From: Pseudomonas sp. Teo4
Lineage (GTDB): Bacteria > Pseudomonadota > Gammaproteobacteria > Pseudomonadales > Pseudomonadaceae
Assembly (NCBI RefSeq): GCF_034387475.1
Contig: NZ_JAXCIL010000002.1
Location: forward strand, 1,426,001-1,490,000
Length of the DNA: 64,000 nt
Direction of reading: 5' to 3'
Each line of letters opens with the position of its first letter. The first letter of the stretch is position 1. Below are positions 1 through 64,000 of the stretch, one piece after another. The translations under genes and the position numbers were made by a program. Under the pieces are notes generated by a model, which worked only from the letters and a program-made list of their open reading frames with translations, was not told where the DNA came from and did not search any database.

Positions 1-1
1 C

Positions 2-222
2 ACCTCCACCGACCTGGAACGCCAGGCCGCGGAAGCGCTCGCACAGATCGAGCGGGTACCCGTGCCGATCCGGGACCTCATCAACCCAGACCGCTGCCCG
101 GCGGCGTTGCTGCCCTTCCTCGTCTGGACCGTTTCCGTCGATCGATGAGGCAGCCGCTGGAGCGAATCGGCCAAGCGCGGCGCCATCCGATCTTCGTACT
201 ACATCCACTACCGGAATGGCTG
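2..222 (+). pseudogene. Phage tail protein I (P2 gpI-like), fragment
   Basis: This is an open 5' piece of a P2-type baseplate/tail gene that enters from outside the window. The frame starting at base 2 reads 'IERVPVPIRDLINPD..CPAALLPFLVWTVSVDR', the typical N-terminal region of tail protein I. An in-frame TGA at 146-148 sits where the family normally has Trp (SVDRW), so it looks like a TGG to TGA change. The same frame then resumes family-like sequence (WSESAKRGAIRSSYYIHYR) to about 215. After that the homology ends and portal sequence starts in another frame. In the cell this protein would belong to the tail baseplate. Here it is broken. The identification rests on recognisable family sequence only. 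Confidence 0.75.
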
Positions 223-722
223 CCAGCGCTACAGGCCGCGTTGCTCAACGAATCGGCGACGCTGTTCCGCCGCAAGTATTACCAGAACGGTAGCCATGCG
301 GGCTTCATTCTGTACATGACCGACGCTGCCCAGAATGAGGACTTTGTCGACGACCTGCTCACCGCAATGAAGAGCAGCAAGGGGCCGGGCAACTTCCGAA
401 ACCTGTTCATGTACGCGCCTAATGGCAAGAAGGATGGCATTCAGCTGATTCCCATCAGCGAGGTCGCCGCAAAGGACGACTTCGGCGCCATCAAGAACAT
501 CAGCCGCGATGACCAGTTGGCCATGCTTCGCATACCGCCGCAGCTTATGGGAGTGGTGCCGCAGAACTCTGGCGGCTTTGGTTCGGTGCGTGAGGCCGCT
601 CAGGTATGGGCGGTGAACGAGCTGGAGCCGAGCAGGCCAGGCTACGGCAGATCAATGATTGGCTGGGTGAAGAGGTGATCCGCTTCGCTCCGTACGAACT
701 GCCAGCTCGGGCCGAGGGCTAA
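205..722 (+). pseudogene. Phage portal protein (P2 gpQ/PBSX-like), C-terminal fragment, frameshifted
   Basis: From about 211 the reading frame gives LPEWLPALQ, NESATLFRRKYYQNG, DFVDDLL and QLMGVVPQN, the characteristic C-terminal half of P2/PBSX-family portal proteins, which form the head vertex through which DNA is packaged. The N-terminal half is absent and is replaced by tail protein I sequence. Near 630 the frame slips by one base. In the next frame the expected ending (ARLRQINDWLGEEVIRFAPYEL) continues to a TAA at 720-722. A hairpin terminator follows directly. The gene is non-functional: truncated, fused and frameshifted. The ATG at 145 opens an ORF that reads through both pieces but is unlikely to be a real start. 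Confidence 0.85.
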
Positions 723-735
723 TTCGACCTGAATG

Positions 736-768
736 AAATAGCCGCCCTAATGGGGCGGCCTTTTTAGC
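736..768 (+). terminator. Rho-independent terminator after portal remnant
   Basis: A GCCGCCC stem pairs with GGGCGGC around a TAAT loop and is followed by CTTTTT. It lies 14 bases after the portal stop codon. The TM-protein gene on the minus strand ends at 764, so the hairpin may serve both convergent transcripts. Confidence 0.75.
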
Positions 769-1363
769 CCTTGAAGCTTTTAACAAACTTTCCAAGCTCT
801 TGGAAAAATGCGGCGATTGTTCCGTAGTCTTCGTTCTGATCCTTGTCAGATTTCTCATGCTCTCTACCCATCCGTTCAAAATTCGTCACCAAACGGGCGA
901 TTGTGATGAATAGGATGATTGCGATGGCTGAAGAGAACGTGGCAGGAATCAGCGGTGCAAGAATGTGCAAATAGAACGTTTCTTTATTGGATTCTGCAGT
1001 GGGGGATTTGGATTCTTCTTTCTTAGCAGCGGTTGCAACCTTTACTGGCTTCTTCGCGGTAGGTTGTGGGGCAAGCTCAGAAGCTGCTTTCAAGGCTACT
1101 CGCTCTTCCTTCGCTTTGGCATCTGCCTTGGCGTCGTCCAGCCCATTCAAAAAGTGGAAGCCAACCCACATTGAAAAGAGAAGGCAACCCACTGCAGCTA
1201 ACGTCAGGGTAGTGAGTGCCACCGCTGAGAACCACCGGCTGTACTCTTTGCGTCGGATGGCCTCGTCGCCCAGGCGCACCTCGAGGTCGCTTATCTGACT
1301 CGGTGTCGTAAATTTGGAGCCAGCAATGTCGCCGGCTCCAAACTGAGGCTCTTCAGCATTCAT
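764..1363 (-). CDS. Two-helix membrane protein with Ala/Lys linker, partner of ImmA-like peptidase
   Basis: This is a 199-residue protein of unknown function. Visible architecture: a soluble N-terminus (1-45), a first hydrophobic segment at about 46-72, a charged Ala/Lys/Glu-rich linker (about 76-128, with AAKKEESKS), a second hydrophobic segment at about 131-160 and a charged C-terminal tail. This suggests an inner-membrane hairpin with a periplasmic or coiled linker. Its ATG overlaps the stop of the upstream metallopeptidase gene (ATGA), so the two are translationally coupled and probably work together. I do not recognise a family. By analogy with other phage-borne peptidase/membrane pairs it could be a regulated target or an effector, but this is inference. 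Confidence 0.8.
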   Translation of the reverse strand: MNAEEPQFGAGDIAGSKFTTPSQISDLEVRLGDEAIRRKEYSRWFSAVALTTLTLAAVGCLLFSMWVGFHFLNGLDDAKADAKAKEERVALKAASELAPQPTAKKPVKVATAAKKEESKSPTAESNKETFYLHILAPLIPATFSSAIAIILFITIARLVTNFERMGREHEKSDKDQNEDYGTIAAFFQELGKFVKSFKG

Positions 1364-1899
1364 CCGAGAAGGCCCAAATTCTTGAGCCTGTAGGACATAG
1401 CCGCATTTGATACTCCGAATGCTTCGGACATTTGTTGAACCGAGGTAGCTCCAGAAAAGAGCTCTCTGACCCTTGGTTCTGGCATTACAAGCTCAGCAGC
1501 AAAAGAGTTCGCTGCTCGTTCGATGGGATTGTAGTTCCCGAATGTTGTATCACGCTGCTGGGTGTTGTGCTCGTTCACATGGCCAAGCAACACATGGCCC
1601 AGCTCATGGGCCAAAGTGAATCTGTTGCGGTAGATGATCTCGTCCCTGTTGTAATCACAGAAGAAGACCGGGCCATCATCAGTGATTTCGAGTGAAGCTT
1701 GACCGCTAGCGTTCATGGTGAATGAATTCTGAGCGCGGACACGGATAGGAATGGTTTTATCCATTCCTGTTGTTTCATCCTTTTTATAGACCACCAGGCT
1801 GTTGGCAATCATTTCAGGATTGACAGGCAGGTGGCCATCCCAAGCGATCTCAAGCGCTTGCTTTGCGTAATCAACCGCTTTCTGCATGGATGTGATCAT
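1360..1899 (-). CDS. ImmA/IrrE-family metallo-endopeptidase
   Basis: This is a 179-residue zinc peptidase of the ImmA/IrrE (COG2856) type. These proteases typically cleave DNA-binding repressors in mobile elements or stress regulons. The zinc motif HELGH is at residues 98-102 (within HELGHVLLGH). The downstream E-R-A-A-N-x-F-A-x-E-L-x-M-P motif near 127-140 supplies the third ligand. Residues about 153-177 form a helix-turn-helix-like tail (AFGVSNAAMSYRLKNLG). I chose the ATG at 1899 because AGGAGGG lies five bases upstream. An ATG 29 codons earlier has no ribosome-binding site. The gene is the first of a two-gene operon with the membrane protein, and a LexA-like operator lies 117 bases upstream. 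No Xre-type repressor partner is adjacent, which is unusual for ImmA. Confidence 0.85.
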   Translation of the reverse strand: MITSMQKAVDYAKQALEIAWDGHLPVNPEMIANSLVVYKKDETTGMDKTIPIRVRAQNSFTMNASGQASLEITDDGPVFFCDYNRDEIIYRNRFTLAHELGHVLLGHVNEHNTQQRDTTFGNYNPIERAANSFAAELVMPEPRVRELFSGATSVQQMSEAFGVSNAAMSYRLKNLGLLG

Positions 1900-2705
1900 T
1901 CGGCCCTCCTGTACTCGCTCTGTGCCTATCTGAGCGGCGCGCGAGTATATCCCCTTTACCAAGCTTCTTTGTACCCCGTACCACAAGATTTTTCCTCATT
2001 CAAGAAAATTCAATGCTGTACGTCCGTACAGTATACGGCTTTTCCCTTTCCATCGCTACTAGGGGTGCGCTCAGTGTAGGCAGCAAAGCTTGTGGCTGCG
2101 TTCCAAATCGAAAATGAGCGAGCGATGCAGACACTACCCGCGATCCAGCTGATCGACCAAGGCGGCTCAAACTTCGAGCCCGGAATCCCTATCTGCGTTC
2201 AGCTGACCCCAGCGCGCGCCCTCGTCCCCCCGCCACGCCTGCGGGCTAAACGTGTCGGAATTTCCGCACTCCTGCGCAGGTGCTAAACAGGCCTGGCTGT
2301 TGGGCTGCTGACGGGAATTGAGGAACCAGGTCTTCTGCAAATCCCTGCACCGAAGGGGGTATTGCGACGGAGCAAGCGTAATCGTGGGAGAGGACCGGTG
2401 CTGAAGGCCGCGTATTTACTGGGCTTCGCCGGTTACAAAGAGGGGTAATGGGAAGGTAATCGAAAAGGTGATTTTTTGCGAAGCCATTGAATTTAAAGGC
2501 TTTTATGGCGAGGCAATATCACTCAAAGAAAGAGTAATCTGGTTACTTATAGTTTACTTAAAAATTACTTTCTGGATTTGGGCTGAGGCCGCGAAAACCA
2601 AGGGCTGCGAGGGAGAAAACGGTCAGGATTACTGAGGTTACTCTTTTTTCTTGGGCTGTCACTACATTGGAGAGCGGGGCTAGACGCGGGTGCGGGCGCA
2701 CGCGT
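1900..2705. other. Non-coding stretch, AT-rich at its right end
   Basis: Besides the LexA-like box and the leader of the metallopeptidase gene I see no supported gene. From about 2440 to 2660 the sequence is clearly richer in A and T than its surroundings. It carries scattered GTTACT/AGTAATC/AATTACT words on both strands, which could be regulatory sites or phage control-region debris. Confidence 0.5.
2016..2031 (-). promoter_or_regulatory. LexA-like SOS box upstream of the ImmA/IrrE module
   Basis: CTGTACGTCCGTACAG is a perfect inverted repeat of the form CTG-N10-CAG, with CTGT and ACAG outer tetramers as in LexA operators. It is immediately followed (minus-strand orientation) by TATACT, a plausible -10 element overlapping the site. 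It lies 117 bases before the ATG of the metallopeptidase gene, and no other gene is close. A phage repressor operator of similar symmetry cannot be excluded. Confidence 0.6.
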
Positions 2706-3215
2706 TTACTCGTTGGTCTGCTTGTGCTGATGTTCAGCGACGAACAGGGCAAAGTGAAGGAATGCATTGAAGGATCCGAGCATAAACTCCAGGCTGCCGC
2801 GGAGATCGTAGACACGCCCGCGCTCTTGCTGGTTGACCAAGCTGACGATCGCGTTCTTGCACTTCTCAATCTTGTTGGGATCCGGCTCAAGCTCGTGAGC
2901 CATCGCGTTCCGAAGGCGTTGTAGGTTCTTTGCAAGTGCCCACAGCATTTCGGCGTAGGGATTCAGCTCAGTAACAGGACACAGTGCTTGAGCAAGGCTG
3001 AGCACGTGCGCGAACTGAAACCCTCTTCCTCTCAAGTGCTCGGGATGAGTTACACAGCTTGCACAGAAGTCACGCAGTGTGGCTTCGAGCAGCATGTGAG
3101 CCTTGAGAATCATTGACTGTTCGTCGAGATCCGCAGGGAAATGCTTGGTGAACAGGTCCCCATTCCTGGTGATGAACTCAGGAGATAAGGGGGATGTTCG
3201 GCTGTCAGTTCCCAT
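2706..3215 (-). CDS. Hypothetical protein with HEPN-like RxxxxH motif
   Basis: This is a 169-residue, probably all-helical soluble protein that I cannot assign to a named family. It contains the sequence RLRNAMAHELEPD, which includes RNAMAH (R-x4-H), the catalytic signature of HEPN-type RNases/toxins and abortive-infection proteins. The preceding LEATLRDFCASC and WALAKNLQ segments look like the helices that frame that motif in HEPN folds. It lies alone between the AT-rich stretch and the 3' end of tRNA-Thr, inside the accessory scar, so a cargo or defence role is plausible but inferred. The ATG at 3215 has GAGG about ten bases upstream. No partner (MNT-type nucleotidyltransferase) is adjacent. 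Confidence 0.7.
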   Translation of the reverse strand: MGTDSRTSPLSPEFITRNGDLFTKHFPADLDEQSMILKAHMLLEATLRDFCASCVTHPEHLRGRGFQFAHVLSLAQALCPVTELNPYAEMLWALAKNLQRLRNAMAHELEPDPNKIEKCKNAIVSLVNQQERGRVYDLRGSLEFMLGSFNAFLHFALFVAEHQHKQTNE

Positions 3216-3265
3216 GCGTTGGCGCCCTCGTTGGTACGTGCGCTGGTACGTGTAGGGTCAAAAAA

Positions 3266-3293
3266 AAAGGCCTGCATAGCTGCAAGCCTTTGT
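3266..3293 (-). terminator. Terminator of tRNA-Thr
   Basis: On the minus strand AAGGCTTGCA and TGCAGGCCTT pair around a four-base loop and are followed by a run of eight T. It is placed directly after the tRNA 3' end. Confidence 0.7.
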
Positions 3294-3299
3294 TTTATA

Positions 3300-3375
<76 letters not shown>

Positions 3376-3473
3376 AATGGGGCGTCATTATAACGATCGT
3401 TTGGCGCCTGTAAACCACTTCCTTTCGATTGAGCGCAAATGACCTAAGTCACCGGCCTAAAAGGAGAATTTTC

Positions 3474-3722
3474 CTACCAGCCGCGGTGGATGGTATTGAC
3501 GCTGGGCTCGGTCTTGCCGGGGTTGAAGAACAGCTTGTCATTATCGCAGCCGCGCTTGCGGCACGGGGCTTCGCCCCGCAGCGGCAGGCCGGTGTCGCCG
3601 CCCAATTGCATGCCTGGGGTGTTCCAGTCCAGATCGGAGTTGTGTGGTGCGGGAGATCCGCCGGCACAGCCGGTCAGGGCGATGGCAAACGCCAGCAGGG
3701 CAAGAGGTTTGGCTTGAGTCAC
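3474..3722 (-). CDS. Small putative lipoprotein
   Basis: Starting at the GTG at 3722, the product (82 residues) has a short lipoprotein signal: Lys5, then a hydrophobic stretch (PLALLAFAIAL) ending in the lipobox LTGC-A-G-G. The mature part is short, contains two further cysteines (CRKRGCDND) and ends in HRGW. I know no function. An upstream ATG at 3848 would add 42 residues that hide the signal peptide, so I prefer the GTG. It stands alone, with tRNA-Thr downstream on the same strand. Confidence 0.6.
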   Translation of the reverse strand: MTQAKPLALLAFAIALTGCAGGSPAPHNSDLDWNTPGMQLGGDTGLPLRGEAPCRKRGCDNDKLFFNPGKTEPSVNTIHRGW

Positions 3723-4188
3723 GAGGGGAAAGTCCGTTAGTCCATTGTCGGTTCTGGCAGAGGGCCAGCCGAAGCATCGTTTTGATTGGGGTGGATGATA
3801 CATCGCTGGAGTGAATGGCGGGGTGCGCATGGCAGCGAATCGGGGCATTTACCTGTGAAAAGGGACTTAGCTGTAAGACCTTTCTGAACCTGAAACCAAA
3901 TGCTTCAGAAACGGTTCGCTTCGGAACTATCCTACGCGCCTTGCTGAAGCTTCTCTGTAGGCAGGGAAATGCCTCATGGATAAGGTTTCCGGGTCGCCCT
4001 GCGACCGGGTGTGAGAACCCGAATTCGAATCCATGCGGTACTACTGTTATGGCAGTTGTGCGCGGGCAGACCTCGGTCTGGCCGGGACTTCCTGGATTCG
4101 CTCGGTTTCTCACCCCGCGTACAGCTGCCGCCCTCACCCGTGAGAAGGTCTAGTGGCAGCCACCTGATATCGAATCCAGGAAAGTGCC
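3723..4188. other. Intergenic stretch containing a structured leader
   Basis: No gene is seen. The right half (about 3985-4165) is dense in inverted repeats and is listed separately as a candidate leader RNA. The left part, 3723-3980, holds the upstream region of the lipoprotein gene and nothing else I can name. Confidence 0.5.
3985..4165 (+). promoter_or_regulatory. Candidate structured leader RNA upstream of DUF6124-like gene
   Basis: Several nested hairpins can be drawn. GGTCGC-CCT-GCGACC lies at about 3992-4006. A long imperfect pair joins GGTGTGAGAACCCGAATTCG at about 4008 with a mirror arm around 4092-4116 (TGGATTCGCTCGGTTTCTCA). It encloses CAGACC-TC-GGTCTG at 4067-4080. A GCTGCC/GGCAGC pair lies at about 4124 and 4154. 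The elements end 24 bases before the ATG of the next gene. From memory, similar blocks precede DUF6124-type genes elsewhere in Pseudomonas, but I cannot check this. Confidence 0.45.
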
Positions 4189-4455
4189 ATGAAGAAGATC
4201 GTCCCTGACCCACCCCGTCGCATCATCAACACCCCTTACTTCTCCATCCACAGCGACATCACCCCACATGACGCGCTCGCCCACGCCAGCGAACTCATGC
4301 GCGGCGTAGCCGAAACCATCGATGAGCACTGCCGCATCCATGCCGGCGAACCTGGCTTGAACATGCTGACCAACGCCGCGCATGCAACCGAGTCGGCCCG
4401 GGCATTGGCCGAGCACGCGCTAACGCGCATCAGCACGTCAAAGCAGGGGGATTGA
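4189..4455 (+). CDS. DUF6124-like small protein
   Basis: This 88-residue protein begins MKKIVPDPPRR, followed by PHDALAHASELMRGVAETIDEH and a helical ESARALAEHAL tail. That layout matches the DUF6124 family, small Pseudomonas proteins of unknown function often found in several copies. The start is supported by AGGAAAG eight bases upstream. The next gene starts four bases after its stop, so the two form an operon. The function is not known. The high similarity of such paralogues and their shared leaders suggests a repeated family. Confidence 0.65.
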   Translation: MKKIVPDPPRRIINTPYFSIHSDITPHDALAHASELMRGVAETIDEHCRIHAGEPGLNMLTNAAHATESARALAEHALTRISTSKQGD

Positions 4456-4459
4456 GGCT

Positions 4460-4732
4460 ATGAGCGATCAAGCTAAAACCCTCGTCACCGCTGGCGTGGC
4501 CACCGCGATCGAGGTGGGCAACCCGCCCGTAGACCTGCTGCGCGTGCTGCCGGGCATTCCGGTGGACTACGCCTACGAGCAGGTCTCGGTGCTGTTGGGC
4601 TACATCACGCATCTTGTGCGTGAAGGCGATGCGGAAGATGACCACAAGCTGCTGGGCGCCGCAGATTACCTGGGTGCCTTGGCGACGGCGTTGATGAACG
4701 ATGTCGACATTGCCAAGGACAGGTTGAACTGA
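4460..4732 (+). CDS. Small DUF3077-like hypothetical protein
   Basis: This is a 90-residue protein with no transmembrane segment. The recognisable pattern is PPVDLLRVLPGIPVDYAYEQVSVLLGYI followed by a helical LGAADYLGALATAL, resembling DUF3077-type proteins that accompany DUF6124 genes in Pseudomonas. It starts four bases after the preceding gene and has GAGG upstream. No function is known. Confidence 0.6.
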   Translation: MSDQAKTLVTAGVATAIEVGNPPVDLLRVLPGIPVDYAYEQVSVLLGYITHLVREGDAEDDHKLLGAADYLGALATALMNDVDIAKDRLN

Positions 4733-5075
4733 GTGGAAATGGCGTTGTGTTGTGAAGGGGGCGTAGTGGTCATGGGCTTTGAATACGCGCATGAATTGCT
4801 GGGGCCGCTACGCGACCCTCTCGCGACACAAGGCCGCTTCCACAGGTGCATCACGGGCTTTGAGTGCAGTGCCATAAATGAAGCTTATGCACAACGGGCA
4901 TTGATGCCTTGCGCGAAAGGCATGCCGCTTCTCATTACCACTGGTCTTTGCGCAAATGCCTGTTTTTACTGGCCTTCACTGGCACGCGGGAATAAGCCAA
5001 GCGTTTGAAATAGCGCTTGGATCCAACCATTCATCACAAGCTTGTTCACAGAGTTATCCACAGGTTTTCCTGCGG
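4733..5075. other. Intergenic stretch between convergent genes
   Basis: No gene or clear terminator is seen. A single DnaA-box-like TTATCCACA lies at 5054-5062, without neighbours that would make an origin. Confidence 0.5.
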
Positions 5076-6281
5076 CTAACGGTCGCGTTCGGCAAGCAGC
5101 AGGAGGTTGCGCGGGGTCAGAGGGTAGTCGCAGAACAGTCCCAGCTGCACTGTGTAGCCTTGTTCTTGCAGGAACAGTGCGCGGTCCAGTACCAGCCAGA
5201 GTTCGAGTGGCCGGCGGAACAGGTTGCGCAAACGCTCGAGGTTGCGCACTTGCGCCAGGCGTTGCCAGCCTGCGGCTTCCAGGGCTTGCCAGTCGGGTGT
5301 GCCGTGCAGAGGTAGCTGCTTGAGCTCGGCCAAGTCGCGGCAATAGTGCTCGAAAGGCTTGTCCAGCCAGGCGGTTGGCAGTGAAGGGGTGGGCAGATAG
5401 TCGTCACTTTGGCGTTGTTGGCGCTGCAGCAGGTCGAAGCCCAAACGGCGTGCCATCGAGGTGTCACGCTGGCGGCGTACGCGGGCGCTGGCGGTGACGG
5501 CTTCGCACAGGGGCAGCGCGAGGTCTTCCACCGACAGGCTCAGCGACGAGTGCTGCGCAGCTGTGGATAACGCCTGGTACTGCGGCGTCTGGATGCGGTT
5601 GTAGCAGCAGGGGGCTACCGCCAGGTGGCGGCATCCGGCCTGGCTGGCCGATTGCAGCAGGCGCACGTGCAGGTCACCGCAGGCGTGCAAGGCGACGGCG
5701 CTGGTGTCTGGAGTCAGGTGACGGGCGCTGTCGTTGGCTAAAACGTCCTGATGCACATGGGTAGCCGGCAAATGATGGTGATCGCTCAGTGCCTGGCCGG
5801 CGGCCACCAGTTCGCTGTCGTACTCCAGGCAGGTCAGGTGTTGGCCTGGCTGAAGCAGCCGGCGCCCCAGGTGGCCCTTGCCGGAACACCAATCCAACCA
5901 GTGATGTGGCTGATCGCGAAAGCCCAGGCGACGGCTGAAGGCTTCGATCTGTTGCCATTTGCGGCCGGGGACGTTGACCTCCAGGCGGTGACTGGCGATG
6001 GAGGCGCTTACGTCGGGGAGGTCGCCGAGGGCCGATAGCTCACTGGCTTGTTGGGCCAGTTGTGGAAACGGCGAGGGCAGCAGGCTTGGGGCTTGCTCGG
6101 TTTCGGCATCCGCCAGTGGGCATTGGCGCAGGTAGGCGGACAGCTCGGGGTATTCGGTTTCCCACGCCAGGCGAAGGGTGGTGAAGGGCCTTGGTTTCCA
6201 CAGCTGTTGGTGCTCGATCAGGAACTGGTCGAGGGCCTGGAAGCGGTCGCTTAGGTGGTGGCTGTGGAGGACGGAGGGCAT
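5076..6281 (-). CDS. Class I SAM-dependent methyltransferase (GSTCD/METTL25-like)
   Basis: This is a 401-residue predicted methyltransferase. The middle has a SAM-binding motif (HWLDWCSGKGHLGRRLL) followed by LTCLEYD as the acidic end of strand 2. A later VAPCCYNRI motif is typical of the Methyltransf_32 group that includes GSTCD and METTL25. The substrate is unknown. The C-terminal part (FEHYCRDLAELKQLP..) is a conserved extension. I start at the ATG at 6281. A longer frame would begin inside a REP element and translate repeat sequence. No Shine-Dalgarno is obvious. It is a single gene, separated by REP sequences from the ABC transporter upstream on the same strand. Confidence 0.75.
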   Translation of the reverse strand: MPSVLHSHHLSDRFQALDQFLIEHQQLWKPRPFTTLRLAWETEYPELSAYLRQCPLADAETEQAPSLLPSPFPQLAQQASELSALGDLPDVSASIASHRLEVNVPGRKWQQIEAFSRRLGFRDQPHHWLDWCSGKGHLGRRLLQPGQHLTCLEYDSELVAAGQALSDHHHLPATHVHQDVLANDSARHLTPDTSAVALHACGDLHVRLLQSASQAGCRHLAVAPCCYNRIQTPQYQALSTAAQHSSLSLSVEDLALPLCEAVTASARVRRQRDTSMARRLGFDLLQRQQRQSDDYLPTPSLPTAWLDKPFEHYCRDLAELKQLPLHGTPDWQALEAAGWQRLAQVRNLERLRNLFRRPLELWLVLDRALFLQEQGYTVQLGLFCDYPLTPRNLLLLAERDR

Positions 6282-6316
6282 GGTTGGGCGTGGGGAATGT
6301 GGTGGTTTTGATGCCC

Positions 6317-6405
6317 TCTTCGCGGGTAAACCCGCTCCCACAGGTACAGTGGTGTCCTCAAGAAGGGCGCCGTACTTGTGGGAGCGGGTTTACCCGCGAA
6401 GGGGC
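6317..6405. repeat. Inverted pair of REP elements (CGCGGGTAAACCCGC type)
   Basis: Two copies of the Pseudomonas REP (core CGCGGGTAAACCCGCTCCCA) lie head to head at 6317-6345 and 6375-6405, separated by about 30 bases, forming a REPIN-like unit. Confidence 0.85.
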
Positions 6406-6415
6406 CAGTTTGGGT

Positions 6416-7105
6416 TCAACGCCCTTGGCAGGCGTCAACGCGCAACCAGCGTTCGAGCAGTTTGAAGCCCTGCACCAGCACGAACGAGATGACCAGGTAG
6501 AACACCCCGGCGGCGAAGAAAATCTCTACCGGCAAGTAGGTGCGGGCAATGATGGTCCGGGCCATGCCGGTCAGCTCCAGCAAGGTCACCGTACTGGCCA
6601 GGGCGCTGGCCTTGAGCATCAGGATCACTTCGTTGCTGTAGGCCGGCAGGCCGATGCGCGCGGCACGCGGCAGCATGATGTAGAACAGCGCCTTGCCCCG
6701 CGACATGCCCAGCGCTCGCGCCGCTTCGATCTCGCCTTTGGGGATGGCCTGCAGTGCACCGCGCAGGATCTCGGCGATATAGGCAGCGGTGTGCAGGGTC
6801 ATGGTCAGCACCGTGCACCAGAACGGATCGCGCAGGTACGGCCACAGGCTGCTCTGGCGTACCAGGTCGAACTGGGCCAGGCCGTAGTAGACCAGGAACA
6901 ACTGCACCAGCAGCGGTGTGCCGCGGAAGAAGAAGATGTAGCCGTAGGGCAGGGCGCGCACGTACCAGTGGCGCGACGAGCGGGCGATGCCCAGCGGGAT
7001 GGCCAGGATCAGCCCGGCGACGACCGCGATGGCCACCAGCTCCAGGGTCAGGGTCGCACCCTGGGCCAGGCGTGGCAGCCACTTGATGATCACTTCCCAA
7101 TTCAT
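6416..7105 (-). CDS. Amino-acid ABC transporter permease (HisM/ArtM-like)
   Basis: This is a 229-residue inner-membrane permease of the polar amino-acid uptake family (HisMQ/ArtQM). It has about five hydrophobic segments and the conserved cytoplasmic loop EAARALGMSRGKALFYIMLPRAARIGLPAYSNE (EAA motif, about 135-168), which contacts the ATPase. It is the last gene of a four-gene operon on the minus strand (ATPase, binding protein, permease, permease). Its ATG shares one base with the stop of the preceding permease (TAATG), showing translational coupling. The substrate is probably a basic or polar amino acid. The closest known systems transport histidine, arginine or ornithine, which I infer from family only. 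Confidence 0.92.
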   Translation of the reverse strand: MNWEVIIKWLPRLAQGATLTLELVAIAVVAGLILAIPLGIARSSRHWYVRALPYGYIFFFRGTPLLVQLFLVYYGLAQFDLVRQSSLWPYLRDPFWCTVLTMTLHTAAYIAEILRGALQAIPKGEIEAARALGMSRGKALFYIMLPRAARIGLPAYSNEVILMLKASALASTVTLLELTGMARTIIARTYLPVEIFFAAGVFYLVISFVLVQGFKLLERWLRVDACQGR

Positions 7106-7797
7106 TATTCGGCCCTCGCAAAGCCGCGAGCGGCGCGTTTTTCCATGAAGTGCATGCCGGTCATGGCAATGATGGTCAGGCTCAGGTAGATGCAGGCGGC
7201 GACCATATAGAAGGTGAACGGCTCCTTGGTCACGGTCACGCCGATTTGCGCGTGGCGCATGATTTCTTCAAGGCCGATCACCGACACCAGCGCGGTGTCC
7301 TTCATCAGGATCATGAACAGGTTGCCAAGGCCGGGCAGGGCGATACGCCACATCTGCGGCAGGATGATCCGCGTGAGGATGCGCCCTTTCGACAGGCCCA
7401 GCGCCAGGCCGGCCTCTCGGTGGCCCTTGGGGATGGCCAGGATGGCACCGCGGAACACTTCCGTGGCGTAGGCGCCGAAGCACAGGCCCAGGGCGATCAC
7501 GCCAGCGGCAAACGCGCTGAGTTCCAGGCCCGGCATGTTGAGGGCTTCGCCGAGGCTGTTCATCAGGCCGACGGTGCCGAAATAGATGAGCAGGACCCAG
7601 AGCAGTTCGGGTACGCCGCGAACCAGGGTCGAGTAGGTGCCGCCAAGCCATTGCAGTGGCTTGACCGAAGAAGTCTTGGCCAGGGCGCCGAGCAGGCCGA
7701 GGACCAGCCCCAGCAGCAGTGCGCAGAGCGCCAGTTTTACGGTCATCAGGGTGCCGGCCGCCATGGCCGGACCGAATCCGTGCAGGTCGATATTCAT
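7105..7797 (-). CDS. Amino-acid ABC transporter permease (HisQ/ArtQ-like)
   Basis: This 230-residue permease pairs with the next gene to form the membrane channel of the ABC importer. Hydrophobic helices begin at about residues 9-35, and the EAA loop is GHREAGLALGLSKGRILTRIILPQMWRIALPGLGN (about 130-165). The N-terminal IDLHGFGPAMAAGTLMTVKLALCALLLG is typical of HisQ-type permeases. It lies 55 bases downstream of the binding-protein gene and overlaps the following permease by one base. Confidence 0.92.
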   Translation of the reverse strand: MNIDLHGFGPAMAAGTLMTVKLALCALLLGLVLGLLGALAKTSSVKPLQWLGGTYSTLVRGVPELLWVLLIYFGTVGLMNSLGEALNMPGLELSAFAAGVIALGLCFGAYATEVFRGAILAIPKGHREAGLALGLSKGRILTRIILPQMWRIALPGLGNLFMILMKDTALVSVIGLEEIMRHAQIGVTVTKEPFTFYMVAACIYLSLTIIAMTGMHFMEKRAARGFARAE

Positions 7798-7852
7798 TGG
7801 CAGGTGCGTTCTAGGGACTGGCGCGCCGCAGGGGCGCGCCGGTCGGGGCGGA

Positions 7853-8605
7853 TCATTCGATGCTGAACGGGAAGTACTTGTCGTTGATCTTCTTGTACGT
7901 TCCGTCGGCCTTGATTTCAGCCAGCGCTTTGTTCAGCTTCTCGCGCAGCGGGTCACCCTTGCGCACGGCGATGCCGATCTTGTCGCTGTCGACCACAGGC
8001 TCGCCCTTGAACTCGAAGTTCATGCCGTCTTTGCTTTTCAGCCACTCGTACTGCACGTACTTGTCGGCCAGGATGCCGTCGATGCGGCCAGAGACCAGGT
8101 CGAGGTAGGCGTTTTCCTGGGTGTCGTAGAGTTTGATCTCGACGGTGTCAGCGAAGTTGTCTTCCAGCCAGGTACCGGCCAGGGTGGCGCGCTGGGTGCC
8201 GATCACCTTGCCTTTGAGCGAGGCTTTGTCGGTTTTGAAGTCGACGTTCTTCGGCGCAATGAACTGCAGCTTGTTGGAGTAGTACGGGTCGGTGAAGTCG
8301 ACGGCCTGCTTGCGCTCGTCGGTGATCGACAGCGAAGACACCAGGAAGTCGAACTTCTTGGCGTTCAGGGCCGGGATGATGCCGTCCCAGTCGGAGGTGA
8401 CGACCGAGCACTCGACTTTCATCTTGGCGCACAGGGCGTCGCCGATGTCTTTGTCGAAGCCGACCACGTTACCGCTGGCATCCTTGTTGTTGAACGGTGG
8501 GTAGGCAGCTTCGATACCCATGCGCAGTTTTTCCGCGGCCATGGCGTTTGCCGACATCACCAGGGTGGCAGCAGCTGCCAGTAGGAACTTCTTGTAAGTC
8601 TGCAT
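7853..8605 (-). CDS. Periplasmic amino-acid-binding protein of ABC transporter
   Basis: This is a 250-residue solute-binding protein (SBP family 3, lysine/arginine/ornithine-binding type). The signal peptide covers residues 1-23 (MQTYKKFLLAAAATLVMSANAMA). The mature protein starts AEKLRMGIEAAYPPFN, with GFDKDIGDALC and AQRATLAG-like ligand-site segments (IGTQRATLAG). I start at the ATG at 8605, preceded by GGAG, rather than 14 codons earlier where there is no signal-peptide logic. It lies 11 bases after the ATPase gene. The protein probably captures a cationic or polar amino acid in the periplasm. Confidence 0.92.
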   Translation of the reverse strand: MQTYKKFLLAAAATLVMSANAMAAEKLRMGIEAAYPPFNNKDASGNVVGFDKDIGDALCAKMKVECSVVTSDWDGIIPALNAKKFDFLVSSLSITDERKQAVDFTDPYYSNKLQFIAPKNVDFKTDKASLKGKVIGTQRATLAGTWLEDNFADTVEIKLYDTQENAYLDLVSGRIDGILADKYVQYEWLKSKDGMNFEFKGEPVVDSDKIGIAVRKGDPLREKLNKALAEIKADGTYKKINDKYFPFSIE

Positions 8606-8616
8606 GTATTGCTCCG

Positions 8617-9390
8617 TTAGCGGTGGCTGGACATGAATTGCTTGCAACGCGCCGAGGTCGGGTTCTCGAAGACCTGCTGCGGCGATCCTTGCTCTTCAAC
8701 CAGGCCCTGGTGCAGGAAGACCACTTCACTGGACACCTGGCGGGCAAAGTTCATCTCGTGCGTCACCAGCAGCATGGTACGGCCTTCTTCGGCCAATGCG
8801 CGGATAACGTTAAGCACTTCCTGGACCATTTCCGGATCGAGCGCCGAGGTCGGCTCGTCGAACAGAATCACCTTGGGCTTCATGGCCAGGGTGCGGGCGA
8901 TGGCAGCGCGTTGTTGCTGGCCACCGGAAAGCTGGGCGGGGTAGCTGTGGCGCTTGTCGTAGATGCCGACCTTGTTCAGCAGCGCTTCGGCGGCTTCGAT
9001 GGCTTCGGCCTTGCTCTGGCCAAGCACGCGGCGTGGCGCCTCGATGATGTTGTCGAGGATCGACATGTGCGGCCACAGGTTGAAGTTCTGGAAGACGAAG
9101 CCGATTTCGCTGCGCAGGCGGTTGATCTGGCGGTTGTCGGCCGCGATCAGGTCGCCGTTCTTGGCGGCTTTGAGCTTGAGTGCTTCGCCAGCAACGAGGA
9201 TTTCACCCTGGTGCGGGTTCTCCAGCAGGTTGATGCAGCGCAGCAGCGTGGACTTGCCGGAACCGGACGACCCCAGGATGGAGATCACGTCACCGTCGCG
9301 GGCGGTCAGCGAAATGCCCTTGAGAATTTCCTGATCGCCGTAGCGTTTGTGCAGATTGCGGATTTCCAGCGCGGGCGTGGCCTGAGCCAT
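8617..9390 (-). CDS. Amino-acid ABC transporter ATP-binding protein
   Basis: This 257-residue ATPase of the HisP/ArtP type energises the importer. Walker [10 protein letters not shown] lies at about 40-48, the Q-loop is in [12 protein letters not shown], the signature is LSGGQQQR, Walker B is [12 protein letters not shown] and the switch His is in [10 protein letters not shown]. It is the first gene of the operon. Placing the ATPase before the binding protein is normal for this subgroup in Pseudomonas. Confidence 0.95.
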
Positions 9391-9996
9391 GTGCGGTCCT
9401 CATGTGTTCGGGTGCGTTCCCAGCTGTTGGCGGCCTTCCTGGCGAGCGCCAAGCTAGCATAGCGGCAATATGGCGGCCAACCGGGTTGCAGGGGGCTTGG
9501 GTCGCTGGCGGGGCGGTTTGTCGCATCGTTGCAGTGCAACGTCGCGCAGATGTCCGCATGGGTACTGCCCAGCGCCGGAGCCTTGATGAAAAAAGGCGCG
9601 ATGGTGCCAGCTTTGGACTGGCCTGGGAAGCCGTTTTTGGCCGGGTAGCGCTTTGCCGGCACTTGTGCACAGGCGTGGTTGCGCCCAAGGGTTGCGCTTT
9701 TGGTTGCCGCATTTTTGTGCGCAGGTGTTACCGAGGAGCACCTTTGGTGCATTTGTAAGTGAGTATTTCAGTAATCCAGAAGTCGTATGGAAATTTGGTG
9801 GCCTTTCGGTCATGGCTTGGCCGAATGCCCTGCAAGCCGCGTGCTATAGGGGCGCGTGAATTAATCAGACGAATGCATTCAGCACCTGGCCCGCTTATTG
9901 CCCTATGGAATCCGCCGATTGCAGCGACGCCTAAATCAACCCCGGGCGCGCTTCGTTACAGCAATCGGGTGGTCCACTCCTTACAAAGGTAGTTTT
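9391..9996. other. Long divergent upstream region between ABC operon and gabP
   Basis: 606 bases without a supportable gene. It must contain the promoters of the ATPase gene (minus) and gabP (plus). A small hairpin GCACC-TTT-GGTGC followed by ATTTG lies near 9738-9757, but nothing clearly marks an RNA gene. Confidence 0.5.
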
Positions 9997-11385
9997 ATGA
10001 GCGGTAAGCACAATTCCAATGACCTCGCTCAGGGGCTCAAACAACGGCATGTGACCATGCTGTCCATTGCTGGCGTGATCGGCGCCGGTTTGTTCGTAGG
10101 CTCCGGCCACGCCATTGCCGCAGCCGGCCCAGCCGTTCTGCTGGCCTATGCCGCAGCGGGTACCCTGGTGGTGCTGGTGATGCGCATGTTGGGTGAAATG
10201 GCCGTTGCCTCGCCTGACACAGGTTCTTTCTCTACTTATGCCGACCGCGCCATTGGCCGCTGGGCCGGTTTCACCATCGGTTGGCTGTACTGGTGGTTCT
10301 GGGTACTGGTGATTCCACTGGAAGCCAACGCCGCTGCAGCGATCCTGCATGCCTGGTTCCCCGCTGTGGACCTCTGGGCCTTCTCGCTGATCATCACCCT
10401 GGCACTGACCCTGACCAACCTGTGCAGCGTCAAGAACTACGGTGAGTTCGAGTTCTGGTTCGCCCTGCTCAAGGTGTTGGCGATCATCGGCTTCATCGTC
10501 GTGGGCTGCGCGGCCCTGTTCGGCATGGTGCCAAGCAGCCAGGTCAGCGGTGCCAGCCACCTGTTCGACACCCAGGGCTTCATGCCCAATGGCCTCGGCG
10601 CGGTGCTGGCAGCGATGCTGACCACCATGTTCTCCTTCATGGGCACCGAGATCGTTACCATCGCTGCCGCCGAGTCGAAAGACCCGGGCAAGCAGATCAG
10701 CCGTGCCACTAACTCGGTCATCTGGCGTATCTGCCTGTTCTACCTGGTGTCGATCTTCCTGGTCGTGGCCCTGGTGCCGTGGAACGACCCGGCGCTGGCT
10801 GAGCTGGGCTCTTACCAGACCGTACTGAGCCGCATTGGCGTGCCGAACGCCAAGCTGATCGTCGACATCGTCGTGCTGATCGCTGTGACCAGCTGCCTGA
10901 ACTCGGCGCTGTACACCTCGTCGCGCATGCTGTTCTCGCTGAGCAAGCGTGGCGATGCCCCGGCTGTGGCGCAGCGCACCACCAAAGCCGGCACCCCGCA
11001 CTGGGCAGTGCTGCTGTCTACCGCAGCGGCGTTCCTTTGCGTGTTCGCCAACTTCGTGGCCCCGGCCCAGGTGTTCGAGTTCCTGCTGGCCAGCTCGGGC
11101 GCCATCGCCCTGCTGGTGTACCTGGTGATCGCGGTGTCGCAACTGCGCATGCGCAGCCAGCGTGAAGCCAGTGGCGAGAAGATCTCCTTCAAGATGTGGC
11201 TGTTCCCAGGGCTGACCTGGGCGACCATCGCGTTCATCGTTGCCATTCTGGTGGTGATGGGGCTGCGTGAGGACCACCGTGTCGAGATCATGGCGACTGC
11301 ACTGCTGAGCATTGGTGTGGTGGCGGCTGGTCTGCTGGTGCACCGCAAGCGCGAAGCGGCTGGACGAGTGGCGCTGGATAACTGA
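9997..11385 (+). CDS. gabP: Amino-acid permease, GABA permease type (APC superfamily)
   Basis: This is a 462-residue, twelve-helix amino-acid permease of the AAT family. The N-terminal motif QRHVTMLSIAGVIGAGLFVGSG (about 14-35) is the substrate-binding helix-1 signature. GTEIVTIAAAES and NSALYTSSRMLFSLSKRGDAP are further family motifs. It ends in a charged cytoplasmic tail. The closest family members take up 4-aminobutyrate, but proline- or aromatic-type permeases share these motifs, so the substrate is tentative. The ATG at 9997 has AAAGG upstream. The gene is monocistronic with a strong terminator just downstream. Confidence 0.85.
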   Translation: MSGKHNSNDLAQGLKQRHVTMLSIAGVIGAGLFVGSGHAIAAAGPAVLLAYAAAGTLVVLVMRMLGEMAVASPDTGSFSTYADRAIGRWAGFTIGWLYWWFWVLVIPLEANAAAAILHAWFPAVDLWAFSLIITLALTLTNLCSVKNYGEFEFWFALLKVLAIIGFIVVGCAALFGMVPSSQVSGASHLFDTQGFMPNGLGAVLAAMLTTMFSFMGTEIVTIAAAESKDPGKQISRATNSVIWRICLFYLVSIFLVVALVPWNDPALAELGSYQTVLSRIGVPNAKLIVDIVVLIAVTSCLNSALYTSSRMLFSLSKRGDAPAVAQRTTKAGTPHWAVLLSTAAAFLCVFANFVAPAQVFEFLLASSGAIALLVYLVIAVSQLRMRSQREASGEKISFKMWLFPGLTWATIAFIVAILVVMGLREDHRVEIMATALLSIGVVAAGLLVHRKREAAGRVALDN

Positions 11386-11403
11386 TCCGGGCTGCTTGAA
11401 ATG

Positions 11404-11440
11404 AAAAGGCCGCGTCCTGTGAAGGGCGCGGCCTTTTTTT
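11404..11440 (+). terminator. Terminator of the gabP-type gene
   Basis: A twelve-pair stem (AAGGCCGCGTCC with GGGCGCGGCCTT) and a six-base loop are followed by TTTTT. It starts 18 bases after the permease stop codon. Confidence 0.92.
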
Positions 11441-11471
11441 GTTTGAGTGTCCGGCTTGGGTATGCGGTGGG

Positions 11472-11704
11472 GCGTAGATCGCGCGCCGCCCGCGCGGCGC
11501 ATCGCGAGCAAGGCTCGCTCCTACGTTTGTTTACGGCCAATAACGCCTGTGGCAGACGCGCGCGACCGCCTTTTTTGTACGGCTCGATATAGTGCCGTGC
11601 ACCAGAGCGTTCGCGCGCAAATCTCACAGGCATAACTGGCCCGAAACAAACGTAGGAGCGAGCCTTGCTCGCGATGCGCCGCGCGGGCGGCGCGCGATCT
11701 ACGC
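11472..11704. repeat. 233-bp giant hairpin with 61-bp perfect inverted arms
   Basis: The left arm 11472-11532 and right arm 11644-11704 are exact reverse complements over 61 bases. The 111-base spacer also pairs partly with itself (GGCCAATAACGCCTGTG against a copy ending near 11642, and GTACGGC against GCCGTGC in the middle). Each arm joins a GCGTAGATCGCGCGCC block to a TCGCGAGCAAGGCTCGCTCCTAC block, the latter a known style of Pseudomonas REP. The whole element fits a REPIN or non-autonomous mobile element. No transposase gene is present in the window. Confidence 0.85.
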
Positions 11705-11728
11705 ACCACCACAGCGCTACAACCGAAC

Positions 11729-12172
11729 TCAGCCAAACTGCTTCTGCTGTTGCTGCTGCTTGGCCACCAGCTCGGAAGCGGCGATATAAGCCTCTTGGAA
11801 CTCATCGCTCTCCAGCCAGGCCATGGTGGTGTCTTCGTCGGCGCCGTCGAGCCAGGTGCGGTAGGCGTTGAATACCAGCACGATGTAGTCGGTGGCGTGT
11901 TCTTCCTTGTGGCCCTTGAGTACCAGCGCCAGCAGCGGGTCGACCAGGAACACCGAGATCATCGAGACCAGGCTGGTTTCCTGGGCGGTCTTCATTTTCG
12001 CGAACAGCTCTTTGTAGCTGTCCGACTCCATGGCCTTGTTGAACACCTGCTCGATGCTGGCGCTGTCGCCTGCGCTGGCCTTGACCGCCTGGCCGCTGCG
12101 CACCATGCGGTTCTGCTTGGCCTTGCTGGCGGCGCGTTTGGCGCGTTTCTGTTGCTTGGTATTGGAGGCCAT
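11729..12172 (-). CDS. Conserved small Pseudomonas protein, Lys-rich N-terminus, Gln-rich C-terminus
   Basis: This is a 147-residue soluble protein of unknown function. The N-terminus is highly basic (NTKQQKRAKRAASKAKQNR), the core is helical (SIEQVFNKAMESDSYKELFAKMK, AYRTWLDGADEDT), and it ends with a run of five glutamines (AKQQQQQKQFG). The basic head could bind nucleic acid or polyphosphate, but this is only suggestive. I start at the ATG at 12172, preceded by AAGGA. An upstream ATG adds 16 residues without a binding site. It follows the polyphosphate kinase gene on the same strand by 53 bases and may be cotranscribed with it. Confidence 0.75.
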   Translation of the reverse strand: MASNTKQQKRAKRAASKAKQNRMVRSGQAVKASAGDSASIEQVFNKAMESDSYKELFAKMKTAQETSLVSMISVFLVDPLLALVLKGHKEEHATDYIVLVFNAYRTWLDGADEDTTMAWLESDEFQEAYIAASELVAKQQQQQKQFG

Positions 12173-12225
12173 GGGGCGAATCCTTAGGGGTGTCCGGAAA
12201 ATGCGCGTATTGAAACGCAAGCCCC

Positions 12226-13214
12226 CTAGGGATTCAACTGAGCCGGTTCATCCTCTTCAAAGCCCCGCGAAGCCCTGCCGACCAGCAACGGGTCCGGTGC
12301 ATGGGCAACGCTATGGCCCTTGCCGGGGTAATCCAGTGAATGCAGGAAGTGCCGGATGCAGTTGATGCGTGCGCGTTTCTTGTCGTCGGACTTGATTACC
12401 GTCCACGGCGCATCGGCGGTGTCGGTGTGGAAGAACATTGCCTCTTTGGCGGCGGTGTAGTCCTCCCACTTGTCCAGCGACTTGATGTCGATCGGCGACA
12501 GCTTCCAGTGCTTGAGCGGGTCGTCGCGGCGTGAAATGAAGCGGCGCAGTTGCTCTTCGCGGTTCACCGAGAACCAGTACTTGAACAGCAGGATGCCGCT
12601 GTTGCACAGCATGCGCTCAAGGTCGGGCGCCTGGCGCATGAACTCCAGGTATTGCAGCGGCGTGCAGAAGTCCATGACCTTCTCGACCCCGGCGCGGTTG
12701 TACCAGGAGCGGTCGAAGAAGACCATTTCGCCTGCTGTGGGCAGGTGCTGGATGTAGCGCTGGAAGTACCACTGGCCCTGTTCCTGTTCGGAAGGCTTCT
12801 CCAGCGCGACGATGCGCGCACCCCGCGGGTTCAGGTGCTCCATGAAGCGCTTGATGGTGCCACCCTTGCCCGCCGCGTCACGGCCTTCGAACAGAATCAC
12901 CACGCGTTGGCCGGTTTCCTTGACCCAGCTTTGTACCTTCAGCAGCTCGATCTGCAGCGCGTGCTTGGCCTTTTCGTAGTCCTGGCGACGCAGGCGGGTG
13001 CGGTACGGGTAGCTGGCCGGCAGGCGTGCCGACGTGCTGTCTTCATTGCTGCCTTTGGGGGCGGTGGCCACTTCCAGGGCGGCGGGTTGCTGGCTGACGC
13101 GGGTAATGCTGGGTTCAGGCTTTCGCTGGCGTGGCCGGCGGGGCGGGGAGCCGGCTTGATGCTGGGGGTGGCGTCGCTGGGGGCGGGAAGGAGGAGGGTG
13201 GATTCTTCGCTCAT
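12226..13214 (-). CDS. ppk2: Polyphosphate kinase 2 (frame interrupted near 13138)
   Basis: This is a PPK2-family enzyme that moves phosphate between polyphosphate and nucleoside diphosphates. Signature motifs: Walker A-like FEGRDAAGKGGTIKRF, the EKPSEQEQGQWYFQRY lid region, and the second motif FDRSWYNRAGVEKVM, then FKYWFSVNREEQLRRF. The start at 13214 (MSEESTLLLPAP, preceded by AAGGA) is in a different frame from the catalytic domain. Adding one C near 13138 (GCCGG to GCCCGG) joins them as ..PARPRQRKPEPSITRVSQQP... The catalytic domain itself is intact. A start in the downstream frame at 13248 would avoid the frameshift but lacks a ribosome-binding site. Confidence 0.85.
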
Positions 13215-13386
13215 GGAGGTCCTTGAGAGGTAGGGGGCGGATGTCCACTTCGGATTGTGAGTTTGGGTGGCAGGGAAGTTGTTGATTGTGGTCAATGTGG
13301 GTGGGTGGGGGATTCGGCCTAGCTTCTACAAATAGTTTGAAACATGCCCAGATTGATGTGGTGTGAACTGTGGTTTACATTTTCCC

Positions 13387-13422
13387 ATGCACACACTCCG
13401 ATCAGCTCTCAAGCTGGCACGC
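13387..13422 (+). pseudogene. C-terminal tail of a RelE/HigB-type toxin (remnant)
   Basis: Just before the antitoxin gene the frame reads LRSALKLAREL followed by TAG at 13420-13422. A tail of this kind (I/L-x-x-A-L-x-L-A-x-x-L stop) is typical of the end of gp49/HigB-like toxins of the TIGR02683 group, and the stop lies eight bases before the antitoxin start, the usual spacing. No toxin sequence is recognisable further upstream, where the frame is closed by TGA at 13354. Confidence 0.4.
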
Positions 13423-13440
13423 GAGCTGTAGGAGGCCGCC

Positions 13441-13746
13441 ATGACTGATATCAATCTGACCAAATGGGATGCCGCAGACCACCTCAAGACCGAGGAAGAC
13501 ATGGCTTTGTACCTTGAGGCCTGCCTTGAAGAAAACGATCCGGTGTTGCTTGCCGCTGCGTTGGGCGATATCGCGCGTGCCCGTGGCATGGCACAACTGG
13601 CACGTGACACGGGGCTGACGCGCGAGGGGCTGTACAAGGCGTTGTCGGCGGAGGGTAACCCCAGCCTCGCAACCATCATGAAGGTGATGGCAGCGCTAGG
13701 GTTGAGGCTGCATGCCGAGGTGGTGTCCCCTCGATCTGCTGGTTAG
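13441..13746 (+). CDS. Antitoxin of addiction-module (HigA/TIGR02684-like), orphan
   Basis: This is a 101-residue Xre-type DNA-binding antitoxin. The helix-turn-helix lies at about 57-90 (MAQLARDTGLTREGLYKALSAEGNPSLATIMKVMAALGL), with the family hallmark LTREGLYKALSxxGNPxLxT. The N-terminal part (WDAADHLKTEEDMALYLEACLEE) is the toxin-facing segment. GGAGG lies just before the ATG. Normally its toxin gene precedes it, but only a 12-residue toxin tail can be seen here, so this is an orphan antitoxin or the left-over half of a decayed pair. Confidence 0.85.
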   Translation: MTDINLTKWDAADHLKTEEDMALYLEACLEENDPVLLAAALGDIARARGMAQLARDTGLTREGLYKALSAEGNPSLATIMKVMAALGLRLHAEVVSPRSAG

Positions 13747-13808
13747 AGCAAAAGGGGCGGGCGGCAGGCGTAGATAGCTGTCATCCCAAAACCAAAAAAC
13801 ACAGACAA

Positions 13809-13840
13809 CAAAAAACCCGCACTAGGCGGGTTTCTTGTTG
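13809..13840 (-). terminator. Terminator of tRNA-Phe
   Basis: On the minus strand AACCCGC-CTA-GTGCGGGTT forms a hairpin followed by TTTTTTG. It may also serve the antitoxin gene arriving from the other side. Confidence 0.75.
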
Positions 13841-13879
13841 TCGCTTCGGGTAACTTTGCAACCACCAGAAGCTTGAAGG

Positions 13880-13955
13880 TGGTGCCCAGAGACGGAGTCG
13901 AACCGCCGACACGAGGATTTTCAATCCTCTGCTCTACCGACTGAGCTATCTGGGC
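13880..13955 (-). tRNA. tRNA-Phe(GAA)
   Basis: This is a 76-base cloverleaf on the minus strand. The acceptor GCCCAGA pairs with TCTGGGC, the anticodon loop is TTGAAAA with anticodon GAA, the T arm has GGTTCGACTCC, and the CCA is encoded. Confidence 0.97.
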
Positions 13956-14045
13956 GACGAGGTGAATTAAATAGATTTCCAGACCGTCCGTCAACGACTT
14001 TTTGAAAAAATTTTAAATTAATTCCGTCGCTTACGTTTTCTAGGG

Positions 14046-14318
14046 TCATTCGGCCGGTGGAACGTAGCCATCCGCCTGGGCGTAATCTTCGCCGGCGAAA
14101 AACTTGTCCATCTCGCCTTGGAGGTACTTGCGGTCCTCGCCGTTCATCATGTTCAGGCGCTTTTCGTTGATCAGCATGGTCTGGTGTTTCTGCCAGTCGG
14201 CCCAGGCTTTCTGCGAGATGTGTTCGAAGATGTCCTGGCCCTTGGCGCCTGGGTAGGGCGGGCGGTCCAGGCCTGGCAGTTCTTCTTTGTATTTGCGGCA
14301 CATCACGGTGCGGGTCAT
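14046..14318 (-). CDS. yggX: Probable Fe(2+)-trafficking protein YggX
   Basis: This 90-residue protein matches the family length. It begins with the strictly conserved [24 protein letters not shown] (the single Cys at residue 7 is the family's redox residue) and contains [26 protein letters not shown]. YggX lowers free iron and protects Fe-S enzymes from oxidation. Its ATG overlaps the stop of mutY (ATGA), a classical mutY-yggX coupling that fits, as MutY carries an Fe-S cluster. Confidence 0.97.
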
Positions 14319-15382
14319 CGGGCTTCTCCTGCAATCAGTTCGTCGGCCGCGCGTTTGAGCAGCTTCTTGACCGGGGCGGCGAGGCCCAGGCGCGGCGGGG
14401 TGGCGAGGTTATACCAGAGCCAGTCGGCCTCGGCCACGTGCTGGCCCACCGGGTCGACGCGTACCAGCCACGGCTCGATGGCCAGCTGGAAGTGGCTGAA
14501 GGTGTGAGTCAGGCCTTCTAGCGCGCGGCTGTCGGCCAGGCGCAGGCCATGCTGATAGGCCAGGTCGTCAAGCTGCTCGATGTCGTCCAGTTCGGGCAGG
14601 CTCCACAGCCCACCCCACAGGCCGCTGGAAGGGCGTCGGTACAGCAGAATGGCGCCTTCGTGGTTGGCCAGCAGCGGCATCAGCGTGCGGCGTTGGGGCA
14701 GCGTCTTGCGCGGCTTGGGTTCGGGGTAACGGGTTTCCTGGCCGTGCAGGTGGGCTTCGCAGCCACGTTGCAACGGGCAGATCAGGCAGCTGGGCTTGCT
14801 GCGGGTGCACAGCGTGGCGCCCATGTCCATCATGGCCTGGGTGTAGTGGTTGGCGCGGTGTTGCGGGGTAAAGCGCTCCGCCGTGGCCCACAGTTGGTTG
14901 GCCACCTTCGGCTCGCCTGGGTAGCCGGCCTGGGCGGTGTAGCGGGCCAGCACGCGCTTGACGTTGCCATCAAGGATTGGTGCGCGGATGCCCATGCTTA
15001 TACTGGCGATGGCGCCAGCGGTGGAGCGGCCGATGCCGGGCAGCTCGGTAAGCTGCTCGACACTGCGCGGGAACTCGCCGCCGTACTGCTCGACGACCAT
15101 TTTCGCGGCTTTCTGCAAATTGCGCGCACGGGTGTAGTAGCCAAGGCCCGTCCACAGGTGCAGCACTTCGTCCTCCGGCGCCGCAGCCAGCGCCTGCACG
15201 GTCGGCAGGGCCTGCATGAAGCGGTCGAAGTAGTTGAGCACGGTGCTCACCTGGGTCTGCTGCAGCATGATTTCCGACACCCACACCCGATACGGGGTGA
15301 TGCCCTGTTGCCAGGGCAGGTCATGCCGGCCGTGCTGGTCGTACCAATCCAGTACGGCGCTGGAGAACTGCTCGGGGCTCAT
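14315..15382 (-). CDS. mutY: Adenine DNA glycosylase MutY
   Basis: This 355-residue base-excision enzyme removes A mispaired with 8-oxoG. Catalytic Glu37 lies in [10 protein letters not shown], the helix-hairpin-helix is [13 protein letters not shown] (113-125) and catalytic Asp138 is in [13 protein letters not shown]. The 4Fe-4S cysteines are C192-x6-C199-x2-C202-x5-C208. The C-terminal NUDIX-like domain that reads 8-oxoG starts around 230 ([21 protein letters not shown]). The gene overlaps the asmA-like gene upstream and yggX downstream by four bases each, so all three are coupled. Confidence 0.97.
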
Positions 15383-17616
15383 CGCTTGAACAGCCCCTTG
15401 AGCGCGTCTTTGAGTTCTGGGCTCACTTTGTCTCCGAGTTTTTCGTCAATCTTGTCTTTGAGGCGGTTACCGGCCAGCTTGGCGGCAACCTTGCCCATGC
15501 CGTCCTGGTCCAGGCGGCAGGCTTTGGCGCCCAGCTCCAGTGGGCCACGGCAACGCAGCGGCACTTCAACGCCCACGTAGCGTTCGTTGACCTGGCAGGC
15601 TGGGTCCGGCATGGCGCGCTGGTCACCTTCGACAACTACGCCAACGTTGTAGTCCATGCCCAGCACGCGCAGGTCAAGGTCGCCCTGGCCGTTGACGGTC
15701 AGGCCGGGAATACGGGCCTTGAGGTCTGGGTTGCTGGCCACGCCATTGCGTATTACCAGGCTGCCGCGCAGCTCTTCGAACGGTGTGTCCTTGCCGCGTG
15801 GTTCGCCACTGAGCGTCTTGCGGTTCAGGGTGGCGATGGCCTGGCAGAGTTGCTGTTCGAGGTTGGCATTGACCAGCACGCCGTCGTTGATGGCGAAGTT
15901 GGCGTTGCCGTTGAGGGTATCGATCAGCGCTTTCTGGCTGTTGCCGGTGGCGGTCAGGTCGCTGGAGAGGGTGAGCAGGCCTTTGACCGGTGGCGTCTGT
16001 TCCTTGCCTTCAGCTTTGATGAAGTGCTCGACCGGTACCCGGTTGATCTTGGTGTTGATGCCGATCTGCGGCACGGCGGGGCGCACGTCGACGGTGCCTT
16101 TGACTTCGAAGTTGCCGTCGTACAGGCCGCCGTGCAGGGTCTGCAGGGTGACCAGGCCGCCTTGGCCATTGGCAATGAGCTGGGCGTCGCTGATGGGCAG
16201 CTTGTCCAGGGTCAGCGAGCCGAACGCCAGGTTGGCTTGCAGGTCGAGGGCGCGCAGGCGGTCCACGGGCAGTAGTTTGTCGCTGCTCCAGGCGACCTGG
16301 GTCGGGGCGTTGGGCAGCGGCGTGCTACCGGCACCAGCCACGGCGCTGGCTTCCTGCTGTTTGACTTCGGCCTGGCGGGCAGCGGTGGCGCCCTTGGCTT
16401 CTTCGCTCTTGGCCGGCAAATAGCGGTCGGCGTCGAAGGTGTCGCCTTTGAGCTGCAGGCGGATGGCCTGCTTGGCGAAGTCTTCGATGGCCACTCGGCC
16501 ACTGAAGCTGCTGTCGTCAAGCTTCACTGCCAGGTCTTCCAGGGCCAGGCTGTTGGTCGTGCCCTGCAGGCGGCTGACCATTTCCAGCTTGGTAAAAGCA
16601 GCCGGGTCGTTGGTGGCTGGCAGCGGGTGGCCGATGCCGTCGAGGAAGGTGCGCAGGTCGAACTGGGCGATGGACAAGCCGCCGCTAAGCTGTGGTGCTT
16701 TATCCAGGTCGCGCAGGTTCAGCTCGCCGAGGGCACGCAGCTGGTTGGCCGAAACCTTGAGCCCGCTCCACGAGGCGACATTCGCAGCCAGGTCCACCAG
16801 CACTTGGCCTTGCGCGGAGAAGGTCATGGTCTTGCCTGCCAAGGGCTCGCCCGACGTCTCGCCGGACAGACGCATGTCCTCGAAGTTGTAACGCTTGAGC
16901 TTGCGGTCGAAGCGCAGCTCGCCCGCCAGTTCGGTGCGAGCCTTGATATTCGGCTGGCTGGCGCTGAGGAATGCGCTGGCTTTGAGCGGAATGTTCGCAC
17001 CTTCATGCACGGGGCCGGTGCTCAACTGGATGCTTTCGGCGCTGAACGCCTGGCCGCTTTTCGCATCGGTGTACTGCACGCGGGCGTTGTTCACAGTCAG
17101 GCTGTCGATGTCGAGCTTGATCGTGCGCTCGCTGCTGCCGTCGGTGGATGTCGATGCGGGTTCGGCAGGGGCTTGCGCGGGTGCGTCGGCGGGTGTGCCG
17201 GCCTGTGCAGGAAGAGGTTTGCCGATGTCTTCCCAGTTGCCGTGGCCCTGCTCGTCGCGGGCCAGGGTCAGGTTCAGGCCTTCTACGCGGACATCGCTCA
17301 TTTGCACTTCGCGGCGCAGCAGCGGCAGTACGCGTACCGAAAGGCCCAGCATCTGCAGGTCGGCAAATGGCTGCTTCGGTGCATTGAGCGTGGCGATGCT
17401 GGCGTCGTGCAGCTCCAGGCCCAGCCAAGGGAACAGGCTCCAGCCAATGTCGCCATTGAGGGTCAGCTCCACGTGTGCCTTGTCGCGTGCCAGCTGGCGA
17501 ATCTCGTCTTTGTAGTCGTTGGGATCGAAGAGGTGGGTCAGGGCGAAGCCCAGCGCCACAATGATCAGCAGCAACCCGAGTAGCCCCAGCCCCAGGATTT
17601 TGCCGAACGCTTTCAT
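15379..17616 (-). CDS. AsmA family protein
   Basis: This is a 745-residue protein of the AsmA family, inner-membrane-anchored proteins with a long periplasmic beta-strand bridge linked to phospholipid transport and outer-membrane homeostasis. One N-terminal membrane helix (about 5-28) precedes FDPNDYKDEIRQLARDKAHVELTLNGDIGWSLFPWLGLELHD, the AsmA N-terminal signature. A low-complexity Ala/Pro/Glu linker lies near 137-160, and the C-terminal AsmA_2-like part includes CQAIATLNRKTLSG. It overlaps mutY by four bases and is the first gene of this operon. Confidence 0.92.
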   Translation of the reverse strand: MKAFGKILGLGLLGLLLIIVALGFALTHLFDPNDYKDEIRQLARDKAHVELTLNGDIGWSLFPWLGLELHDASIATLNAPKQPFADLQMLGLSVRVLPLLRREVQMSDVRVEGLNLTLARDEQGHGNWEDIGKPLPAQAGTPADAPAQAPAEPASTSTDGSSERTIKLDIDSLTVNNARVQYTDAKSGQAFSAESIQLSTGPVHEGANIPLKASAFLSASQPNIKARTELAGELRFDRKLKRYNFEDMRLSGETSGEPLAGKTMTFSAQGQVLVDLAANVASWSGLKVSANQLRALGELNLRDLDKAPQLSGGLSIAQFDLRTFLDGIGHPLPATNDPAAFTKLEMVSRLQGTTNSLALEDLAVKLDDSSFSGRVAIEDFAKQAIRLQLKGDTFDADRYLPAKSEEAKGATAARQAEVKQQEASAVAGAGSTPLPNAPTQVAWSSDKLLPVDRLRALDLQANLAFGSLTLDKLPISDAQLIANGQGGLVTLQTLHGGLYDGNFEVKGTVDVRPAVPQIGINTKINRVPVEHFIKAEGKEQTPPVKGLLTLSSDLTATGNSQKALIDTLNGNANFAINDGVLVNANLEQQLCQAIATLNRKTLSGEPRGKDTPFEELRGSLVIRNGVASNPDLKARIPGLTVNGQGDLDLRVLGMDYNVGVVVEGDQRAMPDPACQVNERYVGVEVPLRCRGPLELGAKACRLDQDGMGKVAAKLAGNRLKDKIDEKLGDKVSPELKDALKGLFKR

Positions 17617-18017
17617 GGGCGAGTCCTTGTAGTCCGATTTTTGAATTCAAGCGGCAGAGTATAGCGCCGCGCGTGTTGTGCCTGCGTATTCGACAAGAGG
17701 CACAGGGTATTTCCTACAAATGGATCAGACGTTGCGGTTTTCGACAGTCTTCGACTGTGCAGTTCCATTTGTGGCGCCTGCTTTAGCCCTATCGCCGGTG
17801 CAGACGACACAGCAATACCGATTCAGCCGAGCAAAAAATAACGATATCAGATTGCTTTCATGCCACTTGTTGCTGATACCCTTGCGCCGCTTCCTCGGAG
17901 CACCGCGACGGATTGTCGCGGGCGTTGCCGCAAATGGCCGGGCTTTGCCTTGTGTGCAGCCAGAAGAGCCGGGCATTCAATCCGCGAGCATCGTCTACCT
18001 ACAAAAGGATCGAATCC
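17617..18017. other. Divergent upstream region, no gene seen
   Basis: The 401 bases between asmA (minus) and the MFS gene (plus) must hold both promoters. It is less GC-rich around 17690-17870. I see no RNA gene or clear operator. Confidence 0.5.
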
Positions 18018-19675
18018 ATGAACAGCAGTATCACGGCAGGAGCGGTCGCCAGCGCGCCAGGCTTCCTGTCGAAGGAGCGCATCATCGCCCGCCCGGGCTT
18101 CAACCGCTGGCTGGTGCCCCCGGCAGCGCTGGCCATTCACCTGTGCATCGGCATGGCCTACGGCTTCTCGGTGTTCTGGCTGCCGCTGTCCCAGGCCATT
18201 GGCATCAGCGCGCCGGTCGCCTGTTCGGCCGACATGGGCTTCATCGCAAAGCTGTTCAGCGCTGAGTGCGATTGGCCGATCTCGATGCTGAGCTGGATCT
18301 ACACCCTGTTCTTCGTCTTCCTCGGCTGCTCGGCCGCGGTACTCGGTGGTTGGCTGGAGCACGCCGGCCCGCGCAAGGCTGGCTTGGTATCGGCGCTGTG
18401 CTGGTGCGGCGGCATGCTGATTTCGGCGATTGGCGTGAAGACCCACCAACTGTGGCTGATGTGGCTGGGCTCCGGCGTTATCGGCGGCATCGGCCTGGGC
18501 CTGGGCTATATCTCGCCCGTATCGACCCTGATCAAGTGGTTCCCGGACAAGCGCGGCATGGCAACCGGCATGGCGATCATGGGCTTCGGCGGCGGCGCGA
18601 TGGTCGGCGCCCCGCTGGCAACGGCGGTTGATGGGCCACTTCGGCAGCGCACAGGAAGTGGGCGTGTGGCAGAGCTTCGTTGCCATGGCGGCCATCTACT
18701 TCGTGTTCATGACGGCCGGCGCATTGGCCTACCGCGTGCCGCCAACCGGCTGGAAACCGGAGGGCTGGACCGCGCCGGTGAAGAAGGCCAACGCGATGGT
18801 CACCGACCGTCACGTCCACGTCAGCGTTGCCTGGAAAACCCCGCAGTTCGCGTTGATCTGGCTGGTGCTGTGCCTGAACGTTTCGGCGGGTATCGGCATT
18901 CTCGGCATGGCCTCGCCACTGCTGCAGGAAGTCTTTGCCGGCAAGCTGCTGGGGAACCAGCTGAGCTTCAGCGAACTGAACGCCCAGCAACTGGCGCAGA
19001 TTGCTGCCATTGCCGCAGGCTTCACCGGTTTGCTGAGCCTGTTCAACATCGGCGGGCGGTTCTTCTGGGCTTCGTTCTCTGACTACATTGGCCGCAAGAA
19101 CACCTACTTTGCCTTCTTCGCCCTGGGCGTTGGTCTCTATAGCCTGGTGCCGAACATGGGCCATCTGGGCAACGTGGCGCTGTTCGTGGCGGCGTTCTGC
19201 ATCATCCTGTCGATGTACGGCGGTGGTTTCGCCACGGTGCCAGCGTACCTGGCCGACCTGTTCGGTACACAGATGGTAGGCGCCATCCATGGTCGCTTGC
19301 TGACCGCCTGGGCTGCTGCAGGCGTGCTGGGGCCGGTGTTGATCACCTATCTGCGCGAGTATCAGCTGGCGGCGGGCGTCGAGCGTGCGGCGGCTTATGA
19401 CATGACCCTGTACATCCTTGCCGGCCTGCTGGTGCTGGGTTTCATCTGCAACCTGCTGGTGCGCCCGGTGGCAGAGAAGCACTTCATGACCGACGCCGAG
19501 CTTGCCGCCGAGCGTGCGTTGAGCCATGACAAAGGCGCCGATGGCGCGCGTTCGCTGGAATGGCACGCGGCGCCGGGAGCCTGCCGCTGGTGCTGCTGGC
19601 CTGGGCCGTGGTGGTGATTCCGCTGGCCTGGGGGTATGGATTACCCTGCAGAAGACGGCTGTTCTGTTCCACTGA
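18018..19675 (+). CDS. MFS transporter, OFA (oxalate/formate antiporter-like) family, frame interrupted
   Basis: This is a twelve-helix major-facilitator protein. The N-terminus (FNRWLVPPAALAIHLCIGMAYGFSVFWLPLSQAIG), the loop with C-D-W-P-I-S-M-L-S-W-I-Y-T and FPDKRGMATGMAIMGFGGGA are characteristic of OFA-type transporters, which exchange small organic acids. The substrate is unknown here. Three indels break the frame: one extra base near 18626, one missing near 19578 and one missing G near 19634. Correcting them gives a continuous protein of about 552 residues ending VWITLQKTAVLFH. The ATG at 18018 has AAAAGGA upstream. REP sequences lie between it and hisB. Confidence 0.85.
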
Positions 19676-19712
19676 GGTGCTTTACAGCTGGCTGATGGGT
19701 TGACTGTGCTAG

Positions 19713-19802
19713 CCCTATCGCCGGCAAGCCAGCTCCCACAGGCACCTTCACAGCTCTTGAGTTTTGTGGGGTCTTTGTGGGAGCCGGCTTGCCGGCGACG
19801 GC
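19713..19802. repeat. Inverted pair of REP elements (GCCGGCAAGCCGGC type)
   Basis: Two copies of the ATCGCCGGCAAGCC.GCTCCCACA element lie in opposite orientation at 19715-19742 and 19774-19801. Confidence 0.85.
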
Positions 19803-19907
19803 TGCAAAGCAGCCCCTTGCAATGCCATATGTCATCCGCGTTTCAAGCTGGCGCGTCTTGGGCCTATAATGGAACCCTTTTCGCCCAATGATTTTGCGGA
19901 GCTGGTG

Positions 19908-20499
19908 ATGGTCGAACGTAAGGCTTCCGTCGAGCGCAATACCCTGAAACCCAGGTCAAGTGCTCGATCAACCTCGATGGCAGTGGCAAGGCCCGATTTG
20001 ATATCGGCGTGCCTTTCCTTGAACACATGCTCGACCAGATCGCCCGACACGGGCTGATCGATCTGGATATCGAGTGCAAGGGTGACCTGCATATCGACGA
20101 TCACCATACCGTCGAAGACGTCGGCATCACCCTGGGCCAGGCGTTCGCCCGGCCATCGGTGACAAGAAGGGTATCTTCCGCTACGGCCACGCTTACGTGC
20201 CGCTGGACGAAGCCCTGTCGCGCGTGGTCATCGACTTCTCGGGCCGCCCAGGCCTGCAGATGCATGTGCCGTACACCCGCGCCACCGTTGGCGGCTTCGA
20301 TGTCGACCTGTTCCAGGAGTTCTTCCAGGGCTTCGTCAACCACGCCCTGGTGAGCCTGCACATCGACAACCTGCGTGGCCACAACACCCACCACCAGATC
20401 GAAACCGTGTTCAAGGCCTTCGGTCGCGCCCTGCGCATGGCCATTACGCTGGACGAGCGCATGGCCGGGCAGATGCCTTCCACCAAGGGATGCCTGTAA
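19908..20499 (+). CDS. hisB: Imidazoleglycerol-phosphate dehydratase HisB (two frame breaks)
   Basis: HisB catalyses the dehydration step of histidine synthesis. The family motifs [24 protein letters not shown] (Mn-binding His/Glu) and [16 protein letters not shown] are all present. The frame is lost by one base near 19946 (CTGAAACC where CTGGAAACC gives NTLETQVKCS) and again near 20151 (GCCCGGCC where GCCCGGGCC gives ARAIGDKKG). Restoring both gives 197 residues, the normal length for monofunctional HisB. I use the ATG at 19908 after GGAG. hisH starts at the next base after the stop, so this is the head of hisB-hisH-DUF2164-hisA-hisF. Confidence 0.95.
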
Positions 20500-21138
20500 A
20501 TGCAGACGGTAGCCGTAATCGACTATGGCATGGGCAACCTGCACTCGGTGGCCAAGGCGCTCGAGCACGTCGGCGCTGGCAAGGTGCTGGTCACCAGCGA
20601 TGCCGCGGTCATTCGTGAGGCCGACCGCGTGGTGTTCCCGGGCGTGGGCGCGATTCGCGACTGCATGGCTGAAATCCGCCGCCTGGGCTTCGACAGCCTG
20701 GTACGTGAAGTCAGCCAGGATCGCCCGTTCCTCGGTATCTGCGTCGGCATGCAAGCACTGCTCGACCACAGCGAGGAAAACGACGGCGTCGACTGCATTG
20801 GCCTGTTCCCTGGCCAGGTGCGCTTCTTCGGCAAAGACCTTAAAGAAGAAGGCGAGCACCTGAAGGTGCCGCACATGGGCTGGAACGAAGTCAGCCAGAC
20901 CATCGACCACCCGCTGTGGCATGACATTCCCGACCGCGCACGCTTCTACTTCGTGCACAGCTACTACATCAACGCCGGCAAGCCAGGCCAGGTGGTCGGT
21001 CGCGGCCACTATGGCGTCGACTTCGCCGCCGCGCTGGCAGACGGTTCGCGCTTTGCCGTGCAGTTCCACCCGGAGAAGAGCCACACCCATGGCCTGCAGC
21101 TGCTGCAGAACTTCGTGGCCTGGGACGGGCGCTGGTAA
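20500..21138 (+). CDS. hisH: Imidazole glycerol phosphate synthase, glutaminase subunit HisH
   Basis: This 212-residue class I glutamine amidotransferase feeds ammonia to HisF. Its triad is visible: Cys81 in [12 protein letters not shown], and His190 and Glu192 in QFHPEKSH. The GVGAIRDCM loop forms the oxyanion region. The start directly abuts the hisB stop and the stop directly abuts the DUF2164 start, implying coupled translation. Confidence 0.98.
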
Positions 21139-21396
21139 ATGAGCAGGTCGAAGACCAAGGCCCCGGTCATCACCCTGGCCCCGAGCAAGAGCGAGGCGCT
21201 CGACACCTTGAAGCGCTTCCTCGAAGACCGCTTCGAGTTGCAGCTGGGGTCGTTCGAGGTGGCTGAGGTCCTCGACGTGTTCAGCAAAGAAATTGCACCC
21301 CATTACTACAACAGGGCGATTGCCGATGTTCAGCTGCACCTCAAGGAGCGGTTCGAGAGCATCGAAAGCGACCTGTGGGCGCTCGAGAAGCCCTGA
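21139..21396 (+). CDS. DUF2164 family protein
   Basis: This is an 85-residue soluble protein of the DUF2164 family (SEALDTLKRFLEDRFELQLGSFEVAEVLDVFSKEIAPHYYNRAIADV). The function is unknown. It starts on the base after the hisH stop and lies 27 bases before hisA. This conserved insertion in the his operon suggests a link with histidine or nucleotide metabolism, but nothing in the sequence shows a catalytic motif. Confidence 0.9.
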   Translation: MSRSKTKAPVITLAPSKSEALDTLKRFLEDRFELQLGSFEVAEVLDVFSKEIAPHYYNRAIADVQLHLKERFESIESDLWALEKP

Positions 21397-21423
21397 ACTC
21401 CACCGAATAGACAGGTTTCCAAG

Positions 21424-22160
21424 ATGCTGATTATCCCCGCTATCGATCTCAAGGACGGTGCCTGCGTACGTCTGCGCCAGGGCCGTATGGAAGACTCCAC
21501 GGTATTTTCCGACGACCCGGTGAGCATGGCCGCCAAGTGGGTCGAGGGTGGCTGCCGTCGCCTGCACCTGGTTGACCTGAACGGCGCCTTCGAAGGCCAG
21601 CCGGTCAACGGTGAAGTGGTCACTGCCATCGCCAAGCGTTACCCGAACCTGCCGATCCAGATCGGCGGTGGCATCCGCTCGCTGGAAACCATCGAGCACT
21701 ACGTCAAGGCTGGCGTCAGCTACGTGATCATCGGCACCAAGGCGGTCAAGCAGCCTGAGTTCGTCGCCGAAGCCTGCAAGGCGTTCCCGGCAAGGTCATC
21801 GTCGGCCTGGACGCCAAGGACGGCTTCGTCGCCACCGACGGTTGGGCTGAAGTGAGCTCGGTGCAGGTCATCGACCTGGCCAAGCGTTTCGAGGCCGATG
21901 GCGTCTCGGCGATCGTCTACACCGACATCGCCAAGGACGGCATGATGCAAGGCTGCAACGTGCCTTTCACCAAGGCCCTGGCCGAAGCCACTTCGATTCC
22001 GGTAATCGCTTCGGGCGGCATCCACAACCTGGGTGACATCAAGGCCCTGCTGGATGCCAAGGCCCCTGGCATCATCGGCGCCATCACTGGCCGCGCCATC
22101 TACGAAGGCACCCTCGATGTCGCCGAGGCCCAGGCCTTCTGCGACAACTACCAAGGCTGA
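21424..22160 (+). CDS. hisA: Phosphoribosylformimino-AICAR-phosphate isomerase HisA (one frame break)
   Basis: HisA is a (beta/alpha)8 isomerase of histidine synthesis. Catalytic Asp8 lies in [10 protein letters not shown], and the second Asp is in [13 protein letters not shown]. The phosphate-binding [11 protein letters not shown] and VIASGGIHN loops are present. One G is missing near 21789 (TTCCCGGCAAGG where TTCCCGGGCAAGG reads [15 protein letters not shown]). Corrected length is 245 residues, as expected. hisF follows after ten bases. Confidence 0.96.
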
Positions 22161-22170
22161 GGACTGAACC

Positions 22171-22941
22171 ATGGCACTGGCCAAGCGCATCATCCCTTGC
22201 CTGGACGTGGACAACGGCCGGGTGGTCAAGGGCGTCAAGTTCGAGAACATTCGTGATGCCGGCGACCCGGTGGAAATCGCCCGTCGCTACAACGAGCAAG
22301 GCGCTGACGAGATCACTTTCCTCGACATCACCGCCAGCGTCGATGGCCGTGACACCACCCTGCATACCGTCGAGCGCATGGCCAGCCAGGTGTTCATCCC
22401 GCTGACCGTGGGCGGTGGCGTGCGCACCGTGCAGGACATCCGCAACCTGCTCAACGCCGGTGCCGACAAGGTCTCGATCAACACCGCCGCGGTTTTCAAC
22501 CCGGAGTTCGTCGGTGAAGCTGCTGACCGTTTCGGTTCGCAGTGCATCGTTGTCGCTATCGACGCGAAGAAGGTTTCCGGCCCGGGCGAAGCGCCGCGTT
22601 GGGAGATCTTCACCCACGGTGGCCGCAAGCCGACCGGCCTGGACGCCGTCGAGTGGGCGAAAAAGATGGAAGGCCTGGGTGCTGGCGAAATCCTGCTGAC
22701 CAGCATGGACCAGGACGGCATGAAGAACGGCTTCGACCTGGGTGTTACCCGGGCCATCAGCGATGCGCTGGGGATTCCGGTGATCGCTTCGGGTGGTGTG
22801 GGTAACCTGCAGCACCTGGCTGACGGCATTCTGGAAGGGCATGCCAGCGCGGTATTGGCGGCCAGCATCTTCCACTTTGGTGAGTACACGGTGCCTGAGG
22901 CCAAGGCCTACATGGCTTCGCGCGGGATTGTGGTTCGCTGA
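22171..22941 (+). CDS. hisF: Imidazole glycerol phosphate synthase cyclase subunit HisF
   Basis: This 256-residue barrel enzyme uses ammonia from HisH to close the imidazole ring and release AICAR. The catalytic aspartates are Asp12 ([15 protein letters not shown]) and the one in VVAIDAKK. Phosphate loops are [14 protein letters not shown] and VIASGGVGN. It is the last gene of the his cluster here, followed by a REP-type hairpin. Confidence 0.98.
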
Positions 22942-22951
22942 AAAAATGATT

Positions 22952-23071
22952 GGGGCTGCTTTGCAGGCCATCGCAGGCTTCGCCAGCTCCCACAGGTACA
23001 GCGCTGATTTTTGGGTCTGTGCTATCACTGTGGGAGCTGGCGAAGCCTGCGATGGGCCGCATAGCGGCCCC
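22952..23071. repeat. Long REP hairpin, copy 1 of the GGGGCTGC..GCGGCCCC type
   Basis: The arms read ..CATCGCAGGCTTCGCCAGCT CCCAC and its complement, with outer GGGGC/GCCCC ends. The copies at 49940 and 63665 are nearly identical and differ by paired (compensating) changes in the stem. It lies between the convergent ends of hisF and cbcV. Confidence 0.85.
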
Positions 23072-23078
23072 AATTGCA

Positions 23079-24257
23079 TTATCCGTGGGTCTTGCCCAGC
23101 AACGCGTGATACAACTCGGTATCCCCGAGAATCCCCACCACCTTGTCGTTATCCTGCAGCACCAGCTTGTTGCCGGTCTGATAACGAATCCGCAGCGCCT
23201 CGCGCATGCCGATATCGGCGTGCACCACGGTCGGCCTGCGTTCCAGCAGCTCCACATCCTGCCCCGGTGCCCAATTCTGCATGTCCAGACCGGTCTGGCC
23301 CTGACGTGCGCGCTTGAGCGAGCCGCCTTCGCCAAGGTCCAGCCATGAATCGATACCTGGGTCCAGGCACACCGAGCCGTTCACCCGCTTGCAGTTGTCC
23401 AGGCTGCGCATCAGGCTGCGACCGCACAGCACATTGAGCGGGTTGGTGTGGGCAACGAAGGTACGCACGTACTCATCCGCTGGGTTGAGGACGATTTCCT
23501 CGGGCTTGCTGTACTGGATGATCCGGCCGTCTTTCATGATGGCGATGCGGCTACCCAGTTTCAGTGCTTCGTCCAGGTCGTGGCTGACGAACACGATGGT
23601 CTTGCTCAGTTTGCTCTGCAGCGCCAGCAGTTCGTCCTGCAGGCCCTGGCGGATCAGTGGGTCGAGTGCGGAGAAGGGTTCGTCCATCAGCAGGATGTCG
23701 GCATCCATGGCCAGTGCTCGGGCTAGGCCCACGCGTTGCTGCATGCCGCCCGAGAGCTCATCCGGCTTCTTGTTGCGCCACTGGGTCAGGCCCACCAGCT
23801 CAAGCTTTTCGTCCACCAGCTTGCGCCGTTCCTTCTCCGGACGGCCCTGCATTTCAAGGCCAAAGCTGATGTTCTCGCGCACCGTCAGCCAGGGCATCAG
23901 GGCGAACTTCTGGAACACCATGGCGATGCGCTTGGTGCGCATCATCTTCAGCTCGGCCGGAGTGCAGTGGGCAATGTCGATATGTTTGCCTTCGTGCTCG
24001 ACGAACAGTTTGCCGCGGCTCACGGTGTTCAGGCCGTTGATGCAGCGCAGCAGGCTCGATTTGCCCGAGCCCGACAGGCCCATGAGCACGCAGATCTCGC
24101 CCTTCTTGATATCCAGGTTGGCCTTTTCCACGCCAACCACAAGGCCGGTCTGCTTGAGGATCTGCTCGCGGGTCTTGCCCTGGTCGAGCAGCGACAACGC
24201 TTCGCGCGGCTTGTTGGAGAAGATGACGTCGACGTCTTCGAATCGAATGATGCTCAT
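23079..24257 (-). CDS. cbcV: Choline/betaine ABC transporter ATP-binding protein
   Basis: This is a 392-residue ATPase of the ProV/ChoV type. Walker A GLSGSGKSS, FQKFALMPWLTV Q-loop, signature LSGGMQQR, Walker B ILLMDEPFSALDP and switch FVSHDLDEA are present. The C-terminus carries a CBS-like regulatory part (ADIGMREALRIRYQTGNKLVLQDNDKVVGILG). It energises uptake of choline and related quaternary amines with CbcW and binding proteins such as CbcX and CaiX. It overlaps the permease gene by four bases. Confidence 0.93.
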   Translation of the reverse strand: MSIIRFEDVDVIFSNKPREALSLLDQGKTREQILKQTGLVVGVEKANLDIKKGEICVLMGLSGSGKSSLLRCINGLNTVSRGKLFVEHEGKHIDIAHCTPAELKMMRTKRIAMVFQKFALMPWLTVRENISFGLEMQGRPEKERRKLVDEKLELVGLTQWRNKKPDELSGGMQQRVGLARALAMDADILLMDEPFSALDPLIRQGLQDELLALQSKLSKTIVFVSHDLDEALKLGSRIAIMKDGRIIQYSKPEEIVLNPADEYVRTFVAHTNPLNVLCGRSLMRSLDNCKRVNGSVCLDPGIDSWLDLGEGGSLKRARQGQTGLDMQNWAPGQDVELLERRPTVVHADIGMREALRIRYQTGNKLVLQDNDKVVGILGDTELYHALLGKTHG

Positions 24258-25098
24258 GCTTCACCCCTTACCGGCAGCTCCGGTTGCTTGCAGATACGGT
24301 CGAGCATGATCGCCAGCAGCACGATCGCCAGGCCCGCTTCGAAGCCCAGGGAAATATCAGCGGTGTTCAGTGCGTTGACCACAGGTTTGCCCAGGCCATC
24401 GGCACCCACCAGTGCCGCGATCACCACCATCGACAGCGACAGCATGATGCACTGGGTCACACCGGCGGCGATGCTTGGCATGGCATGGGGCAGTTCGATG
24501 CGGGTCAGCAGTTGGCGACGCGAGCAGCCGAACGCCTTGCCGGCGTCCATCAGCTCTTGCGGTACGTCGCAAATGCCGAGGTAGGTGAGGCGGATAGGGG
24601 CGGCAATGGCGAACACTACCGTCGAAATCAGCCCCGGTACCACGCCCAGCCCGAACAGGGTCAGGGTCGGGATCAGGTAAACGAAGGTAGGCACGGTCTG
24701 CATCAGGTCGAGGACCGGGCGCATGGCGGTGTAGAACATCGGCTTGTGCGCCGCGAGGATGCCCAGCGGCACACCGATGACCACGCAGACCACTGTGGCG
24801 AATGTCACCTGCGCCAGGGTTTCCATGGTTTCCTGCCAGTAACCCAGGTTGAGGATCAACAGGAACGACAGGGCGACGAAAACGGTCAGCGCCCATTTGC
24901 GCTGGATCAGATGAGCCAGGGCGGCGAACAGGGCGACGAGAACGAAGGGGTTGAACCAGGTCAGGGCACTGGTGACCCCATGGATCATGAACTCCAGGCC
25001 TTGGGCGATGGCGTCGAAATAATTGGCGCCGTTCTGGGTCAACCACTCAACGAATGAGGCGATGTACTGCCCCAGGGTATTTTCTGATCGATAAGCAT
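24254..25098 (-). CDS. cbcW: Choline/betaine ABC transporter permease (frame break at N-terminus)
   Basis: This is a ProW/ChoW-type inner-membrane permease of 281 residues with about six helices and the EAA loop PQELMDAGKAFGCSRRQLLTRIELPHAMPSI. The expected start MLIDQKIP is found at 25098 but in a different frame from the rest. One C is missing near 25076 (ATACCCTGG where ATACCCCTGG reads IPLGQYIASFVEWLT). A longer in-frame ORF from 25120 (MQVEARYHAYRSENT) is therefore an artefact. It sits between the binding-protein and ATPase genes. Confidence 0.9.
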
Positions 25099-25181
25099 GA
25101 TAGCGAGCTTCCACCTGCAAAGATTGAAATCAGTCCGGGGCGGGCACGGTCCGCCCCGCGGTGTTGCCATAGCGTCTTGCG

Positions 25182-26128
25182 TTATTGCGTCAGTTTGGCC
25201 TTGGCCGCCTCAAGGCCGGGTTTGCCATCCACGGTGGTAACGCCGGCCAGCCAGTTGTCCAGCTTGCCAGGGTTGGCCTTGAGCCACTTCTTGGCGGCGT
25301 CCTCGGTTTCATCTTGTCGTCCAGGACATAGCCCATCATGGTGCTTTCATCCTTGAGCTCGAACGACAGGTTCTTGAGCAGTTGCCCGACGTTGCTGCAT
25401 TCCTGTGCATAGCCCTTGCGGGTGTTGGTAAGCACGGTGGCCTTGCCGAAATCAGGGCCGAAGAACTCGTCCCCACCGGTCAGGTACTGCATCTTGAAGC
25501 GGGTGTTCATCGGGTGGGGTTCCCAACCGAGGAACACGATCGATTCGCCGCGCTTCTGTGCCCGGTCCACCTGCGACAGCATGCCGGCCTCGCTGGACTG
25601 CACGATCTTGAAACCGGCGTCTTTCAGGCCGAAGGCGTTCTTGTCGATCATGCTCTGGATGGTGCGGTTACCGTCGTTGCCAGGCTCGATGCCGTAGATC
25701 TTGCCGTCCAGTTCCTTCTTGAACTTGGGAATGTCGCTGAAATCCTTCAGACCCTTGTCATACAGCGCCTGGGGCACGGCCAGGGTGTACTTGGCGTTCT
25801 CCAGGTTGGCCCGCACCGTCTCTACAGTGCCGGCGTCGCGGTACTGCTTGATGTCGTTCTCCATGGTCGGCATCCAGTTGCCGAGAAACACATCCAGGTC
25901 CTTGCCGGTGGCCAGCGACTTGTAGGTCACCGGTACCGAAATCATGGTGGTGTGGGTTTTGTAACCCAGCGCTTCGAGCACAACGCTGGTGGTTGCGGTG
26001 GTGACGGTGATGTCGGTCCAGCCGACGTCCGAGAAGCGTACCGTCTGGCACTGCTCGGGTTCGGCGGCCTGGGCCAGCAACGGTGCGGACAGCAACGCGA
26101 CCAGCAACAGCGAGGGTGAACCTTTCAT
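25182..26128 (-). CDS. cbcX: Periplasmic choline-binding protein (one frame break)
   Basis: This is a solute-binding protein of the ChoX/ProX (OpuAC) family. The signal peptide is MKGSPSLLLVALLSAPLLAQA, and the mature start is AEPEQCQTVRFSDVGWTDI. Ligand-box residues are in GWTDITVTTA, FLGNWMP and FLGWEPHPMN. One A is missing near 25308. With it the C-terminus reads DDKMKTEDAAKKWLKANPGKLDNWLAGV and ends at the TAA at 25182, about 315 residues. AGGAG precedes the ATG at 26128. It is the first gene of cbcXWV. Confidence 0.93.
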
Positions 26129-26567
26129 GGATGGACTCCTGTGATTTTATCTTCGGGTTCGCGGGGTCTCCGGGCTTTCTCAGGGTCCGGTAGACCAGGC
26201 CTGCAGAGGGCAGGTTGCGAGGCCGTGCAAAACGAGTCGCCTGATAATCCTCCAGCGTCGGGTAATCGCCTACTGGTGGGGTCGTAACCAGTACGGAACG
26301 GGTCGCATCCAGTATCGGCGACGTCGTTTATGGATTTCTCCACCCCACCGGCCGCGTTTTTGCGTCACAAGGCCGCTTGAAAACGGCGTGCCGACGGCTA
26401 AATCGGCAGCGGCGCTGCTGGGCAAAAGTACGTCGGTTGCAGACGGCGAGGGGAGGCATAAAAGCCCGATGATGCGTGCATTCGTGGCGGCTCGCAGCTT
26501 CAGCCTAGCAGTTGCCCCGCCCTGCGCATGGCGCGCAGAGACAAGCCCAGCAAGAGGTGAATCGACA
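26129..26567. other. Divergent control region of cbcXWV and serine dehydratase
   Basis: The 439 bases between two divergent operons of the GbdR-type regulon must carry both promoters and probably activator sites. No gene is seen. I cannot assign a specific operator by eye. Confidence 0.5.
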
Positions 26568-27943
<1,376 letters not shown>

Positions 27944-28335
27944 TGCGCTGATTTCGAACTATCGTGAGCACTGCGCCCCGTTTTGGGGCGTAGTTTTTGG
28001 AAGTACCGGCTGTCGGCTGTCGCACTCAGTGTGGGTATTGTCGGTGACACTCAAATGTGTCGCTTCTGGGCAACCTACCCAACCGTGCTACCGTTTTGCT
28101 CAGCAGTTACACGCAAAGGCGCTGGCACGCCTGTTTGCGTTTTTTCACAAGCTCACACGAAGCGCCTGATTTGCCGAAAGAAGACGTCGTTTTTGGTTTT
28201 TTTGGATGCGCGTTCAATTTCCGGCACGCCGTTTGCGTTGAGTTTGGCAAAGCCCCTGCATGACGAATGGGGGCATTAACAAGAAATCAGTGCTCGCCTG
28301 AGGCACACCCTGCATTTGTGTGAGGAGAAATCGCG
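27944..28335. other. Upstream region of gbdR, no gene seen
   Basis: 392 bases, less GC-rich than the flanks at 28140-28230. It contains the promoter of the regulator gene. No RNA gene or strong terminator is visible. Confidence 0.5.
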
Positions 28336-29442
28336 ATGACGTCGTACACCTCCGGGAACCCAACCCAGAACCGCACAGCCCCACAGTCCATCGGTTTTCT
28401 CCTGCTGGACAATTTCACCCTGATTTCCCTGGCATCGGCTGTCGAGCCGCTGCGCATGGCCAACCAGCTCTCCGGTCGCGAGCTGTATCGCTGGCACACA
28501 CTGACGGTCGATGGCGGCCAGGTGTGGGCCAGTGACGGCTTGCAGATCACCCCGGATGCGGCCATCAGCAACGCACCGCCCATGGACACCGTGATCGTCT
28601 GCGGTGGCGTTGGCATCCAGCGTTCGGTGACCCGCGAGCATGTCACTTGGCTGCAGGCCCAGGCCCGCCAGTCGCGCAGGCTTGGCGCAGTGTGTACCGG
28701 CAGCTGGGCGCTGGCCTGTGCTGGCCTGCTCGACGGCTTCGATTGCAGCGTGCACTGGGAATGTCTGGCGGCCATGCAGGAAGCTTTCCCGCGCGTGAAT
28801 ATGAGCACGCGCCTGTTCACCCTCGACCGTAACCGCTTCACCAGCTCTGGCGGTACCGCACCGCTGGACATGATGCTGCACCTGATCAGCCGCGATCACG
28901 GTCGCGAACTGTCTGCAGCGATTTCCGAGATGTTCGTCTACGAGCGCATCCGCAACGAGCAGGATCACCAGCGCGTGCCGCTCAAGCACATGCTGGGCAC
29001 CAACCAGCCGAAGTTGCAGGAAATCGTCGCGTTGATGGAAGCCAACCTGGAAGAGCCGATCGACCTGGACGAGTTGGCGGTCTATGTGTCGGTGTCGCGA
29101 CGTCAGCTCGAGCGTTTGTTCCAGAAGTACCTGCACTGCTCACCGTCGCGCTATTACCTCAAGCTGCGGCTGATTCGTGCGCGGCAGCTGCTCAAGCAGA
29201 CGCCGATGTCGATCATCGAAGTGGCGTCGGTGTGCGGTTTCGTTTCCACGCCGCACTTCTCCAAGTGCTACCGCGAGTACTTCGGTATTCCGCCGCGTGA
29301 CGAGCGCGTCGGTTCCAATACCGCTCAACAGGTGGCGATGATGCCGATTCCGCAGGCCATGACCCTGTCGCCACACAGCGGGCCGATGGCGGCGCTGAGC
29401 CAGGCGCGTAATGAGTCGACCTTTGCCAGTGTGAGGCTCTGA
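28336..29442 (+). CDS. gbdR: Transcriptional activator GbdR (GATase1-like/AraC)
   Basis: This 368-residue regulator has a DJ-1/PfpI-like amidotransferase sensor domain (about 18-205, e.g. IGFLLLDNFTLISLASAVEPLRMAN and GAVCTGSWALA) and an AraC-type DNA-binding domain (about 230-325, ELAVYVSVSRRQLERLFQKYL and VCGFVSTPHFSKCYREYFG). In P. aeruginosa GbdR senses glycine betaine and dimethylglycine and activates the catabolic genes found throughout this window. GAGGAG precedes the ATG. It lies next to sdaA and cbcXWV, as in other pseudomonads. Confidence 0.95.
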   Translation: MTSYTSGNPTQNRTAPQSIGFLLLDNFTLISLASAVEPLRMANQLSGRELYRWHTLTVDGGQVWASDGLQITPDAAISNAPPMDTVIVCGGVGIQRSVTREHVTWLQAQARQSRRLGAVCTGSWALACAGLLDGFDCSVHWECLAAMQEAFPRVNMSTRLFTLDRNRFTSSGGTAPLDMMLHLISRDHGRELSAAISEMFVYERIRNEQDHQRVPLKHMLGTNQPKLQEIVALMEANLEEPIDLDELAVYVSVSRRQLERLFQKYLHCSPSRYYLKLRLIRARQLLKQTPMSIIEVASVCGFVSTPHFSKCYREYFGIPPRDERVGSNTAQQVAMMPIPQAMTLSPHSGPMAALSQARNESTFASVRL

Positions 29443-29448
29443 TACCAC

Positions 29449-29537
29449 GCTTTTCGCGGGTGAACCCGCTCCCACAGGTCCACCACCGTCATTGAGGCAG
29501 GTGGTGGACCTGTGGGAGCGGGTTTACCCGCGAAAAG
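29449..29537. repeat. REPIN hairpin with about 38-bp arms
   Basis: Two CGCGGGTGAACCCGCTCCCAC-type REPs are fused by a paired spacer (AGGTCCACCACC against GGTGGTGGACCT), leaving a loop of about 12 bases. It lies between convergent genes. Confidence 0.85.
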
Positions 29538-29556
29538 GTCAGTGAATTTAGAAGGC

Positions 29557-29814
29557 TCAAGCCCGCTTGTTGAAGCTGGCCAACGCCGGCAACAGTTGCT
29601 TGTCGATGGCCTGGCGCACCGCCGGCAGGATCGTCGCGCTGCCGGTGTACATCTGTTCGACCATGCCTTTCAGTGCCCGGGCGTTGGGCTCGGTCAAACC
29701 GCGTACCACCGCCTCGCAAGCCTGTTCGGCTGTGGCCCCGGCGGGGATGTCGAACCCGCGCGCGCGCAGGTGGCCTGCCAGGTCGTCCTGATCAATCAAA
29801 TCCGCATGCATCAT
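29557..29814 (-). CDS. Conserved small hypothetical protein
   Basis: This 85-residue acidic-to-neutral helical protein (MMHADLIDQDDLAGHLRARGFDIPAGATAEQACEAVVRGL, then VEQMYTGSATILPAVRQAIDKQLLPAL) has no membrane segment or known catalytic motif. I do not recognise a function. It stands convergent with gbdR, and its start lies opposite an accessory gene insertion to the right. Confidence 0.7.
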   Translation of the reverse strand: MMHADLIDQDDLAGHLRARGFDIPAGATAEQACEAVVRGLTEPNARALKGMVEQMYTGSATILPAVRQAIDKQLLPALASFNKRA

Positions 29815-30158
29815 GGTTGTAGTCCTTGTTTGCTGCTGTGATCGTCAACCGATTCTGTGACGAGCAGCGCAAGGCGGCAAGGACAGAATGTCGCAATGGC
29901 TGCTTTGGCTAAGAACAGGTCGTTCCCGGCTAAATCCCCGAGTCGGGAAGTCAGCACACTGGTCTCATTCACGGTACCAGAGGGTTTGGTCACCCTCGCT
30001 CACACACAGTGGATGTTGCTCGCTCTTGGCCCCGGACGCTCACGGCTTTCCGGGGTTATTTTTTCCTCGGTAGCCGTGCTTTCCCTAGAAGTTCTGCGAG
30101 TTGGCGTACATGACGCCAGCTGATTAATTCGTCTCCTGTTTTCCACAGGAGCTAATTC
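29815..30158. other. Gene-free stretch with an orphan terminator
   Basis: No credible CDS is seen in the 344 bases between two divergent genes. It contains a plus-strand terminator at 30030 with no gene in front of it (listed separately). Confidence 0.5.
30030..30065 (+). terminator. Orphan terminator or attenuator upstream of protease gene
   Basis: CCCCGGA pairs with TCCGGGG around a twelve-base loop and is followed by TTATTTTTTCC. It lies 94 bases before the protease ATG on the same strand, with no coding sequence before it. Confidence 0.65.
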
Positions 30159-32056
30159 ATGAAACGTATTCTTTCTTTGTCTTTGTTGGGCGCGACGATG
30201 CTGATGTCCTCATGGTGCTACTCATCTTCGCAAGATGCGGAAGGTGCCGAGCAGCTGTTTTCGATCGCGTCTAAACGCAGTTTGCCGTCAGAGGCCACTA
30301 AAGGCTATTTGCAAAACTTGGTCGAAGCCCCGCCAGCCAAGACGTCTTGTTGGTCGATGTGAAGCCAGAGCTGATACACAAAGATACCCAGGAGCTGGCA
30401 GTAACATTGCCCAACGGCAAGACGGCCCGCTTTGAGGTGAGGACCTACAATGAACTTCCCGAGGGTATGGAAGGCTGGGTGGGTTATCGGCCGTCTTCAG
30501 ATGAGCTTGGGATCGACCCGTTGACTTACCTTTCGATTATCCGTCAGGGCGAAAAATTGGTCGCGGACATCGTCGTTGAAGGGCAACCCTACCAACTGGA
30601 GTATCTGGGGCGAACACACATGCCCTTGTGACGGTGGACGAATCCAAGATCCCGCCGGAGGGTGACACTGTGCAAGGCAGAGAGATCGCCAAGTCGGTGG
30701 TGACACAAGCAGGTAGTGCTCAGACGGCTCACAGTGTCATTCGCATACTGTTCGTCACAACCAAACAGTCAAGGGCGAATTATTCTTACCCTGAGTTGAT
30801 TGTGTCGCTTGGGTTGCAAAGCGTGAACGAGGTGATGAAAAACAGCAGGATCAACATTACCGTTGAGTCGGCCGGGATTTACCATGCGAATTATGACGAG
30901 TCGGGGAAAAATTATTCCCAGTTGCTGGAGGATCTGGCTAAGAATATGAAGGATGTTGCCCAAGCCAGGGAAGGCCTGCTTGCAGACTTGGTGTCCATGA
31001 TAGTCATCAATAAGGAATGGCGTGGATTGGCCTATTTAGCCCCTCCAAGAGACTAGCGTACAGTGTGATTACCAATATTCCGAGTTTGGCCCATGAAATC
31101 GGGCACAATTTTGGTATGCACCACGATTTTGGGAACGACAAAATGAAAGAGGCAGGAAAGCTTCTTACATTCATGGCTATCAGCATACAAGAAAACCCCT
31201 GTTTCGCACTCAGATGTCTTATGACTGCCCGGATAATAGCTGCCCCAGAATTCCATATTTCTCTAACCCTCGTGTGACACATAACTTTATTCCAGTGGGT
31301 ACCGTCAAGGACCACGACGTGGCACGGGCGATAGAGGAACGGCGTAGCATCGTGGAGAATTTTTATTCATCCCCGGCCGCTGCGGCCAAGGTTCAGCTAT
31401 TCGAAGGTGCAAATTTCAAGGGCAACATGTGCGAGCTGTACATCGAGAAAGGTAAGACAGTTATTGTCAAGGACAGCCTCTGCCGTGAAGTGACGACCTC
31501 GCGCTCAGTGAAAGTAGTGAACTTTGAACGCGGTAACCAGTTTTGCCTGAGCAACACTGACCATTCACGGCAACGCTGCGTTTCTGGCGATTACAAGGGA
31601 AATTTCGAAATTGCCAATTTTGATCTCGGAAGCCCATTGCCAAGTGGCCTGAAACGCAGTGCCAAAGGCTACCCGATGAACGGCTCAGTTACTGAGATGA
31701 GCTACAAAAAAACCGACGAGACTTTTGTGCGACTTTATGGCGGGGATAACTACACCTCTTTGCTGTGCACGGTGACAGTCGGGCAGGGGAGCGCCAAGAC
31801 CCCCAATACCGAAAGGCAATGCCCCTCGAATGTCGGTAGAGCGCGGTCAGCACAAGTCATTGGTTTTGACGGAAGCAAATTGTGTTTCGTAAACGCGGAC
31901 GCAACCCGCAAACATTGCTATACCGGTGATTACCGGGGCGATTTCGGTATCGCAAATTTCGACCAGTACCCGTTGGTACTTCCTAATGGGCTCAAGGCGA
32001 CAAGAGGCGGCTACATGAACGGCAATGTCCGTCTTATCTCGAAGGGTGTGGAATGA
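30159..32056 (+). CDS. Secreted metzincin-type zinc metalloprotease with duplicated Cys domain (four frame breaks)
   Basis: After restoring four single-base losses (near 30337, 30609, 31052 and 31142) the gene encodes about 633 residues. The N-terminus is a signal peptide (MKRILSLSLLGATMLMSSW). Near the middle stands HEIGHNFGMHHD, the metzincin zinc site HExxHxxGxxHD, preceded by LVSMIVINKEW..GLAYL, as in reprolysin-like bacterial proteases. The HGYQH..PLFRTQMSYDC segment follows. The C-terminal 215 residues contain two similar units of about 105 residues. Each has a FEGANFKG- or YGGDNYTS-type start, a CLSN/CFVN motif and a GDYKGNFEIANFD/GDYRGDFGIANFD motif. The substrate is unknown. Base composition is lower in GC than the neighbours, and the gene interrupts the catabolic cluster, suggesting acquisition. 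GGAG precedes the ATG. Confidence 0.8.
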
Positions 32057-32116
32057 TACCGTTGTTCCATTTCAAACGCCGTGGCGCGGACGATTGAGAA
32101 CGCGTGGATAATCTAC

Positions 32117-32164
32117 AAACGCATCAGGCCAAGTCAGGATAATGACTGGCCTGATGCGTTTTTT
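32117..32164 (+). terminator. Strong terminator between protease gene and cdhB
   Basis: A stem of about 18 pairs (AAACGCATCAGGCCA.GTCA with TGAC.TGGCCTGATGCGTTT) with a six-base loop is followed by TTTT. The A-rich left side could also serve the convergent cdhB transcript. Confidence 0.9.
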
Positions 32165-32634
32165 CAGCGCGCGATCTTAATCACGCGGCTAACACAGGCT
32201 GACAACGGTAGCGTGCCCTGGGCGTCCAGTAGCTGTTGCAGCCGGGCAGTGGTCAACACGCCAAATGCCGTGGACTTCGGCCCCGCCAGGTCCACATGCA
32301 AGAGCATCTGTTCACTGGCTGCCAATGCTTCGTCAAACCCTGCGCGGTGAAGGCTGTGGTACAGGTGCAGGCGCTTGTGGTCGAAGCCGATGATGTGTGT
32401 CTGCACCCACACTTCGGTGCCCAGCTTCACCTCATGCAGGTAGTTGATATGCGCTTCCAGGGTGAACAACGAATGCCCACTCTGCCCACGTGCGTCGGCA
32501 TCCAGGCCGATGCGCTCCATCAGCGAATCGGTGGCGTAGCTGAAGATCAGCAGGTAGTAGGCATCGCGCAGGTGGCCGTTGTAGTCGACCCAGTCCTCCT
32601 GGACAGGGGTGCGGTAGGTGATCAATGCGGGCAT
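32164..32634 (-). CDS. cdhB: Betainyl-CoA thioesterase (hot-dog fold)
   Basis: This 156-residue 4HBT-type thioesterase begins MPALITYRTPVQEDWVDYNGHLRDAYYLLIFSYATD, where the D-Y-N-G-H-L motif carries the active-site Asp region of the hot-dog fold. In the carnitine pathway it hydrolyses betainyl-CoA to glycine betaine. It lies ten bases after cdhA on the minus strand. Together with cdhC and cdhA the operon order cdhC-cdhA-cdhB matches other pseudomonads. Confidence 0.9.
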   Translation of the reverse strand: MPALITYRTPVQEDWVDYNGHLRDAYYLLIFSYATDSLMERIGLDADARGQSGHSLFTLEAHINYLHEVKLGTEVWVQTHIIGFDHKRLHLYHSLHRAGFDEALAASEQMLLHVDLAGPKSTAFGVLTTARLQQLLDAQGTLPLSACVSRVIKIAR

Positions 32635-32644
32635 TACGTTGTCC

Positions 32645-33607
32645 TCAATCGCTGAAAGCCATGCCGTGCCGGGTTTTGCTGCTCTTCACCGCATCCAGTA
32701 CGGCCAGCAGGGTGTCATCACGATAGCGCTCCAGCGCGGCGATGCTGCGCTCGCCCAACTGCTCGGAGGTCCGTCGACCACGTCGTCGATCAGCTTGTCG
32801 GTCAGCTCTGGTGCGGGCAGGTAGGTCCAGGGCAGTTTCAGCGCCGGTCCGAACTGGGACATGAAGTGGCGCATGCCGGCATCGCCGCCCGCCAGGGTGT
32901 AGGTCAGGAACGTGCCCATGAACGACCAGCGCAGGCCTGCGCCGAAGCGAATCGCGTCGTCGATCTCGCCTGTTGTGGCCACACCGTCGTTGACCAGGTG
33001 CAGGGCCTCGCGCCACAGCGCTTCGAGCAGGCGGTCGGCGATGAAGCCGGGCACTTCCTTGCGCACATGCGGCGGGCGCATGCCCAGCGCGGTGTAGATG
33101 GTTCTTGCAGCCTCGATGGCTTCTGGCGCAGTGCGGTTGCCGCCCACGATCTCGACCAGCGGCAGCAGGTACACCGGGTTGAAGGGGTGGCCCACCACGC
33201 AACGCTCTGGGTGGGTGGCCGACTCGTAGAACTCGCTGGGCAGCAGCCCCGAGGTGCTGGAGCCGATGATGGCGTCCGGTTTGGCTGCGGCGCTGATCTT
33301 GGCATGCAGTTCGAGCTTCAGGTCGAGGCGTTCTGGGGCGCTTTCCTGGATGAAGTCGGCGTCGCGAACGCACTCTTCGATGGTCGCGACAAACTTCAGA
33401 CGTTCCTGCGAAGCGCCAGGCGCCAGGCCTTGTTTTCAAGTGCCGGCCAGGCATTGGCGATGCGCTTGCGCAGGGCCTGCTCGGCGCCGGGGCCGGGTCC
33501 CAGGCGATGACATCCAGGCCGTGGGCGAGGGCACGGGCGACCCAGCCGCTGCCGATCACGCCGCTACCGAGGGCGGCGAAGGTCTTGATTTCGGTGATGA
33601 AGGGCAT
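32645..33607 (-). CDS. cdhA: L-carnitine dehydrogenase (three frame breaks)
   Basis: This 3-hydroxyacyl-CoA-dehydrogenase-like enzyme oxidises L-carnitine to 3-dehydrocarnitine with NAD. The Rossmann motif [17 protein letters not shown] is near the start. [41 protein letters not shown] carries the conserved His, and the C-terminal helical domain has [23 protein letters not shown]. One base is missing near 33490 (CCCCGGCG), 33436 (GAAAAC) and 32771 (GACGGACC). Restoration gives 321 residues, the expected length. Confidence 0.92.
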
Positions 33608-33629
33608 GTCGATCTCCTTAGGGTCGGTA

Positions 33630-34514
33630 TCAGCGGCGCTTGAGGTTCATTTTTGCCCGGCCTTCTGCCGGGGTGAGCACGCGGGCGCCCATGCGGGTGA
33701 TGATTTCGGCTGCCCGCTCGACCAGTTGGCCGTTGCTGGCCAGCACGCCACGGTCCAGGTAGAGGTTGTCTTCCAGGCCCACGCGCACGTTGCCGCCGAG
33801 CAATACCGCCTGCGCGGCCATGGGCATCTGCATGCGGCCAATGCCGAAGCCAGCCCAGGTGACGTTGGCGGGCAGGTTGTCGACCATCGCCTTCATGGTG
33901 GTGGTGTCGGCCGGCGCGCCCCATGGGATGCCCAGGCACAGCTGGAACAGCGGGTCGTCGAGCAGGCCCTCTTTCATCATCTGCTTGGCGAACCACAGGT
34001 GGCCGGTGTCGAAGATTTCCAGTTCGGCCTTTACGCCCAGTTCGGTGATGCGTTTGGCGCCGGCGCGCAGTTGAGCGGGGGTGGAAACGTAGATGGCGTT
34101 GCCGTCACCGAAGTTGAGGGTGCCGCAGTCGAGTGTGCAGATTTCCGGGAGCAGAGCCTCGACATGGGCCAGGCGCTCCAGCGGGCCGATCAGGTCGGTG
34201 CCTGGGCCGAACTCCATGGGCGATTCGCCAGGGCCGATTTCCAGGTCGCCCCCCATGCCGGCGGTGAGGTTGACGATGATGTCCACATCGGCTTCGCGAA
34301 TACGCTCCATGACTTCGCGGTAGAGGTTCACGTCGCGGCTGAAGCGGCCAGTCTCTGGGTCGCGGACGTGGCAGTGGACCACGGTGGCGCCGGCTTTGGC
34401 GGCTTCGATGGCGGATTCGGCGATCTGCTTGGGCGTGACCGGGACCAGGTGGCTCTTGGCAACGGTGTCGCCAGCGCCGGTGAGGGCGCAGGTGATGATG
34501 ACGTCGTGGTTCAT
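33630..34514 (-). CDS. cdhC: Dehydrocarnitine cleavage enzyme (BKACE/DUF849)
   Basis: This 294-residue beta-keto acid cleavage enzyme swaps the 3-dehydrocarnitine chain with acetyl-CoA to yield betainyl-CoA and acetoacetate. Family landmarks are [10 protein letters not shown], the zinc-binding HCHVRD at about residues 47-52 and the later [27 protein letters not shown]. It is the first gene of cdhCAB, 22 bases before cdhA, with caiX further upstream on the same strand. Confidence 0.93.
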
Positions 34515-34547
34515 GGTGTGGTGTTCCTCGGGATGTTCGTGGTGGCC

Positions 34548-34636
34548 TTATCGCCGGCAAGCCGGCTCCCACAGGGTTTGCGCAGAACCCTGGTTCGGTG
34601 AGTACCTGTGGGAGCGGGTTTACCCGCGCAAGGGCC
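34548..34636. repeat. Mixed REP pair (GCCGGC type facing CGCGGGT type)
   Basis: The left copy at about 34548-34575 is the ATCGCCGGCAAGCCGGC type, and the right copy at about 34607-34636 is the GCGGGTTTACCCGC type. They are inverted with respect to each other over their shared CCCACA ends. Confidence 0.8.
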
Positions 34637-34639
34637 GAA

Positions 34640-35584
34640 TCAGTTGGCGGTAAGGTTGAGGTTCTCGGCGGCCGGCTTGCCGTCGAAGGTGGTCACACCT
34701 TCAAGCCAGCGGGCCTTGTCCTCGGGGTGGTCTTTCAGCCACTGGCGGGCTGATTCCAGCGCATCCTTGTGGTCGAGCAGCGGCTGCGTCATGCGGCTCT
34801 CGTCCTCGGCGCTGAAGTTCAGGTTGGCCAGCAGGCGGTGGGCGTTGGGGCAGCGTTCGGCGTAGTCGGGTGCGGTGACGGTCCACACGGTGGCACGGCC
34901 TTCGTCTGGCCCCAGGGCATCCTGGCTGTCACCCAGGTAGACCATGTCGATGTTCACGTTCATCGGGTGCGGCGCCCAGCCGAAGAACACCACCGCTTCC
35001 TTGCGTCGCACGGCGCGGTCGACAGCGGCGAGCATGCCGGCCTCGCTGGACTCGACCAGTTGGAACTTGCCCAGGCCGAACTGGTTCTTGGCGATCATGG
35101 CCTTGATCTGGGTGTTGGCGCCCGAACCAGGCTCGATGCCGTAAATCTTGCCGCCCAGTTCTTTCTCGAACTTGTGGATGTCGGCGAAGCTTTTCAGGCC
35201 CTTGTCGGCCAGGTATTTGGGGACGGCCAGGGTGGCTCGTGCGTCTTCCAGGCTGGGCTTGTCGAGCACCTTGACCTGGTTGGCATCGACGAACGGGGTG
35301 ATGGTCTGGGTCATGATCGGGTTCCAGTAACCCAGGAACATGTCCAGGCGTTTGTCGCGGATGCCGGCAAAGATGATCTGCTGCGAGGCACTGGTCTGCT
35401 TGGTCTGGTAACCCAGGCCATCGAGCAGCACTTGCGCCATGGCGCTGGTGGCGATGACATCGGTCCAGTTGACCACGCCGAGGCGCACGTTCTTGCAGGC
35501 TGCGGGCTCTGCGGCGTAAAGCGGGGTAACGAGGGTGCTGCTCAGGGCAAGGGACAACAGGCTGCGGCGGATCAAGCTGTGCAT
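34640..35584 (-). CDS. caiX: Periplasmic carnitine-binding protein
   Basis: This 314-residue OpuAC-type binding protein probably delivers carnitine to the CbcWV core. The signal peptide is MHSLIRRSLLSLALSSTLVTPLYA. The mature protein starts AEPAACKNVRLGVVNWTDVIATS. Ligand-site-like segments are GYWNPIM and FFGWAPHPMN. I start at 35584, preceded by GGAGAG. The open frame extends 137 codons further but without a signal. It is divergent from cdhR. Confidence 0.93.
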   Translation of the reverse strand: MHSLIRRSLLSLALSSTLVTPLYAAEPAACKNVRLGVVNWTDVIATSAMAQVLLDGLGYQTKQTSASQQIIFAGIRDKRLDMFLGYWNPIMTQTITPFVDANQVKVLDKPSLEDARATLAVPKYLADKGLKSFADIHKFEKELGGKIYGIEPGSGANTQIKAMIAKNQFGLGKFQLVESSEAGMLAAVDRAVRRKEAVVFFGWAPHPMNVNIDMVYLGDSQDALGPDEGRATVWTVTAPDYAERCPNAHRLLANLNFSAEDESRMTQPLLDHKDALESARQWLKDHPEDKARWLEGVTTFDGKPAAENLNLTAN

Positions 35585-35731
35585 GGTGGCTCTCCAACGG
35601 CAGTGCATATTGTTATAGGGGCCGGTCTCTCTGGACCGTGTGCTTAAGCTACGCGGGTGGCACACTGGAAAATCGCACGCTGGCGACCAACACTTGCACC
35701 CAGGCGACCTGCCTCCATCAGAGAAACCTCG

Positions 35732-36676
35732 ATGTCGCAAACAATCCAGTTCCTCCTGCTTCCAGGTTTTTCGGCCATGGGCTTCATCAGCGCGTTGGAG
35801 CCGCTGCGCGTGGCCAACCGCTTTCGAGGGCCGCAGTATCAGTGGCGGGTGCTGAGCCTGGACGGTGGCGCGGTGCAGGCGAGCAACGGCATGTCGGTCA
35901 ATGCCGATGGGGCGCTGGGCGACGAGCCGCGCGGGCAGATGCTGCTGGTAGTGGCAGGGTTCGAACCGTTGGCGAGTTATGGTCCGGCCTTGCACCAGGC
36001 GCTACGGCGTCTGGACCATGAGGGAGTGATTCTGGGCGGCATCGACACCGGCGCCATGGTGCTGGCTGAGGCGGGCTTGTTGGATGGGCATCGGGCGACC
36101 TTGCATTGGGAGGCGCTGGAGGCCTTCAAGGAGCGTTATCCACGATTGCAGGCCACGCAGGAACTGTTCGAGATAGACCGCCGGCGAATTACCTGCGCGG
36201 GTGGCACCGCATCGATCGACCTGATGCTCGACCTCATCGGCCAGGCCCATGGAAGCGAGCTGGCGGTGCAGGTGTCCGAACAGTTCGTGCTGGGGCGTAT
36301 CCGTCCGCGACAGGATCACCAGCGCATGCAGATAGCGTCGCGCTACGGCATCAACAACAAGAAGCTGGTGAAGGTGATTGGCGAGATGGAGCGCAACACC
36401 GAGCAACCGCTCAACACGCAAGTGTTGGCCGATGCGGTGCAGGTGACTCGTCGGCAGCTGGAGCGACTGTTTCGCCTGCACCTGGACGACACGCCCAGTG
36501 GCTTCTACCTGAGGTTGCGATTGGACAAGGCGCGGCAGTTGTTGCGTCAGACCGACATGAGCGTGCTGGAGGTAGGGGTGGCGTGCGGGTTCGAATCGGC
36601 GTCGTATTTCACCCGGTGTTATCGGGCAAGGTTTGAGCGGTGCCCGCGGGAGGACCGGCGGGCAGTGGTTGCTTAG
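35732..36676 (+). CDS. cdhR: Carnitine catabolism regulator (GATase1-like/AraC)
   Basis: This 314-residue activator has the same domain plan as GbdR: an amidotransferase-like sensor (IQFLLLPGFSAMGFISALEPLRVANRF; GGIDTGAMVLAEAGLLDGHRATLHWE) and an AraC DNA-binding domain (VLADAVQVTRRQLERLFRLHL; VACGFESASYFTRCYRARF). It is divergently placed against caiX-cdhCAB, consistent with carnitine-dependent activation. I use the ATG at 35732. The longer frame from 35657 lacks a binding site. Confidence 0.93.
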   Translation: MSQTIQFLLLPGFSAMGFISALEPLRVANRFRGPQYQWRVLSLDGGAVQASNGMSVNADGALGDEPRGQMLLVVAGFEPLASYGPALHQALRRLDHEGVILGGIDTGAMVLAEAGLLDGHRATLHWEALEAFKERYPRLQATQELFEIDRRRITCAGGTASIDLMLDLIGQAHGSELAVQVSEQFVLGRIRPRQDHQRMQIASRYGINNKKLVKVIGEMERNTEQPLNTQVLADAVQVTRRQLERLFRLHLDDTPSGFYLRLRLDKARQLLRQTDMSVLEVGVACGFESASYFTRCYRARFERCPREDRRAVVA

Positions 36677-36712
36677 GGCCGCTGCGCTGGGGCGCGAAGC
36701 GGTCCTGGGGTA

Positions 36713-37113
36713 TTACTGCTGCCCAATGGACTGCAAGTACTCGGAGCGGTCATCGCTACGCTGCGCCACACAGGTATCCCACGCCGCCTGGAATGCTTTG
36801 CTGCCCGGCTTCTCGGCATAGGTCTCGACCTTGCAATCGGCATCGCGCAACTGCGTCCACAAGGTTTCCGCCGCCTGGAAGCGTGCGGTCAGGGCCTGCA
36901 CCTTGTCGCCTTCATCCGGGTACTGGTCGCGGATACGCTGGATGAGATCATCGAACGCCGCCTGCAACTCCCGTTCTGCCGTCTGCTTGTTGAAGGCAGC
37001 GCATTCATAGGTCTGCTGGTCGTTTTCGACGTTGTCACACGGCGTGCTTTCTTCTTCGCCGGCGTGGGCGCCATCGCAAAGGCCATCAGAACCAGCCATG
37101 CCATTGATTTCAT
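36713..37113 (-). CDS. LprI/DUF1311-type periplasmic protein (one frame break)
   Basis: This is a small secreted protein of about 133 residues of the lysozyme-inhibitor LprI-like (DUF1311) family. The signal peptide MKSMAWLVLMAFAMAAHA starts at 37113 after GAGGAG. The domain follows with CDNVENDQQTYECAAFNKQTAERELQAAFDDLI, where the paired cysteines and helix pattern are the family signature. One G is missing near 37069 (GGCGCCC where GGCGGCCC gives MAAHAGEEE). The role is unproven. Some relatives inhibit lysozyme. Confidence 0.78.
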
Positions 37114-37396
37114 CCGTTTTCTCCTCAACCGGCTGACGAATCGCAGCGATTCTCGCTCAGCCCACGTCTGTGCGATAGCTCCTGACGAAATGTTCATAAA
37201 AGGCCGGCGAATGTCGTTATCGAGACTGGCTCTCATCGCCAGACGGCGCGCCAGAGCGTGCCATGTCGCGCATTGACGCTTTCGGCAAACCCCCTGTCGT
37301 TTTTGCATCGGGGCGCCTCGGGCTGCAGGCATATGCTGGCTCCAAAGCGCCGACACAAGGTTTGGCGCGAGCCAACTCAATAAAGGGGACAGCCTG

Positions 37397-38374
37397 ATGA
37401 GCCCAGCCGAACTTCACGCCGACAGCATCGTCATCGACGGTCTGATCATTGCCAAGTGGAACCGCGAGCTGTTCGAGGACATGCGCAAAGGCGGGCTGAC
37501 TGCGGCCAACTGCACGGTGTCGGTGTGGGAGGGCTTCAAGGCCACCGTCGACAATATCGCCGCCAGCCAGAAGCTGATTCGCGAGAACGGCGACCTGGTG
37601 ATGCCGGTGCGCACCACCGCCGACATCCGCAAGGCCAAGGAGCTGGGCAAGACCGGCATTCTCTTCGGCTTCCAGAACGCCCATGCGTTCGAAGACCAGA
37701 TCGCCTACGTGGACGTGTTCAAGCAACTGGGCGTAGGCATCGTGCAGATGTGCTACAACACCCAGAACCTGGTTGGCACCGGTTGCTACGAGCGTGACGG
37801 TGGCCTGTCGGGCTTCGGTCGCGAAATCGTCGCCGAGATGAATCGCGTCGGCATCATGTGCGACCTGTCCCACGTCGGCTCCAAGACCTCCGAGGAAGTC
37901 ATCCTCGAGTCGAAAAAACCAGTCTGCTACTCCCACTGCCTGCCTTCCGGCCTGAAGGAGCACCCGCGCAACAAGTCGGACGAAGAGCTGAAGTTCATCG
38001 CCGACCACGGCGGCTTCGTCGGTGTGACCATGTTCGCACCGTTCCTGGCCAAGGGCATCGACTCGACCATCGACGACTACGCCGAGGCCATCGAGTACAC
38101 CATGAACATCGTCGGTGAAGACGCCATCGGTATCGGTACCGACTTCACCCAAGGCCACGGCCAGGACTTCTTCGAGTACCTGACCCACGACAAGGGCTAC
38201 GCCCGTCGCCTGACCAACTTCGGCAAGATCATCAACCCGCTCGGCATTCGCACTGTCGGCGAGTTCCCCAACCTCACCGAAACCCTGCTCAAGCGCGGCC
38301 ATTCCGAGCGCGTGGTACGCAAGATCATGGGCGAGAACTGGGTCAACGTCCTCAAGGACGTCTGGGGCGAGTAA
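37397..38374 (+). CDS. Membrane-dipeptidase-like metallohydrolase (M19 family)
   Basis: This is a 325-residue member of the renal/membrane dipeptidase family (amidohydrolase fold). DSIVIDGLIIAKWN occupies the place of the usual D-x-H-x-D metal motif and lacks the typical His, while GIMCDLSHVGSKT, YSHCLPSGL and GIGTDFTQGHGQ are conserved. It is the first gene of the dimethylglycine operon (this gene, DUF5943 gene, dgcA, dgcB, etfA, etfB). A catabolic or protective role with methylated amines is likely, but the reaction is unknown. AAAGGGGA precedes the ATG. Confidence 0.88.
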   Translation: MSPAELHADSIVIDGLIIAKWNRELFEDMRKGGLTAANCTVSVWEGFKATVDNIAASQKLIRENGDLVMPVRTTADIRKAKELGKTGILFGFQNAHAFEDQIAYVDVFKQLGVGIVQMCYNTQNLVGTGCYERDGGLSGFGREIVAEMNRVGIMCDLSHVGSKTSEEVILESKKPVCYSHCLPSGLKEHPRNKSDEELKFIADHGGFVGVTMFAPFLAKGIDSTIDDYAEAIEYTMNIVGEDAIGIGTDFTQGHGQDFFEYLTHDKGYARRLTNFGKIINPLGIRTVGEFPNLTETLLKRGHSERVVRKIMGENWVNVLKDVWGE

Positions 38375-38451
38375 GCCGCTCTCCAAGCCTGATAGCCCCT
38401 GCCAGCAACGCCGGGGCACCCACATAAAAATTTTTATGGAGTTGAGTTTCC

Positions 38452-38982
38452 ATGGCCAAGATCGCCCCGCAATTGCCAATCGAAGTCGACAGCGAGACCG
38501 GTGTCTGGACCAGCGACGCCCTGCCGATGCTGTACGTGCCGCGCCATTTCTTCGTCAACAACCACATTGGCATCGAGGAAGTGCTGGGCGCCGACGCCTA
38601 CGCCGAGATTCTCTACAAGGCCGGCTACAAGTCCGCCTGGCACTGGTGTGAAAAAGAAGCCGAATGCCATGGCCTGGAGGGCGTGGCGGTGTTCGAGCAC
38701 TACATGAAGCGCCTGTCCCAGCGTGGCTGGGGCCTGTTCGAGATCCAGGACATCGACCTGGATAAAGGCACCTGCAGCGTCAAGCTCAAGCACTCGGCCT
38801 TCGTGTACGTCTATGGCAAGTGCGGCCGCAAGGTCGACTACATGTTCACCGGCTGGTTCGCCGGCGCCATGGACCAGATTCTCGCTGCCCGTGGCAGCTC
38901 GATCCGCACCGTGGCCGAGCAGGTCTACGGCGGTTCGGAAGAAGGCCACGAAGATGGCCTGTTCGTTACAAAGCCGTTGTAA
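38452..38982 (+). CDS. DUF5943 / V4R-like domain protein
   Basis: This 176-residue soluble protein has the DUF5943 layout: MPEL-like start (LPMLYVPRHFFVNNHIGIEEVLG), then HWCEKEAECHGLEGVAVFEHYMKRLSQRGWGLFEI and a C-terminal V4R-like (4-vinyl-reductase) part with KLKHSAFV..GKCGRKVDYMFTGWFAGAM. V4R domains bind small molecules. Its conserved place between the dipeptidase-like gene and dgcA suggests an accessory role in dimethylglycine breakdown. The function is unknown. Confidence 0.85.
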   Translation: MAKIAPQLPIEVDSETGVWTSDALPMLYVPRHFFVNNHIGIEEVLGADAYAEILYKAGYKSAWHWCEKEAECHGLEGVAVFEHYMKRLSQRGWGLFEIQDIDLDKGTCSVKLKHSAFVYVYGKCGRKVDYMFTGWFAGAMDQILAARGSSIRTVAEQVYGGSEEGHEDGLFVTKPL

Positions 38983-38995
38983 GTCGGAGAGCGTC

Positions 38996-41056
38996 ATGGC
39001 ATTCGAAGCAATGTTCCAGCCGATCCAGATCGGCAAACTGACCATCCGCAACCGCGTGCTCAGCACCGCGCACGCTGAGGTCTACGCTACCGACGGCGGC
39101 ATGACGACCGACCGTTACGTGAAGTACTACGAAGAGAAGGCCAAGGGCGGTATCGGCCTGGCCATCTGCGGCGGCTCGTCGGTGGTGGCCATCGACAGCC
39201 CGCAGGAGTGGTGGTCGTCGGTCAACCTGTCCACCGACCGCATCATCCCGCACTTCCAGAACCTGGCTGACGCCATGCACAAGCATGGCGCCAAGATCAT
39301 GATCCAGATTACCCACATGGGCCGTCGCTCGCGTTGGGACGGCTTCAACTGGCCGACCCTGATGTCGCCGTCGGGTATCCGCGAACCCGTACACCGCGCT
39401 ACCTGCAAGACCATCGAGGTGGAAGAGATCTGGCGCGTCATCGGCAACTACGCTCAAGCCGCGCGTCGTGCCAAAGAGGGCGGCCTGGATGGCGTGGAAC
39501 TGTCGGCCGTGCACCAGCACATGATCGACCAGTTCTGGAGCCCACGGGTCAACAAGCGTACCGACGAATGGGGCGGTACTTTCGAGGGCCGCATGAAGTT
39601 CGGCCTGGAAGTGCTCAAGGCAGTGCGCAAGGAAGTCGGTGACGACTTCTGCGTGGGCATGCGTATCTGTGGTGACGAGTTCCACCCCGATGGCCTGAGC
39701 CACGAGGACATGAAGCAGATCGCCGCGTACTACGACGCCACCGGCATGATCGACTTCATCGGCGTGGTCGGCTCGGGTTGCGACACCCACAACACCCTGG
39801 CCAACGTCATCCCGAACATGAGCTACCCGCCGGAGCCGTTCCTGCACCTGGCGGCCGGCATCAAGGAAGTGGTCAAGGTCCCGGTACTGCACGCGCAGAA
39901 CATCAAGGACCCGAACCAGGCCACCCGTATTCTGGAAGGCGGCTACGTGGACATGGTCGGCATGACCCGCGCCCACATCGCCGACCCGCACCTGATCGCC
40001 AAGATCAAGATGGGCCAGGTCGACCAGATCAAGCAGTGCGTCGGTGCCAACTACTGCATCGACCGTCAGTACCAAGGCTTGGATGTACTGTGCATCCAGA
40101 ACGCCGCGACCTCCCGTGAATACATGGGCGTGCCGCACATCATCGAGAAGTCCACCGGGCCCAAGCGCAAAGTCGTGGTGGTCGGTGCCGGCCCTGCCGG
40201 TATGGAGGCTGCGCGTGTGGCCGCCGAGCGTGGCCACGATGTGACCGTGTTCGAGAAGAAGGACCAGATCGGCGGGCAGATCACCATCGCCGCCAAGGCG
40301 CCGCAGCGTGATCAGATTGCCGGTATCACCCGCTGGTACCAGCTGGAGTTCGCACGCCTGAAGGTCGACCTGCGCCTGGGGACCGCTGCTGATGTGGACG
40401 CCATCCAGGACCTGCGCCCGGACATCATCGTGCTGGCAGTGGGCGGTCATTCGTTCCTTGAGCAGAACGAACACTGGGGCGCCGCCGAAGGGCTGGTGGT
40501 CAGCAGCTGGGACGTGCTCGACGGCAAGGTCGCGCCAGGCAAGAACGTGCTGGTGTACGACACCATCTGTGAGTTCACCGGCATGTCCGTGGCCGACTTC
40601 ATCGCCGACAAGGGCAGCCAGGTAGAGATCGTCACCGACGACATCAAACCGGGTGTGGCCATGGGCGGCACGACCTTCCCGACCTACTACCGCAGCATGT
40701 ACCCCAAAGAAGTGATCATGACCGGCGACATGATGCTGGAAAAGGTCTACCGCGAAGGCGACAAGCTGGTGGCGGTGCTGGAGAACGAATACACCGGCGC
40801 CAAGGAAGAGCGCGTGGTCGACCAGGTGGTGGTGGAAAACGGCGTGCGTCCTGACGAGCAGCTGTACTACGCGCTGAAGGAAGGTTCGCGCAACAAAGGC
40901 CAGATCGACATCGAGGCCCTGTTCGCGATCAAGCCGCAGCCGATCCTCAGCCAGCCGGGCGAAGGCTACCTGCTGTATCGCATCGGTGACTGCGTGGCCC
41001 AGCGCAACGTGCATGCGGCGATCTATGACGCCCTGCGCCTGTGCAAGGACTTCTGA
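38996..41056 (+). CDS. dgcA: Dimethylglycine demethylation protein DgcA
   Basis: This 686-residue flavo-iron-sulfur enzyme of the trimethylamine-dehydrogenase/2,4-dienoyl-CoA-reductase type removes one methyl from dimethylglycine to give sarcosine. The N-terminal OYE-like FMN barrel has QIGKLTIRNRVLSTAHAE and the SAVHQHMIDQFWSPRVNKRTDEWGG active region. Cysteines for a 4Fe-4S cluster lie in CVGANYCIDRQYQGLDVLCIQN. The NAD/FAD Rossmann motif VVVVGAGPAGMEAARVAAERG starts near residue 390. It lies 13 bases after the DUF5943 gene. Confidence 0.95.
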   Translation: MAFEAMFQPIQIGKLTIRNRVLSTAHAEVYATDGGMTTDRYVKYYEEKAKGGIGLAICGGSSVVAIDSPQEWWSSVNLSTDRIIPHFQNLADAMHKHGAKIMIQITHMGRRSRWDGFNWPTLMSPSGIREPVHRATCKTIEVEEIWRVIGNYAQAARRAKEGGLDGVELSAVHQHMIDQFWSPRVNKRTDEWGGTFEGRMKFGLEVLKAVRKEVGDDFCVGMRICGDEFHPDGLSHEDMKQIAAYYDATGMIDFIGVVGSGCDTHNTLANVIPNMSYPPEPFLHLAAGIKEVVKVPVLHAQNIKDPNQATRILEGGYVDMVGMTRAHIADPHLIAKIKMGQVDQIKQCVGANYCIDRQYQGLDVLCIQNAATSREYMGVPHIIEKSTGPKRKVVVVGAGPAGMEAARVAAERGHDVTVFEKKDQIGGQITIAAKAPQRDQIAGITRWYQLEFARLKVDLRLGTAADVDAIQDLRPDIIVLAVGGHSFLEQNEHWGAAEGLVVSSWDVLDGKVAPGKNVLVYDTICEFTGMSVADFIADKGSQVEIVTDDIKPGVAMGGTTFPTYYRSMYPKEVIMTGDMMLEKVYREGDKLVAVLENEYTGAKEERVVDQVVVENGVRPDEQLYYALKEGSRNKGQIDIEALFAIKPQPILSQPGEGYLLYRIGDCVAQRNVHAAIYDALRLCKDF

Positions 41057-41086
41057 TCGATAACAGTCGTCGCTACTAAGCGCGGC

Positions 41087-41180
41087 TCCTGTGGGAGCGG
41101 GTTCACCCGCGAATGCGTCAGCCCAAGCAACATCGTTGTCTGATCTGACGCTTTCGCGGGTAAACCCGCTCCCACAGGGG
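41087..41180. repeat. Inverted pair of REP elements between dgcA and dgcB
   Basis: Copies at 41089-41113 and 41152-41178 (CGGGTTCACCCGCG and CGCGGGTAAACCCGC) face each other within the operon, with about 40 bases between them. Confidence 0.85.
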
Positions 41181-41232
41181 CCAATCAATGCGCCAGGGCG
41201 GCGCAAGAATTCAGCTGTTGTGGGAGCCTCCC

Positions 41233-43184
41233 ATGTTGAACACCCTTCTACCCATTCTGCTGTTCGCTGCCCTTGGCCTGGCAGTGCTCGGCGCCCTGCG
41301 CCGGGTGCGTATGTGGCGGCGTGGCCGGCCCTCCAAGGTCAATTTGATCGGCGGTCTGCTGGCCATGCCGCGACGCTACCTGGTGGACCTGCACCACGTG
41401 GTCGAGCGCGACAAGTACATGTCCAAGACCCACGTAGCCACCGCGGGCGGCTTCGTGCTGTCGGCTGTGCTGGCGATTCTGGTGCATGGCTTTGGCCTGC
41501 AAAGCAAGATCCTCGGCTACGCCTTGCTGGTGGCCACGGTGATCATGTTCAGCGGCGCCATTTTCGTCTTCAAACGCCGTCGCAACCCACCTGCGCGCCT
41601 CTCGAAGGGCCCGTGGATGCGTCTGCCGAAGAGCCTGCTGGCGTTCGCCGTCAGCTTCTTCATCGCCACCTTGCCGGTTGCCGGCATCCTGCCGGCCAAC
41701 ACCGGCGGCTGGGTTATGGTCGCGGTACTTGGCCTGGGCGTGCTGTGGGGCGTGTCGGAGCTGTTCTTCGGCATGACCTGGGGCGGCCCGATGAAACACG
41801 CCTTCGCCGGTGCCCTGCACCTGGCCTGGCACCGCCGCGCCGAACGCTTCGGCGGCGGCCGCTCGACTGGCCTCAAGCCGCTGGACCTGGAAGACCCCAA
41901 CGCACCACTGGGTGTGAAAAACCGGTGGACTTCACCTGGAACCAGCTGCTCGGTTTCGATGCCTGCGTACAGTGCGGTAAATGTGAGGCGATGTGCCCGG
42001 CGTTCGCCGCCGGCCAGCCGCTGAACCCGAAAAAACTGATTCAGGACATGGTCATCGGCCTGGCCGGTGGTACCGACGCCCAGTTCGCCGGCAGCCCGTA
42101 TCCGGGCAAGCCGATCGGTGAGCATGGCGGCCACCCGCACCAGCCGATCGTCAACGGCCTGGTCGACGCCGAAACGCTGTGGTCGTGCACTACTTGCCGC
42201 GCCTGCGTCGAGGAATGCCCGATGATGATCGAGCACGTCGATGCCATCGTCGACATGCGCCGCCACCTGACCCTGGAAAAGGGCGCGACCCCGAACAAGG
42301 GCGCCGCCGGTGCTGGACAACCTGATCGCCACCGACAACCCGGGCGGCTTCAACCCTGGCGGGCGGATGAACTGGGCGGCGGACCTGAACCTGAAACTGC
42401 TGTCGGACGTGAAAGCCACCGACGTGCTGTTCTGGGTGGGCGACGGTGCCTTCGACATGCGTAACCAGCGCACCCTGCGCTCGTTCGTGAAAGTACTCAA
42501 GGCCTCCGGTGTGGACTTCGCCGTGCTCGGCCTGGAAGAACGCGACAGTGGTGATGTGGCGCGTCGTCTGGGTGACGAAGCGACCTTCCAGCAGTTGGCC
42601 AAACGCAACATCCAGACCTTGGCCAAGTACAAGTTCCAGCGCATCGTCACCTGCGACCCGCACAGCTTCCATGTGCTGAAGAACGAATACGGCGCCCTGG
42701 GCGGTGAATACGAGGTGCAACACCACAGCACCTACATCGCCGAACTGATTGCCGAAAACAAGCTCAACCTCGGCCAGCACAAGGGCGGCAGCGTCACCTA
42801 CCACGACCCGTGCTACCTGGGCCGCTACAACGGTGAATACGAGGCCCGCGTGCCGTGCTCAAGGCGTTGGGTATCGAAGTGCGCGAAATGGAACGCTCGG
42901 GCTTCCGCTCCCGCTGCTGCGGCGGTGGTGGCGGTGCGCCGATCACCGACATCCCGGGCAAGCAACGTATTCCGGACATGCGCATGGACGACATTCGCCA
43001 GACCGAGGCCGAACTGGTGGCGGTAGGTTGCCCGCAGTGCACGGCAATGCTCGAAGGTGTGGTTGAGCCACGCCCACAGATCAAGGACCTCGCCGAGCTG
43101 GTGGCTGATGTGCTGATCGAAGACGAAACTCCTGCGACCGCAAAGTCGCAAGCGGCCAAACGTGAACCTGCGGAGGTGCACTGA
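41233..43184 (+). CDS. dgcB: Dimethylglycine demethylation Fe-S protein DgcB (three frame breaks)
   Basis: This is a membrane-bound iron-sulfur heterodisulfide-reductase-like electron carrier of about 650 residues. The N-terminal part is hydrophobic (helices near 3-20, 72-115, 135-180). Two 4Fe-4S motifs follow (CVQCGKCEAMCP and CTTCRACVEECP). The C-terminal CCG domains include YHDPCYLGRYN and CCGGGGG. Frame errors: one A missing near 41921 (GTGAAAAACC), one C inserted near 42304 (GCGCCG read as GCCGCCG) and one C missing near 42845 (GAGGCCCGCG). Corrected sequence is continuous and its stop shares a base with the etfA start. Confidence 0.92.
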
Positions 43185-44416
43185 TGAGCGACATCATCCG
43201 CCGCGACCCACGCGCCGAGTGGATCGCCCGTAACCGTCTGCATCCGCTGCACGCGGCGATGCAGACGCAGCAGACGAGCTGGATGGGGCCCAACGGCCTC
43301 ATCCGCAAGAAACCCCATGCCATCGCCGCCGGTTTCATCGGCCCGGCCGGCCTCAAGCGCATCGACCGCAGCGGCGTCCAGCAAGGCACGGGAGTGGGTG
43401 GACGTCGCACTGCGGCCGCCGAAGTGCAATTGCCGCTGCACCAGGTGCCGGCCCCGGCGTTCTACATCGCCGTGGTGCCGGACATGGTCGGTGGCCGCCT
43501 GAGCAGCCACGACCGCGATCTGCTCGGGCTGGCTCACAGCCTGGCGGGCAGCGACGGTGCGGTGCTGGCGATCGTGTTTGGCGAACATAAGGAAAGCAAC
43601 TTTTCCACAGCCGGCGTCGACCGCTTGCTGGTCATCGAGGGCGAGCAGTACGAAGGTTATGCACCGGAGCAGTTGGTGCAAGGGCTGCGGGCTGTGGATA
43701 ACCAGTTCACCCCGCGTCACTGGCTGCTGCCCGACAGCCGCACTGGCGGCGGCGAACTGGGCCGGCGCCTTGGCGCGGCCCTGGGCGAACGCCCGGCGAC
43801 GCGGGTCTGGCAGATCAAGGATGGCCAGTGCATCGGCCGCGCCGGTGCCGGCCAGCAGGACCTGCAGCGCGATGTCCCACGGTTGATTCTGGCCGCTGCA
43901 GAGTGCGCCGAGCCGGTCAGTGATACCCGCCACGAAGTGCTGCCAGTGGAGTTGTCCACAAGCGTTGCGCGCAGCCTTTCGCGTATCGAAGACCTGGGTT
44001 CGGTGGCGGTCGACCCGGCCACCATCGCCATGGCCGAGGCCGAGTTCATCGTCTCGGGCGGTAACGGCGTCAAAGACTGGGACCTGTATCACAAGGCTAC
44101 GGCCGCCCTCGGCGCTACCGAAGGCGCCTCGCGGGTGGCGGTGGACGACGGCTTCATGCCGCGTAATCGCCAGGTGGGCGCCACTGGTACCTGGGTGACC
44201 GCGCGGGTCTACGTGGCTGTGGGTATCTCGGGCGCGATCCAGCACCTGCAGGGCATTGGTGCCTGCGACAAGGTGGTGGCGATTAACATGGACCCCGGCT
44301 GCGACATGATCAAACGGGCCGACCTGTCGGTGATTGGCGACAGCTCGGCGATTCTCAAGGCACTGATCGAGGCTGTGGACAACTTCCGCAGCGGCGGCCA
44401 GCGCGACGCGGCATAA
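43184..44416 (+). CDS. etfA: Electron transfer flavoprotein alpha subunit
   Basis: This 410-residue ETF alpha-type protein probably takes electrons from DgcA/DgcB and passes them to the quinone pool. The C-terminal FAD domain carries the signature AEAEFIVSGGNGVKDWD, GASRVAVDDGFMPRNRQVG, and VGISGAIQHLQGIGACDKVVAINMDPGC. The N-terminus has an unusual extension (MSDIIRRDPRAEWIARNRLHPLHAAM) found in this operon-specific ETF subgroup. TGATG couples it to dgcB. Confidence 0.93.
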   Translation: MSDIIRRDPRAEWIARNRLHPLHAAMQTQQTSWMGPNGLIRKKPHAIAAGFIGPAGLKRIDRSGVQQGTGVGGRRTAAAEVQLPLHQVPAPAFYIAVVPDMVGGRLSSHDRDLLGLAHSLAGSDGAVLAIVFGEHKESNFSTAGVDRLLVIEGEQYEGYAPEQLVQGLRAVDNQFTPRHWLLPDSRTGGGELGRRLGAALGERPATRVWQIKDGQCIGRAGAGQQDLQRDVPRLILAAAECAEPVSDTRHEVLPVELSTSVARSLSRIEDLGSVAVDPATIAMAEAEFIVSGGNGVKDWDLYHKATAALGATEGASRVAVDDGFMPRNRQVGATGTWVTARVYVAVGISGAIQHLQGIGACDKVVAINMDPGCDMIKRADLSVIGDSSAILKALIEAVDNFRSGGQRDAA

Positions 44417-44426
44417 GGGCACGAGC

Positions 44427-45248
44427 ATGAGTACGAAAGTCATCAGCCTGGTTTCCATTGGTGCCCACCCCAGCTCTGGCCGCGCCCGTCGCGCCGAGCA
44501 GGATGCCCGTGCCGTCGAGCTAGGTTTGCAACTGGCTGGGGATAACTTGCAGGTTGTGCATGCCGGCGACCCTCGTGAGGAAGCATTGCGTGCCTACCTG
44601 GGCATGGGCCTGGATCATCTGGATGTGCTGGAGCAGCCGGCTGGCGCCGATGTGCTGGGCGTGCTGGGCGACTACCTGCGTGATGCTGGCGCCCAGTTGG
44701 TGCTGACCGGTAGCCAGGCCGAGACGGGTGAAGGGTCGGGGATGCTGCCGTTTCTGTTGGCTGAAAAGCTTGGCTGGCCGCTGGTGGTGGGGCTGGCTGA
44801 GGTCGAATCCATCGAGAATGGCACCGCCCAGGTGTTGCAGGCTCTGCCACGCGGTCAGCGTCGCCGGTTGAAGGTGCGTTTGCCGTTGCTGGCGACTGTG
44901 GATAACGCCGCGCCCAAACCGCGCCAAAGCGCGTTCGGCCCGGCGCGTCGGGGTGTGTTGGCGGCGCGTAACGTGGCGATTGTCGAAGACGAACTGCTGG
45001 CTGAGTCGGAGCTGCAGCCGGCGCGTCCGCGGCCCAAGCGGCTGAAGGTGATCAAGGCCAAAAGCGGTGCCGACCGGATGAAGGCGGCGACGGCCAAGGC
45101 CAGTGGTGGTGGGGGCAAGGTGCTCAAGGATGTTTCGCCTCAGGAAGGCGCCGAAGCGATTCTCAAGCTGTTGGTGGAGGAGGGGTTTTGCGCTGAATCC
45201 ACCGGCCCATCGCCGCGGTTCGTCGCCACGAAAAGCCAGCTCCCATAG
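44427..45248 (+). CDS. etfB: Electron transfer flavoprotein beta subunit
   Basis: This is a 273-residue ETF beta-type protein, ten bases after etfA. Typical parts are AEQDARAVELGLQL, VLTGSQAETGEGSGMLPFLLAEKLGWPLVVGL and LPRGQRRRLKVRLPLLATVDN. Near the C-terminus (EGAEAILKLLVEEGF) the family would normally end. Here about 20 more residues are read from REP-like DNA before the TAG at 45246, so the true end may have been altered by repeat insertion. ETF beta normally binds AMP. Confidence 0.92.
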   Translation: MSTKVISLVSIGAHPSSGRARRAEQDARAVELGLQLAGDNLQVVHAGDPREEALRAYLGMGLDHLDVLEQPAGADVLGVLGDYLRDAGAQLVLTGSQAETGEGSGMLPFLLAEKLGWPLVVGLAEVESIENGTAQVLQALPRGQRRRLKVRLPLLATVDNAAPKPRQSAFGPARRGVLAARNVAIVEDELLAESELQPARPRPKRLKVIKAKSGADRMKAATAKASGGGGKVLKDVSPQEGAEAILKLLVEEGFCAESTGPSPRFVATKSQLP

Positions 45249-45505
45249 GTACTGCAGTGATCTCAGGATTGGCGCGGTCCATGTGGGAGCAACTGTTTTG
45301 AGTTGCCTGTACCGGCCTCATCGCCGTCAAGCCGGCTCCCACAGGTACTGCAGCGATCTCAGGATTGGCGCGGTCCATGTGGGAGCCACTGTCTTGAGTT
45401 GCCTGTACCGGCCTCATCGCCGGCAAGCCGGCTCCTACACGTACTGCAATGATCTTGAGGTCGTCGCGGTCCATGTGGGAACCGGCTTGCCGGCGATGGG
45501 GCCCT
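45226..45505. repeat. 96-bp tandem repeat array built from REP elements
   Basis: Units start at 45251, 45347 and 45443 (ACTGCAGTGATCTCAGGATT and near-identical copies), a constant 96-base period over about 2.6 units. Each unit ends with an ATCGCCG.CAAGCCGGCTCC.AC REP. The array lies just beyond etfB, whose stop codon is within the first partial REP. Confidence 0.9.
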
Positions 45506-45723
45506 CAATGTTGCTCCCGCATCACATTGAACGCCCAACAACCCACCCCATCCAACACCGGCTCGAACGACACTCGCTCTCCCGCCCGCAGCCTGGCCTT
45601 GCCAGCCTCCATGATCGCGAGTCGTGTCACGAAGTAGTCCAGGTCTTCCCCCTCGCTGCTGATCACCCCCATCCCATGGCCTTCGTGGAACCACTTTACG
45701 GTACCCAACAGACGACTGTGCAT
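45505..45723 (-). CDS. Cold-shock-domain-like small protein
   Basis: This is a 72-residue protein. MHSRLLGTVKWFHEGHGMGVISSEGEDLDYFVTRLAIMEAG resembles the RNP1 region of cold-shock proteins (G-T-V-K-W-F-N-x-x-K-G-F-G-F-I). Phe/Gly positions are changed (GHGMGVI) and the RNP2 V-F-V-H is replaced by YFVTR, so nucleic-acid binding may be weakened or altered. The end GCWAFNV recalls the usual Q-A-x-N-V. GAGG lies seven bases before the ATG at 45723. A GTG four codons upstream is also possible. Confidence 0.7.
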   Translation of the reverse strand: MHSRLLGTVKWFHEGHGMGVISSEGEDLDYFVTRLAIMEAGKARLRAGERVSFEPVLDGVGCWAFNVMREQH

Positions 45724-46399
45724 AAGTGCCCTCACACCGATGCCTGAACAGTACCTTCACTTAATCACGGCCAACACTTCGCTAAAACTGGCAGAAATAT
45801 CAGGTGTGCGCCTTGTTTTGCCCACGGATTCTGTTCGCCAAGGTGTGGATAAAGTGTTTGCGCATTGCTGCAGGCCTTGTTTGCCAAGGCGTACAGAGTT
45901 CTGTTCAAAAACTGATCAGAGAATGAGTAGCCAGCTGAACCACGATTCGTCTTCCGGCACCTTTAATTGCCCACATTTGTCGTGAACCGCTCTGTGGATA
46001 ATATGTTCATCATGCGCTACAGGGCGCGTGAATAAAGGGTTTTAACGAGTTGGTCATAAAATGATCAAATTCAGAGAATCTTTCAGATTTCTCCGTAAAT
46101 CAGGCATTTGATGGGTTTATCAACAGGCCGCTGGGAGCATGATAAGCATTGCTCACAATCTCTGTGAGTGGTCCTGTGGACAAGATGTTTGAAGGCTGCT
46201 GTAGCCTTAGAGAATCGTGCGGTTGAGCTGTTCGGTCAAATTTTGATCAGTTTTGAAAGGATCTAGTTGCAGACGGCATGCGGGCCGCGAATAGTGCTTC
46301 CTGGTGAGCCTGTGGATAACCCTTCTCCCTAGCAGTTTTGCCAGTTTTTGAAGGCGTGAAGGCGGGATAGGCTGCTGGCTTGTCCACGAGGGGGGCTCC
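45724..46399. other. Gene-free, AT-richer stretch before RHS gene
   Basis: 676 bases without a supportable gene, notably richer in A and T than the flanks. Words of the type AAACTGATCAGA at about 45908 and TTTTGATCAGTTTTGA at about 46240 are in inverted orientation, and CTGTGGATAA occurs twice. This looks like acquired DNA together with the RHS gene. Confidence 0.5.
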
Positions 46400-47171
46400 A
46401 TGCCAGCAATCAACTGCACTCATCCTTGCTCCTTTTCGGCGAGCCGCTATTCACCCTATGGTTACCTGTCGGCAACGAGTGACCACCTGCTTGCATTCAA
46501 TGGTGAGCGGCGTGACCCGTTCACGGGTTGTTATCACCTGGGGAATGGACATCGCGTCTACAGCCCCTCGCTCATGCGCTTTCATTCACCTGATAAGCTC
46601 AGCCCATTCGACATTGGTGGTCTGAATGCTTATGCCTACTGCCTTGGTGACCCCATCAATCACCGAGACCCCACTGGAAAGTCCGTAAAAGACGATTTGC
46701 TGCCAATAATGCTGGGGATATTCAACGTGCTCAGCCTGTTCTCCAGTTTCCTGAAATTCAAGTCGATGTGGCAGGACAGGAAGTTGACATCGGCGGTTGG
46801 GGGTTCCTGCGAGCCGTACAGGCGTATTGACCTACAACACCCCGGAACTACCAATTTCCAAGCCAACGCGCCAGGCCTGGGTGTTGACTTCGCTCAATGC
46901 GACCAACGCATTAGGGGGGCTGGCGTCCTCGGTCGCCAGTGTGATCGAGCCTGAAAGCGATGTTTATCTGTGGTTTGCAGTGGGGCTGACCTCAATCAGG
47001 TTTCTTTCCGCTAGCGGTGAACTCTGGCAGCTGTACAAAGACAGGCACCGAATCCGGTACCCGATCAGTCAGCTTGAAATGAGGCAGCTGCAGAGCCCGC
47101 CGCAACTTAGGCGTGATGTAGCCGTGCGTTCGAGCGCAGCAAACATCCGTGATTCTTGGCCACACACGTGA
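46400..47171 (+). CDS. RHS repeat-associated core domain protein, short orphan form (one frame break)
   Basis: This is a polymorphic-toxin-type tip gene of about 256 residues. The RHS core is clear: HLLAFNGERRDPFTGCYHLGNGHRVYSP, SLMRFHSPDKLSPF and GLNAYAYCLGDPINHRDPTGKS, the last motif marking the junction with a variable C-terminal tip. The tip has hydrophobic segments (LLPIMLGIFNVLSLFSSFL and a second around YLWFAVGLTSIRFL), suggesting membrane action. No cleavage or transport domains precede the core, so it is an orphan form. One extra G near 46801 breaks the frame (GGGGG). No immunity gene is evident beside it. Confidence 0.78.
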
Positions 47172-47236
47172 TTTATGAACGTTCGGCAATCAGATCGCCT
47201 GCCTTGCCGGGCACGGCAAGGCAGGCGAGCGATTCT

Positions 47237-48529
47237 TTACTGCGCCTGAACTTCCTTCAGATAAGGCGCCGGCTCCGCCCCAGGTTCGCCAACACCCGTT
47301 GGCTATACCAGTCAATGAAGTTCACCACGCCAAACTCATAAGTCTTTGAGTAAGGCCCAGGCTGGTAAGCCGTGGAGTTGATGCCACGCTGGTTCTCTTC
47401 CGCCAGACGACGGTCCTGATCGTTGGTGGCGTCCCACACCTTACGCATCTGCTCGGGGTCGTAGTCCACGCCTTCCACGGCATCCTTGTGCACCAGCCAT
47501 TTGGTGGTGACCATGGTTTCCTGGGCGCTGATCGGCCACACGGTGAACACGATCATGTGGTCGCCCATGCAGTGGTTCCACGAGTGCGGCAGGTGCAGGA
47601 TGCGCATCGAGCCCAGGTCTGGGTTCTGGATGCGGCCCATCAGCTTCTTGCACGCCTGCTTGCCGTCCATGGTCATCGACACGGTGCCCTTGAGCAGCGG
47701 CATACGCACGATGCGGTTACGCAGGCCGTGGCTTTTGTGCAGGTACGGGATCTTCTCGGCTTCCCAGGCGGCGGCGGAAGCGGCCACGTGGTCCTTGAAG
47801 GACTGGTCGGCGCGTGGGTCGTTGGTGTCGTCCCACTCCAGCAGGGTTTTCAGCAGCTCAGGGTGCGAACCGTTGCAGTGGTAGCACTCGCGGTTGTTTT
47901 CCAGCACCAGTTTCCAGTTGGCTTTTTCCATCAAGGTGGTCTGCACCGCCACCTTGGTGTTTTCCATGTCGTACGGTTCCATGTAGTGGTCCAGGGTGGC
48001 CAGGAACTCGTCGATGGCGGGTGGGTTTTCCGCCAGGCTGATGAAGATGTAGCCGCCGGCGACCTTAACACTCACAGGCTTGAGGCCGTACTGCTTCATG
48101 TCGAAGTCGGCACCCATTTCGGTGCCGGCGAACAGCAGGCGACCATCCAGCTCGTAGGTCCACTGGTGGTACGGGCAAACCAGCTTGGCCACCTTGCCCT
48201 TGTCGCTGGTGCACAGGCGCGAGCCGCGGTGACGGCAGACGTTATGGAAGGCGTGCACCTTACCCTCGGCGCCACGGATCACGATGATCGGGTTCTTGCC
48301 GATCTGCAGGGTCAGGAAGTTGCCCTTGGTCGGGATCTCGCTGACAAGCCCCGCGATCAGCCACTTCCTTGTGGAAGATCTCCTGCATGTCGATCTGGAA
48401 CAGACGCTCGTCGGTGTAGAAAGGCTGGGGCAGCGAGTAGGTGCGCTCGCGGGTTTGCAGCATCTCGGCGGTGGCCTTGCGTGCAGGTTCCAGTGGATCG
48501 CCCAGGCTCAGGGTTGCGGTGACGTCCAT
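47237..48529 (-). CDS. gbcA: Glycine betaine monooxygenase oxygenase subunit (two frame breaks)
   Basis: This 430-residue Rieske non-haem iron oxygenase demethylates glycine betaine to dimethylglycine and formaldehyde. The Rieske cluster ligands are in CRHRGSRLC..LVCPYHQW (C-x-H-x16-17-C-x2-H). The mononuclear iron site is in ENNRECYHCNGSHPELL. An extra A near 48367 breaks the frame in the N-terminal part (restored EIFHKEWLIAGLVSEIP), and a G is missing near 47279 close to the C-terminus (restored ANLGAEPAPYLKEVQAQ). GAGGAA precedes the ATG at 48529. It is divergent from gbcB. Confidence 0.93.
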
Positions 48530-48826
48530 CGTGTATTCCTCGGGGCCGTGTGCGGCCGGCAAAAGGTGGCTAATCGTTGTTGTGGTGCCGCAAGGCTGCT
48601 CTTCAAGAAACAGCATGTTGTTTTGCCGTGGAGTGTGCGTCTGAAGCCGTCACGAACCGTATCCATGGGCGACATGGCCGATTCGAATTCCGACGCGCCA
48701 ACCCCTTGTAGTGCGGGGCTGGTCGCGATAAGCACGCCGATGTCGCTGATGGGAATGTACTTCGTGCGCAGCTTGCGCATTATCGGAGCCATAACAAGGG
48801 CCATTAGTCGGCCGCTGGAGATGAAC
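48530..48826. other. gbcA-gbcB divergent promoter region
   Basis: 297 bases separate the starts of the two subunits of one enzyme. It contains both promoters and presumably GbdR sites. No separate gene is seen. Confidence 0.5.
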
Positions 48827-49926
48827 ATGTCCGATACATTCCTTAATCCGGTCACCACCCAGACCTGGGCCAACGGCCGCCACATCGTGCGCTGCGTCAA
48901 GGTCATCCAGGAGACCTGGGACGTGCGCACCTTCTGCTTCATGGCAGACCAGCCGATCATGTTCTTCTTCAAGCCCGGGCAGTTCGTGACGCTGGAGCTT
49001 GAAATCGAAGGCAAGCCGGTGATGCGTTCCTACACCATCTCCAGCTCGCCATCGGTGCCGTACAGCTTCTCGATCACCGTCAAGCGCGTGCCGGGCGGCC
49101 TGGTGTCCAACTTCTTGCACGACACCATGCACGAAGGTGCCGAGCTGCCGGTGCACGGCCCGGTGGGCCTGTTCAACGCCATCGACTTCCCGGCGCCGAA
49201 GGTGCTGTACCTGTCGGGCGGTGTGGGCATTACCCCGGTGATGTCGATGGCGCGCTGGTTCTACGACACCAACGCCAACGTCGACATGGTGTTCGTCCAC
49301 AGCGCCCGCTCGCCGAAGGACATCATCTACCACCGCGAGCTGGAGCAGATGGCCTCGCGCATCCCCAACTTCAGCCTGCACATCATCTGTGAGAAGCACG
49401 GCCTGGGCGAGCCTTGGGCGGGATACCGCGGCTACCTGAACCAGCGCCTGATGGAGCTGATCGCCCCGGACTACATGGACCGAGTGGTGTTCTGCTGTGG
49501 CCCGACGCCATACATGAGCGCGGTCAAGCGCATGCTCGAAGCGGTGGGCTTCGACATGAAGAACTATCACGAAGAGTCGTTCGGCGCGACGCCGGCAGAG
49601 GCCAAGGCCGACGCGGTCGAGCATGCCGAGCAGGCCGCCGATGCGCCGGAAGTGGACGCCTCGGACCTGCACCTGGTGGAGTTCGTCGGCAGCGACAAGA
49701 GCATCCGCATCGCCCCGGGCGAGACAGTGCATGCAGCAGCGGCGAAGGTCGGGCTGATGATTCCCAAGGCCTGCGGCATGGGTATTTGCGGCACCTGCAA
49801 GGTGCTCAAGCTCGGCGGCGAGGTGGACATGGACCACAACGGCGGGATTACCGAGGAAGACGAAGCCGAGGGCTACATCCTGTCGTGCTGCAGTGTGCCG
49901 AAGGGGATGTGCGGATCGAGTACTGA
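48827..49926 (+). CDS. gbcB: Glycine betaine monooxygenase reductase subunit (C-terminal frame break)
   Basis: This 366-residue reductase passes electrons from NAD(P)H via FAD and a plant-type 2Fe-2S cluster to GbcA. The FAD motif is RSYTISSSP, the nucleotide motif is VLYLSGGVGITPVMSMAR, and the C-terminal ferredoxin domain has CGMGICGTCKVLKLGG with a later C (ILSCCSVPKG). One G is missing near 49904. With it the end reads VPKGDVRIEY and stops at 49926. I start at 48827 because GGAG is seven bases before. The in-frame ATG two codons earlier lies too close. Confidence 0.93.
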
Positions 49927-49939
49927 TCCGGGAATGTAT

Positions 49940-50071
49940 GGGGCTGCTCTGCAGCCCATCGCAGGCTGCGCCAGCTCCCACGAGCATGGCGCCTTCGGAA
50001 CATTGGATGCCGATCCAAAATTTACATACCGTGGGAGCTGGCGCAGCCTGCGATGGCCGCCAAGCGGCCCC
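49940..50071. repeat. Long REP hairpin, copy 2 of the GGGGCTGC..GCGGCCCC type
   Basis: Same architecture as the copies at 22952 and 63665. Here the variable stem pair is G-C (GGCTGCGCC with GGCGCAGCC). It lies between the convergent ends of gbcB and the chemoreceptor gene. Confidence 0.85.
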
Positions 50072-50078
50072 AGCTTTC

Positions 50079-51701
50079 TCAAGTACGGAACCGCGCCACC
50101 AGCCCATTCAAATCGACCGCCAGACGCGACAGCTCGGCACTTGCCGCGCTGGTCTGATGCGCCCCGGTCGCGCTCTGTACCGACAGGTCATTGATGTTGA
50201 CCAGGTTGCGGTCCACCTCCCGCGCCACCTGAGCCTGCTCTTCCGCCGCGCTGGCAATCACCAGGTTCCGCTCGTTGATCTGCGCCACCGCTCCGGCAAT
50301 GGTGTCCAGCGCCATACCGGCGCCACGGGCGATGTTCAGGGTCGACTCGGCGCGCTCAGTGCTGGTTCGCATCGAGTCCACTGCTTCTTCGGTACCGCCC
50401 TGAATGCTGCCGATCATCCGCTCGATTTCACTGGTCGATTGCTGGGTGCGATGGGCCAACGCACGCACTTCGTCCGCCACCACCGCAAAACCACGTCCAG
50501 CCTCACCCGCACGGGCCGCCTCGATGGCCGCGTTCAGCGCCAGCAGATTGGTCTGGTCGGCCAGACCACGGATCACATCCAGCACCTTGCCGATGTCGCG
50601 AGACTGCTCGGCCAGGTGGGTGATCAGCTTGGCAGTGGCCTGTACATCGCCACTCATGCGTTCGATGGCGCCGACGGTTTCCATCACCAGGTCACGGCCA
50701 TCGCCGGCTGAACGGCTGGCCTCGCTGGAGGCTTCCGACGTGCTGACCGCGTTGCGCGCCACTTCTTCCACAGCGCTGGTCATTTCGGTGACGGCGGTGG
50801 CGGCTTGTTCGATTTCGTTGTTCTGCTGTTGCAGGCCACGGCGCTTTCGTCAGTGACGCTGTTCAACTCTTCCGCAGCAGAAGCTAGCTGGGTGGCGGAG
50901 CCAGCAATCAGATGCAGGGTGTCGCGTAGCTTGTCTTGCATGCGCGCCATGGCCCGCAGCAGGCGGGCGCTTCGTCGGTGCCCTCGGCGCGGATGGTGTG
51001 TGTCAGGTCGCCGTCGGCAACCTGTTCGGCAGCCTTGAGCGCTTCGTCGATTGGTTTGACGATGCTGCGGGTCAGCAGGAAGGCGCAGAGGAAGGTCAGC
51101 ACGGTAGCGGCAATAAGCAAGCCGATCACCAGGGCGAACGCCGCGGCGTACTGGCTGGCCGCCGTTTCGTTGGTCGCGCGGGTTTGATCGGTGTTGATCT
51201 GCACCAGGGTGTCCATGACCTTGTTGATCTGCTCGGAGTTGGCCAGCAGGTCACGGTTGAGCAGGTCACGCAGTTCATCGGTACGGTCGGCCTGGCTCAG
51301 GCTGCGCATGCGCGCTTCGAGTTGGCGGTACTGGTTGAGCAGTTGCGTGTACTGGTCGAACGCAGCCTGTTCGTCGGGCGCGCCGATCATCGGCTCGTAG
51401 GCACGTCGGGCTTGGTCGATCTGGGTGTTGCGCTGGTCCAGCAGGGCGAAGGTATCGCGCTGGGTTTCCGGCTCGCGGTTGAGCAGCAGACGGTAGGAGA
51501 GGGTGCGCAGGCGCAGGTTGAGAGCGGTCAGTTCGTCGAGGGTCTTGATACTCGGCACGCTGATGTTTTCGATGGCGATGCCGGCCTGGCGAATGTTGCC
51601 CATCTGGATGAGCGAGAAAACACCAAGGCCAAGCATCAGCAGGCCGATAAGGGCGAACCCGAGCAACGCTCGGGGGCGATATTCATGTTGCGTAGGGACA
51701 T
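50079..51701 (-). CDS. Methyl-accepting chemotaxis protein, 4HB type (three frame breaks)
   Basis: This is a transmembrane chemoreceptor of about 541 residues. TM1 is near the start ([21 protein letters not shown]). A periplasmic four-helix-bundle (4HB_MCP) domain follows, with TM2 [29 protein letters not shown] ([22 protein letters not shown]) and a signalling hairpin with [35 protein letters not shown]. One base is missing near 51673 (N-terminus, [15 protein letters not shown]), near 50968 (TDEAARLLRAM) and near 50836 ([15 protein letters not shown]). The ligand is unknown. Position between gbcB and the next receptor hints at amine or related sensing, which is inference. Confidence 0.9.
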
Positions 51702-51979
51702 TTCAAGAGAGTCCGGTCGAAGAGAATGGAAGCGCGGTCCGTGCGACAAAATATGACTTGCCTGTCTATCGGTCGTGACCGGGCAGTCTTGAGTTCGACT
51801 AAAGAATTTTGTGAGGTAGCTAACTATTTTCCTGACCGGCGGTTGACCCAGGTCGGAACAAGGTGCCGTTTACCCTGTCAATCTGACCAGGTAATTGCCT
51901 TACGAATCCGATATTTAATGGCGAGGGTTCGCGCTTTTCTTTATCGTGTGCGCCCTTTGCAACAACCCGAGATAGCCCC

Positions 51980-52214
51980 ATGCATGCTGGAAGCCTCCTG
52001 AATCAACTCGAGCAACTGGTCAGCGACCTGATGCAGAAAAACGCTCAACTCACCGAGCAGAACACCGCCCTCGGCAGGTGAACTGGCCCAGGCCAAGGAA
52101 GAAAACGAGACCCTGCAGCTGTCGCTGATGGAGCAGGAAGAGAAGAATGGCGCTACCGCAGCCCGTATCCAGGCGCTGGTTGAGCGCGCCAGCGCAGGTG
52201 CCGTAAGCGCATGA
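51980..52214 (+). CDS. TIGR02449-family small coiled-coil protein (frame break)
   Basis: This is a coiled-coil protein of about 77 residues: LLNQLEQLVSDLMQKNAQLTEQNTAL, then GELAQAKEENETLQLSLMEQEEK. Such TIGR02449 proteins are encoded just before zapA. An extra A near 52077 breaks the frame (GGCAGGTGA where GGCGGTGAA is expected). Its TGA overlaps the zapA ATG (ATGA), as in the canonical pair. The function is unknown, but a division-related role is likely. Confidence 0.8.
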
Positions 52215-52513
52215 GACTGCAAGCGCAGCCGATCAATGTCGTGTCGATCCTTGGCAACGACTATTCGATCAAGGCGCCCGAAGGCCAGGAGGAAACCCTG
52301 GCGCAAGCCGTGCGGATGCTCAACACCGCGTTGGCTGAAACCAAGCGTCAGTACCCGACCCTGATCGGTGACAAGCTGCTGGTGCTGGCGGCCCTGAACC
52401 TGTGTTCCAAGCAGGTCGAGCTGCAGCGCGAACATCAGCAGACCCTCGAGCGTACCCAGGCGCAGATCGACGCCACGGTGGACGCCATCGTTCGGACCAT
52501 CGCCGAACAATAA
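52211..52513 (+). CDS. zapA: Cell division protein ZapA (paralogue-like copy)
   Basis: This is a 100-residue ZapA family protein. INVVSILGNDYSIKAPEGQEETLAQAVRMLNTALAET is the globular head, and GDKLLVLAALNLCSKQVELQREHQQTLERTQAQID is the coiled-coil tail. ZapA bundles FtsZ filaments. It is coupled to the preceding TIGR02449 gene. The usual neighbours of zapA in Pseudomonas (6S RNA, 5-formyltetrahydrofolate cyclo-ligase) are not here, so this may be a second copy in the genome. Confidence 0.88.
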   Translation: MRLQAQPINVVSILGNDYSIKAPEGQEETLAQAVRMLNTALAETKRQYPTLIGDKLLVLAALNLCSKQVELQREHQQTLERTQAQIDATVDAIVRTIAEQ

Positions 52514-52528
52514 AAGCTGAACGCAATC

Positions 52529-52560
52529 CCTGTGGGAGCGGGTAAACCCGCTCCCACAGG
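52529..52560. repeat. REP palindrome after zapA
   Basis: CCTGTGGGAGCGGGT and ACCCGCTCCCACAGG abut with almost no loop. It is 15 bases from the zapA stop and may act as a transcript end. Confidence 0.8.
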
Positions 52561-52649
52561 ATCCGCGTTGTTGTTTCAGATCACTGGAATAACTGGATAC
52601 GTAAGTGTATACACTTCCTCCAAAACAATAATTGGCGGGGAGCAGGGGC

Positions 52650-54587
52650 ATGCGTATCTGGCGGGGCAGTATCCAGTGGCAGTTGATTGCAAGCATGGGC
52701 GCGGCCCTGCTCGCGAGCATCCTCGTGGTGGTGGCGATTTACACGGTGGCGCTCAATCGCCTGACCGAGCGTTACCTGGTCGACACGGCATTGCCGGCCA
52801 GCATCGAGGCCATTCGCAACGATATCGAGCGCATGCTCGGCCAACCGCTGACTGCAGCAGCGGATATCGCTGGCAACACCTTGTTGCGCGACTGGCTCGC
52901 TGCCGGTGAAAACCCCGCCGAAGCCTGCCGCGCTTCATCGAGTACCTTGAGGCTGCCAAGCAGCGCAACCGCGCCTTCACCACCCTGTTCGCCTCAACCG
53001 AAACCGGCCACTACTACAACGAGAAGGGCCTGGACCGCACTCTTAGCCGCGACAATCCGAAGGACAAGTGGTTCTACGGCTACATCGACAGCGGCGCCGA
53101 GCGCCTGATCAATATCGACATCGACGGCTCCACCGGGGAGTTGGCGCTGTTCATCGATTACCGCGTGGAAAAGAACGGTCAACTGGTGGGCGTGGCGGGC
53201 ATGGGCCTGCGCATGACCGAGTTGTCGAAGCTGATCCATGACTTCAGCTTCGGCGAGCATGGCCGGGTGATGTTGGTGCGTAACGATGGCTTGATTCAGG
53301 TTCATCCGCAGAACGAATTCAGCGGTAAGCGCCAGCTCACTGACCAGGTTGGCAGCGACGCCGCCAAGGCAGTAATGGCCGCGGGCGACAGTCTGCGCAG
53401 CACTCGTTTCCAGCGTGATGGCGAGGGCTACCTGGCCCTCGGCTTGCCCCTGCGCGACCTGAACTGGACGTTGGTGGCCGAAGTGCCGGAAGCCGAGATC
53501 TACGCTCAAGCACGCGAGGCCGTGTGGCTGACCAGTCTGATTGGTGGCGGTGTGGCGCTGGTCTCATTGCTGTTGGTGGTGCTGTTGGCGCGTGGGCTTG
53601 TGCGGCCTATCCGCCAGGTCACAGCAGCACTGATGCAGATCGGCAGTGGCGCAGGCGATCTCAGCCACCGTCTGGATGACTCGCGCAAGGATGAACTGGG
53701 CGACCTGGCCCGTGGTTTCAACCGCTTTCTCGACAGCCAGCGCTCGCTGATCGGCGAAGTGCTGCGCACCACCGAGCGTCTGCACCTTGCAGTGGAACAA
53801 GTGACTCAGGTGGTGGACAACACCGCCGAGCGTTCGGGGCGCCAGCAGGAGATGACCGAGATGGTCGCGACTGCCGTGCATGAAATGGGACTGACCGTGC
53901 AGGACATTGCCCGCAATGCCGGCGATGCTGCCCAGGCGTCCCAGTCGGCACGTGACGAAGCCTCGCTAGCGCGCGAGGTGGTGCGCAAGTCGATCCAGGG
54001 TATCGAGGGTATGTCCGGCGACATCGGCAAGGCAGCGGATGCGGTAGCGCAATTGGCCGATGAAGTAGCCTCGATCGATGAAGTTCTAGCGGTTATCCGC
54101 AGTATTTCCGAACAGACGAACCTGCTGGCGCTGAACGCTGCCATTGAAGCGGCACGGGCAGGAGATGGGCCGTGGTTTCGCGGTGGTTGCCGATGAGGTG
54201 CGTACTCTGGCGCGGCGTACGCAGGTGTCCACGGACGAAGTGCAGCAAATGATCCAGCGCCTCAAGCAGGGCGCGGGCATGGCCGTGAGTTCGATGCAGG
54301 CCGGGCAGCAGGCGACGGGTAGCGGTGTGGAGTCCAGCCAGCGTACCGGGGCATCGCTGGGCGCGATTACCGATCAGGTCGAGCACATCAGCGACATGAA
54401 CCATCAGGTCGCCACGGCGACCGAGGAGCAATCGGCGGTGACCGAGGAGATCAACCGGACGGTGCAGGGGATTTCTGATTTGGCCAGGGAAACGGCGGCG
54501 GAGGTGCAGGGCTGCCGGGAGGAATGTCAGGCTTTGCGTGGGTTGGCCGATGATTTGGCGCGGCAGATGGGCGGGTTCAAACTCTAG
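52650..54587 (+). CDS. mcpH: Methyl-accepting chemotaxis protein, Cache type, McpH-like (two frame breaks)
   Basis: This is a chemoreceptor of about 646 residues. TM1 (QLIASMGAALLASILVVVAIYTVAL) is followed by a large periplasmic dCache-like sensor with DKWFYGYIDSG, GELALFIDYRVEKNGQLVGVAGMGL and HPQNEFSGKRQL. TM2 is VWLTSLIGGGVALVSLLLVVLLA, then HAMP and the signalling tip [22 protein letters not shown]. One G is missing near 52923 (GENPAEGLPRFIEYLEAAKQRN) and two bases (AG) near 54164 ([18 protein letters not shown]). By position this is the counterpart of KT2440 PP_0320 (McpH, purine sensing). The ligand is inferred from that recollection. Confidence 0.85.
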
Positions 54588-54612
54588 GGCGTGGGCGAGC
54601 GCTTTGCGCTCG

Positions 54613-54697
54613 AATCGCCGGCAAGCCGGCTCCCACAAGTAAAGCGCCGGGCTAGAAGTCAGCGCCAACCTGTGGGAGCCGGCTTGCCGGCGATTGC
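54613..54697. repeat. Inverted pair of REP elements (GCCGGCAAGCCGGC type)
   Basis: Copies at 54613-54638 and 54671-54697 face each other between the convergent ends of the chemoreceptor gene and ltaE. Confidence 0.85.
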
Positions 54698-54703
54698 TGT
54701 CTG

Positions 54704-55743
54704 TCAGGCGCCGAAGATCGCGCGGATATCCGCCGCCAGCTCCCGCACCCGCGCCTCCTGGGTGTCCCACGAGCACATGAACCGCGCGCCACCGCTACCA
54801 ATGAAGGTATAGAACCGCCAACCTTTATTGCGCAGCGCTTCGATCGCGTGCTCTGGCATCTGCAGGAACACCCCGTTGGCCTCAACCGGGAACATCAGCT
54901 CCACACCTGGCAAGTCACTCACCAGCGAAGCCAGCAACTGCGCGCAGTGGTTGGCGTGCTTGCCATGGCGCAACCAGGCGCCATCTTCCAGCAGCCCTAC
55001 CCACGGCGCGGACAAAAAGCGCATTTTCGAGGCCAGTTGCCCGGCCTGCTTGCAGCGGTAGTCGAAGTCTTCGGCCAGGGCGCGATTGAAGAACAGGATC
55101 GCCTCACCGACGGCCATGCCGTTCTTGGTGCCGCCAAAGCACAGCACATCGACACCGGCCTTCCAGGTCAGTTCGGCCGGCGAGCAACCAAGGAACGAGC
55201 AGGCGTTGGTGAAGCGCGCGCCGTCCATGTGCAGGTTCAGGCCCAGCTCCTTGCAGGTGGCGCTGATCGCCTTGAGTTCATCAGGGCGATAAACGGTGCC
55301 TACTTCCGTGGCCTGGGTGATGGTGACCACGCGAGGCTTGGGGTAGTGGATGTCCTGGCGTTTGAGGGCGACTTCGCGGATCGATTGCGGCGTCAGCTTG
55401 CCGTTCACGCTGGGTGCGGTCAGCAGTTTGGGCCGTTGGAGAAAAACTCCGGCGCGCCGCATTCGTCGGTCTCGACGTGGGCGGTCTCGGAGCAGATCAC
55501 GCTGTGGTAGCTCTGGCACAAAGAGGCCAGGGCCAGGGAGTTGGCGGCGGTGCCGTTGAAGGCGAAGAACACTTCGCAGTCGGTTTCGAACAGGTTGCGG
55601 AAGTATTCCGAGGCGCGCTCGGTCCACTGGTCGTCGCCGTAGGCGCGTTCGTGGCCCTGATTGGCCTTGGCCATGGCGGCCCAGGCTTCGGGGCAGATGC
55701 CGGAATAGTTGTCGCTGGCGAATTGTTGGCTGTTATCTGTCAT
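54704..55743 (-). CDS. ltaE: Low-specificity L-threonine aldolase (one frame break)
   Basis: This 346-residue PLP enzyme cleaves threonine or allo-threonine to glycine and acetaldehyde, linking to the glycine pool used by glyA next door. The PLP-binding motif is CFGGTKNGMAVGEAI (Lys in GTKN), and the other landmarks are NGTAANSLALAS and NLHMDGARF. One C is missing near 55432 (restored FFSNGPKLLTAPSVNGKLTP). Divergent from glyA. Confidence 0.93.
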
Positions 55744-56082
55744 GACACGGTCCTGTGAACGACGCAGAACAGCACTCTAAACCATCGATTCGGCAGTTGC
55801 CTATACAAGCTGTGCATACATTGATTTCAGTGCTGTCTGGGCTGGACCTATCGCCGGCAAGCCGGCTCCCACAGGGATTTCACAAGGCTTGGGGCAGTGC
55901 AATTGTTGTGGGAGCCGGCTTGCCGGCGATTGGAGCCAGAGAACCCTCTGCAAAACGAATGTCGTAAACGCGCCATTGCAAGGCGTGCGCAGGCATCTGA
56001 CCCACCCCGGCCAGTCATACCATCGGCACAAAGGGCCACAGTGCCCTACAGACAAGAAACGATCGCTGCCGGGAGAAACAAG
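55744..56082. other. ltaE-glyA divergent region with REP pair
   Basis: 339 bases hold an inverted REP pair (55848-55932) and the glyA leader (55933-56082). I see no glycine-riboswitch-like tandem structure in the leader. Confidence 0.5.
55848..55932. repeat. Inverted pair of REP elements (GCCGGCAAGCCGGC type)
   Basis: TATCGCCGGCAAGCCGGCTC at 55848 faces its complement ending at 55932, with about 32 bases between them. Confidence 0.85.
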
Positions 56083-57336
56083 ATGTTCAGCAAGCAAGAC
56101 CAGATCCAGGGTTATGACGACGCACTGCTGGCGGCGATGAATGCCGAGGAACAGCGCCAGGAAGATCACATCGAGCTGATCGCCTCGGAGAACTACACCA
56201 GCAAGCGCGTGATGCAGGCCCAAGGCAGCGGCCTCACCAACAAATACGCCGAAGGCTACCCAGGCAAGCGCTACTACGGCGGCTGCGAGCACGTCGACAA
56301 AGTCGAAGCCCTGGCCATCGAGCGCGCCAAGCAGCTGTTCGGCGCTGATTACGCCAACGTCCAGCCGCACTCCGGCTCCTCGGCCAACGGCGCGGTCTAC
56401 CTGGCTCTGCTGCAAGCCGGTGACACCATCCTGGGCATGAGCCTGGCCCACGGCGGCCACCTGACCCACGGCGCCAAAGTGTCGTCCTCGGGCAAGCTGT
56501 ACAACGCCGTTCAATACGGTATCAACACCGACACCGGCCTGATCGACTACGACGAAGTCGAGCGCCTGGCCGTCGAGCACAAGCCGAAAATGATCGTTGC
56601 CGGCTTCTCGGCCTACTCCAAGACCCTCGACTTCCCACGCTTCCGCGCCATCGCCGACAAAGTGGGCGCACTGCTGTTCGTCGACATGGCCCACGTTGCC
56701 GGCCTGGTCGCCGCGGGTCTGTACCCCAACCCGATTCCATTCGCCGACGTGGTCACCACCACCACCCACAAGACCCTGCGCGGTCCACGTGGCGGCCTGA
56801 TCCTGGCCAAGTCGAACGAAGAGATCGAGAAGAAGCTCAACGCCGCAGTATTCCCAGGCGCCCAAGGCGGCCCGCTGATGCACGTCATCGCCGCCAAGGC
56901 CGTTTGCTTCAAGGAAGCGCTGGAGCCTGAGTTCAAGGCCTACCAGAAACAAGTCATCGAAAACGCCCAGGCAATGGCCCAGGTGTTCGTCGACCGCGGC
57001 TACGACGTGGTCTCTGGTGGCACCGACAACCACCTGTTCCTGGTCAGCCTGATTCGCCAAGGCCTGACCGGTAAAGATGCCGACGCCGCCCTGGGCCGCG
57101 CTCACATCACCGTCAACAAGAACGCCGTACCGAACGACCCACAGTCGCCGTTCGTCACCTCTGGCCTGCGCATCGGTACCCCGGCCGTCACCACCCGTGG
57201 CTTCAAGGTTGCCCAGTGTGTGGCGCTGGCCGGTTGGATCTGCGACATCCTCGACAACCTCGGCGACGCCGACGTCGAAGCCGATGTGGCGAAGAACGTC
57301 GCCGCCCTGTGCGCCGACTTCCCTGTTTACCGCTGA
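56083..57336 (+). CDS. glyA: Serine hydroxymethyltransferase
   Basis: This 417-residue PLP enzyme interconverts glycine plus methylene-THF and serine, the step that turns betaine-derived glycine into serine. PLP Lys230 lies in [16 protein letters not shown]. Other landmarks are [27 protein letters not shown] and [12 protein letters not shown]. Its reading frame is intact, unlike several neighbours. GGGAGAAACAAG precedes the ATG. soxB starts 15 bases after its stop, making glyA-soxBDAG-purU one likely operon with catabolic induction. Confidence 0.97.
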
Positions 57337-57351
57337 GTGGAGTAAACGACC

Positions 57352-58601
57352 ATGCAACGCTATTCGGGCTTCGGCCTTTTCAAACACTCCTCAGCCACCA
57401 CGAGAACTGGCAGCGCATGTGGCGCACGCCGACCCCTAAAAAGGTCTACGACGTGGTCATCGTCGGCGGTGGCGGCCACGGCCTGGCCACGGCCTACTAC
57501 CTGGCCAAGGAACACGGCATCACCAACGTCGCGGTGATCGAGAAGGGTTACCTGGGCGGCGGCAACACCGCCCGTAACACCACCATCGTGCGTTCCAACT
57601 ACCTGTGGGACGAGTCGGCGCAGCTTTACGAGCACGCCATGAAACTGTGGGAAGGCCTGTCCCAGGACATCAACTACAACGTGATGTTCTCTCAGCGCGG
57701 CGTCTACAACCTGTGCCACACCCTGCAGGACATTCGTGATTCCGAGCGCCGCGTCAACGCCAACCGCCTGAACGGCGTCGATGGCGAGCTGCTCAACACC
57801 GCCCAGGTTGCGGCTGAAATCCCGTACCTGGACTGCTCGAAGAACACCCGTTACCCGATTCTCGGCGCCACCGTTCAGCGCCGTGGCGGCGTGGCCCGTC
57901 ACGACGCCGTGGCCTGGGGTTATGCCCGTGCCGCCGACGCCCTGGGCGTGGACCTGATCCAGCAGACCGAAGTGATCGGCTTCCGCAAGGAAAACGGTGC
58001 GGTCATCGGCGTGGAAACCAACAAAGGCTTCATCGGCGCCAAGCGCGTCGGCGTGGTCACCGCCGGTAACTCCGGGCACATGGCCAAGCTGGCCGGCTTC
58101 CGCCTGCCGCTGGAATCGCACCCGCTGCAAGCACTGGTGTCCGAGCCGATCAAACCGATCATCGACAGCGTGATTATGTCCAACGCCGTACACGGCTACA
58201 TCAGCCAGTCCGACAAGGGCGACCTGGTGATCGGTGCCGGTATCGACGGCTGGGTCGGTTACGGCCAGCGCGGTTCGTACCCGGTCATCGAGCACACCCT
58301 GCAGGCGATCGTCGAGATGTTCCCGAACCTGTCCCGCGTGCGCATGAACCGCCAATGGGGCGGCATCGTCGACACCACCCCGGACGCCTGCCCGATCATC
58401 TCCAAGACCCCGGTCAAGAACATGTTCTTCAACTGCGGTTGGGGTACCGGCGGCTTCAAGGCCACCCCAGGCTCGGGCAACGTCTTCGCGGCGAGCCTGG
58501 CCAAAGGCGAGATGCACCCGTTGGCTGCGCCTTTCTCCATCGACCGTTTCTACAACGGCGCACTGATCGACGAACACGGCGCCGCTGCCGTCGCCCACTA
58601 A
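57352..58601 (+). CDS. soxB: Sarcosine oxidase beta subunit (frame break near start)
   Basis: This 416-residue flavin subunit of heterotetrameric sarcosine oxidase has the dinucleotide motif [25 protein letters not shown], the covalent-FMN region [11 protein letters not shown] and the C-terminal [15 protein letters not shown]. It converts sarcosine to glycine with methylene-THF and hydrogen peroxide. One C is missing near 57389 (CACTCCTCAG where CACTCCCTCAG reads [17 protein letters not shown]). The catalytic part is intact. Confidence 0.95.
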
Positions 58602-58616
58602 CCGGAGACAACCGTC

Positions 58617-58952
58617 ATGTTGCAAATTTTCTGTCCCCACTGCGGCGAGCTGCGCTCCGAAGAAGAGTTCCACGCCTCTGGCCAGGCGCACATCGCCCGC
58701 CCGCTGGACCCTAACGCCTGCTCCGACGAGGAGTGGGGTACCTACATGTTCTTCCGTGACAACCCACGCGGTATTCACCACGAACTGTGGGACCACGTCG
58801 CTGGCTGCCGTATGTACTTCAACGTCACCCGTGACACCGTGACCTACGAGATTCTGGAAACCTACAAGATCGGCGAGAAGCCGCAGGTGACCGCCAACGG
58901 CAAGGCCAGCAGCGCCACGTCCACCGCCAAGGGCCAAGGGGAAAAAGTATGA
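58617..58952 (+). CDS. soxD: Sarcosine oxidase delta subunit
   Basis: This 111-residue small subunit binds zinc through cysteines and histidines (FCPHCGELRSEEEFHASGQAHIARP; HHELWDHVAGCRMYFNVTRDT), as in the family. It lies 15 bases after soxB and its stop overlaps soxA by four bases (ATGA). The C-terminal tail is Ser/Ala/Lys rich and somewhat longer than the core. Confidence 0.96.
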   Translation: MLQIFCPHCGELRSEEEFHASGQAHIARPLDPNACSDEEWGTYMFFRDNPRGIHHELWDHVAGCRMYFNVTRDTVTYEILETYKIGEKPQVTANGKASSATSTAKGQGEKV

Positions 58953-61900
58953 GCCAGACCTACCGTCTTGCCAGCGGCGGCCGTATCGACCGCAGCAAGG
59001 TCCTGAACTTCAGCTTCAACGGCAAGACCTACCAAGGTTATGCCGGTGACTCCCGGCCGCCGCGCTGCTGGCCAACGGCGTCGACATCGTTGGCCGCAGC
59101 TTCAAGTACTCGCGCCCTCGCGGCATCATCGCCGCCGGTACCGAAGAGCCGAACGCCATCCTGCAGATCGGCTCCAGCGAAGCCACCCAGATCCCTAACG
59201 TGCGCGCTACCCAACAGGCGCTGTACGCAGGCCTGGTAGCCACCAGCACCAACGGCTGGCCGAACGTCAACAACGACGTGATGGGCATCCTCGGCAAGGT
59301 GGGCGGCAGCATGATGCCGCCGGGCTTCTACTACAAAACCTTCATGTACCCGAAATCGTTCTGGATGACTTACGAGAAGTACATCCGCAAGGCAGCCGGC
59401 CTGGGCCGTGCGCCGCTGCAGAACGACCCGGACAGCTACGACTACATGAACCAGCACTGCGACGTACTGATCGTCGGTGCCGGCCCTGCTGGCCTGGCCG
59501 CAGCACTGGCTGCCGCCCGCAGCGGTGCCGTGTGATCCTGGCCGACGAACAGGAAGAGTTCGGTGGCAGCCTGCTCGACAGCCGCGAAACCCTCGACGGC
59601 AAGCCTGCCGCTGACTGGGTGAACACCGTCGTCAAGGAGCTGCAAAGCCTGCCGGAAGTGACCCTGCTGCCACGCGCCACGGTCAACGGCTACCACGACC
59701 ACAACTTCCTGACCATCCACGAGCGCCTCACCGACCACCTCGGTGACCGTGCCCCGATCGGCCAGGTTCGCCACCGCGTGCACCGTGTCCGCGCCAAGCG
59801 CGTGGTTCTGGCTGCCGGCGCCCACGAGCGTCCGCTGGTGTACGGCAACAACGACGTGCCGGGCAACATGCTGGCCGGTGCCGTTTCCACCTACGTTCGC
59901 CGCTATGGCGTGGCCCCAGGCCGCAAGCTGGTGCTGTCGACCAACAACGACCACGCCTACCGCGCCGCGCTGGACTGGCACGACGCCGGCCTGCAAGTGG
60001 TCGCCATTGCCGACGCCCGCCACAACCCACGTGGGTCGCTGGTTGAAGAAGCACGTGCCAAGGGCATTCGCATCCTCACCTCCAGTGCCGTGGTCGAGGC
60101 AAAGGGCAGCAAGCACGTCACCGGTGCCGCGTGGCCGCTATCGATGTGCAGGCACACAAAGTCACCAGCCCTGGCGAAACCCTCGAGTGCGATCTGATTG
60201 CATCCTCCGGCGGTTACAGCCCGATCGTGCACCTGGCTTCGCACCTGGGCGGTCGCCCGGTATGGCGTGACGACATTCTCGGCTTCGTGCCGGGCGATGC
60301 ACCGCAAAAACGCGAGTGCGTTGGTGGTGTGAACGGCGTGTACGCGCTGGGCGACGTGATTGCCGACGGTTTCGAAGGCGGCGTGCGCGCAGCCACCGAA
60401 GCCGGCTTCAAGGCCACCGTTGGCACCCTGCCGAAAACCGTTGCGCGCAAGGAAGAGGCCACCGTGGCGCTGTTCCTGGTGCCGCACGACAAGGGCACCA
60501 AAGGGCCGAAGCAGTTCGTCGACCAACAGAACGACGTGACCGCTGCCGGTATCGAACTGGCCACCCGCGAAGGCTTCGAGTCGGTTGAGCACGTAAAACG
60601 CTACACCGCACTGGGCTTCGGTACCGACCAAGGCAAACTGGGCAATATCAACGGCCTGGCGATTGCCGCACGTTCGATCGGCATCACCATTCCGGAAATG
60701 GGCACCACCATGTTCCGCCCGAACTACACCCCGGTGACCTTCGGCGCGGTAGCCGGCCGTCACTGCGGCCACCTGTTCGAGCCTGTGCGCTTCACCGCCC
60801 TGCATGCCTGGCACGTGAAAAATGGCGCCGAGTTCGAAGACGTCGGCCAGTGGAAGCGCCCGTGGTACTTCCCGAAAGCCGGTGAAGACATCCATGCCGC
60901 CATCACCCGTGAATGCAAGGCCGTGCGCGACAGCGTGGGCCTGCTGGACGCCTCGACCCTGGGCAAGATCGACATCCAGGGCCCGGATGCCCGCGAGTTC
61001 CTCAACCGCATCTACTCCAACGCCTGGACCAAGCTCGACGTGGGCAAGGCCCGCTACGGCCTGATGTGCAAGGAAGACGGCATGGTCTTCGACGACGGCG
61101 TCACCGCCTGCGTCGGCGACAACCACTTCTACATGACCACCACCACCGGCGGCGCTGCCCGCGTGCTGCAGTGGCTGGAGCTGTACCACCAGACCGAATG
61201 GCCAGAGATGAAGGTGTACTTCACCTCGGTCACCGACCACTGGGCCACCATGACCCTGTCCGGCCCCAACAGCCGCAAGCTGCTGAGCGAGCTGACCGAT
61301 GACATCGACCTGGACAAGGACGCCTTCCCGTTCATGACCTGGAAGGAAGGCACCGTCGGCGGCGTGCCGGCCCGTGTGTTCCGGATCTCGTTCACCGGTG
61401 AGCTATCGTACGAAGTCAACGTACAGGCCAACTACGCCATGGGCGTGCTGGAAAAAATCATCGAGGCAGGCAAGAAGTACAACCTGACCCCGTACGGCAC
61501 CGAGACCATGCACGTACTGCGCGCCGAGAAGGGCTTCATCATCGTCGGCCAGGACACCGACGGCTCGATGAACCCGGACGACCTGAACATGAGCTGGTGC
61601 GTGGGCCGCAACAAACCGTTCTCGTGGATCGGCCAGCGTGGCATGAACCGCGAAGACTGCCTGCGCGAAAACCGCAAGCAGCTGGTGGGCCTCAAGCCGG
61701 TCGACCCGACCAAGTGGCTGCCGGAAGGCGCCCAGCTGGTGTTCGACCCGAAACAGCCGATTCCGATGGACATGGTCGGCCACGTCACCTCCAGCTACGC
61801 GGCCAACTCCCTGGGCTACTCGTTCGCCATGGGTGTGGTCAAAGGCGGCCTCAAGCGCATGGGCGAGCGTGTTTACTCGCCGCAGGCCGATGGCAGCGTG

Positions 61901-61963
61901 ATCGAGGCGGAAATCGTGTCTTCGGTGTTCTTCGATCCGAAGGGTGAGCGGCAGAACGTTTGA
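58949..61963 (+). CDS. soxA: Sarcosine oxidase alpha subunit (three frame breaks)
   Basis: This is the large NAD- and folate-binding subunit, about 1005 residues. An N-terminal ferredoxin-like part (FSFNGKTYQGYAGDS, GRSFKYSRPRG) is followed by the dinucleotide domain CDVLIVGAGPAGLAAALAAARSG and a C-terminal GcvT-type folate domain (GLLDASTLGKIDIQGPDAREFLNRIYSNAW). One C is missing near 59053, near 59529 (GCCGTGTGATC where GCCCGTGTGATC reads GARVILADEQ) and near 60128 (GCCGCGTGG where GCCCGCGTGG reads GARVAAIDVQ). With these restored the protein is full length. It overlaps soxD by four bases. Confidence 0.95.
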
Positions 61964-61993
61964 TTCCGGGCCCTGTGGAGAGCCGGTTGGCCC

Positions 61994-62020
61994 AATCGCC
62001 GGCAAGCCGGCTCCCACAGG
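61994..62020 (+). repeat. Single REP element between soxA and soxG
   Basis: A lone AATCGCCGGCAAGCCGGCTC copy with no inverted partner, about 30 bases after the soxA stop. The remaining gap to soxG (62021-62157) has no gene. Confidence 0.8.
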
Positions 62021-62157
62021 TTCGATGCAGTTCTCTCGGATGATGCGGCCTCTTTAGGCGTCGGCTTGTCGTGGCGACGAACCGCGGCGATGAGGCCGGT
62101 GAATCCACCCAGGTAGCTGCGTCGCTTCGACGAACAAGAATTCAAGGCAGGTAAGAA

Positions 62158-62789
62158 ATGAGCGCTATCAACGTCTTCCAGCAAAACCCCGGCACCGATG
62201 CCAAGGCTCAGTCGCCACTGCACCACGCCGACCTGGCCAGCCTGGTTGGCAAAGCCGCAAGAACGCAGGCGTGACCCTGCGTGAGAAGAAATTCCTCGGT
62301 CACCTGACCATCCGTGGCGATGGCCACGACCCGCAATTCGCCGCAGGCGTACACAAGGCTTTGGGCCTGGAACTGCCAGTGGCTCTGACCGTCGTCGCTA
62401 ACGGCGAAATGTCGCTGCAATGGATGGGGCCCGACGAGTGGCTGCTGATTGTCCCAGGCGGTCAGGAGTTCGAAACCGAGCAAAAACTGCGTGCAGCCCT
62501 CGAAGGCCTGCACATTCAAGTGGTCAACGTCAGCGGCGGGCAAAGCCTGCTGGAACTGCGCGGCCCTAACGTGCGCGACGTGCTGATGAAGTCCACCAGC
62601 TATGATGTTCACCCGAACAACTTCCCGGTGGGCAAGGCTGTCGGCACTGTGTTCGCCAAGTCGCAACTGGTGATCCGCCGCACTGCCGAAGACACCTGGG
62701 AACTGGTGGTTCGCCGCAGCTTCTCCGACTACTGGTGGCTGTGGCTGCAGGACGCTTCGGCCGAGTACGGCCTGAGCATCGAAGCCTAA
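62158..62789 (+). CDS. soxG: Sarcosine oxidase gamma subunit (frame break)
   Basis: This 210-residue gamma subunit has MSAINVFQQNPGTDAKAQSPLHHADLASLVG, then REKKFLGHLTIRGDG, the MSLQWMGPDEWLLIVPGG motif and NVSGGQSLLELRGPNVRDVL. One C is missing near 62255 (AAAGCCGCAAG where AAAGCCCGCAAG reads GKARKNAGVTLRE). It follows soxA by 194 bases that include a REP, and purU follows 12 bases later. Confidence 0.93.
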
Positions 62790-62801
62790 GGAGAACAGAA
62801 C

Positions 62802-63659
62802 ATGAGTCGGGCACCGGATACCTGGATTCTCACCGCCGACTGCCCGAGCATGCTCGGCACCGTCGATGTGGTGACGCGTTATCTCTTCGAGCAGCGTTGC
62901 TATGTCACGGAGCACCACTCTTTCGATGATCGGCAGTCGGGGCGCTTCTTCATTCGCGTCGAATTCCGTCAGCCGGATGATTTCGACGAAGCCGGTTTCC
63001 GCGCCGGCCTCGCCGAGCGCAGCGATGCGTTTGGCATGACGTTCGAGCTGACCGCGCCCAATCACCGCCCCAAGGTGGTGATCATGGTGTCCAAGGCCGA
63101 CCACTGCTTGAACGACTTGCTGTACCGCCAGCGCATTGGCCAATTGGGCATGGACGTGGTGGCGGTGGTGTCCAACCACCCCGACCTCGAGCCGCTCGCG
63201 CATTGGCACAAGATTCCCTACTACCACTTTGCCCTCGACCCCAATGACAAGCCTGGGCAAGAGCGCAAGGTGTTGAAAGTGATCGAGGAGACCGGCGCCG
63301 AGCTGGTCATTCTCGCCCGTTACATGCAGGTGCTGTCGCCTGAGCTGTGTCGGCGCCTGGACGGCTGGGCGATCAACATTCACCACTCGTTGCTGCCGGG
63401 GTTCAAGGGCGCCAAGCCTTATCACCAGGCGTACAACAAGGGCGTGAAGATGGTCGGTGCCACGGCGCACTACATCAACAACGACCTCGATGAAGGGCCG
63501 ATCATTGCCCAAGGCGTCGAGGTGGTGGACCACAGCCATTACCCCGAAGACCTGATTGCCAAGGGGCGGGATATCGAATGCCTGACTTTGGCGCGAGCGG
63601 TGGGGTATCACATCGAGCGGCGGGTGTTCCTGAACGCTAATCGGACAGTCGTTCTCTGA
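62802..63659 (+). CDS. purU: Formyltetrahydrofolate deformylase
   Basis: This is a 285-residue enzyme with an N-terminal ACT domain (about 6-85, ILTADCPSMLGTVDVVTRYLFEQRCYVTEHHSFDD) and a formyl-transferase domain with active-site INIHHSLLPGFKGAKPYHQAY and DLDEGPIIAQGVE (His and Asp). It releases formate from 10-formyl-THF and regenerates THF for sarcosine oxidase. AAGGAG precedes the ATG. It is the last intact gene of the glyA-sox operon. Confidence 0.96.
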   Translation: MSRAPDTWILTADCPSMLGTVDVVTRYLFEQRCYVTEHHSFDDRQSGRFFIRVEFRQPDDFDEAGFRAGLAERSDAFGMTFELTAPNHRPKVVIMVSKADHCLNDLLYRQRIGQLGMDVVAVVSNHPDLEPLAHWHKIPYYHFALDPNDKPGQERKVLKVIEETGAELVILARYMQVLSPELCRRLDGWAINIHHSLLPGFKGAKPYHQAYNKGVKMVGATAHYINNDLDEGPIIAQGVEVVDHSHYPEDLIAKGRDIECLTLARAVGYHIERRVFLNANRTVVL

Positions 63660-63664
63660 CTCTT

Positions 63665-63779
63665 GGGGCTGCTGCGCAGCCCATCGCAGGCTACGCCAGC
63701 TCCCACGAGCAATGCTCCTGCGCATCCGTGGGAGCTGGCGTAGCCTGCGATGGGCCGCACAGCGGCCCCTAAATGCCCC
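63665..63779. repeat. Long REP hairpin, copy 3 of the GGGGCTGC..GCGGCCCC type
   Basis: Same layout as the copies at 22952 and 49940. The variable stem pair here is A-T (GGCTACGCC with GGCGTAGCC). It lies between purU and fdhA. Confidence 0.85.
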
Positions 63780-63928
63780 GCCGCTAACAGACATCCCTCT
63801 GTCGCATCCAGTCAGCGCCTTTGCGCTTATCCGGCCCACAATTCCCTGCATTCCAGTAACACAAGCCGCCCATGGACGGCGGCGCTTCAACCAACGCTGC
63901 ATAAATACAAATCAAGCGAGGTAAGAGC

Positions 63929-64000
63929 ATGTCTGGCAATCGTGGAGTGGTGTATCTCGGCTCGGGCAAGGTCGAGGTGCAGAAAATCGACTACCCGAAA
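63929..64000 (+). CDS. fdhA: Glutathione-independent formaldehyde dehydrogenase, 5' end
   Basis: Only the first 24 codons are inside the window: MSGNRGVVYLGSGKVEVQKIDYP. This N-terminus is characteristic of the zinc- and NAD-dependent FdhA of Pseudomonas, which oxidises formaldehyde released by betaine and sarcosine demethylation. GAGGTAAGAGC precedes the ATG. Its position after purU agrees. The gene continues beyond the window. Confidence 0.88.
   Translation, partial: MSGNRGVVYLGSGKVEVQKIDYPK

What the first reader, a model, noticed from the sequence alone, without database searches (positions are those of the whole stretch)
1..64000. At least 33 single-base frame breaks across intact-looking genes point to a sequence error pattern
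Reading across frames, 22 protein genes can each be restored to full family length by one to four one-base corrections (rarely two bases): ppk2, MFS, hisB (2), hisA, cbcW, cbcX, sdaA, protease (4), cdhA (3), LprI-like, dgcB (3), RHS, gbcA (2), gbcB, both chemoreceptors, TIGR02449, ltaE, soxB, soxA (3) and soxG. Most are loss of one base from a run of 2-6 equal bases. Genuine decay would not spare all remaining residues in so many unrelated and otherwise useful genes. Any gene calls or pseudogene counts from this assembly need correction first.
Basis: partly seen in the sequence, partly recalled or inferred. Interest (0 to 1): 0.75.

Follow-up and report, generated by a model that had tools for sequence, protein, structure and literature searches.

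The report
Unpolished patch in a Pseudomonas assembly
The many broken genes in this stretch of a Pseudomonas genome are almost certainly sequencing mistakes rather than real mutations, and they sit in sharp-edged patches of an otherwise mostly clean assembly.

Summary
Against five syntenic relatives the window has 39 private 1-2 nt frame-shifting indels in 49.5 kb of coding mask; the same rule gives 4, 10, 0, 5 and 1 for the relatives. 31 of the 39 lie in 18 genes with a family match plus one conserved 76-aa ORF; tblastn splits 14 of these 19 into more pieces than in the nearest relative. It is error, not decay: breaks of the same kind hit single-copy secA (three pieces) and ftsZ (two), and murE, ftsW and murG; substitutions keep normal codon-position bias; mutS and mutL are whole. 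The error is not assembly-wide: 3.3-18.6 kb of the window is clean, and the dirty patch runs from 18.6 kb for 85 kb to about C2:1,529.4k. Further dirty blocks of about 60-170 kb lie among clean stretches. Of 98 pooled dirty events 87 are deletions, enriched in runs of 3 or more. This fits a mosaic assembly holding uncorrected long-read consensus; no reads were available.

The parts
3300..18600 (.). clean part of the window: no private frame-shifting indel in the coding mask
   Evidence: 0 of 39 events; no codon-model call in 0-16 kb
18619..64000 (.). dirty patch; continues to about C2:1,529.4k in the assembly (85 kb in all)
   Evidence: 39 of 39 events; first codon-model call at C2:1,444,619; right end by homology with three relatives
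17998..19675 (+). MFS transporter (L-lactate MFS-like), 3 frame breaks
   Evidence: tblastn 4 pieces, G352 1
19869..20499 (+). hisB, 2 frame breaks
   Evidence: 3 pieces; IGPD domain; ends by projection from G227
21424..22160 (+). hisA, 1 frame break
   Evidence: (2 pieces)
24254..25098 (-). cbcW choline ABC permease, 1 frame break within the first residues
25182..26128 (-). cbcX choline-binding protein, 1 frame break
   Evidence: 2 pieces
26573..27943 (+). sdaA L-serine ammonia-lyase, 1 frame break (start inferred from the domain start)
32645..33607 (-). cdhA L-carnitine dehydrogenase, 2 frame breaks
   Evidence: 3 pieces
36713..37130 (-). LprI-domain protein, 1 frame break
   Evidence: (2 pieces)
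41218..43184 (+).
   Evidence: 4 pieces
44427..45196 (+). etfB, 1 frame break near the C-terminus
47239..48616 (-). gbcA, 2 frame breaks
   Evidence: tblastn gives one low-identity piece, so the alignment is the evidence
48821..49926 (+). gbcB, 1 frame break near the C-terminus
50079..51805 (-). chemoreceptor 1, 3 frame breaks
   Evidence: 4 pieces
   Evidence: one 58%-identity piece
52650..54587 (+). chemoreceptor 2, 2 frame breaks
   Evidence: 3 pieces
54704..55743 (-). ltaE-like aldolase, 1 frame break
   Evidence: 2 pieces
57337..58601 (+). soxB, 1 frame break
   Evidence: 2 pieces
58949..61963 (+). soxA, 3 frame breaks
   Evidence: 3 pieces from residue 37 on
62158..62789 (+). soxG, 1 frame break
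   Evidence: 2 pieces
12226..13248 (-). ppk2: intact, contrary to the finding
   Evidence: 340 aa, PPK2 domain; one frame, residues 23-324 of 326

Best explanation
The frame breaks are sequence errors in a mosaic assembly. Most sampled places have reference-like quality, while blocks of about 60-170 kb, one of which starts at about 18.6 kb in this window, carry small indels at about one per kb of coding sequence, mostly loss of one base and often from a G or C run. Shown: private indels, deletion bias, run association, fewer long runs in dirty blocks, block-wise distribution, essential genes hit, no relaxed selection. Inferred: that the source is long-read (nanopore-like) consensus, and that the blocks are stretches that missed polishing or were filled in from an unpolished long-read assembly.
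For: Private indels 39 against 4/10/0/5/1. dcw region: 29 in 32.7 kb of coding mask, relatives 1/2/1; rpoB region: 5 in 40.8 kb, relatives 0/0/1. ftsZ and secA each found only once, in pieces, and whole in all five relatives. Broken genes of that region include murE, ftsW, murG, ftsZ, secA, rsmH and argJ, mraZ and ftsQ. Blocks: 51 of 103 10-kb bins without a call, dispersion index 3.75 against a maximum of 1.61 in 10,000 uniform placements (the four stretches were chosen around dirty samples). Spectrum: 81 one-base and 6 two-base deletions, 8 one-base and 3 two-base insertions; 36 of 81 lost bases in runs of 3 or more against 9.7 expected, p 3e-13. Runs of 6: 174 per Mb in dirty against 342 in clean sequence; G/C runs of 6 or more 37 against 105. 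Completeness 96.2% against 99-100% for the five relatives.
Against: No reads were available. 29 of 81 lost bases are not in a run, so homopolymers alone do not explain it. Some of the 39 may be true differences: relatives show 0-10 each by the same rule. Runs of 7 are not fewer in dirty blocks (33 in 431 kb against 38 in 589 kb). The block at C2:2,151-2,266k is uneven inside, with two empty 10-kb bins. The GABA permease in the clean part also gave one more tblastn piece than G352, within a weak 42-residue N-terminal extension. Why the blocks end where they do is unknown; the left edge sequence had no second match in the genome (40 of 119 candidates scored).
Confidence: 0.95

Rival explanations
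1. Genuine decay: the strain has lost choline, betaine, sarcosine and histidine functions and the genes are true pseudogenes.
For: The breaks are private to this genome and, seen in the window alone, hit related catabolic genes.
Against: Private substitutions in the dirty part keep an ordinary ratio of codon positions 1+2 to 3: 0.390 against 0.389, 0.549, 0.342, 1.036 and 0.392 in the relatives. Essential genes are hit at a similar density.
Confidence: 0.02
2. A mismatch-repair mutator strain that gained very many run-slippage indels.
For: Excess loss of bases from runs.
Against: mutS and mutL are whole; a mutator would act on the whole genome, not in blocks; 45 of 81 losses are in runs of 1 or 2; broken essential genes would be lethal.
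Confidence: 0.01
3. Errors spread evenly over the whole assembly.
For: Dirty density in several distant places.
Against: 0 of 39 in 3.3-18.6 kb; 16 of 20 spread samples had 0 or 1 call in 20 kb; abrupt ends.
Confidence: 0.02
4. The dirty blocks belong to a second, related strain, or are decaying duplicates beside intact copies.
For: Estimated contamination 1.15%.
Against: ftsZ and secA are found once each. The first 20 kb of C3-C7 and all of C8-C10 show no near-identical long match to 1.3 Mb of fetched chromosome including the window (longest 2,819 bases at 82.7%). Private third-position changes are about equally dense in the clean and dirty parts (144 in 15.3 kb, 423 in about 41 kb of scored span).
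Confidence: 0.02

Closest known systems
Systematic indel error in nanopore-only bacterial assemblies (Homopolish paper, PMC8011154; passages seen)
   Same: Indels mostly within homopolymers; deletions can dominate after some polishers; many false pseudogenes (151-5298 after Racon and Medaka in R9.4 data, as that paper states).
   Different: Here the errors are confined to blocks and most sampled places are clean.
Gene-fragmenting errors in a long-read Pseudomonas syringae assembly (Kastor paper, PMC12007338; passages seen)
   Same: Most indels are false deletions, tied to runs of 2-8; detected by comparison with related genomes, as done here.
   Different: That paper reports under 0.05% for a whole assembly and most errors at A/T runs; here about 0.1% of coding sequence in blocks, and 65 of 81 lost bases are G or C (50 expected).

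Membership tests
Long-read consensus indel artefact | small indels private to one assembly, well above relatives | tested here: met
   39 against 4/10/0/5/1; 29 against 1/2/1; 34 against 1/5/1 at the right edge stretch, for G227/G173/G067
Long-read consensus indel artefact | deletion bias and homopolymer association | tested here: met
   87 of 98 are deletions; runs of 3 or more 36 of 81 against 9.7 expected; runs of 6 at half density, but runs of 7 not fewer
Long-read consensus indel artefact | breaks fall in essential single-copy genes as in others | tested here: met
   ftsZ, secA; murE, ftsW, murG; essentiality is established knowledge, not tested
Long-read consensus indel artefact | raw reads contradict the consensus | not testable with these tools
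   no reads held
Genuine pseudogenes | relaxed constraint on amino-acid changes | tested here: not met
   position ratio 0.390, within the relatives' range 0.342-1.036; very recent loss would not show in this test
Mismatch-repair mutator | broken mutS or mutL | tested here: not met
   both whole; uvrD and others not tested

The most novel reading that the evidence does not exclude
The most novel reading left is technical: a genome held as the representative of its species is a two-quality mosaic whose dirty blocks, roughly a fifth of the sampled places, hide on the order of a thousand false frame breaks behind a passable 96% completeness. A small share of the 39 could still be true strain differences.
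Probability: 0.8. Interest if true: 0.25.

Novelty: not a real feature. Interest (0 to 1): 0.2.

Why it matters
Anyone using this genome as it stands could wrongly conclude loss of histidine synthesis and of choline, betaine, carnitine and sarcosine use, and would find dead essential genes. A whole-genome score such as completeness hides it because most sampled places are clean, so quality should be mapped along the contigs.

Tried and rejected
Error motif: no motif stood out in both stretches except runs of four G or C (11 of 39 and 9 of 29, background 0.08). CCGG was frequent near breaks in the window (12 of 39, background 0.12) but not in the dcw region (3 of 29); CCWGG and GATC were near background. 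Extra substitutions near breaks: 5 of 165 private position-1/2 changes within 10 bases of an indel against 3.8 expected, so a first impression of substitution clusters was dropped. A repeat at the left edge as cause of the block: no second match found. Small contigs as clean doubles of dirty blocks: no near-identical long match (the listing had been cut short, so I repeated it); only the first 20 kb of C3-C7 was compared, and only with fetched stretches. The codon-model scan finds about half of the known breaks (20 of 39 at penalty 10, 17 at 14; penalty 12 was used) and gives 7 calls in 188 kb of held-out relative sequence; it was trained on the relatives' genes of the window, rpoB and dcw regions. 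The coding mask includes antisense or doubtful ORFs, hence 31 rather than 39 in supported genes. Protease: the 280-aa window piece matches a 657-aa open frame of G152 at 40% identity, too far to count breaks. A plasmid search with 12 kb of the window gave no record covering 80% of it and was not used. Names: dgcB and TIGR02449 were not confirmed by a model; dgcA and purU are recalled names for genes with matching Pfam domains.
Full report
Where the window lies. It is G000:C2:1,426,001-1,490,000 of a 6.51 Mb, 10-contig Pseudomonas assembly with 96.2% completeness. A search of 398 genomes drawn from the genus (379 scored) found the nearest at 91% DNA identity over one gene, G352, then several at 86-87%. 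Five relatives (G352, G173, G299, G067, G227) are syntenic over most of 3.3-64 kb.

Checking the observation. The window and the five relatives were cut into 38 blocks and aligned; an indel was counted if it was private to one genome and did not abut another gap (37 blocks scored). In 49,524 bases of coding mask the window has 39 private 1-2 nt indels; G352 has 4, G173 10, G299 0, G067 5 and G227 1. Of the 39, 31 lie in 18 genes with a family match plus a conserved 76-aa ORF. As a second test, relatives' proteins were searched against the window and against G352: MFS, hisB, hisA, cbcX, sdaA, cdhA, LprI-like, dgcB, both chemoreceptors, ltaE-like, soxB, soxA and soxG (14 genes) fall into more pieces in the window, while hisH, hisF, cbcV, gbdR, dgcA, etfA, glyA, purU and AsmA are single open frames in both. 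cbcW, etfB and gbcB are broken only near an end and give one piece. For gbcA and the 76-aa ORF tblastn gave one low-identity piece, so there the alignment is the evidence. Against this, the GABA permease in the clean part also gave one piece more than G352, in a weak N-terminal extension of 42 residues.

Error or decay. Three tests separate them. First, the dcw region of the same assembly has 29 such indels in 32.7 kb of coding mask, the relatives 1, 2 and 1; genes hit include MurE, FtsW, MurG, FtsZ, SecA, RsmH, ArgJ, MraZ and FtsQ. FtsZ is found once, in two pieces; SecA once, in three pieces with one stop; both are whole in all five relatives. That such genes are essential is established knowledge, not tested here. 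Second, private substitutions of the window lineage in the dirty part have a ratio of codon positions 1+2 to 3 of 0.390, inside the relatives' range of 0.342-1.036, so there is no sign of long relaxed selection. Third, mutS and mutL are whole.

The block pattern. None of the 39 lies between 3.3 and 18.6 kb, 27% of the aligned length (p 4.7e-6 if uniform; boundary chosen after the fact). The rpoB region of the same contig has 5 in 40.8 kb, two of them insertions in one gene, and rpoB is whole. A codon-model scan that needs no relative was run on 31 own loci, the window and 46 relative loci. Own loci gave 0-0.17 calls per kb of coding sequence, or 0.44-0.84 in five of them; the last three quarters of the window gave 0.50-0.55. 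Relatives had 7 calls in 188 kb (12 held-out loci), 1 in 293 kb and 3 in 249 kb (loci partly used in training). Of the 20 own samples spread over C1 and C2, 4 had 3 or more calls (8, 8, 10 and a borderline 3) and 16 had 0 or 1; the spacing was closer in the first 1.5 Mb of C1. Longer stretches show blocks at C2:1,444.6-1,529k, C2:about 2,151-2,266k (uneven inside), C1:about 146-316k and C1:about 1,286-1,348k, flanked by nearly clean sequence; smaller spots lie at C1:100-113k, where G+C is lower and the model less sure, and at C2:2,103-2,110k. Homology with three relatives puts the right end of the window's block at about C2:1,529.4k for coding events; 4 of 34 private coding indels of that stretch lie beyond it, 3 of them insertions, while the relatives have 1, 5 and 1 over the whole stretch. 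Counts per 10 kb are strongly overdispersed. I know of no biological process that breaks genes at about one per kb within such blocks and spares the rest.

The spectrum. Pooled over three dirty stretches (98 coding events): 81 one-base and 6 two-base deletions, 8 one-base and 3 two-base insertions. Lost single bases are in runs of 3 or more in 36 of 81 against 9.7 expected, and are G or C in 65 against 50 expected; 29 are not in a run. Without any relative, runs of five and six equal bases are less common in 431 kb of dirty than in 589 kb of clean sequence (ratios 0.80 and 0.51), while runs of seven are not (1.18). Homopolymer indels, deletion-heavy consensus and false pseudogenes are described for long-read bacterial assemblies in the Homopolish and Kastor papers (passages seen). 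Three paper searches were run; for the one on clustered, unpolished stretches (20 papers with at least 5 of 6 terms) I saw only the listing of 10 and the starts of their abstracts, so I make no claim that block-wise error is unreported.

Conclusion. The assembly is a mosaic: roughly a fifth of the sampled places are dirty, and at about one break per kb of coding sequence that suggests on the order of a thousand false breaks genome-wide (a rough estimate). How the blocks arose is inferred; reads would settle it.

Noticed in passing
11476-11700: About 225 bp that match on both strands (palindromic), one of an interspersed repeat family: 48 matches in 18 of 66 own sequences (the window included) at 75-100% identity and 2 in one relative locus; the stretch between about 11,440 and 11,728 does not align to the five relatives. 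Looks like a REP/BIME- or MITE-like element (recalled label).
   Followed up: partly
1-3375: Relatives' synteny begins at tRNA-Thr (3300-3375); upstream lie an ORF with a weak phage-portal match and one with an IrrE-like domain: possibly a prophage integrated at the tRNA.
   Followed up: no
30064-32273: Stretch that does not align to the five relatives; one 280-aa piece matches a 657-aa open frame of G152 at 40% identity, so the gene here may also be broken.
   Followed up: partly
19715-22250: Relatives keep a long open antisense frame (828-893 aa in four of the five) across hisB-hisH-hisA: a shadow ORF that can trap gene finders and that entered my coding mask.
   Followed up: partly
21139-21396: Two small deletions 11 bases apart in a short ORF between hisH and hisA sum to -3, so the frame is regained.
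   Followed up: no
G173 region matching the window (L026-L029): The complete relative G173 itself has 10 private 1-2 nt coding indels here, more than the other relatives, and 5 in the next stretch.
   Followed up: no
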